This document shows, in pieces, positions 1-61,570 of a stretch of DNA of 61,570 nucleotides; the first letter of the stretch is position 1; each line of letters starts with the position of its first letter. The notes beneath the pieces are model-generated. The model saw only the letters and a program-made list of their open reading frames with translations. It was not told where the DNA came from and ran no database searches. This stretch comes from Flavobacterium psychrophilum (GTDB taxonomy: Bacteria; Bacteroidota; Bacteroidia; Flavobacteriales; Flavobacteriaceae): NCBI GenBank assembly GCA_945878515.1, contig CAMCTL010000001.1:1-61570 (forward strand), written 5' to 3'. Position numbers and translations under genes: made by a program.

Positions 1-509
1 ACAGCGGGAATCGGAATCAATAAACGATCATCCCCCGAATAACCAGGAGCGGCGTTGGTGACGACCGGATTAGTGCCGACAAGGTTGTGACCCCATTTCC
101 AGCCAGTCGTATTCACAGGCACATTAAAGCCCAGCCACAACCCGCGATCCTCACTTGATAGATTTTCTAATTCCCCTTCAAACTCAATATAACCATTCCC
201 TTCAGTAACCGTTGCCGACACATTGGCCTGTAGCGCACTTGTTAAAGTTAAATAAAGTTTACCATTTTTAGAGATTGTTTTACCAAGCATTGCCACTTTT
301 TTAGTGCTATTGGGTTCTCTAAGAAAAAAACCACCCGATAATCCTGGCTGAATTTTTTCATTGTCTAACTCAATCGTATTCACTGTCCCATTAGAGTCAA
401 TTGACAGATGTAAGCCAGAATGATCGGTAAGCTTTACTGTTTGTGCTTGAACTAAAATGCTAAATAATAGAATCCAAATAAGATTTAAAACTACTTTACT
501 TTTATACAT
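1..509 (-). CDS. Secreted protein of unknown function, N-terminal part (runs off the left edge)
   Basis: An open frame on the minus strand starts at ATG 509-507 and continues past base 1, giving about 169 visible residues. Residues 1-23 are a signal peptide (MYKSKVVLN, a hydrophobic stretch, then VQAQ). The mature part reads as beta-rich sequence with alternating polar and hydrophobic residues (TVKLTDHSGLHLSID, then GWKWGHNLVGTNP). This suits a beta-sandwich domain at the N-terminus of a larger secreted enzyme, but I do not recognise the family. It is the last visible gene of a minus-strand run with the two glycosidases above it, separated from the nearest one by a 252-bp gap holding a palindromic repeat. 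A role in the same polysaccharide pathway is inferred from position only. Confidence 0.7.
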   Translation of the reverse strand, partial: MYKSKVVLNLIWILLFSILVQAQTVKLTDHSGLHLSIDSNGTVNTIELDNEKIQPGLSGGFFLREPNSTKKVAMLGKTISKNGKLYLTLTSALQANVSATVTEGNGYIEFEGELENLSSEDRGLWLGFNVPVNTTGWKWGHNLVGTNPVVTNAAPGYSGDDRLLIPIPA

Positions 510-550
510 AATTATATATTTTAATGCACTGTTGTCCGATTAAATACATG

Positions 551-690
551 TATAGTCCCTACGGGACAAATTTACTATTCGTAATCTTCTTGCTACCAAT
601 ATTTAACCTCTACGAGGTACGCTCCGTTAGGAGCAAAATGTTGGTAGTCAAAAAACAAGTCGGCCGGCTTCTAATGTCCCGTAGGGACTA
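551..690. repeat. REP-like nested palindromic element
   Basis: The outer arms are perfect inverted repeats: 16 bases around the GTCCCTACGGGAC core at about 552-567, and the complement at about 676-691. Inside lie a CTACCAA/TTGGTAG pair (592-598 and 641-647) and two short palindromes, AACCTCTACGAGGT (605-618) and GCTCCGTTAGGAGC (621-634). The stacked short palindromes with CTACG or CGTAG cores resemble REP-type elements of Bacteroidota. No transposase is present. It lies between two minus-strand genes and could end or attenuate transcription. Confidence 0.7.
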
Positions 691-761
691 TATATGTTGG
701 AGATTTTAGTTTCACTACAATTTCAATCAGACAACAATGATTTTAATTAAAACTTTGGAAA

Positions 762-2603
762 TTAATATAATTTAAGTTCCTGACACAATTGTTCAAAAGA
801 TTTATTCCCTTCATACTTCAAAATTAAAGAATGACGGCCTTCCAACTGAATTGGATTTGGCTTTCCAAACGCTTGCAGCGCATATTCTTTAGGATTATCC
901 GACCAATTGAAAACGCCTAGGTAAATATCTTTTCCTTTACGAGCAATAATCAATTCAAACCCATCGCCCTTGTCAACACCATGTTTCCAAAAATCTAAAG
1001 GAACAGTCTCTTCCATTGCAGGAAAGTCAAAAACTTCTTTTACAAGCGCTTTGCGCTCTGGACGCAGCGTCACTAGGTTATCGCTATGCAAACGGGCTGT
1101 ACCGTAAAGTTTGTTGAAGTCTGCCCAGGTTTGTGCCTCATTCATTGTCATAGTGCCAGCGTGTTTATATTGTTCTTGAGATACCTTTTCATCTTCATCG
1201 ATACCCTCTCTGAATACTAGGTAATCGGCGTCGCCATTGAACACTTTACCACTCAAATAGAAGTGGCTTAAATTGGCCAAACACCTTTCTGGAAAAGCTT
1301 CGTACACTGGGTGAATATCACCACCTGTTCGCATTCCGTCAACAAAACCAATACATGGTCCAAATACAGCAGAACAACCAAGGAAATAGGAATCCTTTCC
1401 CATCGCCTCGCGCATGGTTGTCATTCCAAGACGAAAACGCTCTACACTGGTTAGACTTTGGTCAAAGGCTTTTATAGTTTTAACGTGTTTGTTTCGTTCT
1501 TTCAGAAAATCTTCTAATCCATAACGCATAAAGTCAATCTTGAAGTAAGTAATTCCCCAGTTGTCTTTCATGTTTTTGATACAATCGGCAATATGCGCTC
1601 TTGCACCAGGATGAGAATAGTCAAAATAGGTGTTTCTCATCAACTTATCTGGTGTTTGTACTGTTTCAACAATCAAATTTCCGTCCTGATCGTGTAGAAA
1701 ATATTCTGGATGTGACTTACAAATCTCTGAATTAGCATCTCCTCTAAAACCATCAAAATGCAATCCTGGCGTTTTGCCTTCGGCAGTTATACGACTAACA
1801 ATTTCCTTTATACCACCCGGCAACATATTTGGACGTAGGCTTTTATAATCACCACGTTCTGTCCACCAACCGCCATCAATTTGAACCATATTCGCCTTGG
1901 GAGCCAATTTATTGAGCTCATCCATATTGTCGTAAATGTCTTTTGGAGTAAATACTCTTCCATAGTAATCCCAGGTTGCCCAACCTGAATAATCAGCTGA
2001 TTTTAGCTTTTTTATGTTATTCTCAACAGCGATGGCGGAACCAAATTGTTCTAGTAAATCAAACCAATTGTTGGTTTTCTTGAGAACAATTTGTTCGTAC
2101 TGGATGGTCTGACCAGGTTTAAGTTGTTTGCCTTCCCCATTAGACCATACTTCTAAAGCACCGTCTTTAACTGTAAAATTGGGAAGGAATATGCGCCAAG
2201 AAAGAGAGCCTACAAAAACATATTGACCGTCGGCAAGACGCACCATTTCATACATGCGACTAGAACTTTTTTTCGTTTGAGTTCCTACAGTCTGACGCAA
2301 CATAGGCGTTTGCCCCATGCAACTTCCACCGTAAAGAACTTCCAAATTATCGGTCAACTTTTGGTTCATAGGTATGCCAACGGAAATTTTTTCTATGGTA
2401 AGAGTCTGTTTTCCTTTATTAGTGAGACTAATATTTAAACGTTGGAACCCATCTGCTTGTTGGGTAGTTTTATGTGACGTTGTTACGGGAAGATCTGACT
2501 TTACATTTACCGTAATATTTTCCAATGTATACGGGGTTTGAGCGCTTAAAAAAGTCGTTGCAAAGACCATCGCTATAAGCAAAATTGAAAGTTTAGTTTT
2601 CAT
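762..2603 (-). CDS. Secreted GH36/GH27-like alpha-galactosidase (melibiase-type), paralogue 1
   Basis: The 613-residue protein has a signal peptide (residues 1-22, cleavage after FLSAQ). An N-terminal beta-sandwich (about 23-200) precedes a TIM barrel with melibiase-clan landmarks: GWATWDYYGR, QIDGGWWTERGDY, HFDGFRGD, YFKIDFMRYG and GMRTGGDIHP. By family analogy the likely nucleophile is Asp357 in KIDF and the acid/base is Asp429 in GGDI. The GH36 consensus KWD is replaced by KID, so the substrate may not be a plain alpha-galactoside. A short C-terminal beta domain follows (about 540-613). It lies 68 bp downstream of the gene at 2672-4396 and is probably co-transcribed with it. It is about three quarters identical by eye to the protein at 5134-6984. 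Confidence 0.88.
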   Translation of the reverse strand: MKTKLSILLIAMVFATTFLSAQTPYTLENITVNVKSDLPVTTSHKTTQQADGFQRLNISLTNKGKQTLTIEKISVGIPMNQKLTDNLEVLYGGSCMGQTPMLRQTVGTQTKKSSSRMYEMVRLADGQYVFVGSLSWRIFLPNFTVKDGALEVWSNGEGKQLKPGQTIQYEQIVLKKTNNWFDLLEQFGSAIAVENNIKKLKSADYSGWATWDYYGRVFTPKDIYDNMDELNKLAPKANMVQIDGGWWTERGDYKSLRPNMLPGGIKEIVSRITAEGKTPGLHFDGFRGDANSEICKSHPEYFLHDQDGNLIVETVQTPDKLMRNTYFDYSHPGARAHIADCIKNMKDNWGITYFKIDFMRYGLEDFLKERNKHVKTIKAFDQSLTSVERFRLGMTTMREAMGKDSYFLGCSAVFGPCIGFVDGMRTGGDIHPVYEAFPERCLANLSHFYLSGKVFNGDADYLVFREGIDEDEKVSQEQYKHAGTMTMNEAQTWADFNKLYGTARLHSDNLVTLRPERKALVKEVFDFPAMEETVPLDFWKHGVDKGDGFELIIARKGKDIYLGVFNWSDNPKEYALQAFGKPNPIQLEGRHSLILKYEGNKSFEQLCQELKLY

Positions 2604-2671
2604 AAATATTGGGTTTAATTGTTTTAAAATGTAATCTAAATTTATAATGTTTAATGGTTTGGTAAATGCTA

Positions 2672-4396
2672 CTATTTTCGTTCCACTTCGATGAGGTGAA
2701 AAATATAATCCTTTTTTCCAGTGTTTATCAATGCAATATCAGAACCTCTAGGTCCATTCTTTTGCATGACGGCATCGGTTATGGTTATTTCATCTTCTCG
2801 CCAAGTGTTAGTTCCTTTACCCGTAAAGGTTTTTGCTGTTTTCAAATCTTTACCTCCGGCATCGTAGCAAAAACTCCACGAACCTTTATCAGTATCAAGC
2901 CATACAATTCGGAACGATAAGGATTGTGCTGGTTTTGTTTTGAAAAAATCATCGTGGAATTTAAAATACATTGCATCTTTTCCAGAAGCATGTTCAAAAC
3001 CGCGGGCTTCTAGACCATAAGGTTGGTCTTTAGAACCTATATGCCACCAACCTACACTCGTTTCCAGTTTATCAATAGGGTATAAATACAAACTGTAATC
3101 ATCATCTATACAACTCCAACCTACATCATTATATCCAGTTCTACCTCGGCTAGCAAGAGAACCCGCTAAGGTCTTATCTAAATCTTGAACAATTGCTCCG
3201 TGACTTGCAAATGCAGCACAAATTTTCTGAACTCTGTCTGTATTTTTCTTATTGGCCTCGCCATATTTATTTTCTGGAAATCGGATTGTATCATCAGCAT
3301 TTAATTGATCTCTTAGTGTACAAAAGGCCACAGGAGAGCGTTCAGGATATTTATATCCAGCATATTTATCAAATAAATCTAGGGCTTGGTAATACGTGTG
3401 GTCTTCTAGTATTTTTTGTGGCAAGTTCCAAATGTCTAAACCCGAATGCAAGGCATACAAGGCACTCCAATATAAATTTTGAAGCGAATCTTTCATAAAC
3501 CATTTCGAAAGCCACATGGTTTCGCCTTCTCCTCTACTAAAAACAGGACGATTCAAACTATTTTTGTCGGTATCCCAAGGGCTATAAATCTCCATTTTTC
3601 TTTTAGTATCATTGGAACCATAAAAATGGGAGGCTACTCCTTTTTTTGTTACAAAACCAGAATATTCTTTTGCGCCCCACTCCATATCTTCGGTATGAAT
3701 CAACAAAGGTATTTCTGGTAGTCCATAGGATGTATTAGTAAAAGCATCAATTGTAAATTTCCTGATGTAGGCTTGATAGGCGGGCCATGCCACTTTCTTG
3801 TCTACATTGTATTTTGGATCAACGGGATCTCCTTTATAACAATAGCCATCTCCTGTTGAACCTTCTACGACTTGATGAAAAAGGATATATTCAAACAAGT
3901 TTACTGGCAAACTTCTAAGATGCTTGGCTAACAGTGTGATAATCCGTTCCGAATAAAATTTGTATTTCGGATCTAAGGGATAGGCATTATAGGAAAAATT
4001 CTTGTCGTTCTTGTAGGTGTTGATTTCTACTCTTGGCACGCCATTTTCGTATAACCAATTGGGTTCAGTAGGATTTAGCCATAATAATGTAAAAACATAC
4101 TTTTGATTTGCAGCTGCCTTTTTTATAATGTCATCGATTAAATCCCAATTGTAAATCCCTTCTTTAGGTTCTAATTCATTCCAGCCAATAACGATGGGAA
4201 TACCTCTCATTTTTGAATAGGTTTCATTAGGAAGAATTTTTCCATTCCAATGGTTTGGGGCTCCACCTGTTGAGTACCAACACCAAACTCCACAGGCTTC
4301 TTTTGGAAAAACACCGGGAATATTTTGCGTGCTGTTTTGTGAAAATAATAAGGTAGAAAAAAACAAATAAAGAAGTAATAAGGGATTTTGATTCAT
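2672..4396 (-). CDS. Secreted clan GH-A-like TIM-barrel glycoside hydrolase with C-terminal beta-sandwich
   Basis: This 574-residue protein has a signal peptide ending at about residue 20 (LLFSQ). Residues 35-380 read as a TIM barrel. They include a beta-galactosidase-like opening (IVIGWNELEPKEGIYNWD, 69-86), a strand-4-like segment with Glu178 (HQVVEGSTGDG) and a strand-7-like segment FSRGEGETMW with Glu290 and Glu292. The two-glutamate layout suits a retaining clan GH-A enzyme such as GH42, GH35 or GH5, but I cannot name the family. Residues 430-574 form a beta-sandwich (FEHASGKDAMYFKFHDDFF, SWSFCYDAGGKDLKTAKTF) shared with the protein at 11855-13798. It is the first gene after the promoter at 4554-4620. 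The glycosidase call rests on fold-like features only. Confidence 0.72.
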   Translation of the reverse strand: MNQNPLLLLYLFFSTLLFSQNSTQNIPGVFPKEACGVWCWYSTGGAPNHWNGKILPNETYSKMRGIPIVIGWNELEPKEGIYNWDLIDDIIKKAAANQKYVFTLLWLNPTEPNWLYENGVPRVEINTYKNDKNFSYNAYPLDPKYKFYSERIITLLAKHLRSLPVNLFEYILFHQVVEGSTGDGYCYKGDPVDPKYNVDKKVAWPAYQAYIRKFTIDAFTNTSYGLPEIPLLIHTEDMEWGAKEYSGFVTKKGVASHFYGSNDTKRKMEIYSPWDTDKNSLNRPVFSRGEGETMWLSKWFMKDSLQNLYWSALYALHSGLDIWNLPQKILEDHTYYQALDLFDKYAGYKYPERSPVAFCTLRDQLNADDTIRFPENKYGEANKKNTDRVQKICAAFASHGAIVQDLDKTLAGSLASRGRTGYNDVGWSCIDDDYSLYLYPIDKLETSVGWWHIGSKDQPYGLEARGFEHASGKDAMYFKFHDDFFKTKPAQSLSFRIVWLDTDKGSWSFCYDAGGKDLKTAKTFTGKGTNTWREDEITITDAVMQKNGPRGSDIALINTGKKDYIFHLIEVERK

Positions 4397-4553
4397 GTAC
4401 TAAATTTTTTGATTTCTATATTTAGCACTTTAAAAAAAAAAAACTTAATTTAAGTTTCTATTTTTATGCTTGATATCTTGAATTTTATGCGTTTTCGGCT
4501 TTAAAAATGCCAATACTTTCGATGTTTGTTATTTGCAATTGAACACCTTACTG

Positions 4554-4620
4554 CAAATTTAACCCATACCTAGTTTTATATAGTTACAATTAGTCTCATT
4601 TATAGTGTAGAATTGTTTCA
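4554..4620 (-). promoter_or_regulatory. Promoter and direct-repeat operator of the 4396 operon
   Basis: Read on the minus strand: TGAAAC (4620-4615), 16 bp, TGAGAC (4598-4593), TAA, a -33 TTG (4589-4587), 25 bp, then the -7 box TAAATTTG (4561-4554). The two half-sites have a 22-bp period, and the second starts 37 bp before the -7 box. Predicted transcription starts near 4547, leaving a leader of about 150 nt. Five other promoters in the window share this layout. Confidence 0.8.
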
Positions 4621-4788
4621 TTTTTTGATTTTCACAAAGTAGTAATCCAAGACATAAAACTGCTTTTTATTCTTTAAAATATAGCAAATAATTGGCTTCT
4701 GCTCAGTGATGATAAGTCCAATAGTGCTTTGTTTAGTCTTTTGTTGTTTCAGATTCCAAAAGCCAAGAAAAGGACACGAGTACAAGCC

Positions 4789-4873
4789 AATGCCGATTAT
4801 GTATTCAATATAGTCCAATAAAAATGAACTATTTTCGTACTATATCGGCATTATACCCCAAAATATTGGACTA
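4789..4873. repeat. Two interleaved inverted repeats
   Basis: AATGCCGAT (4789-4797) pairs with ATCGGCATT (4844-4852). TAGTCCAATA (4811-4820) pairs with TATTGGACTA (4864-4873). The arms alternate A, B, A', B', a pseudoknot-like order rather than a nested hairpin. The region lies between the 5134-6984 gene and the promoter of the 4396 gene. Confidence 0.5.
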
Positions 4874-4942
4874 TTATGCAAATGTTATCGGTATAACTTC
4901 ATCGAGTTCAGTGTAAATCATGTAAATCAAATTAATAAATTA

Positions 4943-4990
4943 AAAAAAATCAACCACATAAACCTTTACTATAACAGGTCTATGTGGTTG
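4943..4990 (-). terminator. Rho-independent terminator after the 5134-6984 gene
   Basis: The arms CAACCACATA (4951-4960) and TATGTGGTTG (4981-4990) are perfect complements with a 20-base loop. On the minus strand they are followed by a run of T (complement of the A run at 4942-4949). It lies about 145 nt after the stop codon of the minus-strand glycosidase. Confidence 0.75.
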
Positions 4991-5133
4991 AAAATTTAAA
5001 AAAATTGAATTGTTCTAACCAGTTCAGTATTATTTATTGCTATATAATTAGCTAACAAGCTTCAATAAGCAAAAACATTAAATTACATCGCAACTGAAAA
5101 ATTCGAGACTGCACTTAATGAATACAATACCCA

Positions 5134-6984
5134 TTATAATGTTTTCATATTCTCACATAATTCATCAAATGACTTTTTTCCCTCGTATTTTATTATTTGC
5201 GAATGACGACCTTCTAATAGTACAGGGTTTGGTTTTCCAAAAGCATGCAATGCATATTCTTTAGGTTTATCACCCCAATTGAAAACCCCAAGGTAAATGT
5301 CTTTACCCTTTCTTGCAATCAGTAACTCGAAACCATCTAGCTTGTTAGTGCCATGCTTCCAAAGATCCAAGGGAACGGTCTCTTCCATAGCCGGAAACTC
5401 GAAAACTTCTTTCACTAATGCTTTACGTTCAGGACGCAGCGTCATCAAATTATCACTTTGTAAACGCGCAGTACCGTATAGTTTATTAAAATCGGCCCAC
5501 ATTTGAGCTTCATTGATTGTCATACTCCCACCATGTTTTACTTCCTCTTTTGAAACTGTTTCATCTTCGTCGATGGCTTCGCGGAAAACGAGGTAATCGG
5601 CATCTCCGTTAAATACTTTACCACTTAAATAAAAGTTACTAAGATTAGCTAGACAGCGCTCTGGAAAAGCTTTGTAGGTTGGATTGATATCTCCGCCTGT
5701 TCGCATTCCATCTACAAATCCAATACATGGACCAAAAACGGCAGAACAACCCAGAAAATAGATATCGTCACCCATTGCTTCTCGCATTGTTTTCATCCCT
5801 AAACGAAAACGTTCTACACCAGTGATTGTTGGGTCGTAAGCTTTAAAACTTTTAACATTTTTGTTTCTAAGTTTGATGTCATTCTCAAGTCCGTAACGCA
5901 TAAAATCCACTTTAAAATAACGAATTCCCCAATTATCTTTCATGTTCTTTATGCAATCTGCGATATGTGCCCTTGCACCCGGATGAGAATAATCGAAATA
6001 TATGTAATGCATGACTTTGTCTGATTTTTCATTTTTTTCGACAATCAACTTTCCATCCTGATCATGTAGGAAATACTCCGGATGTTTTTTATATATTTCA
6101 GATGCTTCATCACCTCTAAATCCATCAAAATGAACACCAGGTGTTTTCCCCTCAGAATTAATCCGGCTGACAATTTCCTTAAGACCACCTGGTAAAAGAT
6201 CTTGACGGATGGTTTTATAATCACCACGTTCTGTCCACCATCCGCCGTCAATTTGAATCATATTGGCTTCTGGTGCCAATTTATTCAACTGGTCCATGTT
6301 GCCATAAATATCTTTTGGAGTAAATACTCTTCCATAATAATCCCAAGTTGCCCATCCTTTGAAATCGGCGGGTTTGAGCTTTGTAATTTTATTTTCGGCA
6401 GCAATAGCTGTGCCGAATTGATCTAGCAATTCAAGCCAGTTAGTAGAACGTTTGAGAACGATTTGTTCGTATTGTATAGTCTGTCCCGGTTTTAGTTGTT
6501 TGCCTTCTCCATCGGACCACACCTCAAAAGCGCCTTGCTTTTGTGTAAAATTTGGCAAAAATATTCGCCATGAAGTCGATCCTGCAAAAATATACTGACC
6601 GTCTTTTACTTTTAGCATTTCATACATGTGACTCCAACTCTGTTTTGTCTGACTTCCAACCTTCTGCTTAAGCAAAGGTGTGCGACCCATGCAGCTTCCT
6701 CCATAAACCATATCTAGATTGTCGGACAACTGGTCTTCCAACGGAATATTCACTGTGATTTTTTCTATTGTAAGTGGTTGTTTTCCTTTATTCGATAGCG
6801 ATATTGAAAGCAGTTGAAAACCATTCTCAATTTCTTTTAACTTTTGAGAAGTTGACACTAGGCCATTAGCCTTCACATCAACCTTAATCTCTTTCCATTG
6901 CGGAGTCGTTCGCGCAAACGACACTACAAAGTTTAAAAATACCGCTGAAAGTATTGTACCTGTTTTTTTATTTAATTTTATCAT
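5134..6984 (-). CDS. Secreted GH36/GH27-like alpha-galactosidase (melibiase-type), paralogue 2
   Basis: The 616-residue protein starts with a signal peptide (residues 1-25, ending FVVSFA). It has the same architecture as the protein at 762-2603: N-terminal beta-sandwich, TIM barrel with GWATWDYYGR, QIDGGWWTERGDY, HFDGFRGDE, YFKVDFMRYG and GMRTGGDINP, and a small C-terminal beta domain. The proposed nucleophile is Asp360 (KVDF) and the acid/base Asp432 (GGDI), by analogy to clan GH-D. It is transcribed alone: its own promoter is at 7095-7161 and a strong terminator follows at 4943-4990. Retention of two similar copies under separate copies of the same promoter suggests different linkage or sulfation preferences, or a dosage effect; this is inference. 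Confidence 0.88.
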   Translation of the reverse strand: MIKLNKKTGTILSAVFLNFVVSFARTTPQWKEIKVDVKANGLVSTSQKLKEIENGFQLLSISLSNKGKQPLTIEKITVNIPLEDQLSDNLDMVYGGSCMGRTPLLKQKVGSQTKQSWSHMYEMLKVKDGQYIFAGSTSWRIFLPNFTQKQGAFEVWSDGEGKQLKPGQTIQYEQIVLKRSTNWLELLDQFGTAIAAENKITKLKPADFKGWATWDYYGRVFTPKDIYGNMDQLNKLAPEANMIQIDGGWWTERGDYKTIRQDLLPGGLKEIVSRINSEGKTPGVHFDGFRGDEASEIYKKHPEYFLHDQDGKLIVEKNEKSDKVMHYIYFDYSHPGARAHIADCIKNMKDNWGIRYFKVDFMRYGLENDIKLRNKNVKSFKAYDPTITGVERFRLGMKTMREAMGDDIYFLGCSAVFGPCIGFVDGMRTGGDINPTYKAFPERCLANLSNFYLSGKVFNGDADYLVFREAIDEDETVSKEEVKHGGSMTINEAQMWADFNKLYGTARLQSDNLMTLRPERKALVKEVFEFPAMEETVPLDLWKHGTNKLDGFELLIARKGKDIYLGVFNWGDKPKEYALHAFGKPNPVLLEGRHSQIIKYEGKKSFDELCENMKTL

Positions 6985-7094
6985 CTTAATTATTTATTCT
7001 AAATCTGGTTTCCTATTTAATTATTACTGTGCAATTTTGCGGCGTGAATTACTTTATGTAACAATCAAAATTATAAACTTTCACAATCCGCATA

Positions 7095-7161
7095 CAAATA
7101 TACTTTGTACTAATTTTTATTGAGTTTCAAAAAGTCTCATTTGTAATGCATATTTGTCTCA
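7095..7161 (-). promoter_or_regulatory. Promoter and direct-repeat operator of the 6984 gene
   Basis: On the minus strand: TGAGAC (7161-7156), 16 bp, TGAGAC (7139-7134), TTT, a -33 TTG (7130-7128), 25 bp, and the -7 box TATATTTG (7102-7095). Both half-sites are identical, making this the cleanest copy of the shared operator. Predicted start near 7088, leader about 100 nt. Confidence 0.82.
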
Positions 7162-7285
7162 TTTATCGACTAAGGTCATTGGAACAAAACTATTTTATGT
7201 ATATTAAAACTTTACATTTCAGATTGTTCTTTTCCGACGTGAAATTTTATTAATTTTATTGACTTATCCCTTTTATCAATAAAGG

Positions 7286-7358
7286 CTTCGACAAGCTCAG
7301 CCAGACAACATTCAGAATATCGATTAGGAACCTTGGTGTCTCCCTGAGCTTGTCGAAG
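7286..7358. repeat. Spaced inverted repeat, CTTCGACAAGCTCAG type
   Basis: CTTCGACAAGCTCAG (7286-7300) and its exact complement CTGAGCTTGTCGAAG (7344-7358) are separated by 43 bp. This sequence is a recurrent intergenic repeat in many bacterial genomes. It could form a long hairpin; no function is known to me. Confidence 0.7.
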
Positions 7359-7639
7359 GGTTTCCGTTAAGAATCTTCAATAAAGACCCGTTCTCCAAAT
7401 ATTAATAAAAAGGATTGGTCAATAATTTTATTCTCTAAAAAAAAGGATGTACAAAATAAAATTGAAACAGGCTTTTTTGAAACTTTTGGATTACTACGAT
7501 TGAATTGTACTTTAAAGAAAAAAGGCAAAACATTTACAAAAAAGCTTATTCCTTATACTTAGAAAATCCTTTAGATTTGTATTTATAAAAGCACTACATT
7601 TAAGGAAAGAGAAAAGAGTTTAAGTACACTAATATACAA

Positions 7640-7679
7640 TCGAATAGACGATTACGAATCCTGAACTAAACGACGTTGA
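7640..7679. repeat. Dispersed 40-bp repeat, copy 1
   Basis: The 40 bases beginning TCGAATAGACGATTACGAAT match 42152-42191 at about 37 positions. At 42152 the copy is one arm of a larger inverted-repeat element; here only that arm remains. It ends one base before the stop codon of the sulfatase at 7681. Confidence 0.75.
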
Positions 7680-7680
7680 A

Positions 7681-9309
7681 TTATTGTGCCTTTTCTTTAC
7701 GGGAACCTTTTTCTTTCTTATCTTTTTTTTCCTTTTCAAAAGGATTTGAATCGTTGCCTTTACTAACCTCTTGGTACCATTCTTCCCAATACTTTACCAT
7801 TGTCTGAAGCAATTCTGGATGCGTACTGGATAAGTCCTTCGTTTCTGTCCTATCGTTTGCAAGATCATAAAGTTGCCAAGCTGCTGATGCTTCCTTGCCT
7901 TTTGGTGCCAATCGCAAAGCTTTCCAATTACCTTGCATTTCGACAGCAAACTTTTCATAATTCCACGATAGTTTACGTTCAGCAATCGGTGCTTTTTTGA
8001 TTTGAGGTAACAAACTTTGCCCATCAAGTGGATTTAATTTTCGCCCTTTATATTCAGCTGGATAATGCAAACTAACTAAGTCCAATACCGTTGGAAAAAT
8101 ATCAATGACAGCGCCTACTTGCTTAGAAAGAATACCTGGTGTACCAATGCCTTTTGGCCAATGAACAATCATTGGAGTGCTAATTCCACCCTCATAAAGA
8201 GTCGATTTATTACCGCGAAAGGGCGTATTACAAACTGCTGCTCCAACATCGTTGATGCGTTTTTCTGTACTGCGGTCTCCCATTTGGATACCAACGGGCA
8301 ATGTAGCTGCTACACTCTCGGCACTGGCACCATTGTCACTCATAAAAAATATCGCAGTATTATCGAATAGTTTGTTTTTCTTCAAATAATCAAAAAGGCG
8401 ACCCAATTCTTGATCCAATCGATAGACCATAGCCGTATGAACTGCCATTGCCTGTTGATAATGTTCTTTTTCTTCTTTGGTAAGCGATTCCCAAGATTTT
8501 GATTTTTCGTTAATGGAACCAAGCGAACATGTTTTTGGATTAATAATTCCTAGGTCAACCATACGATCATATCGCCGTTGGCGAGCAGCATCTGTTCCTG
8601 ATTTATAAACATTTAAATAACGTTCTACATCTGCTCTTGGAGCTTGCAATGGCCAGTGCGGAAGATGCGAGGCATAATACAGCAGGAAAGGTTTTGTCGT
8701 TCCTTTGTTTACCACTTCTTCTTGTAAAAACTGCATCGCATAATTCGCATGCTCGGTTTCCATATACCATTTTTCCATGGGAACAGTCATGTCTTTCTCC
8801 GTGTAGGTTCGACCGTCCAGTTGTATATCACGCATCTGTTTTTCATCAGTTGGCCACCAGTGAATGGCGCTAAGCCCAGCACCGAAGTAACGCTGAAAGC
8901 CCATTTGAAGTGGCTCTGGTTTAATATGCCACTTGCCAATCATCAAAGTAGTGTACTCCTCCTTCAAGGCCTCGGCTATAGTCATCGCTCCACGGGTAAC
9001 ATTGCCTGCACCGTGGTTAGCTCCAGTTCGTTGTGGACTTTGTCCGGTCATTAGAGAAGCGCGAGTTGGTGCACATTTAGCATTATTATAGAAATTGGTG
9101 TACAGAATTCCCTCTTTAGCCAGCGAATCCAAATTCGGTGTTTCAGCGTCACCACCCATGCAGCTAATGTCAGCATAGCCCATATCATCTGCTAGAATGA
9201 TTAGGATATTGGGTTTAGATTTTGGTTTTCCTACTTGCGGATAAATTGCAATAGAGAAAAAAAGAAAAACTAAGCTTAGATGCAGAACTATTTTTGAAGA
9301 GTCGTTCAT
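7681..9309 (-). CDS. Secreted S1-type sulfatase with Lys-rich C-terminal tail
   Basis: The 542-residue protein has a signal peptide (about 1-25) followed by the sulfatase opening KPNILIILADDMGYAD, whose Asp41 and Asp42 bind calcium. The formylglycine motif is C-A-P-T-R with Cys79, followed by ASLMTGQSP. Later conserved blocks include GKWHI, HLPHWPLQAP, FFMSDNGA, PFRGNKSTLYEGGISTP and WPKGI. It should hydrolyse sulfate esters of a glycan once Cys79 is converted to formylglycine; no maturation enzyme is encoded in the window. The last 25 or so residues are a low-complexity tail of Lys, Glu and Asp (KEKKDKKEKGSRKEKAQ). It is the last gene of the seven-gene run from 18703, 134 bp below the previous sulfatase. 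The subfamily and the sulfate position are not resolved. Confidence 0.9.
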   Translation of the reverse strand: MNDSSKIVLHLSLVFLFFSIAIYPQVGKPKSKPNILIILADDMGYADISCMGGDAETPNLDSLAKEGILYTNFYNNAKCAPTRASLMTGQSPQRTGANHGAGNVTRGAMTIAEALKEEYTTLMIGKWHIKPEPLQMGFQRYFGAGLSAIHWWPTDEKQMRDIQLDGRTYTEKDMTVPMEKWYMETEHANYAMQFLQEEVVNKGTTKPFLLYYASHLPHWPLQAPRADVERYLNVYKSGTDAARQRRYDRMVDLGIINPKTCSLGSINEKSKSWESLTKEEKEHYQQAMAVHTAMVYRLDQELGRLFDYLKKNKLFDNTAIFFMSDNGASAESVAATLPVGIQMGDRSTEKRINDVGAAVCNTPFRGNKSTLYEGGISTPMIVHWPKGIGTPGILSKQVGAVIDIFPTVLDLVSLHYPAEYKGRKLNPLDGQSLLPQIKKAPIAERKLSWNYEKFAVEMQGNWKALRLAPKGKEASAAWQLYDLANDRTETKDLSSTHPELLQTMVKYWEEWYQEVSKGNDSNPFEKEKKDKKEKGSRKEKAQ

Positions 9310-9443
9310 TTTTTTATCTCATTATAATTTGTTTCTGTTTTTAGCTTTTCTATATTTTGGAAAAATGAATACCATTTCAAAACTAACTATCCTACTTAAA
9401 GTTCCTGATGGAAGTAATTCCTTATTTTAAATTGTCATAAGAA

Positions 9444-11006
9444 CTACAACTTGTCTTTATACTTTTCTCTTATTTTTTTCAATTTTATTTTTAAATCTTT
9501 TACTACACGAGCATAAGAGGGATCGTTAAATACGCTTTTCATTTCTTGCGGGTCTTTTTTACGATCATATAATTCCCATTCATTTATGTCATAAAAATAA
9601 ACTAACTTATACTCTTTTGTGGCAATGCCATAATGCTTTTGTACATTATGCTCATTTGGAAAATCGGAATAATGATAATAAACAGCATCTCGATTCCATT
9701 GACTTGAATGACCATTTAAGAGTGGCATAAAACTTTCTCCTTGCATATCATTTGGCGCTTCAATATTTGCAGCCTCTAAAAATGTTTGAGCAAAATCTAA
9801 ATTTTGAACCATCTCATCATTGGTTATACCGGGTTTGATTACATTAGGCCAGCGAATCAATAATGGTGTTTTGAAGGACTCATCATAAATAAATCGTTTA
9901 TCAAACCATCCATGTTCACCCAAGTAGAAACCTTGATCTGATGTATAAATTACAATGGTATTATTAGTTAATCCACCCTCATCAAGATAGTGTAACACTC
10001 TACCCACATTATCATCTACAGAAGAGACACAAGCTAAATAATCCTGCATATATCGCTGATATTTCCACTCCATTTTTTGCTTAGCGGTCATATTTGGCCA
10101 GTTCATTTTAAATGAATTACTTATAGAATCTATTGTTGGATCATAAAGTGCTTTTTGTTGCGAATTCAGTCTGTTGTATTCTTCACCAAGCCCTTTACCG
10201 AGAGATATCTTAGGTACTATTTCCCCCATTTCTTTAATAATTTCAGATCTTACTTTGGAGTCTTGACTGTATTTCATATCAAGCAATAGATTCATTTTGG
10301 CAGTCTTTGCGGCAGTTCCACGGTTGCTGTAATCATCGAAAAGTGATTCAGGCGCTGGAAACAGTTTTGTGCTAAACTCTTTGAATTTTTCGGGACTTGG
10401 CCACCAAGGTCTATGAGGGGCTTTTTGCAAATACATGAGCATAAAAGGCTTTGTTTTATCTCTTTTTTTATCTAACCAATCAATCGTTAAATCTGTAATA
10501 ATATCAGTTGCATAACCTGTAATTGTGGTGTCTCCTTTGGTGGTAATAAAATCAGGATTAAAATAATCTCCTTGTGCTGGCAAAATCTTAAAATCATCAA
10601 ACCCTTTTGGGCTATTTCCTAAATGCAGTTTACCATACATGGCTGTTTGATAACCCGCTTTTTGAAACAATTGAGAAAATGTCATTTGGGTTTCATCAAA
10701 AGGTTTTTTATTATCAGTCTTACCGTTTATATGAGAATGTTTCCCAGTAAGTATAGTTGCTCTTGATGGGGCGCAAATAGAATTGGCTACACAAGCATTG
10801 GTAAACAACACACCTTCCTTCGCAATTCTATCGATATTAGGCGTTTTTATTAACTTGTCTGAATAGGCACTAATGGCCTGATAAGCATGATCATCAGACA
10901 TGATAAATAGAATATTGGGCTTGGCTTGTGTTATTGCCACTTGAGCATAGATTACACATCCGGAAAAAAGGAAAACCAAAATCAAATTCAAAAGTATTTT
11001 ATTCAT
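9444..11006 (-). CDS. Secreted S1-type sulfatase (C-A-P-S-R motif)
   Basis: The 520-residue protein contains KPNILFIMSDDHAYQA near the N-terminus. Its formylglycine motif is C-A-P-S-R with Cys78, followed by ATILTGKHSHING. It also has GKLHLG, KAPHRPWWP, YTSDQGFYLGEHGWFDKRF and RWPNVI. The DDHAYQA opening and the GEHGWFDK block resemble the iduronate-2-sulfatase/heparan-sulfatase-like branch of S1, so it probably acts on a different sulfate position from its DDMGY-type neighbours. The N-terminal FSGC at residues 14-17 could be a weak lipobox, but VIYAQ shortly after also fits signal peptidase I. It lacks the charged tail of its downstream neighbour. It lies 65 bp below the SGNH esterase gene. 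Confidence 0.88.
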   Translation of the reverse strand: MNKILLNLILVFLFSGCVIYAQVAITQAKPNILFIMSDDHAYQAISAYSDKLIKTPNIDRIAKEGVLFTNACVANSICAPSRATILTGKHSHINGKTDNKKPFDETQMTFSQLFQKAGYQTAMYGKLHLGNSPKGFDDFKILPAQGDYFNPDFITTKGDTTITGYATDIITDLTIDWLDKKRDKTKPFMLMYLQKAPHRPWWPSPEKFKEFSTKLFPAPESLFDDYSNRGTAAKTAKMNLLLDMKYSQDSKVRSEIIKEMGEIVPKISLGKGLGEEYNRLNSQQKALYDPTIDSISNSFKMNWPNMTAKQKMEWKYQRYMQDYLACVSSVDDNVGRVLHYLDEGGLTNNTIVIYTSDQGFYLGEHGWFDKRFIYDESFKTPLLIRWPNVIKPGITNDEMVQNLDFAQTFLEAANIEAPNDMQGESFMPLLNGHSSQWNRDAVYYHYSDFPNEHNVQKHYGIATKEYKLVYFYDINEWELYDRKKDPQEMKSVFNDPSYARVVKDLKIKLKKIREKYKDKL

Positions 11007-11071
11007 TTTATTCCTTTATTTGCTACAAGTAACTTTTATAAATTCTTGTAAATTAGATCAATGTAGTGGAT

Positions 11072-11749
11072 TTATTTTTCAAGATACGGACGGACTTTCT
11101 CTATTAGTAATTTATAACCAGCCTCATTTAAATGAAGTTTATCCTCAGCAAACAATTCAGGTCTTGGTTTTCCATCTGCATCTGAAACCATTTTATAGTT
11201 ATCTATGTAGGTAATAAAAGGATGATTTTTTGCATAATCTTGAATACTTTCGTTTACCATTTGCTGTTCTAAATGAAGTTTCCATCGTTTTTCAGATGGT
11301 TTTAAAGAAATAAAATAAATGGCTGTTTTGGGAAGTTTTGAACGAATGAGTGTCACTAATTTTATAAAATCGTTGTAAACCTGATCGGGCGATTTTCCGG
11401 ATGCTAAATCATTATCACCTGCATGAAAAAATATTTTTTTTGGAGCATAGGGTATAATAATACGCAATGCATAATTATAGGAATCAATTATTTGTGACCC
11501 ACCAAAACCTCGGTTAAAAACGGGGTAGCCCTGATAATCTTGTTCAAGGCTTAACCATTTTCTTATAGTAGAGGAGCCTATAAATTCAATACCTCCCTGT
11601 AAAGGAGGTTTTTTCAAATCAGCTAATTCAAACGCTTTAATTGATTTTTCCCATTTCAAAGAGTCAATACTAGGCGCGTTGACTTGGGTAAAACTAGCCG
11701 ATGTTACCAATAAAAAAATTAGCAGTAGTAGAGATTTAATCTTTTTCAT
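11072..11749 (-). CDS. Secreted SGNH/GDSL-family hydrolase, probable carbohydrate esterase
   Basis: The 225-residue protein has a signal peptide (1-22). The SGNH blocks are all visible: block I FIGSSTIRKW with the nucleophile Ser60 (or Ser59), block II GFGGS (82-86), block III GDND (111-114) and block V DKLHLNEAGY with Asp203 and His206. This type of SGNH protein removes acyl groups, often acetyl, from sugars or other substrates. Its position between a sulfatase (65 bp downstream) and a glycosidase (105 bp upstream) suggests it deacylates the same polysaccharide. The substrate is inferred from context. Confidence 0.85.
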   Translation of the reverse strand: MKKIKSLLLLIFLLVTSASFTQVNAPSIDSLKWEKSIKAFELADLKKPPLQGGIEFIGSSTIRKWLSLEQDYQGYPVFNRGFGGSQIIDSYNYALRIIIPYAPKKIFFHAGDNDLASGKSPDQVYNDFIKLVTLIRSKLPKTAIYFISLKPSEKRWKLHLEQQMVNESIQDYAKNHPFITYIDNYKMVSDADGKPRPELFAEDKLHLNEAGYKLLIEKVRPYLEK

Positions 11750-11854
11750 ATTTAAGTATTGTTAACAGATTCTAAAATATTTGCTTGAATAAATCATTTT
11801 TAAAATGGTTTTTTGAAGAAATATCCTAATTCCAGCGCTTAGAAAAAGTTGATT

Positions 11855-13798
11855 CTACTCGGCAGTTGCATCGGATTTTTTCTTTTTCCCTTTTTCTGCT
11901 TTATCGCCTTTTTTTTCCTTTTTGTCTTTTTTATCTTCATCACCCCCTTCGGTGTTTTTGCCTTTTCCATATTTGGTTCCTTTATTATGGCCTGAAAAAG
12001 CGCGATTCGCCGCTGGAGGAAGTAAAGCAGGAACATCTTGTTCGCCACGTTTCACTTCGATGATACTAAAAATATCGTCTTTAGCATCGGTATTGACAAT
12101 GGCTAAATCAGACCCTTTTTGGCCACCATAGCGAAAGACAGCATCTTTTATTGTTACCGTTTCGTGATGCCATTTTTGATCACCTTTGCCTGTAACAATC
12201 AAAGCTGTTTTCATTGTTTTACCACCACCGTCATAATCTAATTTCCAACTAGAACCCACCTGTTTATCAAACCAAACGATATTTATTGACATTACTTTAG
12301 GTTTTGCATCCTGCGAAAAGCCTTCATGCAATTTGAAATACATAGCATCTTTGCCAGAAGCGTGTTCGAAACTTCTTGCAAATCTATCGTATATGGATGA
12401 TGTAGCTGTAATAGGACCATTTACCCTCCACAATGCGATAGACGTTGCATCAGCATCTATCTGATACAATAATCGAGAATAATTGTCAGACCAAATTTTC
12501 CAACCTACATCGTTTAATCCAGATTGATTCCCTCTTTGTTTGACCTGGCCCATAGTAAGTGCATTCTTATCATCGATCGCTGCACCATATTTAGCATAAG
12601 CCGCTGCAATTTTATCGGCACGTTCTGTGTTTTTTTGTGATGCAGATCCAAATTCAGATTCTGGATAAGTTACTTTATCTGAATAATCTAAACCTTTGTG
12701 AAGCGCACAAAAGGCATTTGTTGCCGTTTTTGGATAAATTTGACCTGCATACTTATCAAAAAAGAAAAAAGAGTAATCAAAGCCTTGTTCTTTACTAGAC
12801 TCCATAGCACCTGAACTTACATCCCAGATACTTTGACCTAAATTTAAGGCATTGATGGCCGCCCAATAGAAGTTCATTTGCACATTGATTTGAAATACAG
12901 GTCGTTGCCAAGATTGATCCATTTCTGAACGGGTAAAAACTTTTAATCCTTTTGGGTCAATCAAATATTTCTGCCAAGTATTTACGATGGTCTTCTCATC
13001 AGTGAAATGACTCCCACGAGAGAGTGTGCCTGCTTTTGTACCAAGTACACCTGTAATATTTTTAGATACCCAATCCCATTGTTGCTGATATTTACCATCT
13101 TTACCACCATCTTCATCACCTGAAATTGACGCAAAAAGCAAACTTATTTTTGGTTCAGTCTGATCAAAGAGTTGGGCATATAAAGCAAAACATTCAATAC
13201 GAAAGTTCTGCCAATCGACACCTTCTTTTGGCAAGTCGTATTTTTTATCATCTGCATCTCCTTTATATGGAGTTTCATCACCCGTACAACCGGTCTTAAC
13301 TTGGATAAATGCGATATGTGCTTGTTTTTCTTTAGGATAACTGCGAATGTGCTTGGCTACTTCTGTGATGAAACGCGTATATAATTTTTTGTAAATTGGT
13401 GAAAGGTAAAAAGGATAATAAGGAAACTTATCATGTATTTCACTGTTGGTGGTCACTTTTGGAACGCCTTCTTCATAAACCCAATCAGGTGTTTTTGGTC
13501 CTGCCTCAAAAGACAGATAAACAGACATTTTGTTTTTATAGGCTTTATCAACAGCCTCATCCATAACACTCCAATCGTAGACTCCCGGTTTTTTTTCAAC
13601 AATATCCCAAGGACTATCGCTTGAAGCGCCTCTGATAAAAGGATAAGACTTAACATCATGTTCAAATCCTCGATCCCATACGCCATAGGAACTGATGGGT
13701 GGACCTGATTGACCTATGGCTAAGTTAGATAAGCTAAAAAGGGTAATTAGAATGATTGTTCTGAGATGATTATCGTAAATTAATTTTTTGTTTTTCAT
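11855..13798 (-). CDS. Secreted clan GH-A-like glycoside hydrolase with Lys-rich tail, possible loss of one catalytic Glu
   Basis: This 647-residue homologue of the protein at 2672-4396 has a signal peptide (1-30, ending LAIGQ). Its barrel keeps PWDIVEKKPGVYDWSVMD (63-80), FIQVKTGCTGDETPYKGD (164-181) and FTRSEMDQSWQRPVF with Glu292. Where the homologue has Glu178 this protein has Thr169, although Glu175 lies nearby. The acid/base may have moved, or the protein may bind without cutting. The C-terminal beta-sandwich (about 460-600) contains RSFEHASGKDAMYFKLHEGF. The final 40 residues are strongly charged (KKDKKEKKGDKAEKGKKKK). A decayed copy of the C-terminal domain is seen at 19156-19400. The gene sits in mid-operon, 72 bp below a sulfatase. 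Confidence 0.75.
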   Translation of the reverse strand: MKNKKLIYDNHLRTIILITLFSLSNLAIGQSGPPISSYGVWDRGFEHDVKSYPFIRGASSDSPWDIVEKKPGVYDWSVMDEAVDKAYKNKMSVYLSFEAGPKTPDWVYEEGVPKVTTNSEIHDKFPYYPFYLSPIYKKLYTRFITEVAKHIRSYPKEKQAHIAFIQVKTGCTGDETPYKGDADDKKYDLPKEGVDWQNFRIECFALYAQLFDQTEPKISLLFASISGDEDGGKDGKYQQQWDWVSKNITGVLGTKAGTLSRGSHFTDEKTIVNTWQKYLIDPKGLKVFTRSEMDQSWQRPVFQINVQMNFYWAAINALNLGQSIWDVSSGAMESSKEQGFDYSFFFFDKYAGQIYPKTATNAFCALHKGLDYSDKVTYPESEFGSASQKNTERADKIAAAYAKYGAAIDDKNALTMGQVKQRGNQSGLNDVGWKIWSDNYSRLLYQIDADATSIALWRVNGPITATSSIYDRFARSFEHASGKDAMYFKLHEGFSQDAKPKVMSINIVWFDKQVGSSWKLDYDGGGKTMKTALIVTGKGDQKWHHETVTIKDAVFRYGGQKGSDLAIVNTDAKDDIFSIIEVKRGEQDVPALLPPAANRAFSGHNKGTKYGKGKNTEGGDEDKKDKKEKKGDKAEKGKKKKSDATAE

Positions 13799-13870
13799 GA
13801 TTTTAGTATTATTTTTTTGTCAATGGTAAGACTTTGAAAGTTAAAAAGGGTTTAAAATTTGTTTTGTATA

Positions 13871-15469
13871 TTAATCGTCCTTAGGTTCTTTCGGTGCTTT
13901 CCCGGTCCATTCGGTTTTTGTACAATCTTTCCACCAAGCCAGCCACTGCGTTTCCATTTTTTTGGCGATATATGGAAATTGCGATACCAAATTGTTTGTT
14001 TCTGTTCTATCGGTCGCCATATTATAGAGTTCCCAAGTAGGTCCTAAACGTACCAGTTTCCATTCTCCATCACGTACGGCAGCGCTTTTGGAAAATTGAA
14101 AAAACAAAGGACTTTTTCGTTCCAGTTTATTCCCTTTAAAAGCAGGCAATAAACTCATACCATCCGAAGCAGGAATATTTGCTTCTTTGGACTCTCCGGG
14201 AAATTTTGCTCCCGAAACTGCCAATACAGTAGGCATAATGTCAATAAGATGAACAGGTTCTTGATTCCAACCTTTCCTAGGTTCTATAACAGCTGGCCAA
14301 TTTACAATTAGCGGAGTATTGATTCCTCCTTCGTGACTGGTCGTTTTCCATTTTCGAAAGGGTGTGTCGCTTACTGTTGCCCAATTTTGTCCATAGCTAG
14401 GATAACTTGCGACGCTTCCCATAGGTGCGTTCGTATCTTCATAATCCACTTTAGGGTCTGTCGCACATGCTCCGTTATCAGAAAGAAAGAAAACCAAGGT
14501 GTTTTCAAGTTTGCCTTGTTCTTCTAATCGTTTTAGCAAGCGGCCAATATTTTGATCTAATCTATCGACCATTGCGGCATAAATTTCCATTCGTTTGGCT
14601 TCGAGTTCTCTCTCTTCTGGGGAAAGACTCTCCCATTTTGGTTTGGTTTCACCTATTTCCATCGGTGGTAAAGGTGAAGTCTTTGGATTTATTAGCCCTA
14701 GCTGTATTTGACGCTTGTAACGTGCTTGACGAATGGCTTCATACCCAGCGTCATAGACACCTTTGTATTTGGCTATATCTTCAGGCCAAGCATGCAAAGG
14801 CCAATGTGGTGCTGTATAAGCCATGTAAAGCAAGAATGGTTTATTGTCTTTTTGATATTCATCAAGCCAAGTTAAAGCGCGATCAGTGAATGCATCGGTA
14901 TCATAGAACTTTGGATCCTGTGGTATGTAATTATTGCTTTCTGGTACATTTTTTTCGTCTATAGACCAACGATTTCCAGCAATTTTGTAGGCAGGAATTG
15001 GTTGTCCTGGCGCTGCCTCAAAGCCTGGATTAAAATGGTTTTCACAACCGCCAATCATACCATAAAATCGGTCGAATCCTCGAGTTGTTGGGTTGAATTT
15101 TGCGTGCTGCTTGCCTGACCAAAAAGTATTGTATCCAGCTGGTCTTAGCACCTCGCCCATAGTTGCAGCATTACCAAAATCAGCATTAGTGCGTTGATAA
15201 TAGGCACCTGTTAGTAAAGAAGCTCGAGTGGGAAAACACTTCGCTGTATTGTACATCTGTGAAAACTTAACACCTCCAGCAGCGAGTCGGTCGATATTCG
15301 GAGTATGAATCTCGCCTCCAAAACATCCAATGTCTGAATAGCCCATATCATCCGCCAAAATGATAAGAATGTTGGGGCTGTTTAAGGCTTTATTAACTTG
15401 TGCTAACGTTGTTACCGATAAGGCCACCATTACCAAGACAATAGCAACACTGCGCTTTTGTTTATTCAT
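13871..15469 (-). CDS. Secreted S1-type sulfatase
   Basis: The 532-residue protein has a signal peptide (1-24, ending TTLAQ). The opening SPNILIILADDMGYSDIGC carries the metal-binding Asp pair. The formylglycine motif is C-F-P-T-R with Cys78, followed by ASLLTGAYYQR. Further landmarks are FWSGKQHAKFNP (GK of the active site), APHWPLHAWPEDIAKY, FFLSDNGACA and PFRKWKTTSHEGGINTP. It is closely related to the protein at 17000-18703 and more distantly to the one at 35778-37394; all share the WPEDIAKY block and the HFNPG region. The C-terminus is short and mildly charged (GKAPKEPKDD). The start gives a good signal peptide, and the gene is 48 bp below the sulfatase at 15518. Confidence 0.9.
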   Translation of the reverse strand: MNKQKRSVAIVLVMVALSVTTLAQVNKALNSPNILIILADDMGYSDIGCFGGEIHTPNIDRLAAGGVKFSQMYNTAKCFPTRASLLTGAYYQRTNADFGNAATMGEVLRPAGYNTFWSGKQHAKFNPTTRGFDRFYGMIGGCENHFNPGFEAAPGQPIPAYKIAGNRWSIDEKNVPESNNYIPQDPKFYDTDAFTDRALTWLDEYQKDNKPFLLYMAYTAPHWPLHAWPEDIAKYKGVYDAGYEAIRQARYKRQIQLGLINPKTSPLPPMEIGETKPKWESLSPEERELEAKRMEIYAAMVDRLDQNIGRLLKRLEEQGKLENTLVFFLSDNGACATDPKVDYEDTNAPMGSVASYPSYGQNWATVSDTPFRKWKTTSHEGGINTPLIVNWPAVIEPRKGWNQEPVHLIDIMPTVLAVSGAKFPGESKEANIPASDGMSLLPAFKGNKLERKSPLFFQFSKSAAVRDGEWKLVRLGPTWELYNMATDRTETNNLVSQFPYIAKKMETQWLAWWKDCTKTEWTGKAPKEPKDD

Positions 15470-15517
15470 TCCATTTGTTTTTTAGTTATTGAAACGCACT
15501 ATCAATTTGTTGAGTAA

Positions 15518-16942
15518 TTAATTCATTTCCTTTTTGTTGCTTTTATCTTTCTTCTTTTTAACCTTAGTATCTTTGTCAGCACCATCGCTCAAAGGATCAT
15601 CATCTTCTTTAAAATCTTTAGCTTGATTAACAAAATATTCAGGCCTTGGCCCATCAAATAATTTTAGCGCAGCTTGTAACTTTGCTTTGGCTGCTTTGGC
15701 TTTGGCATTTAATCCACTTTCACTAAGTTGTGTGCTTTCATTATCATCTTTTTTTACATCAAAAAATTTACCATCAGTGTACAGCTTATAATTAGCATCA
15801 TGCACGAACTCGGCTTTTGCAGTTGCACCGCCACTTGGATTGTACCAAGAATACAACCAGTCGCGTGGATTGCCTTTATCACCGAGTAATTGTGGCATAA
15901 AACTAATACCATCTATCTTTAAATCAGAAGGAATTTTAACCCCTGTGGCTTCGCAAATTGTAGGTAAAAAATCAGTTGCAGCAATCAAATCAGTGGAAAC
16001 TTTACCACTAGCAAAGTGACCCGGCCAACTGCCAATTAATGGTACATGAGTACCCCATTTGGTCGTTGTTCCTTTACCTCCTTTTACGTCTTGTCCTTTA
16101 AATCTGGCTGGCATTCCTTTAGCTGTACCATTATCACCTAAGATAAGTACTAGCGTGTTATCACGTATCTTCAATTCATCAAGTTTTGCAATGAGTTTAC
16201 CTATGAGTTTATCAGTATAAGCTGTCATATCAGCAAAATGACCAGTCGATCCTTTCTTCCCTTTTCCATTCTGAACTTTAAGATAGTCAGCACAGTCTGG
16301 CGTAGCATCAAATGGCGAGTGGGTGAGCATCATAGGGTAATAAAGAAAGAAAGATTCATCTTTCTTGCGTGAGATAAAATCAAGAGCGTAATCGTTTATG
16401 ATATCAGGACCATATTCATTATTCTTATATTCATTAGATTTGCCGTTAATGGCTATTTGAGGGTTTTTATAGCGGGGCGATTTTTTTAGTAAATGCCAAA
16501 GTGCATATTCATCAAAGCCAAAATGTGCCGGATTATCGTAGTTTTTACCTAATTGCCATTTTCCCGTAACACAAGTTGCATACCCTGCTCCTTTTAAGAG
16601 ATTTCCAAAAGTCTTTTGTGTTAAATCTAGACTGCCAAAGTTTGCATAGTTTCTGCGGTTACTCATACCTGTCATTAACTCTACTCGAGTTGGAGTACAT
16701 AGTGGCTGCACATGACATTCTTCAAAACGGACACCTTTGGCAGCAAGTTGATCTATAACGGGCGTTTTATAACTCTCCCCACCATTAGCCGTAACATTTT
16801 CATAGCCAAAGTCATCAATCAGTATAAGAACGATATTGGGTTTGGTTTTTGTGTTTTTAACTTGGCTAAAAGTGCCTATTGGTAGAACAAGAAAAAGGGA
16901 TAGTAAAATTGCATTTTTTTTATAGTCAGTCATAACATTCAT
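15518..16942 (-). CDS. Secreted S1-type sulfatase, compact form with Lys-rich tail
   Basis: The 474-residue protein is shorter than the neighbouring sulfatases and of a different subfamily. It opens with KPNIVLILIDDFGYENV. The formylglycine motif is C-T-P-T-R with Cys82, followed by VELMTGMSN, unlike the ASLLTG of its neighbours. Other landmarks are GKWQLG, MMLTHSPF, LGDNGTAKG, GGKGTTTKWGTHVPLIGSWPG and DGISFMPQL. The last 25 residues are charged (KVKKKKDKSNKKEMN). A second ATG at 16933 (Met4) is an equally good start. It is co-directional with and 57 bp below the sulfatase at 17000, so it should be co-expressed. Its divergence suggests that it removes a different sulfate group. Confidence 0.88.
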   Translation of the reverse strand: MNVMTDYKKNAILLSLFLVLPIGTFSQVKNTKTKPNIVLILIDDFGYENVTANGGESYKTPVIDQLAAKGVRFEECHVQPLCTPTRVELMTGMSNRRNYANFGSLDLTQKTFGNLLKGAGYATCVTGKWQLGKNYDNPAHFGFDEYALWHLLKKSPRYKNPQIAINGKSNEYKNNEYGPDIINDYALDFISRKKDESFFLYYPMMLTHSPFDATPDCADYLKVQNGKGKKGSTGHFADMTAYTDKLIGKLIAKLDELKIRDNTLVLILGDNGTAKGMPARFKGQDVKGGKGTTTKWGTHVPLIGSWPGHFASGKVSTDLIAATDFLPTICEATGVKIPSDLKIDGISFMPQLLGDKGNPRDWLYSWYNPSGGATAKAEFVHDANYKLYTDGKFFDVKKDDNESTQLSESGLNAKAKAAKAKLQAALKLFDGPRPEYFVNQAKDFKEDDDPLSDGADKDTKVKKKKDKSNKKEMN

Positions 16943-16999
16943 TTTTTTGAATATAAATTCTTTTTAAATTAAAATTTTGTTTGAAGCAACAATCAATTC

Positions 17000-18703
17000 T
17001 TACTCATCTTTATCTGACAGGGCTTTCCCTGTCCATTCACTTCCGGTGCATTCTTTCCACCAGTTTAACCAAGCATTGTCCATCTTTTTTACAATTTCAG
17101 GGTACTTCGGGGCTAAATTTTGCGTCTCGGTTCTGTCTGAAGACATATCGTACAAATTCCAAGTTTGAGTTGCCGAACGGGATAGTTTCCATTTTCCATC
17201 ACGAATGGCTGAACCGCTGGCAAATTGAAAGAAAATAGGTTTTTGCCGAGCAAGTGGTTTAGCTTTAAATGCTGGTACTAGACTTACACCGTCTGGAGAT
17301 GCAATGTTTTCCTGTTTTGACGAACCAGGAAATTTTGCTCCAGAAACCTCCAATACGGTAGGCATAATATCAATTAAATGGGCGGGTTCTCGGTACCACT
17401 CTTTTTGCGGTTGGATTTTTGATGGCCAATTTATAATAAGTGGTGTTGCAATTCCTCCTTCGTAACTGTCTTGTTTCCATTTGCGTAAGGGAGTGTTACT
17501 TACTGTTGCCCAATGTGGTCCTTGATCTACCGAACTCCAAACGCTACCCATTGGAGCATCAGGATCTTCTGTTTTTTTATTTGGAATTTTTGCATTTGCC
17601 CCATTGTCAGATAAAAATAGTATTAGTGTGTTATCTAGTTTTCCTTGTGCTTTCAGTTTATCAACCATACGACCAATGTTTTGATCTACTCTATCGACCA
17701 TAGCGGCATAAATTTCCATTGCCTTTGCTTCTTTTAGAATTTCATCGGGCGAAGCCTCGGTGCCTTTATTTTTTTTCTTTGCTTGTTTGTCCATTTCACT
17801 TTCAAATTGAGGCAAGGGAGAAGTTTTGGGGTCAATAAGTCCCAGTTCTATCTGGCGTTTGTATCGAGCTAGACGGACCGCCTCAAAGCCGCCATCATAA
17901 ACGCCTTTGTATTTAGCAATATCTTCTGGCCAGGCTTGCAACGGGTCGTGAGGAGCAAAATAAGAAACATAAAGCATAAAAGGTTTGTTGTCTTTTTTGC
18001 TTTCGTCCATCCACTTTAATGCTTGATTTGTGATATCGTCAGTGTCGTAAAACTTGGGGTGGATGGGTGTAATTTTCTTTAAATCGTCGTTCCAAGTGAG
18101 CTTGGTCTTGGTTCCAATAGGCGGATTGGGTTGGCCAGAAACCACTTTACCAAAGGGATTAAAGTGGTTTTCAGCGGGTCCAATTAATCCGTAAAAGTGC
18201 TCAAAACCTCTGGTTACTGGATTAAAGCGGGCATGATTTTTCCCAACCCACCAGGTATGATAACCAGCTGGTTGAAGTACTTCACCCAAAGTAGCCGTTT
18301 TTGAATAATCGAGATTTGTTCGCTGATAATAAGCACCGGTTAGTAGTGAAGCTCTAGTTGGATAACACTTACTGGTATTATACATTTGCGAAAATTTTAT
18401 TCCTCTAGCGGCTAATTTATCGATGTTGGGCGTATGAATTTCACCGCCATAACAACCTATGTCAGAATAACCCATATCATCTACTAGTATGATTAAGATG
18501 TTGGGTTTACTTTGAGCTTGGACATTCAAGACATTGAAGACTGAAACAATAAAAATAAAAAAAATATTTGTTTTTAAACAAAGTAATTGCTCTTTTCCCA
18601 AAAAAGATATGCTATTAATGGAAAGTTTTTGAAAAAAACAGGAAGCTATATTCAAACAATTTGAACGCAGACCAAAAAAAGTGTTTTTGAAAATTTTAAA
18701 CAT
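17000..18703 (-). CDS. Secreted S1-type sulfatase, first gene of the seven-gene operon
   Basis: The 567-residue protein has an unusually long N-terminal extension: the hydrophobic signal core lies at about residues 46-62, ahead of VQAQSKPNILIILVDDMGYSD. An internal TTG near residue 34 would give a normal signal peptide, so the true start is uncertain. The formylglycine motif is C-Y-P-T-R with Cys113, followed by ASLLTGAYYQR. WVGKNHARFNP, APHDPLQAWPEDIAKY, LFLSDNGANA and PLRKWKQDSYEGGIATP follow. It is a close paralogue of the protein at 13871-15469. Its promoter at 18770-18836 places the start of transcription about 60 nt before the ATG at 18703. Confidence 0.88.
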   Translation of the reverse strand: MFKIFKNTFFGLRSNCLNIASCFFQKLSINSISFLGKEQLLCLKTNIFFIFIVSVFNVLNVQAQSKPNILIILVDDMGYSDIGCYGGEIHTPNIDKLAARGIKFSQMYNTSKCYPTRASLLTGAYYQRTNLDYSKTATLGEVLQPAGYHTWWVGKNHARFNPVTRGFEHFYGLIGPAENHFNPFGKVVSGQPNPPIGTKTKLTWNDDLKKITPIHPKFYDTDDITNQALKWMDESKKDNKPFMLYVSYFAPHDPLQAWPEDIAKYKGVYDGGFEAVRLARYKRQIELGLIDPKTSPLPQFESEMDKQAKKKNKGTEASPDEILKEAKAMEIYAAMVDRVDQNIGRMVDKLKAQGKLDNTLILFLSDNGANAKIPNKKTEDPDAPMGSVWSSVDQGPHWATVSNTPLRKWKQDSYEGGIATPLIINWPSKIQPQKEWYREPAHLIDIMPTVLEVSGAKFPGSSKQENIASPDGVSLVPAFKAKPLARQKPIFFQFASGSAIRDGKWKLSRSATQTWNLYDMSSDRTETQNLAPKYPEIVKKMDNAWLNWWKECTGSEWTGKALSDKDE

Positions 18704-18769
18704 ATATTTTTAAAGTTACTTATATTTTACTCCGATATTGAGATTGTGAAAAATCGCTTATATTATTTA

Positions 18770-18836
18770 CAAAATTGGGATGTAATTATCTTTAAGAAGT
18801 TGCAAATAGTTTCAATATTAAGGTCAAAATGTGTCA
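18770..18836 (-). promoter_or_regulatory. Promoter and direct-repeat operator of the 18703-7681 operon
   Basis: On the minus strand: TGACAC (18836-18831), 16 bp, TGAAAC (18814-18809), a 3-bp gap, a -33 TTG (18805-18803), 25 bp, and the -7 box CAATTTTG (18777-18770). Half-site period is 22 bp and the distance from the second half-site to the -7 box is 37 bp, as in the other copies. Confidence 0.78.
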
Positions 18837-19155
18837 TTTTATGATAAAGACAATTATTCTACAAAAAAATTGTTAAATCTTTATTTAATACAGCTAAGAA
18901 AAAGAATAAGTTATCAATAATAAGGCTGTATCAATTTAATGTTGTGATACTATAAATTCAGTTTGAGTCTGTAGAATTGGTATTTAAACGATACTTCTTT
19001 TATTGTCATTTTTCTCATTTTTATGTTACCTCCTCCTATTTTCTTTTTTATTGTTATTTTTTTGTTCTTTCAATAGTCTATTTACTTTTGACAATGTCTG
19101 AAAATAAATCTAAATTGGAAGCACAAGCAGCGTCAATTCTATTTCGTCAGTATGC

Positions 19156-19400
19156 AATTCGATACTACTAAAAATATCATCTATATTTTCTGTATTTTTA
19201 AAATCTAAACTAGATCCTTTAAATGCAAAGAATAGAAATAATCTATCTTCAACTGTTAAGGTGCCATGATACCATTTTTTTAACACCTTTACGAGGAACG
19301 GTTATTGCTTTTTTCATTGTTTTTCATACAGCAACTTAATTAATATTTTATTTACCTTTAAAAAATCTTGCCCAGCTAGAAATAAGTATTAGGAAAGAGC
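19156..19400 (-). pseudogene. Decayed fragment of a glycosidase C-terminal domain
   Basis: Translated on the minus strand from about 19330 down to 19156 this reads KTMKKAITVPRKG, then after a one-base shift WYHGTLTVEDR, then KGSSLDF and IDDIFSSIEL. It aligns with KTMKTALIVTGKG, KWHHETVTIKD, KGSDLAI and KDDIFSIIEV in the C-terminal beta-sandwich of the 11855-13798 protein. The shift falls in a run of A, and weaker similarity (SSW, KLLYEK) continues upstream to about 19400. No barrel sequence remains. A third copy of this glycosidase family apparently once stood here. Confidence 0.7.
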
Positions 19401-19494
19401 AGGATTGGCATTTAAGTTTTGAAAACCAAATTTCATTACCTAAAAGAACGACTGCATTTAACAAATACAGTTTTAATGATAAAGTCCCATGAAA

Positions 19495-19561
19495 TGATAC
19501 AAAATCGCATATACATTGAAATTTTATTGCCTAGTCAAAGTACAGATTGTTGTTAATTTTG
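19495..19561 (+). promoter_or_regulatory. Promoter and direct-repeat operator of the giant T9SS protein gene
   Basis: TGATAC (19495-19500), 16 bp, TGAAAT (19517-19522), a -33 TTG (19527-19529), 24 bp, and the -7 box TAATTTTG (19554-19561). The spacing (22 and 37 bp) is identical to the operators of the sulfatase operons. Predicted transcription start is near 19568. Confidence 0.75.
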
Positions 19562-19825
19562 TAATATTTAAAGAAATTTATATTTAACTACTAATTTTAA
19601 TGCCAAAAAATGATTGTGATTGAAAGTAATGCTGATAAATACGACTTATGAAGCATGATTAGTACAATTCTTTGTTTTAAAATTTAAACGCAATGCCAGT
19701 TCTTTTGCAAAATAACAAATAACCAAGCTAAAATTCTAAGCTTCTATTTTGCCCTATATTTTGATTTTGTTTGGGTTGAGCAGGAGTTAATTAATAATTT
19801 ATACAATTTTATATAATTTCATACT

Positions 19826-22800
19826 ATGATGAAAAAATATTTACTCTTTCTTTTTCTCTTACCTATATTGACTTTTGGGCAAACCACCCAAACTTTTTCT
19901 ACTGCTGGAACCAGCTCTTTTGTAGTTCCAAACGGCGTTACCTCCCTAGATGTTCAGGCTTGGGGTGGTGGTGGTTGCAGTGGTCATAATACCAGTGCCA
20001 CAAGCGGTTCTTGTGGCGGTGGCGGTGGCGGTGCTTATACGGGCGGTACTATTAGTGTAAGCTCTGGCGCTACTTTCTCCTACACTGTAGGAGCTGGAGG
20101 AATTTACAATACTGCTGGTACGACACCACCTGTAGCCGGAAGTCCATCTACCTTTTCAGTAATTACTGCTAATGGCGGATCGCGAGGAGGAAGAAGTACT
20201 GTCAGTAATGGTGGTGCAGGAGGAACAGTTTCTCCTGATCCAGGGGGAGTAACTTCATTTATTTCTAGAGCTGGAGGTACAGGTGGTAATGGCGGTAATA
20301 ATGTTAGTTTCAGCGGTGGTGGCGGCGGAGGAGCTGCAGGATCAACAGCCGCTGGAACCAATGGAGCAATTTCCGCCCTGAATACCGGAGGTGCTGGTGG
20401 TGCTGGTGGTGCAACAGGTGGTGGCGCTGGTGGTAACGCTAGTAATTTTAGCCCATCAAGTAGTGGAGTATATGGGACTGCGCCTGGTGGTGGCGGTGGC
20501 GGTCGAGCCTATAACAATACTGGTAGTAATACAAACGGAGGTCGGGGTGAGATAAGAGTTACTTACACCTGTATCTCTTATGATGTTTTAACGGCTGCAG
20601 CAGCAGCTTCTCAATTTTCATCAGGAGCACCATCTACTGTGACCCTTACCTCTAGTAGTTTGTCTGTTGGAACCTATACCGTAACATATAGCACTACAAA
20701 CCCCGTAACTAGCGGCAACACTGCTACTATGACTTTTAGTGGCACTACGGGAACATTCTTAACTATGGCCTTAACGGCCGACTCAGATATTACCGTGACC
20801 AGCCTGAAAAGTGGCTCTGGTGTAGGCTGTTCCAGTACCATTACTACGAATAATACTGCCACTGCTGTCTTAGACTCGGTTGTTGTCACTGCGGGAGCTG
20901 TTGCAACCGAGCAGACTATTTGTAGTGGAAATACGCCTGCTGCTTTAACATCTAGCTCAGATGGTACGACCTCATCGGGAACACTTTCCTACGAATGGCA
21001 GACCAATGCGAGTGGTAGCTATGTTACCATTCCTAGTGAAAACGGGGGTACATACTCGCCACCTGCCTTAACGGCCACGACAAGTTATCAACGAAGAACC
21101 TTAGCTTTAAATGGCGGAAATACAACTTATTCTGGTTACACCACGCCTGTAACAATTACTGCAAATACAGCTGCTTCTGGCGCCATAGGAATTACTACTA
21201 GTACTATTTGTAATGGTACTACTGCCGCTATCACCTCATCTACAGCAGGAACAGGCTCTGGAACAATTACGTATGAATGGCAAACGAATGCAACAGGCAG
21301 TTATGTTACAATTCCTAGTGAAATAGCAGCTACCTATACCACACCTGCTTTAACGACCACTACCAGTTATCAAAGAAGAACCGTTTCTACATTAAACGGA
21401 GTAGCTTGCTATTCTGCTTATACTAGTCCACTGACCATTACCGTAAGTGCTACAGTAACCGCAGGGTCAATAGGTAGTGCCCAAACCTATTGTGCTGGTA
21501 GTTCGGTAATCCCAGCACCGTTTACCTCATTGACCGCTGGGACTGGTTCTGGAACTATTACCTACGAGTGGTCAGAAAATTCGAGTGGGAGTTATGTTGT
21601 TATTGCCGGTGCCACGGCAGCTAGTTATACACCCACAACACCCATAACCGTTACGACAACCTATCGCAGAAGAACCGTTTCTACATTTAATACAAGAGTT
21701 TGTAATTCTAGTTATGTTACTGCAGTAGTAACCTTTAATGTATTGACTGAAGGTACCATAGGTAATGGACAAACCATTTGTAATGAAGCAAATCTATCTG
21801 TAAGTAATACATTAGATGGTACAGCAACAACAGGAAACTCCACAAGAAGCTATGAATGGCAAGCAGATAATGGTAGCGGTTATGTTACTCTTTCAGGTGT
21901 TGTAACAAGTAGTTGTCCTACTGGAGCCTTAACCACAACCACCAGTTACAGAAGAAGAACTGTATCCCTTAGTAATGGAACCACTTGTTATTCCAACTAT
22001 ACTGCTCCAGTGACAATTATAGTGCAGGATTTAGTAACCATAGGAGCAATAGGACCAGTCCAAACTATTCTTCCTGGCGAAACACCAGCGCCATTAACCT
22101 CTCTTACAGATGGCACTGGCTCTGGCACTATAACCTATGAATGGCAGACCAATGCTAGTGGTACTTTCACCGGCGGCGGTACAATAGCGACAACCTCAGG
22201 CTATGCCCCGCCCGCTTTAACGGTCAATACAGGCTATAGGAGAAGAACTATTTCAGTACAAAATGGCGTCACTTGTACCTCTGCATTTTCACAAATATCA
22301 GTAATGGTCAATAATGCAACTGCTGGAACTATTGGAACCGATCAAACCATTTGTAATGGAGACACTCCTGCAACTTTGACCTCAGTTTTAGCAGGTGTTC
22401 CTACGAATGGTTTAGCAGTTATCTCATACGAATGGCAAGACAATTCCAGCGGCAGCTATCTTACTGTTCCAGGAGCTATTTCGGACACTTACAGTCCGCC
22501 AGCTTTAAGCGCCACTACGAGCTATCAACGTAGAACAGTGTCAGCATTTAATGGTACTACATTCTATTCTGCTTATACTACTCCAATAACAATCACTGTA
22601 AATCCAGCAGTTACGGCCGGAACTATAGGAACAGCCCAAACTATTTGTAACGGAGGTATTCCAACCAGTATAAGTTCGTCGGCAGACGGCACAGGCTCAG
22701 GTACCATCAGCTATGAGTGGCAAGACAATTCCGGCGGAAGTTATGCTACCATTTCAGGTGCCAACGCTTCAACTTATTCACCATTAGCATTGACAGCTAC

Positions 22801-25800
22801 TACAAGCTATCAAAGGAGAACCGTATCTTTATTCAATGGTATCAACTGTTATTCCGCTTATACTAGTCCGGTGACCATCACTGTAAGCGATGTGGTCACA
22901 GCAGGAACAATTGGAACCGCGCAAACTATTTGCAATGGAGACACCCCATCTACCTTAACCTCTACGACAGCTGGAACAGGATCCGGAACAATAAGCTATG
23001 AATGGCAGACTAATGCTAGTGGTTCTTTTATTACCATTGCATCTGCTACTTCAGATACGTATTCGCCGCCTAGCTTGACAGCAACTACCAGTTACCAGAG
23101 AAGAACTGTTTCAACATTCAATGGAACAACATGTTATTCAACTTATACTAGCCCAATAACAATTACAATAAACAACGTCACACAGGGATCCATAGCGACC
23201 GCACAAACTATTTGTAGTACTAATACGCCAGCCGCATTGACTTCCACTACTTCTGGTACAGGATCAGGAACGATAAGCTACGAATGGCAGACTAATGCTA
23301 GTGGTTCTTTTGTTACCATTCCATCTGCAACATCAGATACGTATTCACCGCCCAGCTTAACGACAACTACAAGTTACCAAAGAAGAACGGTTTCCCTATT
23401 TAATGGAACAACTTGTTATTCAACTTATACTAGTCCTGTAACGATTACCGTAAATAACGTTACAGAGGGAATCATTGGAACTTCTCAAATTATACTAAGT
23501 GGAACAGCACCAGCTGTACTCACTTCTCTAACCGATGGTACTGGGTCAGGAACGGTCAGTTATCAATGGCAAACCCTAACATTTACAGGTAGCTTTTACA
23601 CAGATATTGCAGGAGCTTTTGGGGCTACTTATGCACCGCCAACCTTAACGGTAGGTAGATTTTATCGTAGAAGAACCGTTTCAATACTTCCAGGGCGAAC
23701 TTGTTATTCAAACTATTCCAACAGTATAACCATATCAGTAAATGATGTAACCGCTGGCGCTATAGGAACAAATCAGACTATTTGTAATGGTAGTACGCCA
23801 GCTGCTTTAACTTCGACAGCAGACGGTACAGGCTTTAGTCCTCTTTCATATGAATGGCAAACCAACGCCTCGGGGAGTTTTGCTACTATTTCAGGTGCTA
23901 ATGCGGCAACCTATGCTCCACCAGCACTAACAGCCACTACGACTTATCAAAGAAGAACAGTTTCTATGGCTGTTGGAACAACCCTATATTCGCCTTATAC
24001 TACGGCCGTAACAATCACTGTAAATAATGCTGTAACTGCTGGAGCAATTGGAACCGCGCAAACTATTTGTAATGGAACTGCTCCACCAGCTTTAACCTCT
24101 ACAACAGCAGGAACAGGATCAGGAACAATAAGCTATGAATGGCAGACTAATGCCAGTGGTTCTTTTGTTACCATTCCATCTGCCACATCAGATACCTATT
24201 CGCCACCTAGCTTGACAGCAACTACCAGTTACCAAAGAAGAACGGTTTCAGTAAGTGGAGGAACAACTTGCTATTCATCATACACAACTCCTATTGTGAT
24301 TACCGTAGGCGCTGCAGTCACCGCTGGGGTCATTGGAACCGCACAAACCATTTGTAACGCCAATACTCCAGCCACATTGACCTCTAGCTCTGCAGGTACA
24401 GGATCCGGAACAGTAAGCTACGAATGGCAAGACAATTCTAGCGGCAGTTATGTTACCATTTCAGGTGCTACAAGTGCAACATTCTCACCTCCAGCATTAA
24501 CCGCCTCAACTAGTTACCAAAGAAGAACAGTTTCCCTATTTAATGGCACAACTTGTTATTCGGCTTATACTACTCCAGTGACGATTAACGTGAATAACGT
24601 TGCCGAGGGTATCATTGGAACTTCTCAAACCATACTAAGTGGTACAGCACCAGCTTCACTAACTTCTCAAACCGATGGCACTGGATCAGGAACTGTCAGC
24701 TATGAATGGCAAACCCGAACATTACCTGGCACTTATACAGATATCCCTGGAGCTTTTGGGGCTACTTATGCACCGCCGACCTTAACAGCAACTACAAATT
24801 ATCGTAGAAGAACAGTTTCAATACTTAATGGGATCACTTGTAATTCATCCTATGCCAACATAATAACCATCACAGTAAATGATGTAACCGCTGGCGCTAT
24901 AGGAACAAATCAGACTATTTGTAATGGTACAATCCCAGCTACTTTAACCTCTACAACAGCAGGAACGGGCTTAGGAGCTCTTACTTATGAATGGCAAACC
25001 AACGCCTCGGGTAGTTTTGTAACTATTTCAGGTGCTACGTCGGCAACTTATGCGCCACCAGCACTAACATCTACCACAAGTTTTCAAAGAAGAACTGTGT
25101 CTGTGAGTGGTGGAACAACCCTATATTCGCCTTACACAGCATCAGTAACAATTACTGTTAATAATGCTGTAACCGCTGGATCAATTGAAACCGCACAAAC
25201 TATTTGTAATGGGACTGCACCGGCTACTTTAACCTCTACAACAGCAGGAACAGGATCTGGAATAATAAGCTACGAATGGCAGACTAATGCAAGTGGTTCT
25301 TTTGTTACCATTCCATCTGCGACATCAGATAGCTATTCGCCGCCTAGCTTAACAGCAACAACTAGTTACCAAAGAAGAACTGTTTCAGTAAGTGGCGGAA
25401 CAACTTGTTATTCATCATACACAACTCCTATTGTGATTACGGTAGGTGCAGCAGTAACTGCTGGATCGATAGGAAATACTAAAACCATTTGTAATGGCAC
25501 TGCTCCAGGAACTATTACTAATTCCGGCGCTGGAGCAGGATCAGGCACCATTACCTACGAATGGCAAGACAATTCTAGCGGGAGCTATGTTACCATTTCA
25601 GGTGCCACAACGCTAACTTATGTGCCACCAACATTGACAGCTACGACCAGTTATCAGCGAAGAACAGTTTCTGTTTTCAATGGCACAACTTGTTATTCTA
25701 TCTATACAACTCCAGTAACAATTACAGTAAGTAATGTAGTGACCGAAGGAACGATAGGAACATCGCAGACTATTTGTACAGGTACAGCTCCAGCTACATT

Positions 25801-28800
25801 GACCTCTATTGCAGACGGTTCTGGATCTGGAACTATTGCTTACCAATGGCAAACCCGAACCTTACCAGCAGGTTATATGGATATAGTAGGCGCTACTGCC
25901 GCTACATATTCACCTCCAACGTTAACAGCAACTACGAATTATCGTAGATTAGCGATTTCTACACTAAATGGCGTATCTTGTAATTCAGCTTCATATTCAA
26001 ATGTTGCAACTGTTACCGTAACTGCAAATTTATCGCCTGTTGCGATAACACCTACAGCAGCACAAACCTTTTGTCAAGTGTCAGATGGCACTCAATTAAG
26101 TGTTGGTACACCAACCGACGGAGGTTCGTTTACAAGACTATGGGGTAAACGGTCTGTATCAGGCGGGGCCATTACAAACCTAAGCGCAGACGGCTCTACT
26201 TTTACCCCAACATCAAATAATGTGGGCGTCGGAACATGGCTCGTTGTTTGTACGGTAACACCTACTTGTGGCAGTCCAATGGTTTCTAACGAAGTATCTG
26301 TGACTATCAATCCAACCCCAACTTTAACAGGAGCATCGCAAGCAACGCCTGTTTGCAACGGCTCAGGCGCTACTATTAATTTGACTGGATTAGTGGCTGG
26401 TAGTACCTCAACTGTTACCTATACCATAAATGGCGGTAGCACCGTAACGCTTACTGGTCTCGTTGCCGATGGTTCAGGAGCTGCGAGTTTCACAACAGCA
26501 GCATTAACAACGGCTAATAACGGACAGGTTTTACAAATAACAGGGATTACAATTACAAGTGCCACACCCAATTGTAATTTTATCCCAACTAATCGAAATG
26601 TTACACTGGTGGTCAATTCCATTTTATCAGCAGTAGCAATAACGCCCGCTACAGCGCAAACTATTTGTTTCACAGCATCTGGATCTGTACTAACAGTAGC
26701 TGAAACGGGGGGTGGTGTTATCACTAGACAATGGGGTAAGCGTGCCTCTACAGGTGGCGTCATTACTGATATCGTAGGTCAAACCGGTACAACATATACT
26801 CCAACAGGCGCTAGTTTAGGAGCGGGTTCGTGGTTTGTGGTGTGCACCTCAACACCAACATGCGGAAGTCCAATTATTTCTAATGAGGTATCCGTTGTTG
26901 TGAGCACACCGCTTACGCTGACAGGCGCTTCGCAAGCTGCATCAATCTGTTCTGGGTCGGCGGCGGTCATTAATTTAACAGGTTTGACACCTAGTACTAC
27001 CTCGACTATTACCTATCAAATCGCTGGAGGCACTACAAGAACCGTTACTGGCGTAGTTGCAGATGCCTCTGGAAATGCAAGTTTTACCACTATTACCACC
27101 TTAACAGGAACCAACAATGGACAGACACTACAAATTACGGGTATTACGGTACCAAGTGCTAGTCCGGTTTGTACCACTGTATTTGCACAAAACCTGACGC
27201 TTTCTGTTATTGCACCAACAATAGGTACTTACTCTCAATCGACGGCGGTTTGTGCGGGATCCTCTGCCACTATTCTTTTAACAGGAATGTTACCCAATAC
27301 TACTTCTACCATATCGTATCAACTTGCGGGATCTATTCAGCCAGATATAACAGGTTTGGTTTCTGATGCATCTGGGAATGCCAGTTTTAGCATAGTAGCC
27401 AATAACTCACAAAATTTTAGAATTTTATCCATCACCGTAACAAGCACGACTCCGAATTGTACCACCGCAATAGGTAGTTCTGGTGCTTTTAATCTGTCGG
27501 TACCAACCATAGCTGCTGGGTCAATAGGGACTTCACAAACTGTTTGTAGTGGATCTTCACCAACCATTACCTCTCTAGTAGATGGTACAGGAACAGGAAT
27601 CATTACGTATGAATGGCAAGCTGATAATGGTACAGGCTATGTGACCATATCAGGAGCTAGTGATTCGACTTATGCACCACCTGCTTTGACTACAACGACG
27701 AGTTATAGAAGAAGAACCCTTGCTACTTTCAGCGGACAAACTTGTTATTCAGCCTATACTACTGCTATCACTATGACAGTTAACACTTTGACTGCCGGTG
27801 CGATTGGCGGTTCAACCACAATATGCTCTGAAAACAGTCGAAATATATTTCAATTAACAGCCGGAACTGCATCAACAGGCTCTTCTACAAGAAGCTATGA
27901 ATGGCAAGCTAATGATGGTACCGGATGGGTTACTATTCCTGGAGAAATAGATACGAGTTATCAGACCCCTATTTTAACCATAACCACCAGTTACAGAAGA
28001 AGAACGGTAGCGGTAAGCAATGGCGTTACTTGTTATTCAGACTATACTACTCCAGTTACTATTTCAGTAAATAGTGTCAATGCTGGAATTATTGGGACAA
28101 AACAATCTATTTGTGCTGGAGACACGCCGGCACCATTAACATCAATTACAGACGGAACAGGTGCAGGTACAATTACATACGAATGGGGCGTGAGAGTAGG
28201 AATTCCAGGAGCCCCCCTATTTCCTACTTTTACAACTATACCCGGAGCTACTGGGGCTACTTATTCTCCGGGAGTAACAACTATACAGACAAGTTATCGC
28301 AGAAGAGTGATTTCTACCTTAAATGGCGTAACATGCTTTTCTCCTTACGTAGCCGTAACCATTAGAGTAGGTGAACCCGAGGAGGGAGTTATAGGATCAG
28401 ACCAAACTATTTGCGCAGGAACTGTCCCAGCTACTTTAACCTCGATAGAAGCAGGAGCGGCGCCAGGAACAATTACATACGAATGGCAAGCTAATGAGGG
28501 TGCTGGCTATGTTACTATTCCAGGGGCAACTGCGGCAACATACTCACCACCAGTACTAACCACAACTACAAGTTATCAAAGAAGAACGCTTGGTGTATGT
28601 GCAGGACTGCCAACTGCGTCAATCTGGACCAATGCAGTAACTGTCACAGTAAATGTTGTAACAGCTGGGACAATAGGAACAAACCAGAATTATTGCGCTG
28701 CCACTACGCCAGCTACTTTAACCTCAACAATAGCAGGAACAGGCCCAGGCACAATTACATACGAATGGCAAACTAATGCCAGTGGTTCTTATGTTACCAT

Positions 28801-30853
28801 TTCAGGAGCAACAGCGGAAACCTACTCACCACCAGCGCTAACCGCAACTACAAGTTATCAAAGAAGAACTATTTCTACATTAAATGGCTTAACTTGTAGT
28901 TCAGTTTATACCAGTCCGATTACAATTACATTTAATAGCACTCCAGCTACTCCAACGATCAGCGGTACAACAAATGCTACTTGTTTACCTTTTACAGGAA
29001 CGGTGACTTTAGCAGGGTTGCCTGCAACTGGAACTTGGACAATTAATCCTGGAGGTATTTCGGGAACAGGAACCAGTTATACCATAACCGGTTTGTCATC
29101 AGGAAACTACACCTATACGGTTACTAACTCTAATGGTTGTATCTCCAATGCAACTAATACAGCCACAGTTGCACCCGTTGTTACGAATACATGGAATGGG
29201 ACTACTTGGTCTAATGGAACTACTTCAAATCAACAAGCGCTGATTTTTAATAGCAACTATCCTCCTGTAATTGACCCTAACGTAGATTTATATGGTTGCA
29301 GTTGTACTGTTACTACAGGCAACAATGTTACTATAAAAGCTGGCCGAAATTTGATTCTCACAGATCAAGTTAGCGTCGTAGGCACAGGAACTTTAACCTT
29401 TGAAAATACTGCGAGTTTGATACAAATTAATAATGTAACCAATTCGGGAAATGTAAGCTATAAGCGTAGCACAACCCCAATCAATAAATTTGATTATTCC
29501 TATTGGTCGACGCCAGTGTTACCCTTTACACTAGGAGGAATTTCTGCGAATACAAAAGGCGACAAGTTTTATTCCTTTGATCCTAGTGTAAACAATTGGA
29601 AACAAGAATCTTCTGCTACATCAATGGTAGCAGGAACTGGATACATAATTCGTGGGCCTGAAAGTTTTGATAACAGCAGTCGTACAGTTTATGAAGCTAC
29701 TTTTAATGGCGTACCAATTAATGGTAATATAAATATCTCAGGAGTTGTTCCTGATGCTTCCTACCTTTTGGGAAATCCATATCCTTCAGCCTTAGATGCC
29801 GATTCGTTCCTTAATGCAAACCAAAATGTGCTTGATGGGACACTCTATTTCTGGACGCATAATACACCAATTGCTGCAAATACACCAAATCCTGGTAGCG
29901 GCGCACTTGCCTATTCTGGTGATGATTATGCTACTTATAATCAAACTGGGGGTACAGCAGCTGGACCAGGTAATACCCCTTCAGGAAAAATAGCCTCTGG
30001 TCAAGGGTTCTTTGGAGGTACGAAAACAGTTGCTGCTGGTTTTGTATCATCGACTCCAATCGTTTATACTAATGCTATGCGAGTTGGTGTTGGAGGAATT
30101 ACAGGAGATAATACTCAGTTTTTCAAAACTAAAGAACCCGCTGCTAAAGCTACAACTGTTGTTGAGAAACACCGTGTTTGGCTTAACCTAACCAATGAAC
30201 AAGGTGCGTTTAAACAAACTTTAGTGGGCTATATTACCGGTGCTACAAATGAGTATGAAAATCGTTTTGATGGAAAAAGTTTTGACGGAAATGAATTCCT
30301 TGATTTTTACAGTCTGCTTCGAGACAAGAATTTAAGTATTCAAGGTCGTGGTTTGCCCTTCGATGAAAACGATGAAATCCCACTTGGCTATCGTGTAGCT
30401 GTTGCGGGTACTTTCTCAATTGCTATCGATCAAAAAGATGGAATTTTGTCCAATCAATCTGTTTTTATTGAGGATAAATTGACCAACACAGTGCACAAAT
30501 TGAATACGGGTAAATATACCTTTACTACTGCAAAAGGTATTTTTGACAATCGTTTTGTTTTGAAGTATAATAATAAAACATTAAACGTAAAGGAATTAGA
30601 ATTAAGCAAAGGAATAGCCGTTTCATTTTCAAACAGTAATAGAACTTTACTCATCAGAAACAATTTGAAAGAGGCAACAATCACTAGTGCAACACTTTTC
30701 AATATCGCAGGGCAAAAAATTGCCCATTGGGATGTTAAAGGAAGAGAACAAACTAACATTCAAATTCCAATAAGAATTATGCCATCAGCTCTTTATATTG
30801 TCAAAATTAAAACGTCAAAAGGAGATTTGAGCAAAAAGATAATTATTAAATAG
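19826..30853 (+). CDS. Giant T9SS-secreted repeat protein (3,675 residues), putative surface adhesin or glycan-binding protein
   Basis: Residues 1-19 are a signal peptide. Residues 20-250 form a Gly-rich domain (runs of GGGGG, VTYTCIS at the end). From about residue 350 come 18 modules of about 95 residues, each with a core like GTISYEWQTNASGSF, then SPPxLTATTSYQRRTVS, CYSxYT and an ending QTIC. Residues 2070-2560 hold different beta modules (RQWGKR and LTGASQA types). Five more YEWQ modules follow (2560-3030), then an Ig-like module. The region from about 3120 (TWNGTTWSNG) to the end matches the C-terminal half of the 39531-41639 protein and finishes with a type A T9SS sorting domain (NIAGQKIAHW near the end). 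Function is inferred: a long stalk on the cell surface. Its promoter is of the shared regulon type, which points to substrate capture or attachment. Confidence 0.88.
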   Translation: MMKKYLLFLFLLPILTFGQTTQTFSTAGTSSFVVPNGVTSLDVQAWGGGGCSGHNTSATSGSCGGGGGGAYTGGTISVSSGATFSYTVGAGGIYNTAGTTPPVAGSPSTFSVITANGGSRGGRSTVSNGGAGGTVSPDPGGVTSFISRAGGTGGNGGNNVSFSGGGGGGAAGSTAAGTNGAISALNTGGAGGAGGATGGGAGGNASNFSPSSSGVYGTAPGGGGGGRAYNNTGSNTNGGRGEIRVTYTCISYDVLTAAAAASQFSSGAPSTVTLTSSSLSVGTYTVTYSTTNPVTSGNTATMTFSGTTGTFLTMALTADSDITVTSLKSGSGVGCSSTITTNNTATAVLDSVVVTAGAVATEQTICSGNTPAALTSSSDGTTSSGTLSYEWQTNASGSYVTIPSENGGTYSPPALTATTSYQRRTLALNGGNTTYSGYTTPVTITANTAASGAIGITTSTICNGTTAAITSSTAGTGSGTITYEWQTNATGSYVTIPSEIAATYTTPALTTTTSYQRRTVSTLNGVACYSAYTSPLTITVSATVTAGSIGSAQTYCAGSSVIPAPFTSLTAGTGSGTITYEWSENSSGSYVVIAGATAASYTPTTPITVTTTYRRRTVSTFNTRVCNSSYVTAVVTFNVLTEGTIGNGQTICNEANLSVSNTLDGTATTGNSTRSYEWQADNGSGYVTLSGVVTSSCPTGALTTTTSYRRRTVSLSNGTTCYSNYTAPVTIIVQDLVTIGAIGPVQTILPGETPAPLTSLTDGTGSGTITYEWQTNASGTFTGGGTIATTSGYAPPALTVNTGYRRRTISVQNGVTCTSAFSQISVMVNNATAGTIGTDQTICNGDTPATLTSVLAGVPTNGLAVISYEWQDNSSGSYLTVPGAISDTYSPPALSATTSYQRRTVSAFNGTTFYSAYTTPITITVNPAVTAGTIGTAQTICNGGIPTSISSSADGTGSGTISYEWQDNSGGSYATISGANASTYSPLALTATTSYQRRTVSLFNGINCYSAYTSPVTITVSDVVTAGTIGTAQTICNGDTPSTLTSTTAGTGSGTISYEWQTNASGSFITIASATSDTYSPPSLTATTSYQRRTVSTFNGTTCYSTYTSPITITINNVTQGSIATAQTICSTNTPAALTSTTSGTGSGTISYEWQTNASGSFVTIPSATSDTYSPPSLTTTTSYQRRTVSLFNGTTCYSTYTSPVTITVNNVTEGIIGTSQIILSGTAPAVLTSLTDGTGSGTVSYQWQTLTFTGSFYTDIAGAFGATYAPPTLTVGRFYRRRTVSILPGRTCYSNYSNSITISVNDVTAGAIGTNQTICNGSTPAALTSTADGTGFSPLSYEWQTNASGSFATISGANAATYAPPALTATTTYQRRTVSMAVGTTLYSPYTTAVTITVNNAVTAGAIGTAQTICNGTAPPALTSTTAGTGSGTISYEWQTNASGSFVTIPSATSDTYSPPSLTATTSYQRRTVSVSGGTTCYSSYTTPIVITVGAAVTAGVIGTAQTICNANTPATLTSSSAGTGSGTVSYEWQDNSSGSYVTISGATSATFSPPALTASTSYQRRTVSLFNGTTCYSAYTTPVTINVNNVAEGIIGTSQTILSGTAPASLTSQTDGTGSGTVSYEWQTRTLPGTYTDIPGAFGATYAPPTLTATTNYRRRTVSILNGITCNSSYANIITITVNDVTAGAIGTNQTICNGTIPATLTSTTAGTGLGALTYEWQTNASGSFVTISGATSATYAPPALTSTTSFQRRTVSVSGGTTLYSPYTASVTITVNNAVTAGSIETAQTICNGTAPATLTSTTAGTGSGIISYEWQTNASGSFVTIPSATSDSYSPPSLTATTSYQRRTVSVSGGTTCYSSYTTPIVITVGAAVTAGSIGNTKTICNGTAPGTITNSGAGAGSGTITYEWQDNSSGSYVTISGATTLTYVPPTLTATTSYQRRTVSVFNGTTCYSIYTTPVTITVSNVVTEGTIGTSQTICTGTAPATLTSIADGSGSGTIAYQWQTRTLPAGYMDIVGATAATYSPPTLTATTNYRRLAISTLNGVSCNSASYSNVATVTVTANLSPVAITPTAAQTFCQVSDGTQLSVGTPTDGGSFTRLWGKRSVSGGAITNLSADGSTFTPTSNNVGVGTWLVVCTVTPTCGSPMVSNEVSVTINPTPTLTGASQATPVCNGSGATINLTGLVAGSTSTVTYTINGGSTVTLTGLVADGSGAASFTTAALTTANNGQVLQITGITITSATPNCNFIPTNRNVTLVVNSILSAVAITPATAQTICFTASGSVLTVAETGGGVITRQWGKRASTGGVITDIVGQTGTTYTPTGASLGAGSWFVVCTSTPTCGSPIISNEVSVVVSTPLTLTGASQAASICSGSAAVINLTGLTPSTTSTITYQIAGGTTRTVTGVVADASGNASFTTITTLTGTNNGQTLQITGITVPSASPVCTTVFAQNLTLSVIAPTIGTYSQSTAVCAGSSATILLTGMLPNTTSTISYQLAGSIQPDITGLVSDASGNASFSIVANNSQNFRILSITVTSTTPNCTTAIGSSGAFNLSVPTIAAGSIGTSQTVCSGSSPTITSLVDGTGTGIITYEWQADNGTGYVTISGASDSTYAPPALTTTTSYRRRTLATFSGQTCYSAYTTAITMTVNTLTAGAIGGSTTICSENSRNIFQLTAGTASTGSSTRSYEWQANDGTGWVTIPGEIDTSYQTPILTITTSYRRRTVAVSNGVTCYSDYTTPVTISVNSVNAGIIGTKQSICAGDTPAPLTSITDGTGAGTITYEWGVRVGIPGAPLFPTFTTIPGATGATYSPGVTTIQTSYRRRVISTLNGVTCFSPYVAVTIRVGEPEEGVIGSDQTICAGTVPATLTSIEAGAAPGTITYEWQANEGAGYVTIPGATAATYSPPVLTTTTSYQRRTLGVCAGLPTASIWTNAVTVTVNVVTAGTIGTNQNYCAATTPATLTSTIAGTGPGTITYEWQTNASGSYVTISGATAETYSPPALTATTSYQRRTISTLNGLTCSSVYTSPITITFNSTPATPTISGTTNATCLPFTGTVTLAGLPATGTWTINPGGISGTGTSYTITGLSSGNYTYTVTNSNGCISNATNTATVAPVVTNTWNGTTWSNGTTSNQQALIFNSNYPPVIDPNVDLYGCSCTVTTGNNVTIKAGRNLILTDQVSVVGTGTLTFENTASLIQINNVTNSGNVSYKRSTTPINKFDYSYWSTPVLPFTLGGISANTKGDKFYSFDPSVNNWKQESSATSMVAGTGYIIRGPESFDNSSRTVYEATFNGVPINGNINISGVVPDASYLLGNPYPSALDADSFLNANQNVLDGTLYFWTHNTPIAANTPNPGSGALAYSGDDYATYNQTGGTAAGPGNTPSGKIASGQGFFGGTKTVAAGFVSSTPIVYTNAMRVGVGGITGDNTQFFKTKEPAAKATTVVEKHRVWLNLTNEQGAFKQTLVGYITGATNEYENRFDGKSFDGNEFLDFYSLLRDKNLSIQGRGLPFDENDEIPLGYRVAVAGTFSIAIDQKDGILSNQSVFIEDKLTNTVHKLNTGKYTFTTAKGIFDNRFVLKYNNKTLNVKELELSKGIAVSFSNSNRTLLIRNNLKEATITSATLFNIAGQKIAHWDVKGREQTNIQIPIRIMPSALYIVKIKTSKGDLSKKIIIK
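20900..26030 (+). repeat. Tandem ~285-bp modules with a higher-order 1,140-bp period
   Basis: Eighteen modules are seen, usually 282-288 bp apart when measured at the YEWQ codons. Modules 10-13 and 14-17 form a four-module super-repeat. The Y(E/Q)WQ codons of modules 10, 14 and 18 start at 23561, 24701 and 25841, exactly 1,140 bp apart each time. Modules 12 and 16 are nearly identical. This indicates duplication of a block of four modules after the single modules had diverged. Confidence 0.85.
27590..28900 (+). repeat. Second block of five tandem modules
   Basis: Five further YEW modules (cores near 27610, 27900, 28180, 28480 and 28765) lie after the interposed RQWGKR and LTGASQA modules. 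They are more diverged than the first block. The third has a loop insertion with VGIPGAP. Confidence 0.75.
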
Positions 30854-30863
30854 TACTATGATT

Positions 30864-30900
30864 GGCTAGGGTTATTCAAAATAATCCTAGCTATTTTTAA
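30864..30900 (+). terminator. Rho-independent terminator of the giant gene
   Basis: GCTAGG with an adjoining ATT-rich stem pairs with CCTAGC around a short loop and is followed by TATTTTT. It lies 11 nt after the stop codon. Confidence 0.7.
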
Positions 30901-30944
30901 AGTAGTTCCATTAGTTAGCACTTTAAAAAATTTATCCAATTAGA

Positions 30945-30992
30945 AAAAAATAGAGAACCCCGCTAGTAACTCTTATTGAAGTTATTAGCGGG
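30945..30992 (-). terminator. Probable terminator of the 38781-31220 operon
   Basis: CCCGCTAGTAAC (30958-30969) pairs with GTTATTAGCGGG (30981-30992). On the minus strand the stem is followed by TCTCTATTTTTTT. It lies about 230 nt beyond the stop of the minus-strand glycosidase. Confidence 0.55.
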
Positions 30993-31219
30993 ATTACTTA
31001 TAATAGAAATACTACCTCTATTGGTCTAAAAAATAGTATACTGAGCATTACACTGTTTTTAAATCAAGAACAACCGTTTTTAATGATCTCCCTTTCAAGT
31101 CTCAATACAATTTGCTGCTGCAAATCACGAAAAGCGACTGAAACTAATAATCAAAAACTAATTACAACCAACGTCTTTTAACGTAGTGATACCTATTGAA
31201 ATTAATCAAAACTGAAAAA

Positions 31220-33355
31220 TTAATTTTTTATAAATTCAATAATCTTTACTGTATGGGCTGGCTGCACTAATGTTAGTTTGTTGGATTCAATTTTGAAATT
31301 CTTTTTTGTCCACAATTCAGTCAATTTGTATTTTGAATTGTTTAATTCGAAATCCGTTTTTAGATTGTAGGTTTTAGTTACATCCTTGTCGAGCCAGTTG
31401 AAAATTGTGATAATTAATCGATCTTTGGTTTCCAATTTCCATATTGTTGGGATATCAACACCTGAAAATAAATCGAGTGGAATGGCATGAACGCCTAGTT
31501 TATTGACGGCCATAATATCTCTGTTTTTTAATAATTCCAATCGTTCAGCAGGCAGTGATTCGACTTTATCTCCAAAGAAGAAAAGTCCACCCATTATAGC
31601 TTCTAAAGTCATGTGGCATTTTGCTTCTTCAATACTATATTGCGGCGAAACGAAAAAAGCATCGGGATCGACAATAGCAATATTTTTGTGCATATAATAG
31701 TTTTGTGATACGGCACGCGCAAATCGGATTAATCCTTTTTCAACCTGATCGTCTTCTATAGTACCCAATGTTTTGCCGTAAGTTATGTTGGTATATGGCT
31801 CTGCTTCAGATTTATATCCTGGGTGGTTGATGTCATTTCCTATTCGGATGGCATCATAACATTCTAAAGCACCAAACACATAACCCATACTGCGAGTCAC
31901 GGTTAAATCATCGGGCAATGCAGTCCGAATGGCACGAATTGTTTTATTGTGTGCTTGCATAAAAGTCATGCTTGAATCATATCGTTTTCCTTCGTCTAAG
32001 CCACCGTAAGTATGATCCCATTTCATAAAGGAAGGTCTGTATCCTTCTACAATTTGTTGGTATCGTGCGGCAGAAAAAGCAGGTACTTCAGGATGACTAC
32101 CGTCAACATAAACAGTTCCTATGGTGGTTTCCATTTCGTCATCTCCTTTTGCCACTTTTTTAGTTACTGCTGGTTTCAAAATCCAATCCGGATGCTGAGC
32201 CGTAATGGGGTCTTTTGGATTGGTGCGTAATGGGCTCACGTGTAGTCCAAAATCAAGTCCCAAGTTATTAACATAATCCGACAAATATCGAATTCCATTA
32301 GGAAAAGTGCGGTTATCTACAGTGTAAAGTCCAGGTTCTGTCCACCAACCTCCGTCAATTTGAATTGTTTTCCACCCGTAATCTTTTAGATTTTTATTTA
32401 TAAAATCTGCTGCAATTAAAAATTGTTTTTCAGTAATCTCACGTCCATAAGTATGCCAAGAACTCCAACCTGCTTCTGTGCTATGCATAGGTTTTCCTTT
32501 ACGAACATTCTCACCCATAATTTTTCCGGTTTCCAGCAGTATTTTTGTAGGACGTTGATTTTGCCAGTAACCCACCAAAAAAGCATCGGTTGTAATAGTA
32601 TTTCCTGCGGGAACCCATATTTTTTCTCTTTCGAAAATCGCTCCACTTCTTGCGGTTAATTTTAATTTGTTGAAGTCGTTTTCAATAGGTAATTCCCATT
32701 TAAAGTTATTGGGCCACAATTCGCTCGCTATACTGGCAAATGAGAAGGCACAATTATTTTTGTCGTTGACTAACATACTTAGCCAAACCCCTGTATGCGC
32801 TTTAGAGTAGGTACCTGCTTTTGCTTTCTTTGTGTTTAATTGATAGGGATACATAAGCGCTCCGGTGTGCGGCGCAGAAGCACTCTCGGTAAAGACAATC
32901 CAATCTTTTGTATTTCCTGATAAAACTATGTTTTCTTTGGCTGACGTAAACAACTTGATGCCACCTAATTTAAATTTCTCGGTAGCTTTTAGTGAAGAGT
33001 TCATTACCAAATAAGGACGCCCTTCCATCAATTCAAATTGGATTGTAAAATTTGAAATCAGGGGATGGCTCTCACAAATAAGATATAAATATTCGACTTT
33101 GCCGTTAAAATTGTTCGCTTCACTCAATCGGGTGCCTTCTTTTTTCTCCCAACGAATACTTTTAAATTCACGAACAGAAGTCCATTTGTCGTTGATTTCA
33201 ATTTCGGGTGAAAGATTATTTATTTGTGCCGATTTACTATCCCATTGAATACTATATTCGGGACTGCCATTGGTGTATTTGACAACGGGTTGTGCCACAA
33301 GCTTTGGCAATACAAACACAAGCATTAAGCTGATAATCGTTTTTAATTTATTCAT
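31220..33355 (-). CDS. Secreted GH36-like alpha-galactosidase (melibiase)
   Basis: This 711-residue protein has a signal peptide (1-21, ending KLVAQ). An N-terminal beta-sandwich (about 25-280) is followed by a TIM barrel with GWSSWHTYGREI, QIDGGWWTEPGLY, LHVSPLRTNP, FMKWDHTYGG and RIGNDINHPGY. The KWD signature is the classical GH36 nucleophile motif (Asp447); Asp508 in GNDI is the probable acid/base. A C-terminal beta domain follows (about 630-711). It is much closer to canonical GH36 than the paralogues at 762 and 5134. It is the last gene of the run from 38781, 115 bp below the multiheme cytochrome. It should remove alpha-linked galactose or a related sugar in the periplasm or at the surface. 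Confidence 0.88.
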   Translation of the reverse strand: MNKLKTIISLMLVFVLPKLVAQPVVKYTNGSPEYSIQWDSKSAQINNLSPEIEINDKWTSVREFKSIRWEKKEGTRLSEANNFNGKVEYLYLICESHPLISNFTIQFELMEGRPYLVMNSSLKATEKFKLGGIKLFTSAKENIVLSGNTKDWIVFTESASAPHTGALMYPYQLNTKKAKAGTYSKAHTGVWLSMLVNDKNNCAFSFASIASELWPNNFKWELPIENDFNKLKLTARSGAIFEREKIWVPAGNTITTDAFLVGYWQNQRPTKILLETGKIMGENVRKGKPMHSTEAGWSSWHTYGREITEKQFLIAADFINKNLKDYGWKTIQIDGGWWTEPGLYTVDNRTFPNGIRYLSDYVNNLGLDFGLHVSPLRTNPKDPITAQHPDWILKPAVTKKVAKGDDEMETTIGTVYVDGSHPEVPAFSAARYQQIVEGYRPSFMKWDHTYGGLDEGKRYDSSMTFMQAHNKTIRAIRTALPDDLTVTRSMGYVFGALECYDAIRIGNDINHPGYKSEAEPYTNITYGKTLGTIEDDQVEKGLIRFARAVSQNYYMHKNIAIVDPDAFFVSPQYSIEEAKCHMTLEAIMGGLFFFGDKVESLPAERLELLKNRDIMAVNKLGVHAIPLDLFSGVDIPTIWKLETKDRLIITIFNWLDKDVTKTYNLKTDFELNNSKYKLTELWTKKNFKIESNKLTLVQPAHTVKIIEFIKN

Positions 33356-33470
33356 TTTTTAAAGATTTAGTTGTTTGAATTTTATAGCGTTTGATTTTTG
33401 TTTTTATGGCTTTTACAGGTCTGTTGACTACCGATTTTCTATAATGTATTTATTGCAAATAAACACCATC

Positions 33471-35720
33471 CTAAATCCCTAAATTTTGAAATATTTCTTG
33501 ATAATTAGGATTGTTGGGGTCTAATTGTTTCAGTTTAATCGCGGTTTGAGTGGCATTTATTCTATTATTAGATTGAATATAGACAAAGGTCAATGCGTAA
33601 TACAGTTCAGCATTTGATGGATTTATTTGAATCCCTTTTTGTAAAACCATTAGAGCTTCTTTTGGCTTTTTGTTTTGATTTAATAGTAATCCGTAATTGT
33701 AATACACTTTTGGGTTTACTGATTTTAATTCCACTGCTTTTGCAAATGAGTTTTCGGCTGCTTTCAAATTGTTCATTTCAAAATAAAGCAACGCTCTATT
33801 GAAATAAATACGTTCATTAGTAGGATCATTTTTTATAGCTAAATCCAATGTTTTCAAGGCTTGTTCATTTTTTCCTTGCGAATTATAGGTAGCCGATAAA
33901 TTGAGCAAAGCATAATTCATGTTACTGTCTTTTTTCAAGCCACGCAAATAAAACCTTTCAGCATTTGGATAATCTTTTAATTTCAAATAATAATCAGCCA
34001 ACATCACATTTCCAGTTGAAAAATCAGTTTGATAACGAAGTGATTTTTCCAATTCCATTTGTGCTGTGGCAAAGGCTTGAGCATATTCAGATGACACTTG
34101 TTCTGAAGGAATTGTGATGTACAAATCGGCTGCTGCAATCCGAACTGCTCTTACTTTATCTGAAAGTAAAGGTCCTACTGCTGCAATCCAATTTTCTGAA
34201 GGGAAAGAAGCTAAACTTTTTAGAGCACGATACCTTATTTGAGCTTCTTTACTAGAGAGTCTTCCCAAAATGGTATTCAAGCTAGATTGAGTTTGTATAG
34301 AACCCAGATAAAAAGTTGCTGTTGCTTTAATTATTTTTGGAACAAATTTATTGTCGATAAGCTTTTGGAGGTGCATTTCACTTTTGGCGTCCAACTGACT
34401 TCCTGGTATTAAATCCTGAGCAAAATGATATTTCCTTTTGGGACCGTACCATTTAATTACAGCGTCGGCCAATTCTTTCTCAGATTTGTCTTTATGACAA
34501 TTGCTACAAGCATTGGGAGTTCCATATTTTACGGATAAATCGGGTCGTGGTACCCGAAAACCGTGATCGTGTCGCAAATCATTTCCCATGAACACCTTTC
34601 CAGGCATGTGACAATTTACACAAGCAGCAGATGGCGTTCCTTTGGGATGAAAGGTATGTGTTGGCACATCATATTTAGTAGTCAAATGACATTGTGTACA
34701 AGTTAAATTGCCCGCCAACTTTAATTTTGTACTGTGTGGATTATGACAATTGATGCATGATACCCCTTTTGCATACATTTTGCTTTGCAAAAATGAAGTG
34801 TATATGTAATCCTCATCTTTTACTTGACCATCGGCATAAAAAAACTCTGAATCTGGAATTTGTGGAATGTAATTGTCCATGATTTCCCTACTTTCGATAT
34901 GATTGCCATTGATTTCAGAAATACGGGCGTGACAGGGAGCGCAGGTATTAATCAGCTCGGTTTGTCCGGTACGTTTACTCAATTTTAGATAACTTCCGAC
35001 CACTTTTTTCCTTGATTTGTAATCACTACTGTTCATATAATCAACATGAAGCTTGCCGGCGCCATGGCAACTTTCGCAACTTACATTAATAATGGAATAA
35101 CTGGTTTTGTATGTATCTGTTTTCATATCGTAGTTTTTACGAAGGTTTGTTGAATGACAAGTGGCACACATTGTGTTCCAATTTTGAGCATTTCCAGTCC
35201 AATGCAACCAATCATGAGAAGGGATTTTTTGACCAGGATACTGGTTGAACCATTTCTTTTTATTGACATCCCAACACAAACGGGGTACTTGCAAACGTCC
35301 TCCAGGAAATTGGACTAAATATTGTTGTAACGGTTTATAACCAAAGATGTACTTTACTTCAAAATCATGGTTTTTACCGTCATCACCTTCAGTATTGATG
35401 TAGAATTTATTACCTTTTTTAAAAAACCGACTTGTAACTCCATCTGCAGTAAAAGTCAAGTTATTAAAATCGCCCTTTACGGTTGAATCATTTGGCGGCA
35501 ACATTGACATATAATGATCAGAATGTTTCCAATCCGTAAATTCTGCCGTATGACATTTCTTGCAGGATTGATCTCCTACATAAGATTTTGAATGCTCCTG
35601 AATTTTGGAATATTTTTCGTCTCGAGCGCTATAATTATCTGCAATGAATATATTAAAAACAATGAGAAATGCTACTATCAAGGCAATTAGTATAGCTAGA
35701 TAATTCTTTTTTGTAAACAT
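33471..35720 (-). CDS. Eight-heme cytochrome c with HEAT-like and TPR regions, membrane-anchored
   Basis: I prefer the ATG at 35720 (749 residues) over a TTG five codons earlier. Residues 7-27 are a single transmembrane helix or uncleaved signal (LAILIALIVAFLIVFNIF). Eight CxxCH heme-binding motifs follow: CKKCH (53-57), CATCH, CESCH, CAPCH, CINCH, CTQCH, CVNCH and CSNCH, all within about residues 50-420. The layout resembles the cytochrome c554/multiheme family. Residues 450-560 look like HEAT-type helical repeats and 565-749 contain TPRs (for example YFNRALLYFEMNNLKAAENSFAKAVEL). It would move electrons in the periplasm and dock partners through the repeats. It sits inside a glycosidase/sulfatase operon, 57 bp below the sulfatase. 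The redox partner is unknown. Confidence 0.88.
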   Translation of the reverse strand: MFTKKNYLAILIALIVAFLIVFNIFIADNYSARDEKYSKIQEHSKSYVGDQSCKKCHTAEFTDWKHSDHYMSMLPPNDSTVKGDFNNLTFTADGVTSRFFKKGNKFYINTEGDDGKNHDFEVKYIFGYKPLQQYLVQFPGGRLQVPRLCWDVNKKKWFNQYPGQKIPSHDWLHWTGNAQNWNTMCATCHSTNLRKNYDMKTDTYKTSYSIINVSCESCHGAGKLHVDYMNSSDYKSRKKVVGSYLKLSKRTGQTELINTCAPCHARISEINGNHIESREIMDNYIPQIPDSEFFYADGQVKDEDYIYTSFLQSKMYAKGVSCINCHNPHSTKLKLAGNLTCTQCHLTTKYDVPTHTFHPKGTPSAACVNCHMPGKVFMGNDLRHDHGFRVPRPDLSVKYGTPNACSNCHKDKSEKELADAVIKWYGPKRKYHFAQDLIPGSQLDAKSEMHLQKLIDNKFVPKIIKATATFYLGSIQTQSSLNTILGRLSSKEAQIRYRALKSLASFPSENWIAAVGPLLSDKVRAVRIAAADLYITIPSEQVSSEYAQAFATAQMELEKSLRYQTDFSTGNVMLADYYLKLKDYPNAERFYLRGLKKDSNMNYALLNLSATYNSQGKNEQALKTLDLAIKNDPTNERIYFNRALLYFEMNNLKAAENSFAKAVELKSVNPKVYYNYGLLLNQNKKPKEALMVLQKGIQINPSNAELYYALTFVYIQSNNRINATQTAIKLKQLDPNNPNYQEIFQNLGI

Positions 35721-35777
35721 ATAATTTCCTGGCAAAACACCTGTAATCTTCTACAGAAAACGAGCTGATACTTATTT

Positions 35778-37394
35778 TTATTTTTGCTTTTTTGTCTTGG
35801 TTTTTTTAACTTTGGCATCCTCTTTATCTTCTGCAATCACATTATTTGCAGCCCATTCATTGTATAAATCAACCAATTCCTTGAATTTCTCTGGATTATT
35901 CCCTTTGAGATCATTGGTTTCATTTCTATCTATTTTCATATCATATAAAGCCCAAACCTCTTTATTTGCAACAGCCTTCCAATCCCCTATGCGTATCGCT
36001 TTGCCTTTGGCCCATTGCCAATAAATAGGTTTTTCTCGTTCTTTTGATGCACCTCCTTTTAAGATTGGCAAGAAACTTTCCCCTTGCATTGGTACGATGG
36101 ATTGATTTCTAAAATTGGTTGGATAGTTAGCGCCTGTAATGTCTTTGAATGTTGCCATAAAGTCGACAAAATGTAGCGGCTGATTGTTTATTGAACCTTG
36201 CTTTTTTATTACACCTGGCCAATAAGCAATAAACGGGGTGCAAGTTCCACCTTCGTAACTGGTGTTTTTGAACAAACGATAAGGAGTATTACTCACATTG
36301 GCCCAATCTTCTTTTAAGGAAGCCCAATACGATACTGTGCCTGGTAATCCGGTTCCGTTATTTCCCTTCTTTTCAAAATTCCCTTCTGCATTCTCTGAAT
36401 TGGATCCATTGTCAGACACAAACAAGATTATGGTATTATCCAACTTTCCGGTTTGTTTGAGTTTGTCTATCAATTTTCCAATATTTTGATCAATGCGATC
36501 AATCATAGCCGCATAAATTGCCATCCTCAAATCTTCTTGATCTTTCTGTTCCTCTGTTAGCGAATTCCAATCTTTAGCCGTTTGAGCAGATAATTTCATC
36601 GCAGGATCGACCATGCCTAATGCCAGCATTTTCTGGCACCTGGCATCACGAATTGCTTTGTAACCTGCTAGATATTTTCCTCGATATTTTGCAATGTCTT
36701 CAGGCCAAGCCATTAATGGGTCGTGTGGAGCAGTATAGGCTAAATACAGAAAAAAAGGTTTTTTGTCATTTTTGTATTCCTCTAAATAAGAGATCGCATT
36801 TTTTGTAAAATAGTCGGTTGAATAAAAATCCTTGTCGGTATTGTAAGGTTTGTTGGCTTTGTTATCAATATTCCAAGTATCAGGACCGCCTTTAAAAATA
36901 GGTTGTGGTTCTCCTGTACGCTGTTTGCCGGGATTGAAATGGTTGGTTGCACCTCCAAAAAATTCGTAAACCCGATCAAAACCAAAATCATACAATGTCG
37001 TTTTACTATGATTCTTGCCAGATTGTAGGGTTCTATAACCTACTGTTTTTACTAAATCGCCCAAGGAAATAGAATTTTGAAATTGTTCAGGGTTCACAGA
37101 CATTCCGTTTTGCTGGGCATAAACCCCTGTCAGCAAACAAGAACGCGAAGGAAAACATTTTGCCGTATTGTGCATTTGGGTAAAACGCACCCCTTGAGTA
37201 GCTAGTTTATCTAAATTGGGAGTACTGATTTCTCCTCCATAGCATCCTAAGTCAGAATATCCCATGTCATCTACTAGAATAAGGACAATATTAGGCTTAG
37301 TTGTTGCATCCTTCATAGGGACTTGTGCAAAAGCAATAGTAGAAAACAGACTCAAAAGACATCCTATCAAGTAAGATTGCATCGGTAACTTCAT
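35778..37394 (-). CDS. Secreted S1-type sulfatase with Lys-rich tail
   Basis: The 538-residue protein has a signal peptide (1-24, ending IAFAQ), then KPNIVLILVDDMGYSDLGC. The formylglycine motif is C-F-P-S-R with Cys80, followed by SCLLTGVYAQQ. Other landmarks are QSGKNHSKT, TAPHDPLMAWPEDIAKY, LFVSDNGSNS and PYRLFKNTSYEGGTCTP. It belongs to the same broad branch as the proteins at 13871 and 17000 but has Ser in the CxPSR position. The last 17 residues are charged (DAKVKKTKTKKQK). The start codon lies one base after the stop codon of the glycosidase at 37396, so the two are translationally close. Confidence 0.9.
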   Translation of the reverse strand: MKLPMQSYLIGCLLSLFSTIAFAQVPMKDATTKPNIVLILVDDMGYSDLGCYGGEISTPNLDKLATQGVRFTQMHNTAKCFPSRSCLLTGVYAQQNGMSVNPEQFQNSISLGDLVKTVGYRTLQSGKNHSKTTLYDFGFDRVYEFFGGATNHFNPGKQRTGEPQPIFKGGPDTWNIDNKANKPYNTDKDFYSTDYFTKNAISYLEEYKNDKKPFFLYLAYTAPHDPLMAWPEDIAKYRGKYLAGYKAIRDARCQKMLALGMVDPAMKLSAQTAKDWNSLTEEQKDQEDLRMAIYAAMIDRIDQNIGKLIDKLKQTGKLDNTIILFVSDNGSNSENAEGNFEKKGNNGTGLPGTVSYWASLKEDWANVSNTPYRLFKNTSYEGGTCTPFIAYWPGVIKKQGSINNQPLHFVDFMATFKDITGANYPTNFRNQSIVPMQGESFLPILKGGASKEREKPIYWQWAKGKAIRIGDWKAVANKEVWALYDMKIDRNETNDLKGNNPEKFKELVDLYNEWAANNVIAEDKEDAKVKKTKTKKQK

Positions 37395-37395
37395 A

Positions 37396-38781
37396 TTATT
37401 TTTTTGTGTTTAATTCAACAAGATTGGCCCTCAAACAAACATTCATAAAAGCAGCCGATGTCCAAAGTTGAGATCCTGAACCTGAAATTAATCCAGAAGG
37501 CAATGGTACTTTTTCATGAAAGGAACCAAATCCCCCCCATTCTTTATCACGTTTATCAGACAACTTCGTGCCCATTGTTCGAGCCAATAGTGCAGCATTG
37601 TAACCTGTATAATCTTTACCATCGGCAATCTCCTTTGCTTGTAAAAAAAAGGTATCGCAAAATGGCCAAGCTGCGGCATTGTGGTCTCCTGTTCCATCTC
37701 CTAAAAATGGATGAATAAGCGGCGTTCCATATTGATTTGATGGATAATTATCGATGGCTTTTCTAGCAGCTTTGCCTTTTACAATTCCAAAAAGTACAGC
37801 AAAAGCAGTCCCAAGATTGTGTTGGTTAGGCATTACTTTTCCATTTCTGTCTTTATAATAGGTAAAGGTGCCATCAGGCAATAAGAGCTCCTTTAAAATC
37901 GCTTTTTTAAGCGCCTCGGCTCTAGTAGCCCAAGCTTTAGATTCTTGTGGTAAATTACATTTACCAGCAGCATTAGCCAATGATACCATCGCTTTATAAT
38001 ACAAACAATTGGTAGATGTGCTTTTCAACAACACACAATCCGCTTGAGAATATCCCTCTGGATACCCATCGGATTGAATGTCCTGAAAAGTGGGTTGACA
38101 TCGATATAAACCATCTGTTTTGTCATACCAAGGCGCATAAAGAGTCTCAAAATTACTTTTACCATTGGTGTAAAACCAATTCCAATCGGCTACTTCAGTA
38201 TGGCTTTTAAACAAATCATCAACTGCCCAAATCCAAACTACATCATCCGTACGACGGGTGATACTATTGCTTTTGAATTTTGCCATTATTTGCAACTTGT
38301 CGTCCGTAATCGCGTCCCAAGGCGCATCAATCTCTTTAATTATTTCTTTGGTCGAAACTTTATACCCCATTTTGGCTACCACATCTCTTGTTACCCGAAG
38401 GGATTTCATCATCTCTTGAGGATAAATAGCATTGAGACCCAAAATTCCTGCAAACGAAATATCACGAACATAAACACGGTCAGTGTAACGTCTTCCAGCG
38501 GCAAAATAAGTCCCATAATCGTTGGTAATCAAATTGAGTTCTACATCGTGCAGGGCAATGTTCCACATTTTTTTAGTAATTGGCGTAGCATCTACTTTCA
38601 GAACGGTTGCGTTCTTTGGGCTAACATTTGGTAAGTCCTCTGTAGTAAAATGCCCCAAGCCATCTTCTAGCGAATTGGCTTTTAATATTAATGGACTTTT
38701 GTCGTAAAGAAATTTTTGTCCGTACGAATTAGTTATTGTCCAGAAAATGGAGCACAAGAATAGTAACGAAATATTTTTCAT
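37396..38781 (-). CDS. Secreted (alpha/alpha)-barrel glycoside hydrolase-like protein
   Basis: I choose the ATG at 38781 (461 residues). A TTG at 38808 lies inside the proposed -7 promoter box, so it cannot be translated from that promoter. The signal peptide is residues 1-22 (ending NSYGQ). The rest is helical with six-hairpin glycosidase features: RRYTDRVYVRDISFAGILGLN, RRTDDVVWIWAVDDLF, DGYPEGYSQADC, NQHNLGTAFAVLFG, GDHNAAAWPFCDTFFLQA and WGGFGSFHE. Conserved acidic residues in VRD, RTDD and WGGFGSFHE are candidate catalytic positions. I cannot name the GH family. It is first in the operon with the sulfatase, the cytochrome and GH36. Confidence 0.72.
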   Translation of the reverse strand: MKNISLLFLCSIFWTITNSYGQKFLYDKSPLILKANSLEDGLGHFTTEDLPNVSPKNATVLKVDATPITKKMWNIALHDVELNLITNDYGTYFAAGRRYTDRVYVRDISFAGILGLNAIYPQEMMKSLRVTRDVVAKMGYKVSTKEIIKEIDAPWDAITDDKLQIMAKFKSNSITRRTDDVVWIWAVDDLFKSHTEVADWNWFYTNGKSNFETLYAPWYDKTDGLYRCQPTFQDIQSDGYPEGYSQADCVLLKSTSTNCLYYKAMVSLANAAGKCNLPQESKAWATRAEALKKAILKELLLPDGTFTYYKDRNGKVMPNQHNLGTAFAVLFGIVKGKAARKAIDNYPSNQYGTPLIHPFLGDGTGDHNAAAWPFCDTFFLQAKEIADGKDYTGYNAALLARTMGTKLSDKRDKEWGGFGSFHEKVPLPSGLISGSGSQLWTSAAFMNVCLRANLVELNTKK

Positions 38782-38805
38782 AAAGAGTTTAATTGAGTTA
38801 AGTAA

Positions 38806-38873
38806 CAAATAAAATGATTTAATAAGAGCCAGATGTATCTAAAAAGTTTCAATTATCTAGCCATTTTGTTGCA
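38806..38873 (-). promoter_or_regulatory. Promoter and direct-repeat operator of the 38781-31220 operon
   Basis: On the minus strand: TGCAAC (38873-38868), 16 bp, TGAAAC (38851-38846), 32 bp, then TTTATTTG (38813-38806) as the -7 box. It is the weakest copy: one half-site deviates, the -33 reads TTA, and the spacing is one base longer. Predicted start near 38799 gives a leader of about 18 nt to the ATG at 38781. Confidence 0.62.
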
Positions 38874-39415
38874 AGTTGACAATAAAACGACCCACTTTTT
38901 ACTATAGCGAAATAAAATCCGCAAAAAGCGATGTAGTTGCAGTAAATTGAATATTCTCTGTTGAGTGAAAAGGTTGTTCTTGATGTCAGAGCTTTGTATA
39001 TCTTCTAACTTGAAAACAGTCAAATTTCACTAGATTTTATATTCACTAGGTATTTGTGTGAAAGCAAAACCATTATAACCCGAATTGCGCATAAGATAGC
39101 ACTATTGATGATTAGAATAACTTTATAAAATTTGTAGCAAAGTAAATAGAACTTTGATAAAGGTTTAAATTGATAAAATTAATGCTAATACAAAATCCAT
39201 TTAGAAACATGTTGCGTTTTAAAACCACAAAATAGTTAAAAAAAAGCAAATTTTTCTTTAATGATTGGTAAGGCAATAATCTATAACCGATTGCTTCAAA
39301 ATTGACACTATTGGTAAAATTTGCCTAAAAAATTATATAAACCTAAAAATCGAATATAATTTTAAACGACATTCTAATTTTATTTTCTCAAGTGCGCCCA
39401 AAACGCCTCAAACCG

Positions 39416-39482
39416 TGACACAAAACAGCCCTGTTATTGACACTTTTTTGCCCAATGCCCTTTTGCTTAAGTTTTACCTTTG
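39416..39482 (+). promoter_or_regulatory. Promoter and direct-repeat operator of the 39531 gene
   Basis: TGACAC (39416-39421), 16 bp, TGACAC (39438-39443), a T run ending in the -33 TTG (39448-39450), 24 bp, and the -7 box TACCTTTG (39475-39482). Predicted start near 39489; leader about 42 nt. Confidence 0.82.
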
Positions 39483-39530
39483 CAACTAATAATTTTAACA
39501 AATTTTTTTAACTACTAAAAAAAAACGATT

Positions 39531-41639
39531 ATGAAAAAAACAATTACATTGCTAATGATTATAATTCCATTTTTGACGTTTGCACAAGCATGGGAATTTA
39601 ATACGGCAGGCAATGCCCAGGGTTGGACTACACAGCAAGGAGGTCCCACTCCTACTGGAGGGGCAATAACCGCAACTGGTACAGCGGTAGAATATACAAC
39701 TATAGCTGGTGGTACTGCTGTGAACAGAAATCCAGGTTTTGTGCTTGCAACAGGAGCGGGTATATCCGCCGCTACCAGTAGGCAACTAGAAATTAGAGTG
39801 AGAAACGCTACCGCTGCGGTAAACTTGAGGATGACAACTAATGGTGGCGGTGCTACTGTTGCAATAATCACTGCTGGGGATACGGATTATCAAACGTACA
39901 CTTTGACTATCGGAACTGGTAATAATACTGCTATAACTTCGATTGCTTTAGAATTTAAAGCCGCTGGTAATACAAATTATGTTCCAAGTGGTGCTGAAAT
40001 TGGTAAAGTAATAAGTATAGATTACGTAAGGGTTACAGGCACGACTACGTGGAACGGTACTACTTGGTTTCAAAGTACGACGCCAACTGCTTTTCATAAT
40101 GCGATTATTGATGGCACTTACTCTACTACTACTAATGGTACTATAAATGCAAATAGTTTAACAGTAAATGCCACAAGAACATTAACTATCAATTCTGGAA
40201 CTAATGTAACAGTACAAAATGCAGTTACAAACAATGGTACAATGACCATTGCTAGCGGCGCAAACTTAATTCAAGTTAACAATGTTGCAAACGCAGGATC
40301 TGTAACTGTAAACCGTAACGGTAGTACTTTAAAACGTTTGGATTACACCCTATGGTCATCGCCAGTAGCGCCAAATCAAACTTTGAAAAACTTCTCTGAA
40401 TATACGGTGGACCCAAGGTTTTACCAATATAACGAGTCTACCAATCAATATAACGCTGTAGCTCCATCTTCTACAACTTTTGCAACAGGAAAAGGATATT
40501 TAATCCGTATGCCTGATCAAAATCCAACAGCTTTGGGTAATAACACTCCTTATTACACAAGTGGTGCTACTTTATCTTTTGCAGGTGCGTTTTCAGGAGT
40601 TTTAAACAACGGAAATATACCTGTTACTTTAGCACTAAGTTCTGGTGCTAATAAAGGTTTTCAAGCAGTTGGAAATCCTTATCCATCGGTAATTGATGCT
40701 CAGACATTTCTAACAGCTAATACAGCAAACATCGAGAATACTTTGTATTTCTGGAGAAAAACAAATGGAGCAGGAGGTTCAGCTTATGCTACTTGGACTT
40801 CTGGAGGTGGAACTAGCGTTACACCATCTAGCGAAACACCAAGCGGAAAAATACAAGTAGGTCAAGGATTTATTGTTAAAGCAAAAAATGCAGTAACGGT
40901 TAGTAACTTTTTTACCAATGCCATGCGTGACGCTGCACCATCAAGCACACAGTTTTTCAAAACCAAACAACAAGCTCAAAAAGACCGCGTGTGGTTGAAC
41001 CTTACAAATACTAGTGGAGCATTTAGTCAAGCTTTAGTAGCTTATATTGATGATGCTGCTATAGGTATAGACCAATATGATGGTAAGTATATTAATGATA
41101 GTGATATTGCATTAACAACAAGCATTGCAGGCGATGAGTACACCATACAAGGTCGTCCAGCATTTGATGCAACTGATGTTGTAGCTTTGAACTTCAAAAC
41201 TAGCGCTGCAGGAACTTACAGCATTGGTCTAGATCATGTTGAAGGATTGTTCTCTAAAGGTCAAGACATTTATTTAGTAGATAAAACTACAGGGACAACT
41301 ACCAACCTAAACGAAGGTGCTTACACATTCACAGCAGCTGTTGGAGTTGACAACACAAGATTTACTTTGACTTACCAAAAAACATTGAAAGTAGGAGCAT
41401 TAATTTTCAACGAAAACAGTGTATTGGTTTCAAGAAACAATGGAACGCTAAATGTAAAATCAACTGCGGTGGCCATCAACAACGTAAAAGTTTATGATGT
41501 TCAAGGAAGACTAGTTGCAGAACGAAAAAATGTAAAATCAAACTCAGCTGCTATCAACAATTTGAGAACCAACCAAGTTTTGATTGTGAAAGTAACTTCT
41601 GAAAACAACGTTGTTGTAACTAAGAAAGTGTTGAACTAA
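39531..41639 (+). CDS. T9SS-secreted protein with CBM-like N-terminus
   Basis: The 702-residue protein has a signal peptide (1-19, ending LTFAQ). Residues 20-165 form a beta-sandwich starting WEFNTAGNAQGWT, like carbohydrate-binding modules that recognise glycans with exposed Trp. Residues 170-625 (TWNGTTW, LDYTLWSSPVAP, GNPYPSVIDAQTF, QFFKTK, DRVWLNLTN) are homologous to the end of the giant protein at 19826. The last 75 residues are a type A T9SS sorting domain (NNVKVYDVQGRLV, ending KKVLN). It should be exported across the outer membrane and attached at the surface. It shares the regulon promoter and is followed 60 bp later by the small gene at 41700. Sugar binding is inferred from fold and context. 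Confidence 0.82.
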   Translation: MKKTITLLMIIIPFLTFAQAWEFNTAGNAQGWTTQQGGPTPTGGAITATGTAVEYTTIAGGTAVNRNPGFVLATGAGISAATSRQLEIRVRNATAAVNLRMTTNGGGATVAIITAGDTDYQTYTLTIGTGNNTAITSIALEFKAAGNTNYVPSGAEIGKVISIDYVRVTGTTTWNGTTWFQSTTPTAFHNAIIDGTYSTTTNGTINANSLTVNATRTLTINSGTNVTVQNAVTNNGTMTIASGANLIQVNNVANAGSVTVNRNGSTLKRLDYTLWSSPVAPNQTLKNFSEYTVDPRFYQYNESTNQYNAVAPSSTTFATGKGYLIRMPDQNPTALGNNTPYYTSGATLSFAGAFSGVLNNGNIPVTLALSSGANKGFQAVGNPYPSVIDAQTFLTANTANIENTLYFWRKTNGAGGSAYATWTSGGGTSVTPSSETPSGKIQVGQGFIVKAKNAVTVSNFFTNAMRDAAPSSTQFFKTKQQAQKDRVWLNLTNTSGAFSQALVAYIDDAAIGIDQYDGKYINDSDIALTTSIAGDEYTIQGRPAFDATDVVALNFKTSAAGTYSIGLDHVEGLFSKGQDIYLVDKTTGTTTNLNEGAYTFTAAVGVDNTRFTLTYQKTLKVGALIFNENSVLVSRNNGTLNVKSTAVAINNVKVYDVQGRLVAERKNVKSNSAAINNLRTNQVLIVKVTSENNVVVTKKVLN

Positions 41640-41699
41640 TATAAGTATTAAGACCTGATTATTAAGTATTAAGATTTTAAAATTTAAAAAATAACAAAT

Positions 41700-41915
41700 A
41701 TGAAAAATATAATATCAAAATTTTATATCGTTGGAGCATTTTTATGTTCAACGGCAATTGTGTTTGCACAGCCAGGAGATGATTCGGACGACGGACTGAA
41801 TGGTAATGATAACCAATTACCAATCAGTGATTACCTTTGGGTATTAGCATTAGTTGGTTTAGTGTTTGTGTACTTCAAATTTAGAAGCATACAAAAAAAC
41901 AGCATCCAAGGCTAA
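41700..41915 (+). CDS. Small C-terminally anchored membrane protein (PID-CTERM-like)
   Basis: The 71-residue protein has an N-terminal signal peptide (1-24, ending IVFAQ), a short acidic linker (PGDDSDDGLNGND) and a C-terminal segment with LPISD followed by a helix (YLWVLALVGLVFVYFKF) and basic residues. This tripartite plan matches CTERM-type sorting signals described in Bacteroidota, in which a short Pro-Ile-x motif precedes the helix. Small proteins of this kind commonly follow genes for T9SS surface proteins in Flavobacteriia. Function is unknown. It is probably co-transcribed with 39531 and ends at a clear terminator. Confidence 0.72.
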   Translation: MKNIISKFYIVGAFLCSTAIVFAQPGDDSDDGLNGNDNQLPISDYLWVLALVGLVFVYFKFRSIQKNSIQG

Positions 41916-41936
41916 GAAAACAAAGTTTTATAAAGC

Positions 41937-41970
41937 AAAAACCCTGTTCTGAAAAGAGGAGGGTTTTTTG
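41937..41970 (+). terminator. Rho-independent terminator after the 41700 gene
   Basis: AAAAACCCT (41937-41945) pairs with AGGGTTTTTT (41960-41969), with a 14-base loop and a T run. It lies 21 nt after the stop codon. Confidence 0.8.
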
Positions 41971-41982
41971 TATGTTAGAAAG

Positions 41983-42191
41983 AATGTCGTTTAGTTAACA
42001 CTTTTAGCCGTCTCTTCGAGTGATTTTTGATAGTAATGCAGCAGCTTTACTATTGATCCCGAAAGCTTTCGGAAGTATCGAGAAGCCTTTAAAAATAGAA
42101 TTCTCGATACATTTTATTAAAAAAAAGCTATCGCATTTTTTAATAAAACACTCGAATAGACGATTACGAATCCTTGACTAAACGACATTGA
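41983..42191. repeat. 209-bp imperfect inverted-repeat element (MITE/REP-like)
   Basis: The outer arms are AATGTCGTTTAGTT (41983-41996) and GACTAAACGACATT at the right end. Just inside, CGTCTCTTCGAGTG (near 42009) pairs with CACTCGAATAGACG (42150-42163). The centre has a CCGAAAGCTTTCGG palindrome (42060-42073) and a TCTCGATAC/GTATCGAGA pair. The right arm (42152-42191) recurs at 7640-7679. No transposase frame is present, so it is non-autonomous. Confidence 0.68.
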
Positions 42192-42239
42192 TATTACAAC
42201 CCTGAATAAAATTATGCCGACGGCAAATACGGTTTTGAT

Positions 42240-42374
42240 TATACCATTTAGAAATATAGAATAGTTTATTATTGTTATCCTCACCCCTTCCGATAGCTAT
42301 CGGAACTCTCCAATCCAAATAGGAATCGGGAGAGGGAGAAAAAATTGGATTGTTTTATATTTGTAAATGGTATT
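42240..42374. repeat. Second palindromic element
   Basis: ATACCATTTAGAAATATA at the left end is the near-complement of TATATTTGTAAATGGTAT (42357-42374). Inside is the perfect palindrome TCCGATAGCTATCGGA (42289-42304), a common intergenic motif in flavobacterial DNA, and pairing CT-rich and GA-rich tracts around it. Confidence 0.62.
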
Positions 42375-42795
42375 ATCTTAGTTCGATTAATAATTTTGCT
42401 TCTAAAGTATTTGTGTGAAAGCAAAAACATTTTAAAAATTAAGGTTTTTTAGAAAATTAAGAGTTAGCACTCTTAACTTTGTTAATATGCTCTAATCGTT
42501 TCGAAAATTAGTATTCAAAACCTTTGTACCATAAAGTTTTATTTTAGGAAATTAAAGTTTGCAGTATTCTTAATTTTCTTAAAAAACTTAATGGTTTAAA
42601 AAATAATGCTAACACAAAAACCCGAAGAACCAAAATAACAAATAACATTGATTTATTTTGATTTTTTTGCATATCATTAAAAGGTAACCATAAAAAAATA
42701 CTAATTTTACATTTTAAAGATGATACTTTCTGCTAGAACACTATTTTCAATAATTAATATTTTAATTTTATTAATAAACACCAAAAAAAACTTAA

Positions 42796-45700
42796 ATGTT
42801 AAGAATTTACATAGTAATTATTTCACTTTTTTTTTATACTCACGATTTTTACGCACAAGATTATTGGGATGATTGTAAAAAAATAGACAACAATAAAGGC
42901 TTATCATTAAATGGCATTACCGCAATATTTCAGGATAAAGCCGGTTATATGTGGTTTGGTACCCAATACGGTCTAAACCGATATGATGGTATGAATATTA
43001 AAAACTATTATGCTGGAAATTCATTTAACGAACTTTCAGACAATATTATAGTTTCTATCCTACAAGATTTATCGGGTAATATTTGGATTGCTACCGAGCA
43101 AGGTGTTACGGTTTTGAACCCTGTTACAGAAAAATTTTTTAATCTAAAAAAATACAATTCTAAGAATAGTGTTTTTAGCCAAAACATACTCTCCATAAAA
43201 TTGATTGATGGCAAGATTATGCTCACTACCTCAAAAGGACTTTGGAGTATAAATCCTGGAGCAAATCTTTTCACAGCTGACAACATAGAGTCTATTTTTG
43301 AAAACAATGTTCAGTGTAAAATTAATAGTAGTATAAAAATTGAATCCTTAAAAATTTATTTAAAAGATAAAAATAAAAATTATTGGTTAACTACTAAAGA
43401 CCAAGTAATAATTGCTAAAATTAGTAACAATGAATTAGTAGTAAAAGATAAAATTCTCATAGACCCTTTAGTTGACGTTACTATCTCCTCATTTTTTCAA
43501 GATAATTTTTTAAACACTTGGATAGGAACTCAAAACAATGGTTTATATCATTTAAAAGAAAATAAAGGAACCAATCTTGTATCCAAAATTTACCCAAAAA
43601 ATAGTTCCACTACTAGTTTTTCTAGAATTTCTAGCATCATTCAAGATCGTGACAATAATCTGATTGTAACCTCTCGCGGCAATGGTGCAATTCTACTACC
43701 AAAAGAGTTGCTTAAAAACAATAATTTTGCCAATAGTACCATTAAACCAATTGATTTACAAACTCAAAAAATCAAAAGCATTTACCTCTCACGAGATAAA
43801 ACACTTTGGGTTGGTTCGATAGGCAATGGTGTTTTTTATCAAAACAACTCCGGCTTAAAATTCAAAAACTTTCAGATAAATGATAAAAAAAATAATTCCA
43901 TAGTCAATAATACCCGATCAATTATTAAAGATTCGTTTGGTAATCTATGGATGGGAACCTTATTTGAAGGTGTTTACATTTATGATACTAGCAATCAAAA
44001 AGTAGTCAATAGGCTATTTGACGGAAAATCCGTTTTTGCATTATCTAAAATCGACAATAACCATATTCTAGCAGGCACCTCCGATGGATTACATTTAGTC
44101 ACTTTTGATAAAAATAATTTTATTACAAAAAAACTAAACTCAAACAATAAGATTGATGCTATTGTTTTTTCAATTACCCACGCTAAAAATCAGTATTGGA
44201 TTGGAACCGACAATAATCTCATCAGTTTTACTTTGACAAATGATTTTGACATATCAAACATAGTTAACTACAAAAACAAGATTATTAACCCTACAAATTC
44301 CTTAAACTTTATTCGTGTAGTAAAATATGACCCAAAGCACAACCTACTATGGGTTGGAACTCAAACAATGGGACTCATATTGGCTGAACTAAATCGTGAT
44401 TTTAATATTAAAAAATTTAATAACATTAATAATTATTCAGATAAACTTGAAAAAAATGAATATATATGCGACATCAGTTTAGGCCATAAAAATAATTGTT
44501 GGATAGGAACACGAAAGGGGCTAATAGAAATTAAATTATCAAAAAGCGGATCTATTTCAGAAATAAAAAAATTTACGGTTAGCGATGGACTGCCTAGTAA
44601 TTTAATTCAATCATTACAAAATGACAGCCAAGGAGATTTATGGATAGGTACCAATAGAGGTTTAGTCAAATTAAATAAATCCTACTCAGTTAATAATTAT
44701 GACAAAAACGACGGAATTCAAGATAATGAATTTTCTGAGCATTCCTCTTATTCCGATTCTGCTGGATTTCTTTATTTTGGTGGTATTCATGGTGTCTCTA
44801 AATTTGCTCCCAAGCAAATCAAATATTCAAATCATACTGAACCTGTAAATTTAAAGGATATTATTGTAAACGGAGTAAATGCAAATAATAGAAGACCAAT
44901 TAATGATTCTACACCACTTTCACTCTCTCATGATGAAAGGAATATTAAAATAAACTTTCTATCTCCCAATTATGCTAACCCAAAGAATTGTAAATATTCA
45001 TATATTTTAGAGGGATTTGATAAAGAATGGAATTTTACAACTTCAAATGTTTATTTTGCGGGTTATAAAAATTTACCAACAGGTAACTATACTTTTAAAA
45101 TAAAAGCATCTAACGAAGATGGCACTTGGAATTCAAAATATACTTCATTAAACATTGAAATCCAACCTTCGTTTTGGATTACATTTCCAGCCATTATTTT
45201 ATATGTAATTATTCTTGCTTTTTTAATACATGTAGTCTCAACTATTACAAAAAAGCGATTTGAGAAAAAAAACAAGGAAAAATTAGAAAGACAATATCAT
45301 GAACAAATGGAGAAAATCAATGAATCGAAATTGGAGTTCTTTATCAACATTTCGCATGAAATTCGCACTCCCCTAACCCTTATTTTATGTTCTATTGAAA
45401 AATTAATTTCTAATTTTACACTGAATCCTAAACAAAAGAAAGAAGCATTAACTATTGATAAGAATGTTAATACACTTTTGGAATTGACAAACGAATTATT
45501 GGCAATTCATAAAATGGAAACGGGAAATTACCAATTGAAAGTTCAGAACAACGATATTATATTGTTTTTGAAAAATATTAAAATTGCCTTTAAAGTGTTG
45601 GCAAAATCCAAAGAAATTAAAATCTCGATTGATACCTTTCAGCCTGAAGTATTCATTTGGTTCGATAGAAATGCGCTTGGGAAAATAATCTACAATTTAG

Positions 45701-46911
45701 TTTCTAATGCCATAAAACATACCAATGAAGGCGGTAAAATTGCAATTAAAATCAGCCTTTCGTCAAACAGCCGCTTTCTAGTAATCGAGGTCATTGATAA
45801 TGGTGCAGGGATAGAAGCCAACTTTTTGTCTAAAATTTTCAATAGATTTTATCATCATGGGGGCAATATGGATCGCTATGTAAGTGGATTTGGAATTGGA
45901 TTGTCCCTTACTAAATCTTTGATTGAATTACACAAAGGAAGTATTTCGGTAAGTAGCGAATTGCATAAAGGTTCTACTTTTACTTTGAATTTACCATTGG
46001 ATGAAAACGTTTATTCTAATGAAGAAAAATCAGATAGAACCCTGTGGGATAACCACTTATCTAGTGCTCTTAGCGACGCTAGTTTTGATGATAATAATGA
46101 TGATGTTAATATAAATAAATTAGTTGAGAAAAACATTGCATCCAATGCTGAAAAACCTACCATTTTATATGTTGATGACAATATTGAATTGCTTGAAAAT
46201 ATGGCTGGATACTTTTCTGAATCCTACAATATCTATACTGCGGAAAATGGGGAAATTGGAGTTGAAATGGCCAGTAAGTTACAACCAGACGTAATTATCA
46301 GTGACATAGTAATGCCTACAATGAATGGTCTTGAATTATGTGTTATCATTAAAAACGACATAAACACTTCACATATTCCAGTAATTCTACTAACTGCTCA
46401 GGGCGATTTGGATAGCCAATTTAAAGGTGTAGAATCTGGTGCCGATTACTTTATTCCTAAACCCTTTAATATTAAACTCTTAAATCTAACCATTAAAAAC
46501 CTGATAGAGACTAGGAACAAATTTAAAAATTTATTTCTATCCAATAAATATGAGGATGCTGGGGATATAACTACAAACAATAAAGACAAAGAATTTATAG
46601 ATAAACTACTAAAATATGTTAATGATCATATAGAAGAGGATAATTTGAATATAATCAACATTGCTGATGAATTTTCAATGAGTCGTTCCACCTTTTTTAG
46701 AAAAGTAAAGGTAATAACTGGAACTACAGGTAAAGATTTTATAGATAAGGTGCGATTGAAAAAAGCCACAAGTCTTTTATTAGAGTCCGATCTAAATATA
46801 TCCGAGATTGCTTATTCTATTGGCCATTCTAATCCACAGTATTTTTCTAAGTGGTTCAAATCCCATTGCAAAATGTCGCCTTCCGAATATATTTTACAAA
46901 ACAAAAAGTAA
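42796..46911 (+). CDS. Hybrid two-component system regulator (HTCS)
   Basis: The 1,371-residue protein combines all parts of a Bacteroidota HTCS. A signal peptide (1-20) and periplasmic beta-propeller repeats (about 25-690, with WFGTQYGLNRYDG and many LWIGTxxGL motifs) are followed by a Y_Y_Y domain (about 735-790) and a transmembrane helix (about 793-817). A HisKA domain with His854 (ISHEIRTPL), a HATPase domain (NAIKH near 970, GFGIGLSLTKSL near 1031) and a receiver with Asp1170 (ISDIVMP) follow. An AraC-type helix-turn-helix region ends the protein (about 1272-1371). HTCS proteins bind an oligosaccharide in the periplasm and activate polysaccharide genes. Its position makes it the best candidate for the 22-bp direct-repeat operators found at six promoters here. 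Confidence 0.95.
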   Translation: MLRIYIVIISLFFYTHDFYAQDYWDDCKKIDNNKGLSLNGITAIFQDKAGYMWFGTQYGLNRYDGMNIKNYYAGNSFNELSDNIIVSILQDLSGNIWIATEQGVTVLNPVTEKFFNLKKYNSKNSVFSQNILSIKLIDGKIMLTTSKGLWSINPGANLFTADNIESIFENNVQCKINSSIKIESLKIYLKDKNKNYWLTTKDQVIIAKISNNELVVKDKILIDPLVDVTISSFFQDNFLNTWIGTQNNGLYHLKENKGTNLVSKIYPKNSSTTSFSRISSIIQDRDNNLIVTSRGNGAILLPKELLKNNNFANSTIKPIDLQTQKIKSIYLSRDKTLWVGSIGNGVFYQNNSGLKFKNFQINDKKNNSIVNNTRSIIKDSFGNLWMGTLFEGVYIYDTSNQKVVNRLFDGKSVFALSKIDNNHILAGTSDGLHLVTFDKNNFITKKLNSNNKIDAIVFSITHAKNQYWIGTDNNLISFTLTNDFDISNIVNYKNKIINPTNSLNFIRVVKYDPKHNLLWVGTQTMGLILAELNRDFNIKKFNNINNYSDKLEKNEYICDISLGHKNNCWIGTRKGLIEIKLSKSGSISEIKKFTVSDGLPSNLIQSLQNDSQGDLWIGTNRGLVKLNKSYSVNNYDKNDGIQDNEFSEHSSYSDSAGFLYFGGIHGVSKFAPKQIKYSNHTEPVNLKDIIVNGVNANNRRPINDSTPLSLSHDERNIKINFLSPNYANPKNCKYSYILEGFDKEWNFTTSNVYFAGYKNLPTGNYTFKIKASNEDGTWNSKYTSLNIEIQPSFWITFPAIILYVIILAFLIHVVSTITKKRFEKKNKEKLERQYHEQMEKINESKLEFFINISHEIRTPLTLILCSIEKLISNFTLNPKQKKEALTIDKNVNTLLELTNELLAIHKMETGNYQLKVQNNDIILFLKNIKIAFKVLAKSKEIKISIDTFQPEVFIWFDRNALGKIIYNLVSNAIKHTNEGGKIAIKISLSSNSRFLVIEVIDNGAGIEANFLSKIFNRFYHHGGNMDRYVSGFGIGLSLTKSLIELHKGSISVSSELHKGSTFTLNLPLDENVYSNEEKSDRTLWDNHLSSALSDASFDDNNDDVNINKLVEKNIASNAEKPTILYVDDNIELLENMAGYFSESYNIYTAENGEIGVEMASKLQPDVIISDIVMPTMNGLELCVIIKNDINTSHIPVILLTAQGDLDSQFKGVESGADYFIPKPFNIKLLNLTIKNLIETRNKFKNLFLSNKYEDAGDITTNNKDKEFIDKLLKYVNDHIEEDNLNIINIADEFSMSRSTFFRKVKVITGTTGKDFIDKVRLKKATSLLLESDLNISEIAYSIGHSNPQYFSKWFKSHCKMSPSEYILQNKK

Positions 46912-47320
46912 TTGTAGTGAAGTGTACTGCAGCCATCAAGCTGCCGCTCTAGTCGTTCTCTTTTTTCCGTTTGGTTGTTTCAAGTGATTGTTTTTGAATT
47001 TTCAAAAGACCATTTTGGGGATATTAAATAATTTAATCATGTTTCCTTAAATTCGAAAGGCACTTTACAAATAAAAAACGTTCGTTAGTACAACTTGAAA
47101 AAATAAATTACTCCAAAGAAGTATCTGTAATATCAAAAAAAAAAGGCAGAGCGCTTAAATCAAACAAAAGACTCATTTTTATGGAATTGAATACTACTTT
47201 CAAAAAATTACAATAGGTCTTGAATGCTTTACAAAAAAGGTGCTTTTTTATTAAGATTTAAAGCATTGTACTGTAACATTTCGCAAAAAAATCTACTGAT
47301 ACGTTTTAAAATTTTTTGTT
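46912..47320. other. Intergenic region
   Basis: This AT-rich region lies between the HTCS and AraC genes. I see no gene, strong hairpin or copy of the shared operator. Confidence 0.5.
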
Positions 47321-48181
47321 TTGATAATCAATAAAAGTATCATCTCTGATTGTTCAGGAAACGATATAAGGGTTTCTAGTGCAAATAATTATGAGAGTAA
47401 AGCAAATTTTAATTTTTTTTCCGCAAAGTATGTACATAGCGGCGAAGAATTTTATTACCTAAACAATAGGAAATATGAAATTTCATTAGGAGAATATGTA
47501 GTTGGCAATAGCAATACAGAGGGATCAATTTTTATTGATAGTGTAAAACCGGTTACAGGCATTTGCATTGATATTACTCAAGAAAAAATTACAGATGTCA
47601 TAGATTTTACTTTTGAAGAAAATGCGTCGTTTAAGAAATTTATTTTTGAACAAGAATGGATGGTACAAAAATACGATGCAGGAAATACAAACTTGGGCTA
47701 TGCAATCAATCAAATTGCAGCCAAATTTAACGAATTAAATACTTGGCAAAATTATTTTAATGATGAAATTTTCTATTCTATTTCGGAATGTATAGTTACA
47801 GACCAAAAGAATGTTTTTAAGCAATATCAAAGTTTAAAATCGGTTAAAGAAGAAACAAATGGTCGATTATTCAATTTTATTTATGATGCTAAAAATTATA
47901 TTGACGCACACTTCCTTGATAAAATAAATATAGACCAAATCGCTACAGCATCTAAATTATCACAATACCACTTTATTCGTGTATTCAAAAACGTGTTTGG
48001 TATTTCTCCATACCAATACATCCTAAAAAAAAGACTAGAATTTGCAAAAATGTTATTATTAGAAGGTATCGAAATTATTGATATTACCTACCAAACAGGT
48101 TTCTCAAACCCTGCAAACTTCAGCAAAGCTTTCAAAATGCAATTCAACAAATCGCCAAAAAACTTTTTAAATGGAAATTAG
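47321..48181 (+). CDS. AraC-family transcriptional regulator
   Basis: The 286-residue frame begins with TTG at 47321. A stop lies at 47297-47299, and no ATG occurs in frame until about residue 113, so TTG is the most likely start. Residues 1-180 form a beta-rich sensory domain (FYYLNNRKYEISLGEYVVG resembles a cupin-type AraC N-terminus). Residues 193-286 are the two-helix-turn-helix AraC domain (INIDQIATASKLSQYHFIRVFKNVFG and ITYQTGFSNPANFSKAFK). It is next to the HTCS and may add a second layer of control, or it may act on an unrelated pathway. Its target is unknown. Confidence 0.85.
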   Translation: MIINKSIISDCSGNDIRVSSANNYESKANFNFFSAKYVHSGEEFYYLNNRKYEISLGEYVVGNSNTEGSIFIDSVKPVTGICIDITQEKITDVIDFTFEENASFKKFIFEQEWMVQKYDAGNTNLGYAINQIAAKFNELNTWQNYFNDEIFYSISECIVTDQKNVFKQYQSLKSVKEETNGRLFNFIYDAKNYIDAHFLDKINIDQIATASKLSQYHFIRVFKNVFGISPYQYILKKRLEFAKMLLLEGIEIIDITYQTGFSNPANFSKAFKMQFNKSPKNFLNGN

Positions 48182-48739
48182 CAATTTTTGATAAGTTTTA
48201 TCTTCAATAATAAAATAAATTTACGCCATAGTTTTTTTAAAAGTCAAAATTGAACAATAGCGCTTTTCAAAATAATACAGTTTGTAAATAAATTAAAAAT
48301 TATTTGGCATTTAGGAATAACCTTGATAACTTAGTTAATTTTTAAAATTAAAAATAATATAAAAATTGAATTAAAATAGCTTGAAGCATCACAATAATTA
48401 AGGTTTAGTCGATAAGAATGCTATAAATAAAGTATAAATTTAAAATAATAATAATATTCTTTATTGTGTTGATTCCTGCGTTATCTAAGCACGCAAATAA
48501 CCCTTCAGAATATTTCGTATCGATATACGGTTCAAAAATTTATGTGACAGAAATGGATTCATTTTAAATCGTCAGGCTGCGAAATGAGAATTAAAATACA
48601 GCTTTACAATAATTTCAAATATTTTTTTAATATATAAGTGGGCACAAGTAAAATAAATTATATATAACTGTAACAAAATACAAAATAAACTTACTAAACA
48701 ACTTTAAACATAATAATAACTATTAAAATTACACTTTCT
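48182..48739. other. Intergenic region
   Basis: This AT-rich stretch of 558 bp contains a short palindrome GTATCGATATAC near 48519-48530. I found no coding frame and no copy of the shared operator. The promoter of the 48740 gene must lie here, but I cannot place it firmly. Confidence 0.45.
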
Positions 48740-49495
48740 ATGAAAACATTAAAATTAACCGTTTTAGCACTATTCCTTTGCACAAGCAGTGCTACTTTAT
48801 TTGCACAAACAGCAGATGAAATTATTAATAATTATTTTAAAAACACAGGCGGACAAGAAAAATGGCAACAATTAAAAGGAACAAAAATGTCTGCAAAAAT
48901 GGATCAAGGTGGAATATTATTGCCATTAGATGTTTACGCTTTTGCTAATGGAAAAAGTGGCACTGTAATCAATTTTCAAGGACAAACGCTTTACCAAAAT
49001 ATGTTTGATGGTGAAACACTTTGGTCAACAAATTTTCAGAACATGCAAGCTGAAAAAAGCGATAAAGAGACTACTGAAAATTATAAACTACAAGCAAATG
49101 ACTTTCCAGATGACTTTTTGAATTATAAATCAAAGGGATATACTGCTGAATTATTAGGTAAAGAGAAAATTGAAGGCACGGAAGTTTTCAAAATAAAACT
49201 TACAAAAGAACCTGAAACTGTAGACGGTAAACAAGTCCCTAGTATCTCTTTTTACTATTTTGATGCAGAAAATTTTGTTCCACTTCAAGTTGAAAAAGAA
49301 GAAAAATCAGGGCAAATGAAGGGAATGGTTGTTATTCAGAAGATGAGTGACTATAAAGAAATTGATGGATTATATTTCCCATTCTCAATTGTATACGAAA
49401 TAAAAGGACAGGGTTCTCAAGCAATTAAAATTGACAAAGTAGAACTTAACCCAATTGTTAGTGATTCTTTCTTTAATTTACCAGCAAAAAAATAG
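48740..49495 (+). CDS. Periplasmic LolA-like protein
   Basis: The 251-residue protein has a signal peptide (1-23, ending TLFAQ). The mature part begins TADEIINNYFKNTGGQEKWQQLKGTKM and continues as a beta-rich half-barrel (VYAFANGKSGTVINFQGQ, FYYFDAENFVPLQVEKE, DGLYFPFSIVYEIKGQG). This is the pattern of the LolA/LolB-like superfamily called outer membrane lipoprotein-sorting protein in Bacteroidota. It lies 87 bp before the BNR protein gene, with a hairpin between them. The cargo is not known. Confidence 0.7.
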   Translation: MKTLKLTVLALFLCTSSATLFAQTADEIINNYFKNTGGQEKWQQLKGTKMSAKMDQGGILLPLDVYAFANGKSGTVINFQGQTLYQNMFDGETLWSTNFQNMQAEKSDKETTENYKLQANDFPDDFLNYKSKGYTAELLGKEKIEGTEVFKIKLTKEPETVDGKQVPSISFYYFDAENFVPLQVEKEEKSGQMKGMVVIQKMSDYKEIDGLYFPFSIVYEIKGQGSQAIKIDKVELNPIVSDSFFNLPAKK

Positions 49496-49523
49496 AGACC
49501 ATCGTCTTTACCTTTAATCAATT

Positions 49524-49561
49524 AATGTATTTATCTTTAACTATTTAAAGGTAAATACATT
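49524..49561 (+). terminator. Hairpin after the LolA-like gene
   Basis: AATGTATTTATCTTT (49524-49538) pairs with AAAGGTAAATACATT (49547-49561) over nearly 15 bp. It lacks a strong T run, so it may be an attenuator or mRNA stabiliser rather than a full terminator. Confidence 0.5.
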
Positions 49562-49582
49562 ATAATTTAAAAACTATACAAA

Positions 49583-52582
49583 ATGAAAAACATAGCTGTC
49601 ATTTTTCTATTATCTTTATCTTTTATTTCTTTCGGACAAGAAAAAGATATTGACCTTAAAGAATACTTTGGAGATCTAAAAGCACGTCACATCGGTCCAG
49701 CATTAATGAGCGGAAGAATTAATGATATAGAACTTCATCCTAGCAATCCTAAAATAGTTTACGTTGGTGCTGCAGGTGGTGGAGTTTGGAAATCCAAAGA
49801 TGGTGGTGTAAATTTTAGTCCTATTTTTGACAAACACACGCAGTCCATTGGCACCATTGCAATTGATCCATCTGATCCTGATAATACAGTTTATGTAGGC
49901 ACAGGAGAAACTTGGACAAGAAATAGTGTATCTATTGGTGATGGGCTTTATCGTACAAAAGATGGAGGTTCAAACTGGGAAAAAATAGGCTTTGAAAAAT
50001 CAGAGCGTATTGCAAACATCATTATTAATCCTAAAAATTCTAAAGAAATATATGTAGGTGTGCTAGGTGCTCTTTGGTCTGATAGTGAAGATCGAGGTGT
50101 ATACAAATCAACGGATGGTGGTGCAACTTGGACTAAAATTCTATATATAGATGCTAAAACAGGATGTGCTGATATGACAATCGACCCAACCAATCCAAAT
50201 GTGTTATTCGCTTCAATGTGGGAGTTTAGACGTCAACCTTGGTCCTTTAATTCAGGTGGAGATAATAGTGCCCTTTATAAATCAATAGATGGTGGAAAAA
50301 CATGGAATAAAATTCATAATGGATTTCCAAAAGGAAAGATAGGGCGATTGGCTATTGCTGTTGCACCTTCAAATTCAAATATACTTTATACTGTTATTGA
50401 AGCACAGGAAGACAGTAAAAAAGGTTTGTACAAAAGTGAAGATGCAGGAACCAGTTGGAAACAATTAAATAATGATTTTGGTATCACTGTAAGGCCTTTC
50501 TATTTCTCTAGAATTGTGGTAGATCCTAAGAATCCTGATTTAATAGTTAAAGCAGGCTTGCAAGGCTCTATTTCTAGAGATGGAGGAAAAACTTTCAAAA
50601 GTCTAGGAAATATGCATGCTGACATTCACGATATCGCTTTTGATATTAACAATTCGGATAATATGTATTTTGGCACTGATGGCGGAGTTTACAGAACATG
50701 GAATGGAGGTGACAATTTAGAAATTGTAAAAAATATTCCTGTTTCACAATTTTATCACATCAGTCTTGATAATGCCGAACCTTATAATATTTATGGTGGG
50801 CTTCAAGATAATGGTACATGGTTTGGACCATCTTCTTCAGATGGAGGTATCAATGCTAAAGATTGGCAGTGTATTGGCTATGGAGATGGATACAGAGCAT
50901 TAAAACATCCAACGAAAAATATTATTTATACAGAAATGCAAGGTGCAGAAAATGTTTGGCGAACTAATACTGATAAAAAATTAGTTAAAACTATTCAGCC
51001 TTTGATGACCCAAAAACATGATAAATTCAGATTCAATTGGAATTCACCTATGGCAATTAGTAAAACAAATCCAGATCGTTTTTATATGGGTGCGCAATAT
51101 TTGTTCAAATCAGAAGATATGGGTGATTCATGGGAGGTTATCTCTCCAGACCTAACAACAAATGATAAAACTAAACAAGATCAGTCAGCGTCTGGAGGAT
51201 TATCTATGGATAATTCTGGAGCAGAAAATCATACCACAATTTTTACAATTGCTGAATCACCTTTAGATGGAAATATAATTTGGGTCGGAACAGATGATGG
51301 AAATGTACAAGTAACTCAAGATGGAGGAAAAACTTGGACAAATACAATAAGCAATGTGCCTAGTTTGCCAAAAAACACCTGGGCATACCATGTTGAAGCA
51401 AGTTCTTTTAACAAAGGAACAGCCTATGTTGTTTTTGAAGGACATTCTACTGGTGATATGAAGCCTTACACCTATAAAACAACCGATTTTGGCAAAACTT
51501 GGAAGAGTATAATTACACCAGAGGTAGAGGGTTTTGTGAGAAATATTCAAGAAGATTTTGTGAACCCTGATTTATTATTCTTAGGAACAGAGTTTGGATT
51601 ATATATTACAAATAATGGAGGGAAAAGCTGGCATAAATTTACCAATAACATGCCTTCTGTAGCAGTACATTTTATCGATTTGCATCCTAAGACCAATGAC
51701 TTAGTTTTAGGAACTCATGGCAGAGGAGTAATTATTATTGATGATATTGCACCTTTACGAAATATCAGCAATAAATTACTAACCGAAAAATTAACTTTTT
51801 TTGAAAATGCTCCTTTTAAAATAAAAGACCAAGGACTTTTCGCTGATTCTTCAGGAAATGAAACAGAATTTGTTGGACAAAATCCTTATCCATTTTTTCA
51901 AATAAAGTACTTCTTACCTAAACGACATACTTTTGGAAATATGACAATGGAAATTCAAGATTTGAATGGTAAAACACTCAAAAGTATTGTACCAGGAAAA
52001 AATAAAGGAATAAATATTGCTCAATGGAATATGACAATTAAACAACCTAAAACAGCAAAAGGAAAAACTTTCACTCCATCAGCACCTTTACGATTAAAAG
52101 CTGATAAATACAAAGCTGTAATTTTTAAAGGTAATGATAAATTTGAACAGGAATTTGAATTAAAGTACGATGAGTCTATCGGTCTTTCAATAAATGATAG
52201 AGAGTTTAAAAATAAAACCTTAACTAAAATGTATTCCATGATTGAAGAACTAGCTTATATGGTATACGAATTAGATATTATTTTAGAAGCCGTTAAAGAT
52301 AAAAAGAACCCGTACAATACTTTTGAGACCTTCAAGAAAACCCTTGTAGTAACTACAGGAGATAATTATGTAGGAAGACCTGATCCACAACTAAGAGAAG
52401 ATTTAGGTTCGTTATATTCAAAAATGGCCGAAAGTTATGACAAACCGTCAAATGCAGAACTAGAAAATCTAAAACTAATTGAAAGTAAGTTTACAATAGC
52501 TAAGAGTCAGTTCGAAAAACTAAAAAGTAAGTACAAAGTCAATGTCAATTTAAAACCGTTTAATGAATTTGTAGCTGAGTAA
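49583..52582 (+). CDS. Secreted BNR/Asp-box (sortilin-like) beta-propeller protein
   Basis: The 999-residue protein has a signal peptide (1-18, ending ISFGQ). From residue 25 to about 730 it carries roughly 11 Asp-box motifs of the form SxDGGxxW (SKDGGVNF, TKDGGSNW, STDGGATW, SIDGGKTW, TQDGGKTW, TNNGGKSW and others). These mark the turns of a VPS10/sortilin-like propeller pair. The remainder (740-999) is a beta domain and a helical C-terminal region. Proteins of this family are exported and annotated as glycosyl hydrolases by BNR similarity, but no catalytic residues are evident here. It may form a unit with the LolA-like and TonB-dependent proteins beside it. Confidence 0.82.
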   Translation: MKNIAVIFLLSLSFISFGQEKDIDLKEYFGDLKARHIGPALMSGRINDIELHPSNPKIVYVGAAGGGVWKSKDGGVNFSPIFDKHTQSIGTIAIDPSDPDNTVYVGTGETWTRNSVSIGDGLYRTKDGGSNWEKIGFEKSERIANIIINPKNSKEIYVGVLGALWSDSEDRGVYKSTDGGATWTKILYIDAKTGCADMTIDPTNPNVLFASMWEFRRQPWSFNSGGDNSALYKSIDGGKTWNKIHNGFPKGKIGRLAIAVAPSNSNILYTVIEAQEDSKKGLYKSEDAGTSWKQLNNDFGITVRPFYFSRIVVDPKNPDLIVKAGLQGSISRDGGKTFKSLGNMHADIHDIAFDINNSDNMYFGTDGGVYRTWNGGDNLEIVKNIPVSQFYHISLDNAEPYNIYGGLQDNGTWFGPSSSDGGINAKDWQCIGYGDGYRALKHPTKNIIYTEMQGAENVWRTNTDKKLVKTIQPLMTQKHDKFRFNWNSPMAISKTNPDRFYMGAQYLFKSEDMGDSWEVISPDLTTNDKTKQDQSASGGLSMDNSGAENHTTIFTIAESPLDGNIIWVGTDDGNVQVTQDGGKTWTNTISNVPSLPKNTWAYHVEASSFNKGTAYVVFEGHSTGDMKPYTYKTTDFGKTWKSIITPEVEGFVRNIQEDFVNPDLLFLGTEFGLYITNNGGKSWHKFTNNMPSVAVHFIDLHPKTNDLVLGTHGRGVIIIDDIAPLRNISNKLLTEKLTFFENAPFKIKDQGLFADSSGNETEFVGQNPYPFFQIKYFLPKRHTFGNMTMEIQDLNGKTLKSIVPGKNKGINIAQWNMTIKQPKTAKGKTFTPSAPLRLKADKYKAVIFKGNDKFEQEFELKYDESIGLSINDREFKNKTLTKMYSMIEELAYMVYELDIILEAVKDKKNPYNTFETFKKTLVVTTGDNYVGRPDPQLREDLGSLYSKMAESYDKPSNAELENLKLIESKFTIAKSQFEKLKSKYKVNVNLKPFNEFVAE

Positions 52583-52611
52583 TTATTATAAATTATCAAT
52601 AAATAAAAACT

Positions 52612-52645
52612 AAACTCCAATAGATCATCTGATTTATTGGAGTTT
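52612..52645 (+). terminator. Terminator-like hairpin after the BNR gene
   Basis: AAACTCCAATAGA (52612-52624) pairs with TTATTGGAGTTT (52634-52645) and is followed by GTAATTTAATTT. It separates the BNR gene from the receptor gene. Confidence 0.6.
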
Positions 52646-52683
52646 GTAATTTAATTTAGAGTCATGACAAAAGACATATTTAA

Positions 52684-54879
52684 ATGAAAAAAAATCTTTT
52701 TTATTTAATAGTAGTACTGCCGATTTTTGGATGGGGACAAACACTAAAAGATACTATAGTTACCGAATTAAATGAGGTGGTAGTTTCTATAAAAGTTCCT
52801 AAAAATTATGAGAAATTACCAAATCAAATTGAGGTAATTACAGCGAAACAAATTGATTTTCAAAATTTTCAAAGTACAGCCGAAGTGTTGTCAAATTCAG
52901 GTTCTTTATTTGTTCAAAAATCACAACAAGGCGCTGGAAGTCCTGCAATTCGAGGATTTGAAGCAAGCCGGGTATTGTTGTTAGTTGATGGTGTAAGAAT
53001 GAATAATTTGATTTTTAGAGCGGGTCATTTACAAAATATTATTACCGTTGATGAAAGTATTTTGGATAATGTTGGCATTTTTTATGGACCATCTTCTACT
53101 TTATTTGGAAGCGATGCCTTAGGCGGGACAATAGCAATGACTACGAAAAGAGCAAAATTTTTATCCGAAGTAAAAAATAAATATACCGGTGGAACTTCTA
53201 CACGCTACAGTTCTTCCAATCAAGAAAAATCAGTTTCCTTTAATTTAAATTATGCCACTTCTAATTTTGCCTCATTTTCATCGTTAGCCTATAATGATTT
53301 TGGCGATTTACAAATGGGAAAAACAAAAAATCATAATGGAGATTATTTTGGAGAACGCCCTTTTTATGTAGCTACTATTGGTGGAGTGGATCAATTAATG
53401 GTAAATGATGATAGGTACGTTCAAAAAAAATCCAGTTTCAAGCAATACAATTTCTTGCAGAAATTAGCCTTTAAAACAAACTCTGGGTCGGAACATGGAG
53501 TAAATTTTCAATTTTCTACATCGTCAAATGTGCCTCGCTATGATAGATTAACCGATCCATCATCTTCTACTGTTTTAAGAAATGCCGAATGGTATTATGG
53601 GCCACAACAACGGGTTTTAGCTATTTATTCTTTAACTAAAAGTAATGCTTTTTTAGGAAGCGATATGAAAGTAAATTTTGCTTATCAAAATGCACAAGAA
53701 AGTCGCCACAATAGAAGATTTGGAAACTATAATTTACAACATAGAGAAGAAAATGTAAACATGTATTCTGCTTCTTTAGATTTAACAAAAAAGGGTAGTA
53801 AAAGTGATTTTTTTTATGGTTTTGAAACGTATTTTGAAACTTTAAAATCTTCAGCTTACGCAAAAAATATAAATACTGGAGTGCAAACAGTTTTAGATAC
53901 CAGATATCCAAATGGCGATAATAATATGATGCGTAACGATTTTTATGTTTCATTCAATCATACTTTTTCTGAAAAAACCTTTTGGAATACTGGCGCTAGA
54001 GTTGGAATTACAACCTTAAGGAGCACAATTGCTAACAATACTTTTTTCTCGTTGCCATTTAATAGCATTTCTCAAGGAAATTTAACGTATAGTGGCGCCA
54101 TAGGAATTGTTCACAATCCATCAAATAATGTGATGCTAAAAGCAAACGTCTCTAGTGGTTTTAGAGCTCCAAACATAGATGATTTAGCAAAAATTTTTGA
54201 GTCGGTTCCAGGAACTTTAATTGTTCCTAACGAAGATTTAAAGCCTGAAAAAACGGTTACACTAGATTTAGGATTTGTACTAAAATCAGATTCTAAAAGA
54301 TTCAAATTAGAAAACACCTATTTTTATACAAGATTGTACGATGCAATTGTTACGGCTTCATCAACTTTTAATGGTTTAAGCACTATAATTTATGATGGTG
54401 CTCCAAGTGCTGTTTTTGCTAATCAGAATAAAAGAAAAGCATTTATTACAGGATTGTCTACAAATGTTATTGTGGCTGTTTTAAACCATCTTCATTTTAA
54501 TGCAAATTTCAACTATACGTTAGGAAAGGTAGTTGAAAATGGAAACCAAAGTCCATTAGATCATATTTCTCCATACTTTGGCAAAATTGGATTTTTATTC
54601 GCTCAGAAATCAATTACTCTTGAAGCCTATATATTGTATACTGGCAAAAAAGCACTAAGTGATTATTCTTCCAGTGGCGAAGATAACTTGGTATATGCAC
54701 CAGCAGCAGGAATGCCAGCTTGGGAAACCTATAATTTTAAAGCAGGTTTTACAGTAATTGAAAACGCAACCATATTTGCTGGAGTCGAAAATATGGTAGA
54801 CACACAATACCGAACTTTTTCTTCTGGGATTAATGCTCCGGGAAGAAATATTTATGCCGGACTAAAATATACTTTTTAA
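52684..54879 (+). CDS. TonB-dependent outer membrane receptor
   Basis: The 731-residue protein has a signal peptide (1-19, ending FGWGQ), a plug domain (about 35-155, with QNFQSTAEVLSNS, IRGFEASRVLLLVDGVRMNN and FYGPSSTLFGSDALGGTI) and a beta-barrel ending in an aromatic residue (GLKYTF). It lacks the N-terminal carboxypeptidase-regulatory domain and the neighbouring SusD typical of SusC porins, so it is a vitamin/siderophore/metal-type receptor rather than a polysaccharide porin. The ligand is unknown. Confidence 0.9.
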   Translation: MKKNLFYLIVVLPIFGWGQTLKDTIVTELNEVVVSIKVPKNYEKLPNQIEVITAKQIDFQNFQSTAEVLSNSGSLFVQKSQQGAGSPAIRGFEASRVLLLVDGVRMNNLIFRAGHLQNIITVDESILDNVGIFYGPSSTLFGSDALGGTIAMTTKRAKFLSEVKNKYTGGTSTRYSSSNQEKSVSFNLNYATSNFASFSSLAYNDFGDLQMGKTKNHNGDYFGERPFYVATIGGVDQLMVNDDRYVQKKSSFKQYNFLQKLAFKTNSGSEHGVNFQFSTSSNVPRYDRLTDPSSSTVLRNAEWYYGPQQRVLAIYSLTKSNAFLGSDMKVNFAYQNAQESRHNRRFGNYNLQHREENVNMYSASLDLTKKGSKSDFFYGFETYFETLKSSAYAKNINTGVQTVLDTRYPNGDNNMMRNDFYVSFNHTFSEKTFWNTGARVGITTLRSTIANNTFFSLPFNSISQGNLTYSGAIGIVHNPSNNVMLKANVSSGFRAPNIDDLAKIFESVPGTLIVPNEDLKPEKTVTLDLGFVLKSDSKRFKLENTYFYTRLYDAIVTASSTFNGLSTIIYDGAPSAVFANQNKRKAFITGLSTNVIVAVLNHLHFNANFNYTLGKVVENGNQSPLDHISPYFGKIGFLFAQKSITLEAYILYTGKKALSDYSSSGEDNLVYAPAAGMPAWETYNFKAGFTVIENATIFAGVENMVDTQYRTFSSGINAPGRNIYAGLKYTF

Positions 54880-55283
54880 TAAAAAGTACTTAAATAAAAA
54901 TCAAATGCTTGAAAACCTTCGGGTAAATCTTTCGGTATTACATTCTTCAATAGCATTGCAACGCCAAGACGATCAATTAGAAGTGTTTTACCTAAACAAA
55001 ATAGCGGGCAGAAAAAGATTTAAAATCATTGAAATAGCTAAGATAAACTTCCACTTAAAAACGCTTGATAACATAGTCGTCATCTTATTACCTAAATAAC
55101 CTCTAAATAATTTCTTTTTATGTAAATTAGAAATAAAAGATAATGTAATGGTTGTGTCAAAAAAGCATTGTACCGTTTTTGTCTATAGCAAAATTTGTGA
55201 CAATCAATTATAATTGGAGGTGAAGTTGATCAAGATATAATAAAAAAGAGGCTATAATTTACTTATAACCTCTTGATAATACG
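54880..55283. other. Intergenic region after the receptor gene
   Basis: A 64-codon plus-strand frame at 54905-55099 starts with ATG but resembles nothing I know. I leave it unannotated as a gene. The rest holds a terminator for the minus-strand tRNAs (55243-55274). Confidence 0.4.
55243..55274 (-). terminator. Terminator of the tRNA cluster
   Basis: On the minus strand AAGAGGTTATAA pairs with TTATAGCCTCTT around a short loop, followed by a T run (complement of the A run at 55243-55246). It lies about 10 nt beyond tRNA-Arg. Confidence 0.7.
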
Positions 55284-55357
55284 TGATCCCAGAAGGATTC
55301 GAACCTTCGACCTACGCATTAGAAGTGCGTTGCTCTATCCAGCTGAGCTATGGAACC
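55284..55357 (-). tRNA. tRNA-Arg (anticodon TCT)
   Basis: A 74-nt cloverleaf: acceptor GGTTCCA with TGGGATC (two wobble pairs), D-arm TAGCTCAGCTGGATAGAGCA, anticodon stem ACGCA/TGCGT around loop CTTCTAA, and T-arm GAAGGTTCGAATCCTTC. The anticodon is TCT. CCA is not encoded. Confidence 0.95.
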
Positions 55358-55366
55358 CTATTATGG

Positions 55367-55441
55367 TCGGGGTGGCAGGATTCGAACCTGCGGCCTCCTG
55401 CTCCCAAAGCAGGCGCGATAACCGAGCTACGCTACACCCCG
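55367..55441 (-). tRNA. tRNA-Pro (anticodon TGG)
   Basis: A 75-nt cloverleaf with acceptor CGGGGTG/CACCCCG typical of tRNA-Pro, anticodon stem CCTGC/GCAGG around loop TTTGGGA, and T-arm GCAGGTTCGAATCCTGC. The anticodon is TGG. Confidence 0.95.
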
Positions 55442-55455
55442 AAACACAAAAAAAG

Positions 55456-55542
55456 CGGAGAGTAAGGGATTCGAACCCTTGGTACAGTTTCCCATACGCA
55501 TGTTTAGCAAACATGTCCTTTCGGCCACTCAGGCAACTCTCC
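55456..55542 (-). tRNA. tRNA-Ser (anticodon GCT)
   Basis: An 87-nt class II tRNA with acceptor GGAGAGT/ACTCTCC, anticodon stem CATGT/ACATG around loop TTGCTAA, a long variable arm, and T-arm AAGGGTTCGAATCCCTT. The discriminator base is G, as expected for Ser. The anticodon is GCT. Confidence 0.95.
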
Positions 55543-55834
55543 AATATTAAGAACTTATATAACTTTTAAGCGGTTGCAAATGTAACTTTCTAATCTGTAT
55601 ATCACAAATAAATAAGCCCTTTTTTTAATTGTTTTTTTTTAAGTAATTTAAAATAGTTAACAATCAAATGTATATTCAATTTAAAGATCTAATTTTTATT
55701 GTCATTTAATGTTTGATCCCATTAAAAAAATGATAATTCAACTTGTCAACACAAAAATTAGATTATAATTAAAATTGTAATTTGGTCTTTATAAAAATGT
55801 TTAACTTAGCAGTCTTAATCTGAATTCAGTTCAA

Positions 55835-57013
55835 ATGAACAAAAAAGTCGTTATCGTTTCTGCTGTCAGGACTCCAATAGGTAGCTTTATGGGAGGATTA
55901 TCAACTGTTACTGCTCCAAAATTAGGAGCATTAGCTATAAAAGGTGCATTGGATAAAATACAACTCGATGCGAATTTAGTCGATGAAGTTTTTATGGGCA
56001 ATGTCCTTCAAGCTGGAACAGGTCAAGCACCTGCAAGACAAGCTGCCGTTTATGCAGGATTAGCTAATTCTGTGGCTTGTACGACAGTCAATAAAGTTTG
56101 TGCGTCTGGAATGAAATCGGTTATGTTAGGCACGCAAGCCATTCTTTGCGGCGATGCTGAAATTGTTGTCACAGGCGGAATGGAGAATATGAGTTTGACG
56201 CCACATTATTTGCATTTGAGAAACGGATATAAATTTGGTTCAACCACAATGGTTGACGGAATGCAAAAAGACGGACTTACAGATGCTTACGACAATAACG
56301 CAATGGGCGTTTACGCCGATTTATGTGCTAGTGAATATAATTTTAGCAGAGAAGATCAAGATGCTTTTGCCATTCAATCTTATGAGCGCTCTGCAAAAGC
56401 TTGGGAAACCGGTAAATTTGACAACGAAATTGTACCTGTTGCAGTCCCTCAAAGAAAAGGAAATCCAATTATAGTTTCAAAAGACGAAGATTTTACAAAC
56501 GTAACTTTGGATAAAATTCCTTCTTTAAATGCAGTTTTTACCAAAGATGGAACAGCTACTGCGGCAAACTCTTCGACTATAAATGATGGAGCAGCAGCTC
56601 TAATATTGATGAGTGAAGAAAAGGCTTTGTCTCTGGGATTAAAGCCTCTAGCTTATATTAGAAGTTATGCAGATGCAGCACAAGAACCCAAATGGTTTAC
56701 CACAACTCCAGCCATAGCCGTAAACAAAGCCTTGAAAAAAGCTGGATTATCTATTGAAGATGTTGATTATTTCGAATTCAATGAAGCTTTTGCCGTTGTT
56801 GGTTTAGCCAATTCAAAAATTCTTGGATTGAATGAAGTAAAAGTGAATGTAAATGGTGGTGCAGTTTCTTTAGGTCATCCTTTAGGCTGTTCCGGCGCAA
56901 GAATTATCGTAACATTATTAAATGTTTTAGAACAAAATAGTGGTAAATTTGGAGCAGCTGCAATTTGTAATGGTGGCGGTGGAGCTTCTGCAATTATTAT
57001 CGAAAGAGCGTAA
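55835..57013 (+). CDS. Acetyl-CoA C-acetyltransferase (thiolase)
   Basis: The 392-residue protein is full length for a biosynthetic-type thiolase. It begins KKVVIVSAVRTPIGSFMGGLS. Cys89 (NKVCASGMKS) is the acyl-accepting residue. The GxHP motif GHPLGCSGARI and the C-terminal CNGGGGASA carry the remaining catalytic His and Cys. It condenses or cleaves acetoacetyl-CoA and acts in acyl-CoA metabolism in the cytoplasm. No other fatty-acid gene is adjacent in the window. The ATG at 55835 gives the standard N-terminus. Confidence 0.95.
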   Translation: MNKKVVIVSAVRTPIGSFMGGLSTVTAPKLGALAIKGALDKIQLDANLVDEVFMGNVLQAGTGQAPARQAAVYAGLANSVACTTVNKVCASGMKSVMLGTQAILCGDAEIVVTGGMENMSLTPHYLHLRNGYKFGSTTMVDGMQKDGLTDAYDNNAMGVYADLCASEYNFSREDQDAFAIQSYERSAKAWETGKFDNEIVPVAVPQRKGNPIIVSKDEDFTNVTLDKIPSLNAVFTKDGTATAANSSTINDGAAALILMSEEKALSLGLKPLAYIRSYADAAQEPKWFTTTPAIAVNKALKKAGLSIEDVDYFEFNEAFAVVGLANSKILGLNEVKVNVNGGAVSLGHPLGCSGARIIVTLLNVLEQNSGKFGAAAICNGGGGASAIIIERA

Positions 57014-57105
57014 AAAACGTTGCACGTTATAAGTTACAAGTTAGGTGTGATGCTCAAATTTAATTAACTTATAACCCAATAACTTATAACCCATAACCTT
57101 TTCCC

Positions 57106-57867
57106 ATGTTTGGAATTTGTAATCTAGCCATAATCCCACTTCGACTCGAACCTAGTGATAGAAGCGAAACAGTTTCTCAAGTTTTGTTTGGTGAACATTT
57201 TGAAATCTTAGAACAGATGAAGCAATGGTCGAAAATTAAGTTGCAATTCGACAATTATGAAGGTTGGGTAGATTCTAAACAATACCAAATCATTTCCGAA
57301 TCTGAATTCCAAAAATTATCCGAAGACGCCATTGTTTTAAATGCAGATTTATTGGAATATATCACAGGCCCAAACAATTTGTTACTCCCTATCCCAATGG
57401 GTTCTTCGCTTTCTTTTTTGAATCATTCTGAAATAAATACAGATCCTTTTACTTTTGAAGGAACAAAAATTAGTGGTATAAAACCAAAAAATAACTTGCT
57501 AAATAGCGCTTTTATGTACCTAAACGCACCTTATCTTTGGGGTGGAAAAACACCTTTTGGTATCGATTGCTCTGGTTTTACACAAATGGTTTATAAATTG
57601 AATGGTTACAAATTATTTCGTGATGCATCTCAACAAGCGTTACAAGGTGAATCGCTCAGTTTTATTGAAGAATGCGAGCCAGGAGATTTGGCTTTTTTCG
57701 ATAATGAGGATGGAAACATTATCCATGTAGGCATTATTATGCAAGACAATTACATTATCCACGCCAGTGGAAAAGTACGGATAGATCGTTTGGATCATCT
57801 TGGAATATATAATGCAGAAGCAAACAGGCACACACATAAACTTCGGGTCATCAAAAAAATTATTTAA
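57106..57867 (+). CDS. NlpC/P60-family cysteine peptidase with SH3-like domain
   Basis: The 253-residue protein has an N-terminal SH3b-like domain (about 1-75, with LRLEPSDRSETVSQVLFGEHFEILE) and a C-terminal NlpC/P60 domain. The latter shows YLWGGKTPFGIDCSGF with the nucleophile Cys155, then IHVGIIM with His207 and IIHASGKVRID with His219. Such enzymes cleave peptide bonds in peptidoglycan or free muropeptides. There is no signal peptide, which suggests cytoplasmic recycling of muropeptides or leaderless export. It is followed by a bidirectional terminator. Confidence 0.88.
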   Translation: MFGICNLAIIPLRLEPSDRSETVSQVLFGEHFEILEQMKQWSKIKLQFDNYEGWVDSKQYQIISESEFQKLSEDAIVLNADLLEYITGPNNLLLPIPMGSSLSFLNHSEINTDPFTFEGTKISGIKPKNNLLNSAFMYLNAPYLWGGKTPFGIDCSGFTQMVYKLNGYKLFRDASQQALQGESLSFIEECEPGDLAFFDNEDGNIIHVGIIMQDNYIIHASGKVRIDRLDHLGIYNAEANRHTHKLRVIKKII

Positions 57868-57906
57868 AAAAACCGTTTCGATTTAAAATTGAAACGGTTT
57901 TTTTTT
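57866..57906. terminator. Bidirectional rho-independent terminator
   Basis: AAAAAACCGTTTCGATTT and the complementary arm ending AAACGGTTTTTT form a strong stem with A and T runs on both sides, between the convergent genes at 57106 (plus) and 57921 (minus). Confidence 0.9.
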
Positions 57907-57920
57907 TAAATATTTGGCTT

Positions 57921-59207
57921 TTATTTTTTGTCCAATTCTTTAATTTTAGCTTTTAATTCTTTAGATTCAGGCATCATTTCTAATGCACTATAAACATTCA
58001 AAAGCGTTTTTGCGACATCAATATTGTTTGGCTCCAACTCATACGCTTTCTTAAGGTAGGGAATAGTACTTTTAAACAGTTCTTCTCGTTTAGATTTCAA
58101 AACATCATAACGTTTCATGTCCTTAGCAGAGGTTCCTAACTTATTCATTTCATCAATTATAACTTTCTCATCTTCCAATTTCAAAGCTGCCATATTGATA
58201 AATGCATTTATGTACTTTGGATTAATTTCTATAACTCTTAAATAATATTTTTCGGCATCAACACGATTTTTAGCATTGGCACTTATAACTCCTAAATTAA
58301 ATACTAAATCGGCATCGTTTGGATTTTTTTCTAATGCTTCGGATACTAACTTTTTATAAGTTTCAAAATCTTTTGTTTCTAAGTACAAATTGGCTTCAGT
58401 CAAAATTAAGGAATTGTCCTCCGGATTTGCTTTCCTTGCATCTGCAACCGCTTTTTTTGCTTCTTCAATTTTTCCGTCTTGAACTAAAATCAACGCAATA
58501 TTTTTGAAGATTTCCCCTCTCTTTGATGGAATTTGCTCTGTTTTTGGTTTTTCGTGAGTACCTATTTTTACTGCAAAATCTCTTTCTTTTGCTGTACTAA
58601 AGGCTACTTCTTGACTGGATGATTTATTTATTGCCAAATAAGTAGTTCCCTTTCCTGAATAATTTAAAGTTTTTAATTCAGAATACATTTTAAGAGCACT
58701 AGCATAATCCTTTGCATTTACATAGGTTGAAGCTGCATAATACAAGTTGATCGTATCTTTTTTGTCCAGTAAATAAGCGTTATAAATTTTTTGCGCACCT
58801 TCTATGTTTTTATCTGTTTTTGTATCCTCTATCGCACTATTCAACAATTTGAATTTAATGTCCAATATCGATGCTGTAGCTTGAGCTGAATATTTATCCT
58901 TACCAGAAGTTTTTTCTACTGCAAGTAAATCCTGAAATGATTTTGCAGCCACGGTCAAATTTTTCCCTTCATCAACTTTTTTATTGGCAAGTTCCAAATG
59001 AGCATTCCCATTTACAAAATAAAAGTAGGCTTTTTCAGCATCAGCTGCATTTGGAATTAAGGATTCGGCTCCATTTAAAATAGTTATGGCTTCCTGTGGA
59101 TTTCCATTTTTTAAAGCTTTTTCTGCTGCTTTAACTTGGTCTTTTTGAGCAAAAGCAATTACTGAAATCAATAATGCTGACGCTAGAATTACATATTTAC
59201 TTTTCAT
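57921..59207 (-). CDS. Secreted tetratricopeptide-repeat protein
   Basis: The 428-residue protein has a signal peptide (1-20, ending VIAFAQ) and TPR helices along its length (AEKALKNGNPQEAITILNGA near the start, ALILVQDGKIEEAKKAVADARKANP in mid-protein, AEKYYLRVIEINPKYINAFINMAALKL later). It is a periplasmic or outer-membrane scaffold. The gene precedes nothing on its strand here and follows gyrA by 191 bp with a terminator between. Specific function is unknown. Confidence 0.82.
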   Translation of the reverse strand: MKSKYVILASALLISVIAFAQKDQVKAAEKALKNGNPQEAITILNGAESLIPNAADAEKAYFYFVNGNAHLELANKKVDEGKNLTVAAKSFQDLLAVEKTSGKDKYSAQATASILDIKFKLLNSAIEDTKTDKNIEGAQKIYNAYLLDKKDTINLYYAASTYVNAKDYASALKMYSELKTLNYSGKGTTYLAINKSSSQEVAFSTAKERDFAVKIGTHEKPKTEQIPSKRGEIFKNIALILVQDGKIEEAKKAVADARKANPEDNSLILTEANLYLETKDFETYKKLVSEALEKNPNDADLVFNLGVISANAKNRVDAEKYYLRVIEINPKYINAFINMAALKLEDEKVIIDEMNKLGTSAKDMKRYDVLKSKREELFKSTIPYLKKAYELEPNNIDVAKTLLNVYSALEMMPESKELKAKIKELDKK

Positions 59208-59336
59208 AATATTGATATTTATTGGTTTTTATTGGTCTAATAAAAATGGCTTCAAATAATTAGTTTTGTCAACCAATTTTTATGATATGCGCATTTTACT
59301 ATTATTGTTTTTAAAATTAAGTACAAACTTAGTTAG

Positions 59337-59385
59337 AAAACCATTTATTGTTCATGATATAAATCATAATACATAAATGGTTTTT
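59337..59385 (-). terminator. Terminator of gyrA
   Basis: Inverted arms AAAACCATTTATTG and CATAAATGGTTTTT flank an AT-rich loop with a smaller internal ATGAT/ATCAT pairing. It lies just after the gyrA stop codon at 59399. Confidence 0.6.
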
Positions 59386-59398
59386 AGTTAATTTCTAA

Positions 59399-61570
59399 TT
59401 ACTCATCAGAATCATCATCATCGTTAACATCTTCAGCGTCATCTTCTTCTTCGTTGTCATCGTCATCAGCATCGTCTTCTTCTTCCACTACTTCGTCATC
59501 CTCCAAAACTTCAAGAACAGGTTTCACTCTTTCGATAACTTCGGTTTCGATAACATTTCCGTCTTCGTCAACCACAACTTCAACTACGTCGTCTTTCATT
59601 ACTTTCGTTACGGCTGCAATCGAATCGTTTCCTTTTAAATTAATCAATTTAACGCCTTGCGTAGCACGACCCATAACCCTTAAATCTTCTACAGCCATCC
59701 TGATCGTTAAACCCGATTTGTTGATGATCATCAAATCATCAGCATCTGTAACATTACTAATCGAAATTAGTTTTCCAGTTTTTTCAGTAATATTCAGTGT
59801 TTTTACCCCTTTTCCACCACGATTTGTAATTCGATACACATCTTCGCCATCTTCGTCCACTAATTTAGTTCGTTTTCCGTAACCATTTTCAGTAACTACT
59901 AAAATTTGCGTATCAAGAATATTGTCTTTATCAACAGTAACCATACCTATCACTTCATCGGTATCATCTTTTAAAGTAATTCCGCGAACTCCAGAAGCTG
60001 TTCTTCCCATCGGACGGGTTTTAGTTTCTTCAAAACGAACTAGTTTACCCGACTTAACTGCCAAAATAATTTGGCTTTCTCCATTAGTCAATTTAGCTTC
60101 CAATAATTCATCGCCTTCTTTAATTGTAATAGCAGCAACGCCATTGGCCCTTGGTTTAGAATATTTCTCTAACGAAGTTTTCTTAACCTGACCTTGTTTA
60201 GTTACCATTATAAGGTTGTGGCTATTGATGTAATCTTTGTCTTTTAAATCTTGTGTGCAAATAAATGCTTTCACTTTATCGTCACTTTCAATGTTGATTA
60301 AGTTTTGTAATGCTCTTCCCTTTGCTGTTTTACTTCCTTCAGGGATTTCATAAACACGCATCCAGAAACATTTTCCTTTTTGGGTAAAGAACATCATATA
60401 TTGATGATTGGTAGCCACAAACATATTTTCAAGGAAATCTTGATCGCGTGTTCCCGCACTTTTTTGTCCGACTCCACCCCTGTTTTGGGTCTTATATTCT
60501 GATAAATTGGTACGCTTGATGTAACCAGCATGCGAAATTGTAATAACAACATTTTCATCGGCAATTAAATCTTCTATACTCACATCACCACCTGAATACT
60601 CGATTATAGAACGACGTTCGTCTCCATATTTATCACGAATTTCAACTAACTCTTCTTTGATTAATGCAATTCTTAAATTAACATCTTCTAATAAAGCTCT
60701 TAAATGCTCTATCAATTTCATTATCTCTTCGTATTCTGCTCGCAATTTGTCTTGTTCCAATCCTGTCAATTGGCGCAAACGCATTTCTACAATAGCGCGA
60801 GACTGAATGTCGGACAAATTGAACCTTTCGATTAATTTTTCTCTAGCTTCTTCGGTGTTTTTTGACGCTTTGATCAGAGCTATTACTTCATCAATATTAT
60901 CCGAAGCAATGATTAATCCTTCTAAAATATGCGCTCTTTCTTCTGCCTTTCTTAATTCGAATTGGGTTCTTCTCGTAACCACATCGTGACGGTGTTCTAC
61001 AAAATAATGAATCATATCTTTTAGATTCAACATTTGCGGACGACCTTTTACCAATGCTATATTATTAACGCTGAAAGAAGATTGTAATTGGGTATATTTA
61101 TAAAGTGTATTTAAAACGACGTTTGGAGTAGCATCACGTTTCAGGATATAAACAATTCGCATCCCATTTCTATCAGATTCATCACGGATATTTACAATGC
61201 CTTCAATCTTTTTATCGTTGACCAAATCTGCAGTACGTTTAATCATATCTGCCTTATTCACTTGATATGGAATTTCAGTAACAATGATACATTCTCTACC
61301 ATCCACTTCTTCAAAACCAATTTTTGCACGCATGACAATTCTACCACGACCGGTTTTAAATGCTTCGCGAACGCCTTCATAACCGTATATTATTCCTCCA
61401 GTTGGGAAATCTGGGGCTTTAATATGGGTCATTAATTCGTCAATTTCAATATCGTTATTATCGATAAATGCTAAAGTTCCGTTGATAACTTCGGTAAGAT
61501 TATGTGGAGGCATATTGGTAGCCATACCCACAGCAATTCCTGTGGCTCCATTAATTAATAATGTAGGAAC
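59399..61570 (-). CDS. gyrA: DNA gyrase subunit A (C-terminal part, runs off the right edge)
   Basis: The frame continues past the right edge; the first visible codons read VPTLLINGATGIAVGMATNMPPHNLTEV, about 160 residues into a normal GyrA. It covers the end of the breakage-reunion domain, the coiled coil (ERAHILEGLIIASDNIDEVIALIKASKNTEEA) and the beta-pinwheel domain, whose GyrA-box reads RITNRGGKGVKTL. That box separates gyrase from topoisomerase IV (ParC). The last 45 residues are strongly acidic (runs of D and E), a common feature of flavobacterial GyrA. It introduces negative supercoils with GyrB, which is not in the window. Confidence 0.96.
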   Translation of the reverse strand, partial: VPTLLINGATGIAVGMATNMPPHNLTEVINGTLAFIDNNDIEIDELMTHIKAPDFPTGGIIYGYEGVREAFKTGRGRIVMRAKIGFEEVDGRECIIVTEIPYQVNKADMIKRTADLVNDKKIEGIVNIRDESDRNGMRIVYILKRDATPNVVLNTLYKYTQLQSSFSVNNIALVKGRPQMLNLKDMIHYFVEHRHDVVTRRTQFELRKAEERAHILEGLIIASDNIDEVIALIKASKNTEEAREKLIERFNLSDIQSRAIVEMRLRQLTGLEQDKLRAEYEEIMKLIEHLRALLEDVNLRIALIKEELVEIRDKYGDERRSIIEYSGGDVSIEDLIADENVVITISHAGYIKRTNLSEYKTQNRGGVGQKSAGTRDQDFLENMFVATNHQYMMFFTQKGKCFWMRVYEIPEGSKTAKGRALQNLINIESDDKVKAFICTQDLKDKDYINSHNLIMVTKQGQVKKTSLEKYSKPRANGVAAITIKEGDELLEAKLTNGESQIILAVKSGKLVRFEETKTRPMGRTASGVRGITLKDDTDEVIGMVTVDKDNILDTQILVVTENGYGKRTKLVDEDGEDVYRITNRGGKGVKTLNITEKTGKLISISNVTDADDLMIINKSGLTIRMAVEDLRVMGRATQGVKLINLKGNDSIAAVTKVMKDDVVEVVVDEDGNVIETEVIERVKPVLEVLEDDEVVEEEDDADDDDNEEEDDAEDVNDDDDSDE

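What the first reader, a model, noticed from the sequence alone, without database searches (positions are those of the whole stretch)
4554..39482. One rigid promoter architecture at six operons: TGAnAC-N16-TGAnAC-N31-TAnnTTTG
Six transcription units carry the same elements at the same distances: 4554-4620, 7095-7161, 18770-18836, 19495-19561, 38806-38873 and 39416-39482. The half-sites have a 22-bp period in all six, and the second half-site starts 37 bp before the -7 box in five and 38 in one. All face their gene, and the downstream half-site sits next to the -33 region. The period is two helical turns, which suits an AraC-type dimer that recruits RNA polymerase. I know no published operator of this exact form; that it is undescribed is inference.
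Basis: partly seen in the sequence, partly recalled or inferred. Interest (0 to 1): 0.92.

Follow-up and report, generated by a model that had tools for sequence, protein, structure and literature searches.

The report
HTCS operator locked to its promoter
Six gene sets for digesting a sulfated sugar polymer share one likely on-switch: a doubled DNA word, probably read by a membrane sugar sensor, at a fixed distance from the promoter; related bacteria seem to use other words at about the same distance.

Summary
In detail: all six sites lie as described and the spacing is far above chance (6 sites at up to 2 mismatches; shuffles average 0.19). The element recurs before sulfatase, glycosidase, SusC-like and T9SS genes in Flavobacteriaceae with the orthologous HTCS. 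An extended pattern is in 6 of 8 genus genomes with that HTCS and 0 of 191 without. The neighbouring AraC gene has no full-length relative in 12 such genomes, so the HTCS is the likely binder.

Direct repeats about 21 bp apart were predicted for Bacteroides HTCSs in 2013 (PMC3878776): a known kind. The lock to the -7 box I did not find in print. A sequence-blind test at 90 loci of other HTCSs finds 21-bp repeats, downstream half-site about 37 bp before TAnnTTTG; in 40 hold-out loci that cell ranks first of 1045. Half-site words go largely, not strictly, with the HTCS DNA-binding clade.

Best reading: a phospho-HTCS dimer acts as an AraC-type class II activator. Binding and transcription starts are untested; one HTCS clade lacks the repeat; evidence from a phylum-wide draw is inconclusive.

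The parts
4554..4620 (-). HTCS-type promoter of GH42-like gene 2672-4396: half-sites 4615-4620 and 4593-4598, -7 box 4554-4561; 157 bp to ATG
   Evidence: 0 mismatches; faces gene
7095..7161 (-). HTCS-type promoter of melibiase-like gene 5134-6984: half-sites 7156-7161 and 7134-7139, box 7095-7102; 110 bp to ATG
   Evidence: 0 mismatches; same element before a relative of this gene at 81-86% identity in L001, L004, L013, L019, L026
18770..18836 (-). HTCS-type promoter of the sulfatase gene 17000-18703 and perhaps the genes after it: half-sites 18831-18836 and 18809-18814, box 18770-18777 (one mismatch); 66 bp to ATG
   Evidence: 1 mismatch; divergent from the 19495 site, as a similar pair is in L001 at 22977(-) and 23648(+)
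19495..19561 (+). HTCS-type promoter of 3675-aa glycine-rich protein gene 19826-30853: half-sites 19495-19500 and 19517-19522, box 19554-19561; 264 bp to the ATG used
   Evidence: 1 mismatch; same element before a relative in L001 at 23648
38806..38873 (-). HTCS-type promoter (N32) of glycoside-hydrolase-like gene (listed as 37396-38808): half-sites 38868-38873 and 38846-38851, box 38806-38813 (one mismatch); 24 bp to the first in-frame ATG
   Evidence: 2 mismatches; element before a relative of this gene at 68-89% identity in L007, L014, L020, L029
39416..39482 (+). HTCS-type promoter of T9SS-sorted 702-aa protein gene 39531-41639: half-sites 39416-39421 and 39438-39443, box 39475-39482; 48 bp to ATG
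   Evidence: 0 mismatches; T9SS sorting domain; element before partial relatives at 29-48% identity in L002, L003, L004, L006, L016, L019, L027
42796..46911 (+). Hybrid two-component system (HTCS), 1371 aa: Reg_prop/Y_Y_Y sensor, HisKA, HATPase, receiver, AraC-type HTH; the likely binder
   Evidence: Pfam; SHIP motif at residue 1192; relatives at 63-85% identity in 11 loci
47321..48181 (+). Separate AraC-family gene, considered as binder and rejected
   Evidence: Pfam; in L001-L029 its only matches are the HTH of the HTCS; in 12 whole genomes with the HTCS ortholog all 12 listed matches cover its HTH part only (residues 161-285, 30-36% identity; none in G043, G107, G132)

Best explanation
Each site is an HTCS-dependent sigma-A promoter. 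The HTCS encoded at 42796-46911 senses a product of a sulfated glycan in the periplasm, phosphorylates its own receiver domain and dimerises its two AraC-type DNA-binding domains (inferred from HTCS biology). The two domains bind in tandem to two half-sites on one face of the helix, TGAnACAAAt and TGAnACTtTTT, 22 bp apart. The downstream half-site lies at about -49 to -39 if the box spans -12 to -5, as reported for F. psychrophilum (PMC9723704), so the bound dimer abuts the -33 region. It would stand in for the weak or missing -33 element by touching RNA polymerase, probably region 4 of the primary sigma factor. That contact would explain why the distance to the -7 box is fixed within 1 bp. 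About the same distance is found at other HTCS loci of the family, with other half-site words. Shown here: sequence, spacing, conservation, tracking with the HTCS ortholog, and the register at other HTCS loci. Inferred: binding, phosphorylation dependence, sigma contact, transcription start, inducer.
For: Spacing above chance in the window. In 28 loci plus the window, 65 direct repeats with up to 1 mismatch: an exact box follows at N31 in 11 and N32 in 9, at any other offset at most once. Whole genomes: 32 hits at up to 1 mismatch in 8 genomes (11 for N31, 21 for N32), 3 for the reversed pattern; 22 of the 32 are on the contig that carries the HTCS and 6 on one 65.7-kb contig of G001 with related genes. 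Co-occurrence: 24-position N32 pattern at up to 1 mismatch in 6 of 8 genus genomes with the ortholog and 0 of 191 without; in the family sample, at up to 2 mismatches, only in G001, the one genome of 299 with the ortholog. G043 and G092 were not seeds of the motif and carry both; G107 has the N31 form at 1 mismatch. The AraC gene has no full-length relative in 12 genomes with the ortholog. A sequence-blind test on other HTCS loci peaks at lag 21, -36 to -38. Half-site words go largely with HTH clades.
Against: No binding or transcription data. G008 and G132 hold an HTCS ortholog (72% and 67%) but gave no hit: G008, G132; both are small assemblies. The shorter 16-position N32 pattern at up to 1 mismatch also hits 36 of the 191 genomes without the ortholog, many in one recurring sequence. 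Four of the eight ortholog genomes had helped to shape the consensus. Orthologs were called at E up to 1e-100 (genus) or 1e-150 (family), so short fragments may be missed. The HTCS gene itself has no site at up to 3 mismatches. HTCS clade NNPKYF (15 loci) shows no 21/22-bp repeat at this register. Loci from a phylum-wide draw are inconclusive. In HTCS loci lag 21 has a raised background at all positions (hold-out mean 4.1 loci, maximum 9, against 13 at -37), and lag 21 was also the commonest repeat lag in the control loci in a box-independent scan.
Confidence: 0.86

Rival explanations
1. The separate AraC-family protein at 47321-48181 binds the repeats.
For: It lies 409 bp after the HTCS and has an AraC-type HTH.
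Against: No full-length relative in 12 genomes with the HTCS ortholog: 9 of 12 have matches at E up to 1e-8, all to the HTH part alone at 30-36% identity, and 7 of the 12 matches are the HTCS itself. 10 of these 12 genomes carry the motif at up to 1 mismatch in a 16- or 24-position search. The motif tracks the HTCS ortholog in the genus sample.
Confidence: 0.04
2. The element is HTCS-bound but not rigid by need: the spacing is kept because PUL promoters were copied with their genes.
For: Several sites precede related genes, so not all 42 are independent.
Against: The bases between are weakly conserved while half-sites and box are kept; unrelated target genes share it; other half-site words at other HTCS loci have about the same register.
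Confidence: 0.06
3. A repressor operator, or a global regulator site found before many sugar genes.
For: Some HTCSs repress (BT2391, told in PMC11253607, passages read).
Against: The repeat lies upstream of the -33 region and not over the -7 box or the start; six of eight HTCS-bearing genus genomes hold the extended pattern and 0 of 191 others do, so it is not a global regulator of the genus.
Confidence: 0.03

Closest known systems
Predicted HTCS binding motifs of Bacteroides thetaiotaomicron (Ravcheev et al. 2013, PMC3878776; passages read)
   Same: Direct repeat of two conserved sites, average distance 21 bp, two helix turns on one side of DNA, before polysaccharide-utilization genes; motif groups generally correspond to clusters of HTCS proteins.
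   Different: The passages read give no fixed distance to the -7 box and the text has no TAnnTTTG; period here is 22 bp; Flavobacteriaceae and another sequence. Its supplementary alignments could not be read.
AraC-family class II activators with fixed operator-to-box distance (AggR promoters, PMC6392122, passages read; AraC araI1-I2, recalled)
   Same: One AraC-type operator at a set distance from the promoter box; for AggR 21-22 bp from the -10, read by its authors as overlap of the -35 and contact with sigma domain 4. AraC I1-I2 is a direct repeat about 21 bp apart next to the -35 (recalled).
   Different: Here the candidate activator is a sensor kinase fused to the HTH, the box is TAnnTTTG and the sigma factor is that of Bacteroidota.
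Sigma-A (sigma-ABfr) promoters of Bacteroidota (PMC7366714, PMC9723704, PMC12632263; passages read)
   Same: -7 box TAnnTTTG.
   Different: A TTG in the place of the -33 element (24 to 19 bp before the box) is found 6 times in 42 sites.
SusR operators (PMC3878776, passages read)
   Same: Direct repeats before polysaccharide genes.
   Different: Centres 67 or 77 bp apart.

Membership tests
HTCS operator | Direct repeat of two conserved sites | tested here: met
   Six of six in the window, 42 sites kept in all
HTCS operator | About 21 bp between sites | tested here: met
   22 bp here; 21 bp is the peak at other HTCS loci
HTCS operator | Presence tracks the cognate HTCS | tested here: met
   6 of 8 genus genomes with the ortholog, 0 of 191 without, 24-position N32 pattern at up to 1 mismatch
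HTCS operator | Bound by the HTCS DNA-binding domain | not testable with these tools
   Needs gel shift or footprint
AraC-type class II activator site | Operator next to the -35/-33 region at fixed distance from the promoter box | tested here: met
   In the scan not selected for distance, exact boxes pile up at N31 (11) and N32 (9), other offsets at most once; the place relative to the start is inferred from PMC9723704
AraC-type class II activator site | Contact with RNA polymerase sigma region 4 | not testable with these tools
   Inference from geometry
Sigma-A promoter of Bacteroidota | -7 box TAnnTTTG | tested here: met
   Four of six window sites exact, two with one mismatch
Sigma-A promoter of Bacteroidota | -33 TTTG element | tested here: not met
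   TTG 24 to 19 bp before the box 6 times in 42 sites
SusR operator | Repeat centres 67 or 77 bp apart | tested here: not met
   22 bp
HTCS protein (S/CHIP-DK group of PMC11253607) | S/CHIP in the receiver loop | tested here: met
   SHIP at residue 1192; the D and K positions were not tested

The most novel reading that the evidence does not exclude
HTCS promoters follow one grammar: two half-sites 21 or 22 bp apart, the downstream one starting about 37 bp before TAnnTTTG, with only the half-site word changing with the HTH clade of the HTCS. If so, operator, regulon and recognition code of most HTCSs could be read from genome sequence by scanning that fixed register.
Probability: 0.48. Interest if true: 0.75.

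Novelty: new member of a known kind. Interest (0 to 1): 0.57.

Why it matters
HTCSs are a main class of regulator for glycan use in Bacteroides; the 2013 study predicted motifs for 16 of 36 in B. theta and left 20 without one (PMC3878776). A fixed register to the -7 box would give a direct way to find operators of uncharacterised HTCSs, to link scattered genes to a sensor (here SusC-like, T9SS and adhesin-like genes, some on another contig), and to read the recognition code of the HTCS helix-turn-helix by comparing clades. It also gives a simple rule for sugar-induced promoters that reporter fusions can test.

Tried and rejected
Rejected: chance; the local AraC gene as binder; a dispersed repeat (half-sites and box are kept, the bases between only weakly); SusR-type sites (spacing); a canonical -33 element.

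Led nowhere or weak: promoters chosen by a SusC-like regular expression gave only 4 exact boxes; pairwise identity of promoters within a locus gave one position barely above threshold and five shared-repeat hits; a box-independent scan of intergenic repeats was muddied by a raised lag 21 in control loci too; 20 loci from a phylum-wide draw were inconclusive, one clear case, L174; HTCS clade NNPKYF (15 loci) shows nothing at the register. The DR-only pattern at up to 2 mismatches was too loose (155 of 199 genomes, list cut), and the 16-position N32 pattern at up to 1 mismatch hit 42 of 199.

Errors and limits of mine: wrongly put control locus L127 into the group 'rest'; one search repeats the test with correct sets and is the one I rely on. 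In some searches the core ACATATGT is its own reverse complement, so each repeat was counted on both strands; I give halves in the text. In one search some sites are counted under both N31 and N32. Locus L028 is the contig of L008 and was left out. The overlapping loci L090 and L101 were not merged. The control loci are smaller (288 kb, 351 boxes, against 1787 boxes in HTCS loci), and 30 of the 40 (L030-L059) had been drawn by a lag-22 pattern. The hold-out loci had been looked at before the split was computed. HTH clades were grouped by eye. Sites before related genes are not independent. Some candidate boxes with one mismatch are surely false.
Full report
WHAT IS THERE. The window looks like a Flavobacterium locus for a sulfated glycan: six sulfatases, two GH42-like and three melibiase-like enzymes, a GDSL esterase, a glycoside-hydrolase-like protein, a T9SS-sorted protein, a 3675-aa glycine-rich protein, and an HTCS of 1371 aa (Reg_prop and Y_Y_Y sensor, HisKA, HATPase, receiver, AraC-type HTH) followed by a separate AraC-family gene. 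No whole genome is held for it.

CHECK. The six sites read as described. At 16 fixed positions three have no mismatch, two have one, one has two. Of 624 spacing combinations tried in the same window, 557 give no hit at up to two mismatches; 16/31 gives five, and the most given by any other is three. Shuffles give 0.19 on average for N31 and N32 together, maximum 2 in 200, against 6 seen.

ORTHOLOG LOCI. A scan of genome contigs with the HTCS gave 11 loci at 63-85% identity, from Flavobacterium luteum, Flavobacteria bacterium BAL38, a Polaribacter and eight MAG contigs. The same element is in several of them: at 16/31 and 16/32, with up to 2 mismatches, 9 and 8 hits (some sites counted under both) against a mean of 0.33 per spacing over 572 spacings. 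In 28 loci plus the window, 65 direct repeats with up to one mismatch were found; an exact TAnnTTTG follows at N31 in 11 cases and N32 in 9, and at any other distance at most once. I kept 42 of 51 candidate sites for a profile (box with up to one mismatch at N31 or N32): 16 have N31 and 26 N32; consensus TGAaACAAAtt.aCa.taTaAaTGA.ACTtTTT, then about 26 weakly conserved bases and TAnnTTTG. So the two half-sites share TGAnAC but differ in their flanks, and the lock is 31-32, not 31 alone. Targets include melibiase-like, GH42-like, GH-like, T9SS and adhesin-like genes, a TonB-plug/CarboxypepD_reg (SusC-like) receptor, a sodium:solute symporter and S9-peptidase-like T9SS proteins (one of the nine proteins scanned there had no family).

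WHOLE GENOMES. In the genomes of eight of those loci the N31 pattern at up to one mismatch gave 11 hits (reversed pattern 0), N32 gave 21 (reversed 3). 22 of the 32 are on the contig with the HTCS (one of these, G004:C10:4464, about 140 kb from it), 6 on one 65.7-kb contig of G001 whose genes are of the same kind, 3 on short contigs of G007, one isolated (G006:C245). G008 had none.

CO-OCCURRENCE. In 199 genomes of the genus, at E up to 1e-100, an HTCS of 64% identity or more is in eight: G001, G003, G004, G005, G043, G092, G107, G132 (the last four cut by contig ends); the other matches listed have 30-38% (list cut). The 24-position pattern (N32) at up to one mismatch is in six of the eight and in 0 of 191 others; at up to two mismatches 6 of 8 and 1 of 191; at up to three 8 of 191 (Fisher p 4e-10 and 2e-9 for the first two). 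The looser 16-position pattern hits 36 of those 191. G001, G003, G004 and G005 had helped to shape the consensus; of the four that had not, G043 and G092 have it (2 of 4 against 0 of 191, p 3e-4). G107 has the N31 form of the long pattern at one mismatch; G132 and G008 have neither form (N31 form not searched in the 191). In 299 family genomes only G001 has a match above 39% identity, and only G001 has the long N32 pattern at up to two mismatches; seven others have hits at three.

WHO BINDS. The AraC gene at 47321 has no counterpart in L001-L029. In 12 whole genomes with the HTCS ortholog it finds only HTH parts of other proteins, 30-36% identity over roughly 90-125 residues, often the HTCS itself, and nothing in three. 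The HTH of the 11 ortholog loci reads GHSNPQYFSKWFKS in its second recognition region. The HTCS has the SHIP loop that PMC11253607 (passages read) ties to phosphorylation-controlled DNA binding; that paper shows by gel shift that response-regulator parts of two B. theta HTCSs bind PUL promoters.

DOES THE GEOMETRY REACH FURTHER? I took 50 loci of other HTCSs (30-39% identity) from the family and genus samples, 40 control loci (10; 30 short ones brought in), and later 40 fresh HTCS loci. In the first 50, the word ACATATGT, noticed there, repeats at lag 21 in 15 places (30 strand counts) at up to 2 of 16 mismatches, against at most 3 places for other lags and 0 at lag 21 in controls; with up to 4 mismatches 23 strand counts are followed by a box (up to one mismatch) exactly 25 bp on, other offsets having at most 8. 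With the rule fixed, the 40 fresh loci gave 9 at that offset against a mean of 1.6 and a maximum of 4 elsewhere; at up to 2 mismatches the repeat itself is rare there, one place. The AC of ACATATGT falls on the AC of TGAnAC in N31 sites, 33-32 bp before the box.

WORD AND CLADE. I grouped the HTCSs by eye by the second recognition region. Of the 20 loci in which I had noted an ACATATGT repeat at the register, 14 belong to the NTASYF-type group, which has 30 loci, and six to other groups (L104, L142, L144, L128, L135, L161). SSPSYF loci show TGCTTCAAA-like repeats at -37 in four or five of 12, STAYF loci TGAnnnATAA-like repeats at -37 in four of six, both at lag 21; DLKYF loci a weak GTATCCCC repeat at lag 22 in four of nine; NNPKYF loci (15) none. 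So word and clade go together largely, not strictly, and many loci show no repeat at the register.

SEQUENCE-BLIND TEST. For every intergenic TAnnTTTG (up to one mismatch) before a gene I asked at which lag and position a 9-mer repeats (7 of 9, with G+C). Over 90 HTCS loci, counting loci once per cell, the top three of 1045 cells are lag 21 at -36, -37 and -38 (21, 21 and 20 loci; mean cell 4.1; lag 21 outside -40 to -31 mean 8.9, maximum 15); neighbouring cells overlap and are not independent. In the 40 hold-out loci alone the top cell is lag 21 at -37 with 13 loci, against a mean cell of 1.55 and a lag-21 background of 4.1 with maximum 9. In the 50 discovery loci lag 21 at -33 and -36 have 10 each, and a lag-22 cell at -27, which I take for one conserved promoter type of the NNPKYF loci, has 12. 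Control loci have 0-2 at lag 21 in this region, but their mean cell is only 0.7. The window's register, -37, is thus found again without using its sequence, with a period one base shorter. Twenty loci from a phylum-wide draw, of untold kinship, are inconclusive: lag 21 has 17 at -40 to -30 against 7.5 expected from elsewhere, but lag 18 has 19.

HOW IT WORKS. If the box spans -12 to -5 (PMC9723704, passages read), the half-sites start at about -71 and -49 and the second ends near -39. A TTG in the -33 place is rare (6 in 42); for F. [quoted passage not shown] This is the place of a class II AraC-type activator: for AggR the site is 21-22 bp from the -10 and is read as overlapping the -35 and touching sigma domain 4 (PMC6392122, passages read). 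Hence the model: phospho-HTCS dimer, tandem binding, contact with polymerase, fixed distance.

KNOWN OR NEW. Direct repeats with 21 bp average distance for 16 of 36 B. theta HTCSs, two helix turns, motif groups following HTCS groups: published in 2013 (PMC3878776, abstract and passages read). A fixed distance to the -7 box was not met in the passages read of that paper nor in searches; other papers opened for passages (PMC10766802, PMC11501099, PMC12125979, PMC12632263) did not show it either. I file it as a new member of a known kind, with a promoter lock that may be a family-wide rule.

Noticed in passing
L068-L117 and L128-L167, for example L073:12179-12240, L083, L103, L107: A second HTCS operator word, ACATATGT repeated at 21 bp with the -7 box 25 bp after the second copy, in 14 of 30 loci of the HTCS group whose second recognition region reads GFNTASYFSKCFKKQFG or close, and in six loci of other groups.
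   Followed up: partly
L146, L155, L158, L076 (TGCTTCAAA-like) and L139, L140, L153, L154 (TGAnnnATAA-like): Two further half-site words with lag 21 at -37, in two other HTCS HTH groups (SSPSYF and STAYF).
   Followed up: partly
L108-L114, L116, L117 and others of group NNPKYF: HTCS group with no 21/22-bp repeat at the register; its operators, if any, are placed or built otherwise.
   Followed up: no
L022:4531 (G004) and L190:8826 (G092): A conserved site outside the locus, TGACACTAAAA...TGACACAAAA with an exact box at N32, in G004 before a T9SS-sorted protein of 1473 aa or more with fn3 and a weak G8 match; the flanks of the half-sites differ from the other sites.
   Followed up: partly
L003, L008, L010 record titles: MAG contigs titled Chryseobacterium gleum, Rhizobium sp. 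and Bdellovibrio sp. carry this HTCS at 70-73% identity: probably misnamed or mixed bins.
   Followed up: no
window 46977-47004 (-): A TGAnAC-N16-TGAnAC pair with one mismatch between the HTCS and the AraC gene, without a box; probably chance.
   Followed up: no
window 33471-35735 (-): A multihaem-cytochrome-like and TPR protein lies among the sulfatase and glycosidase genes.
   Followed up: no
L001:22423-22723 (-): Only short pieces related to the melibiase-like gene 31220-33355 follow the L001 site at 22977; the first long open frame there, 497 bp on, is an amine-oxidase-like gene.
   Followed up: no
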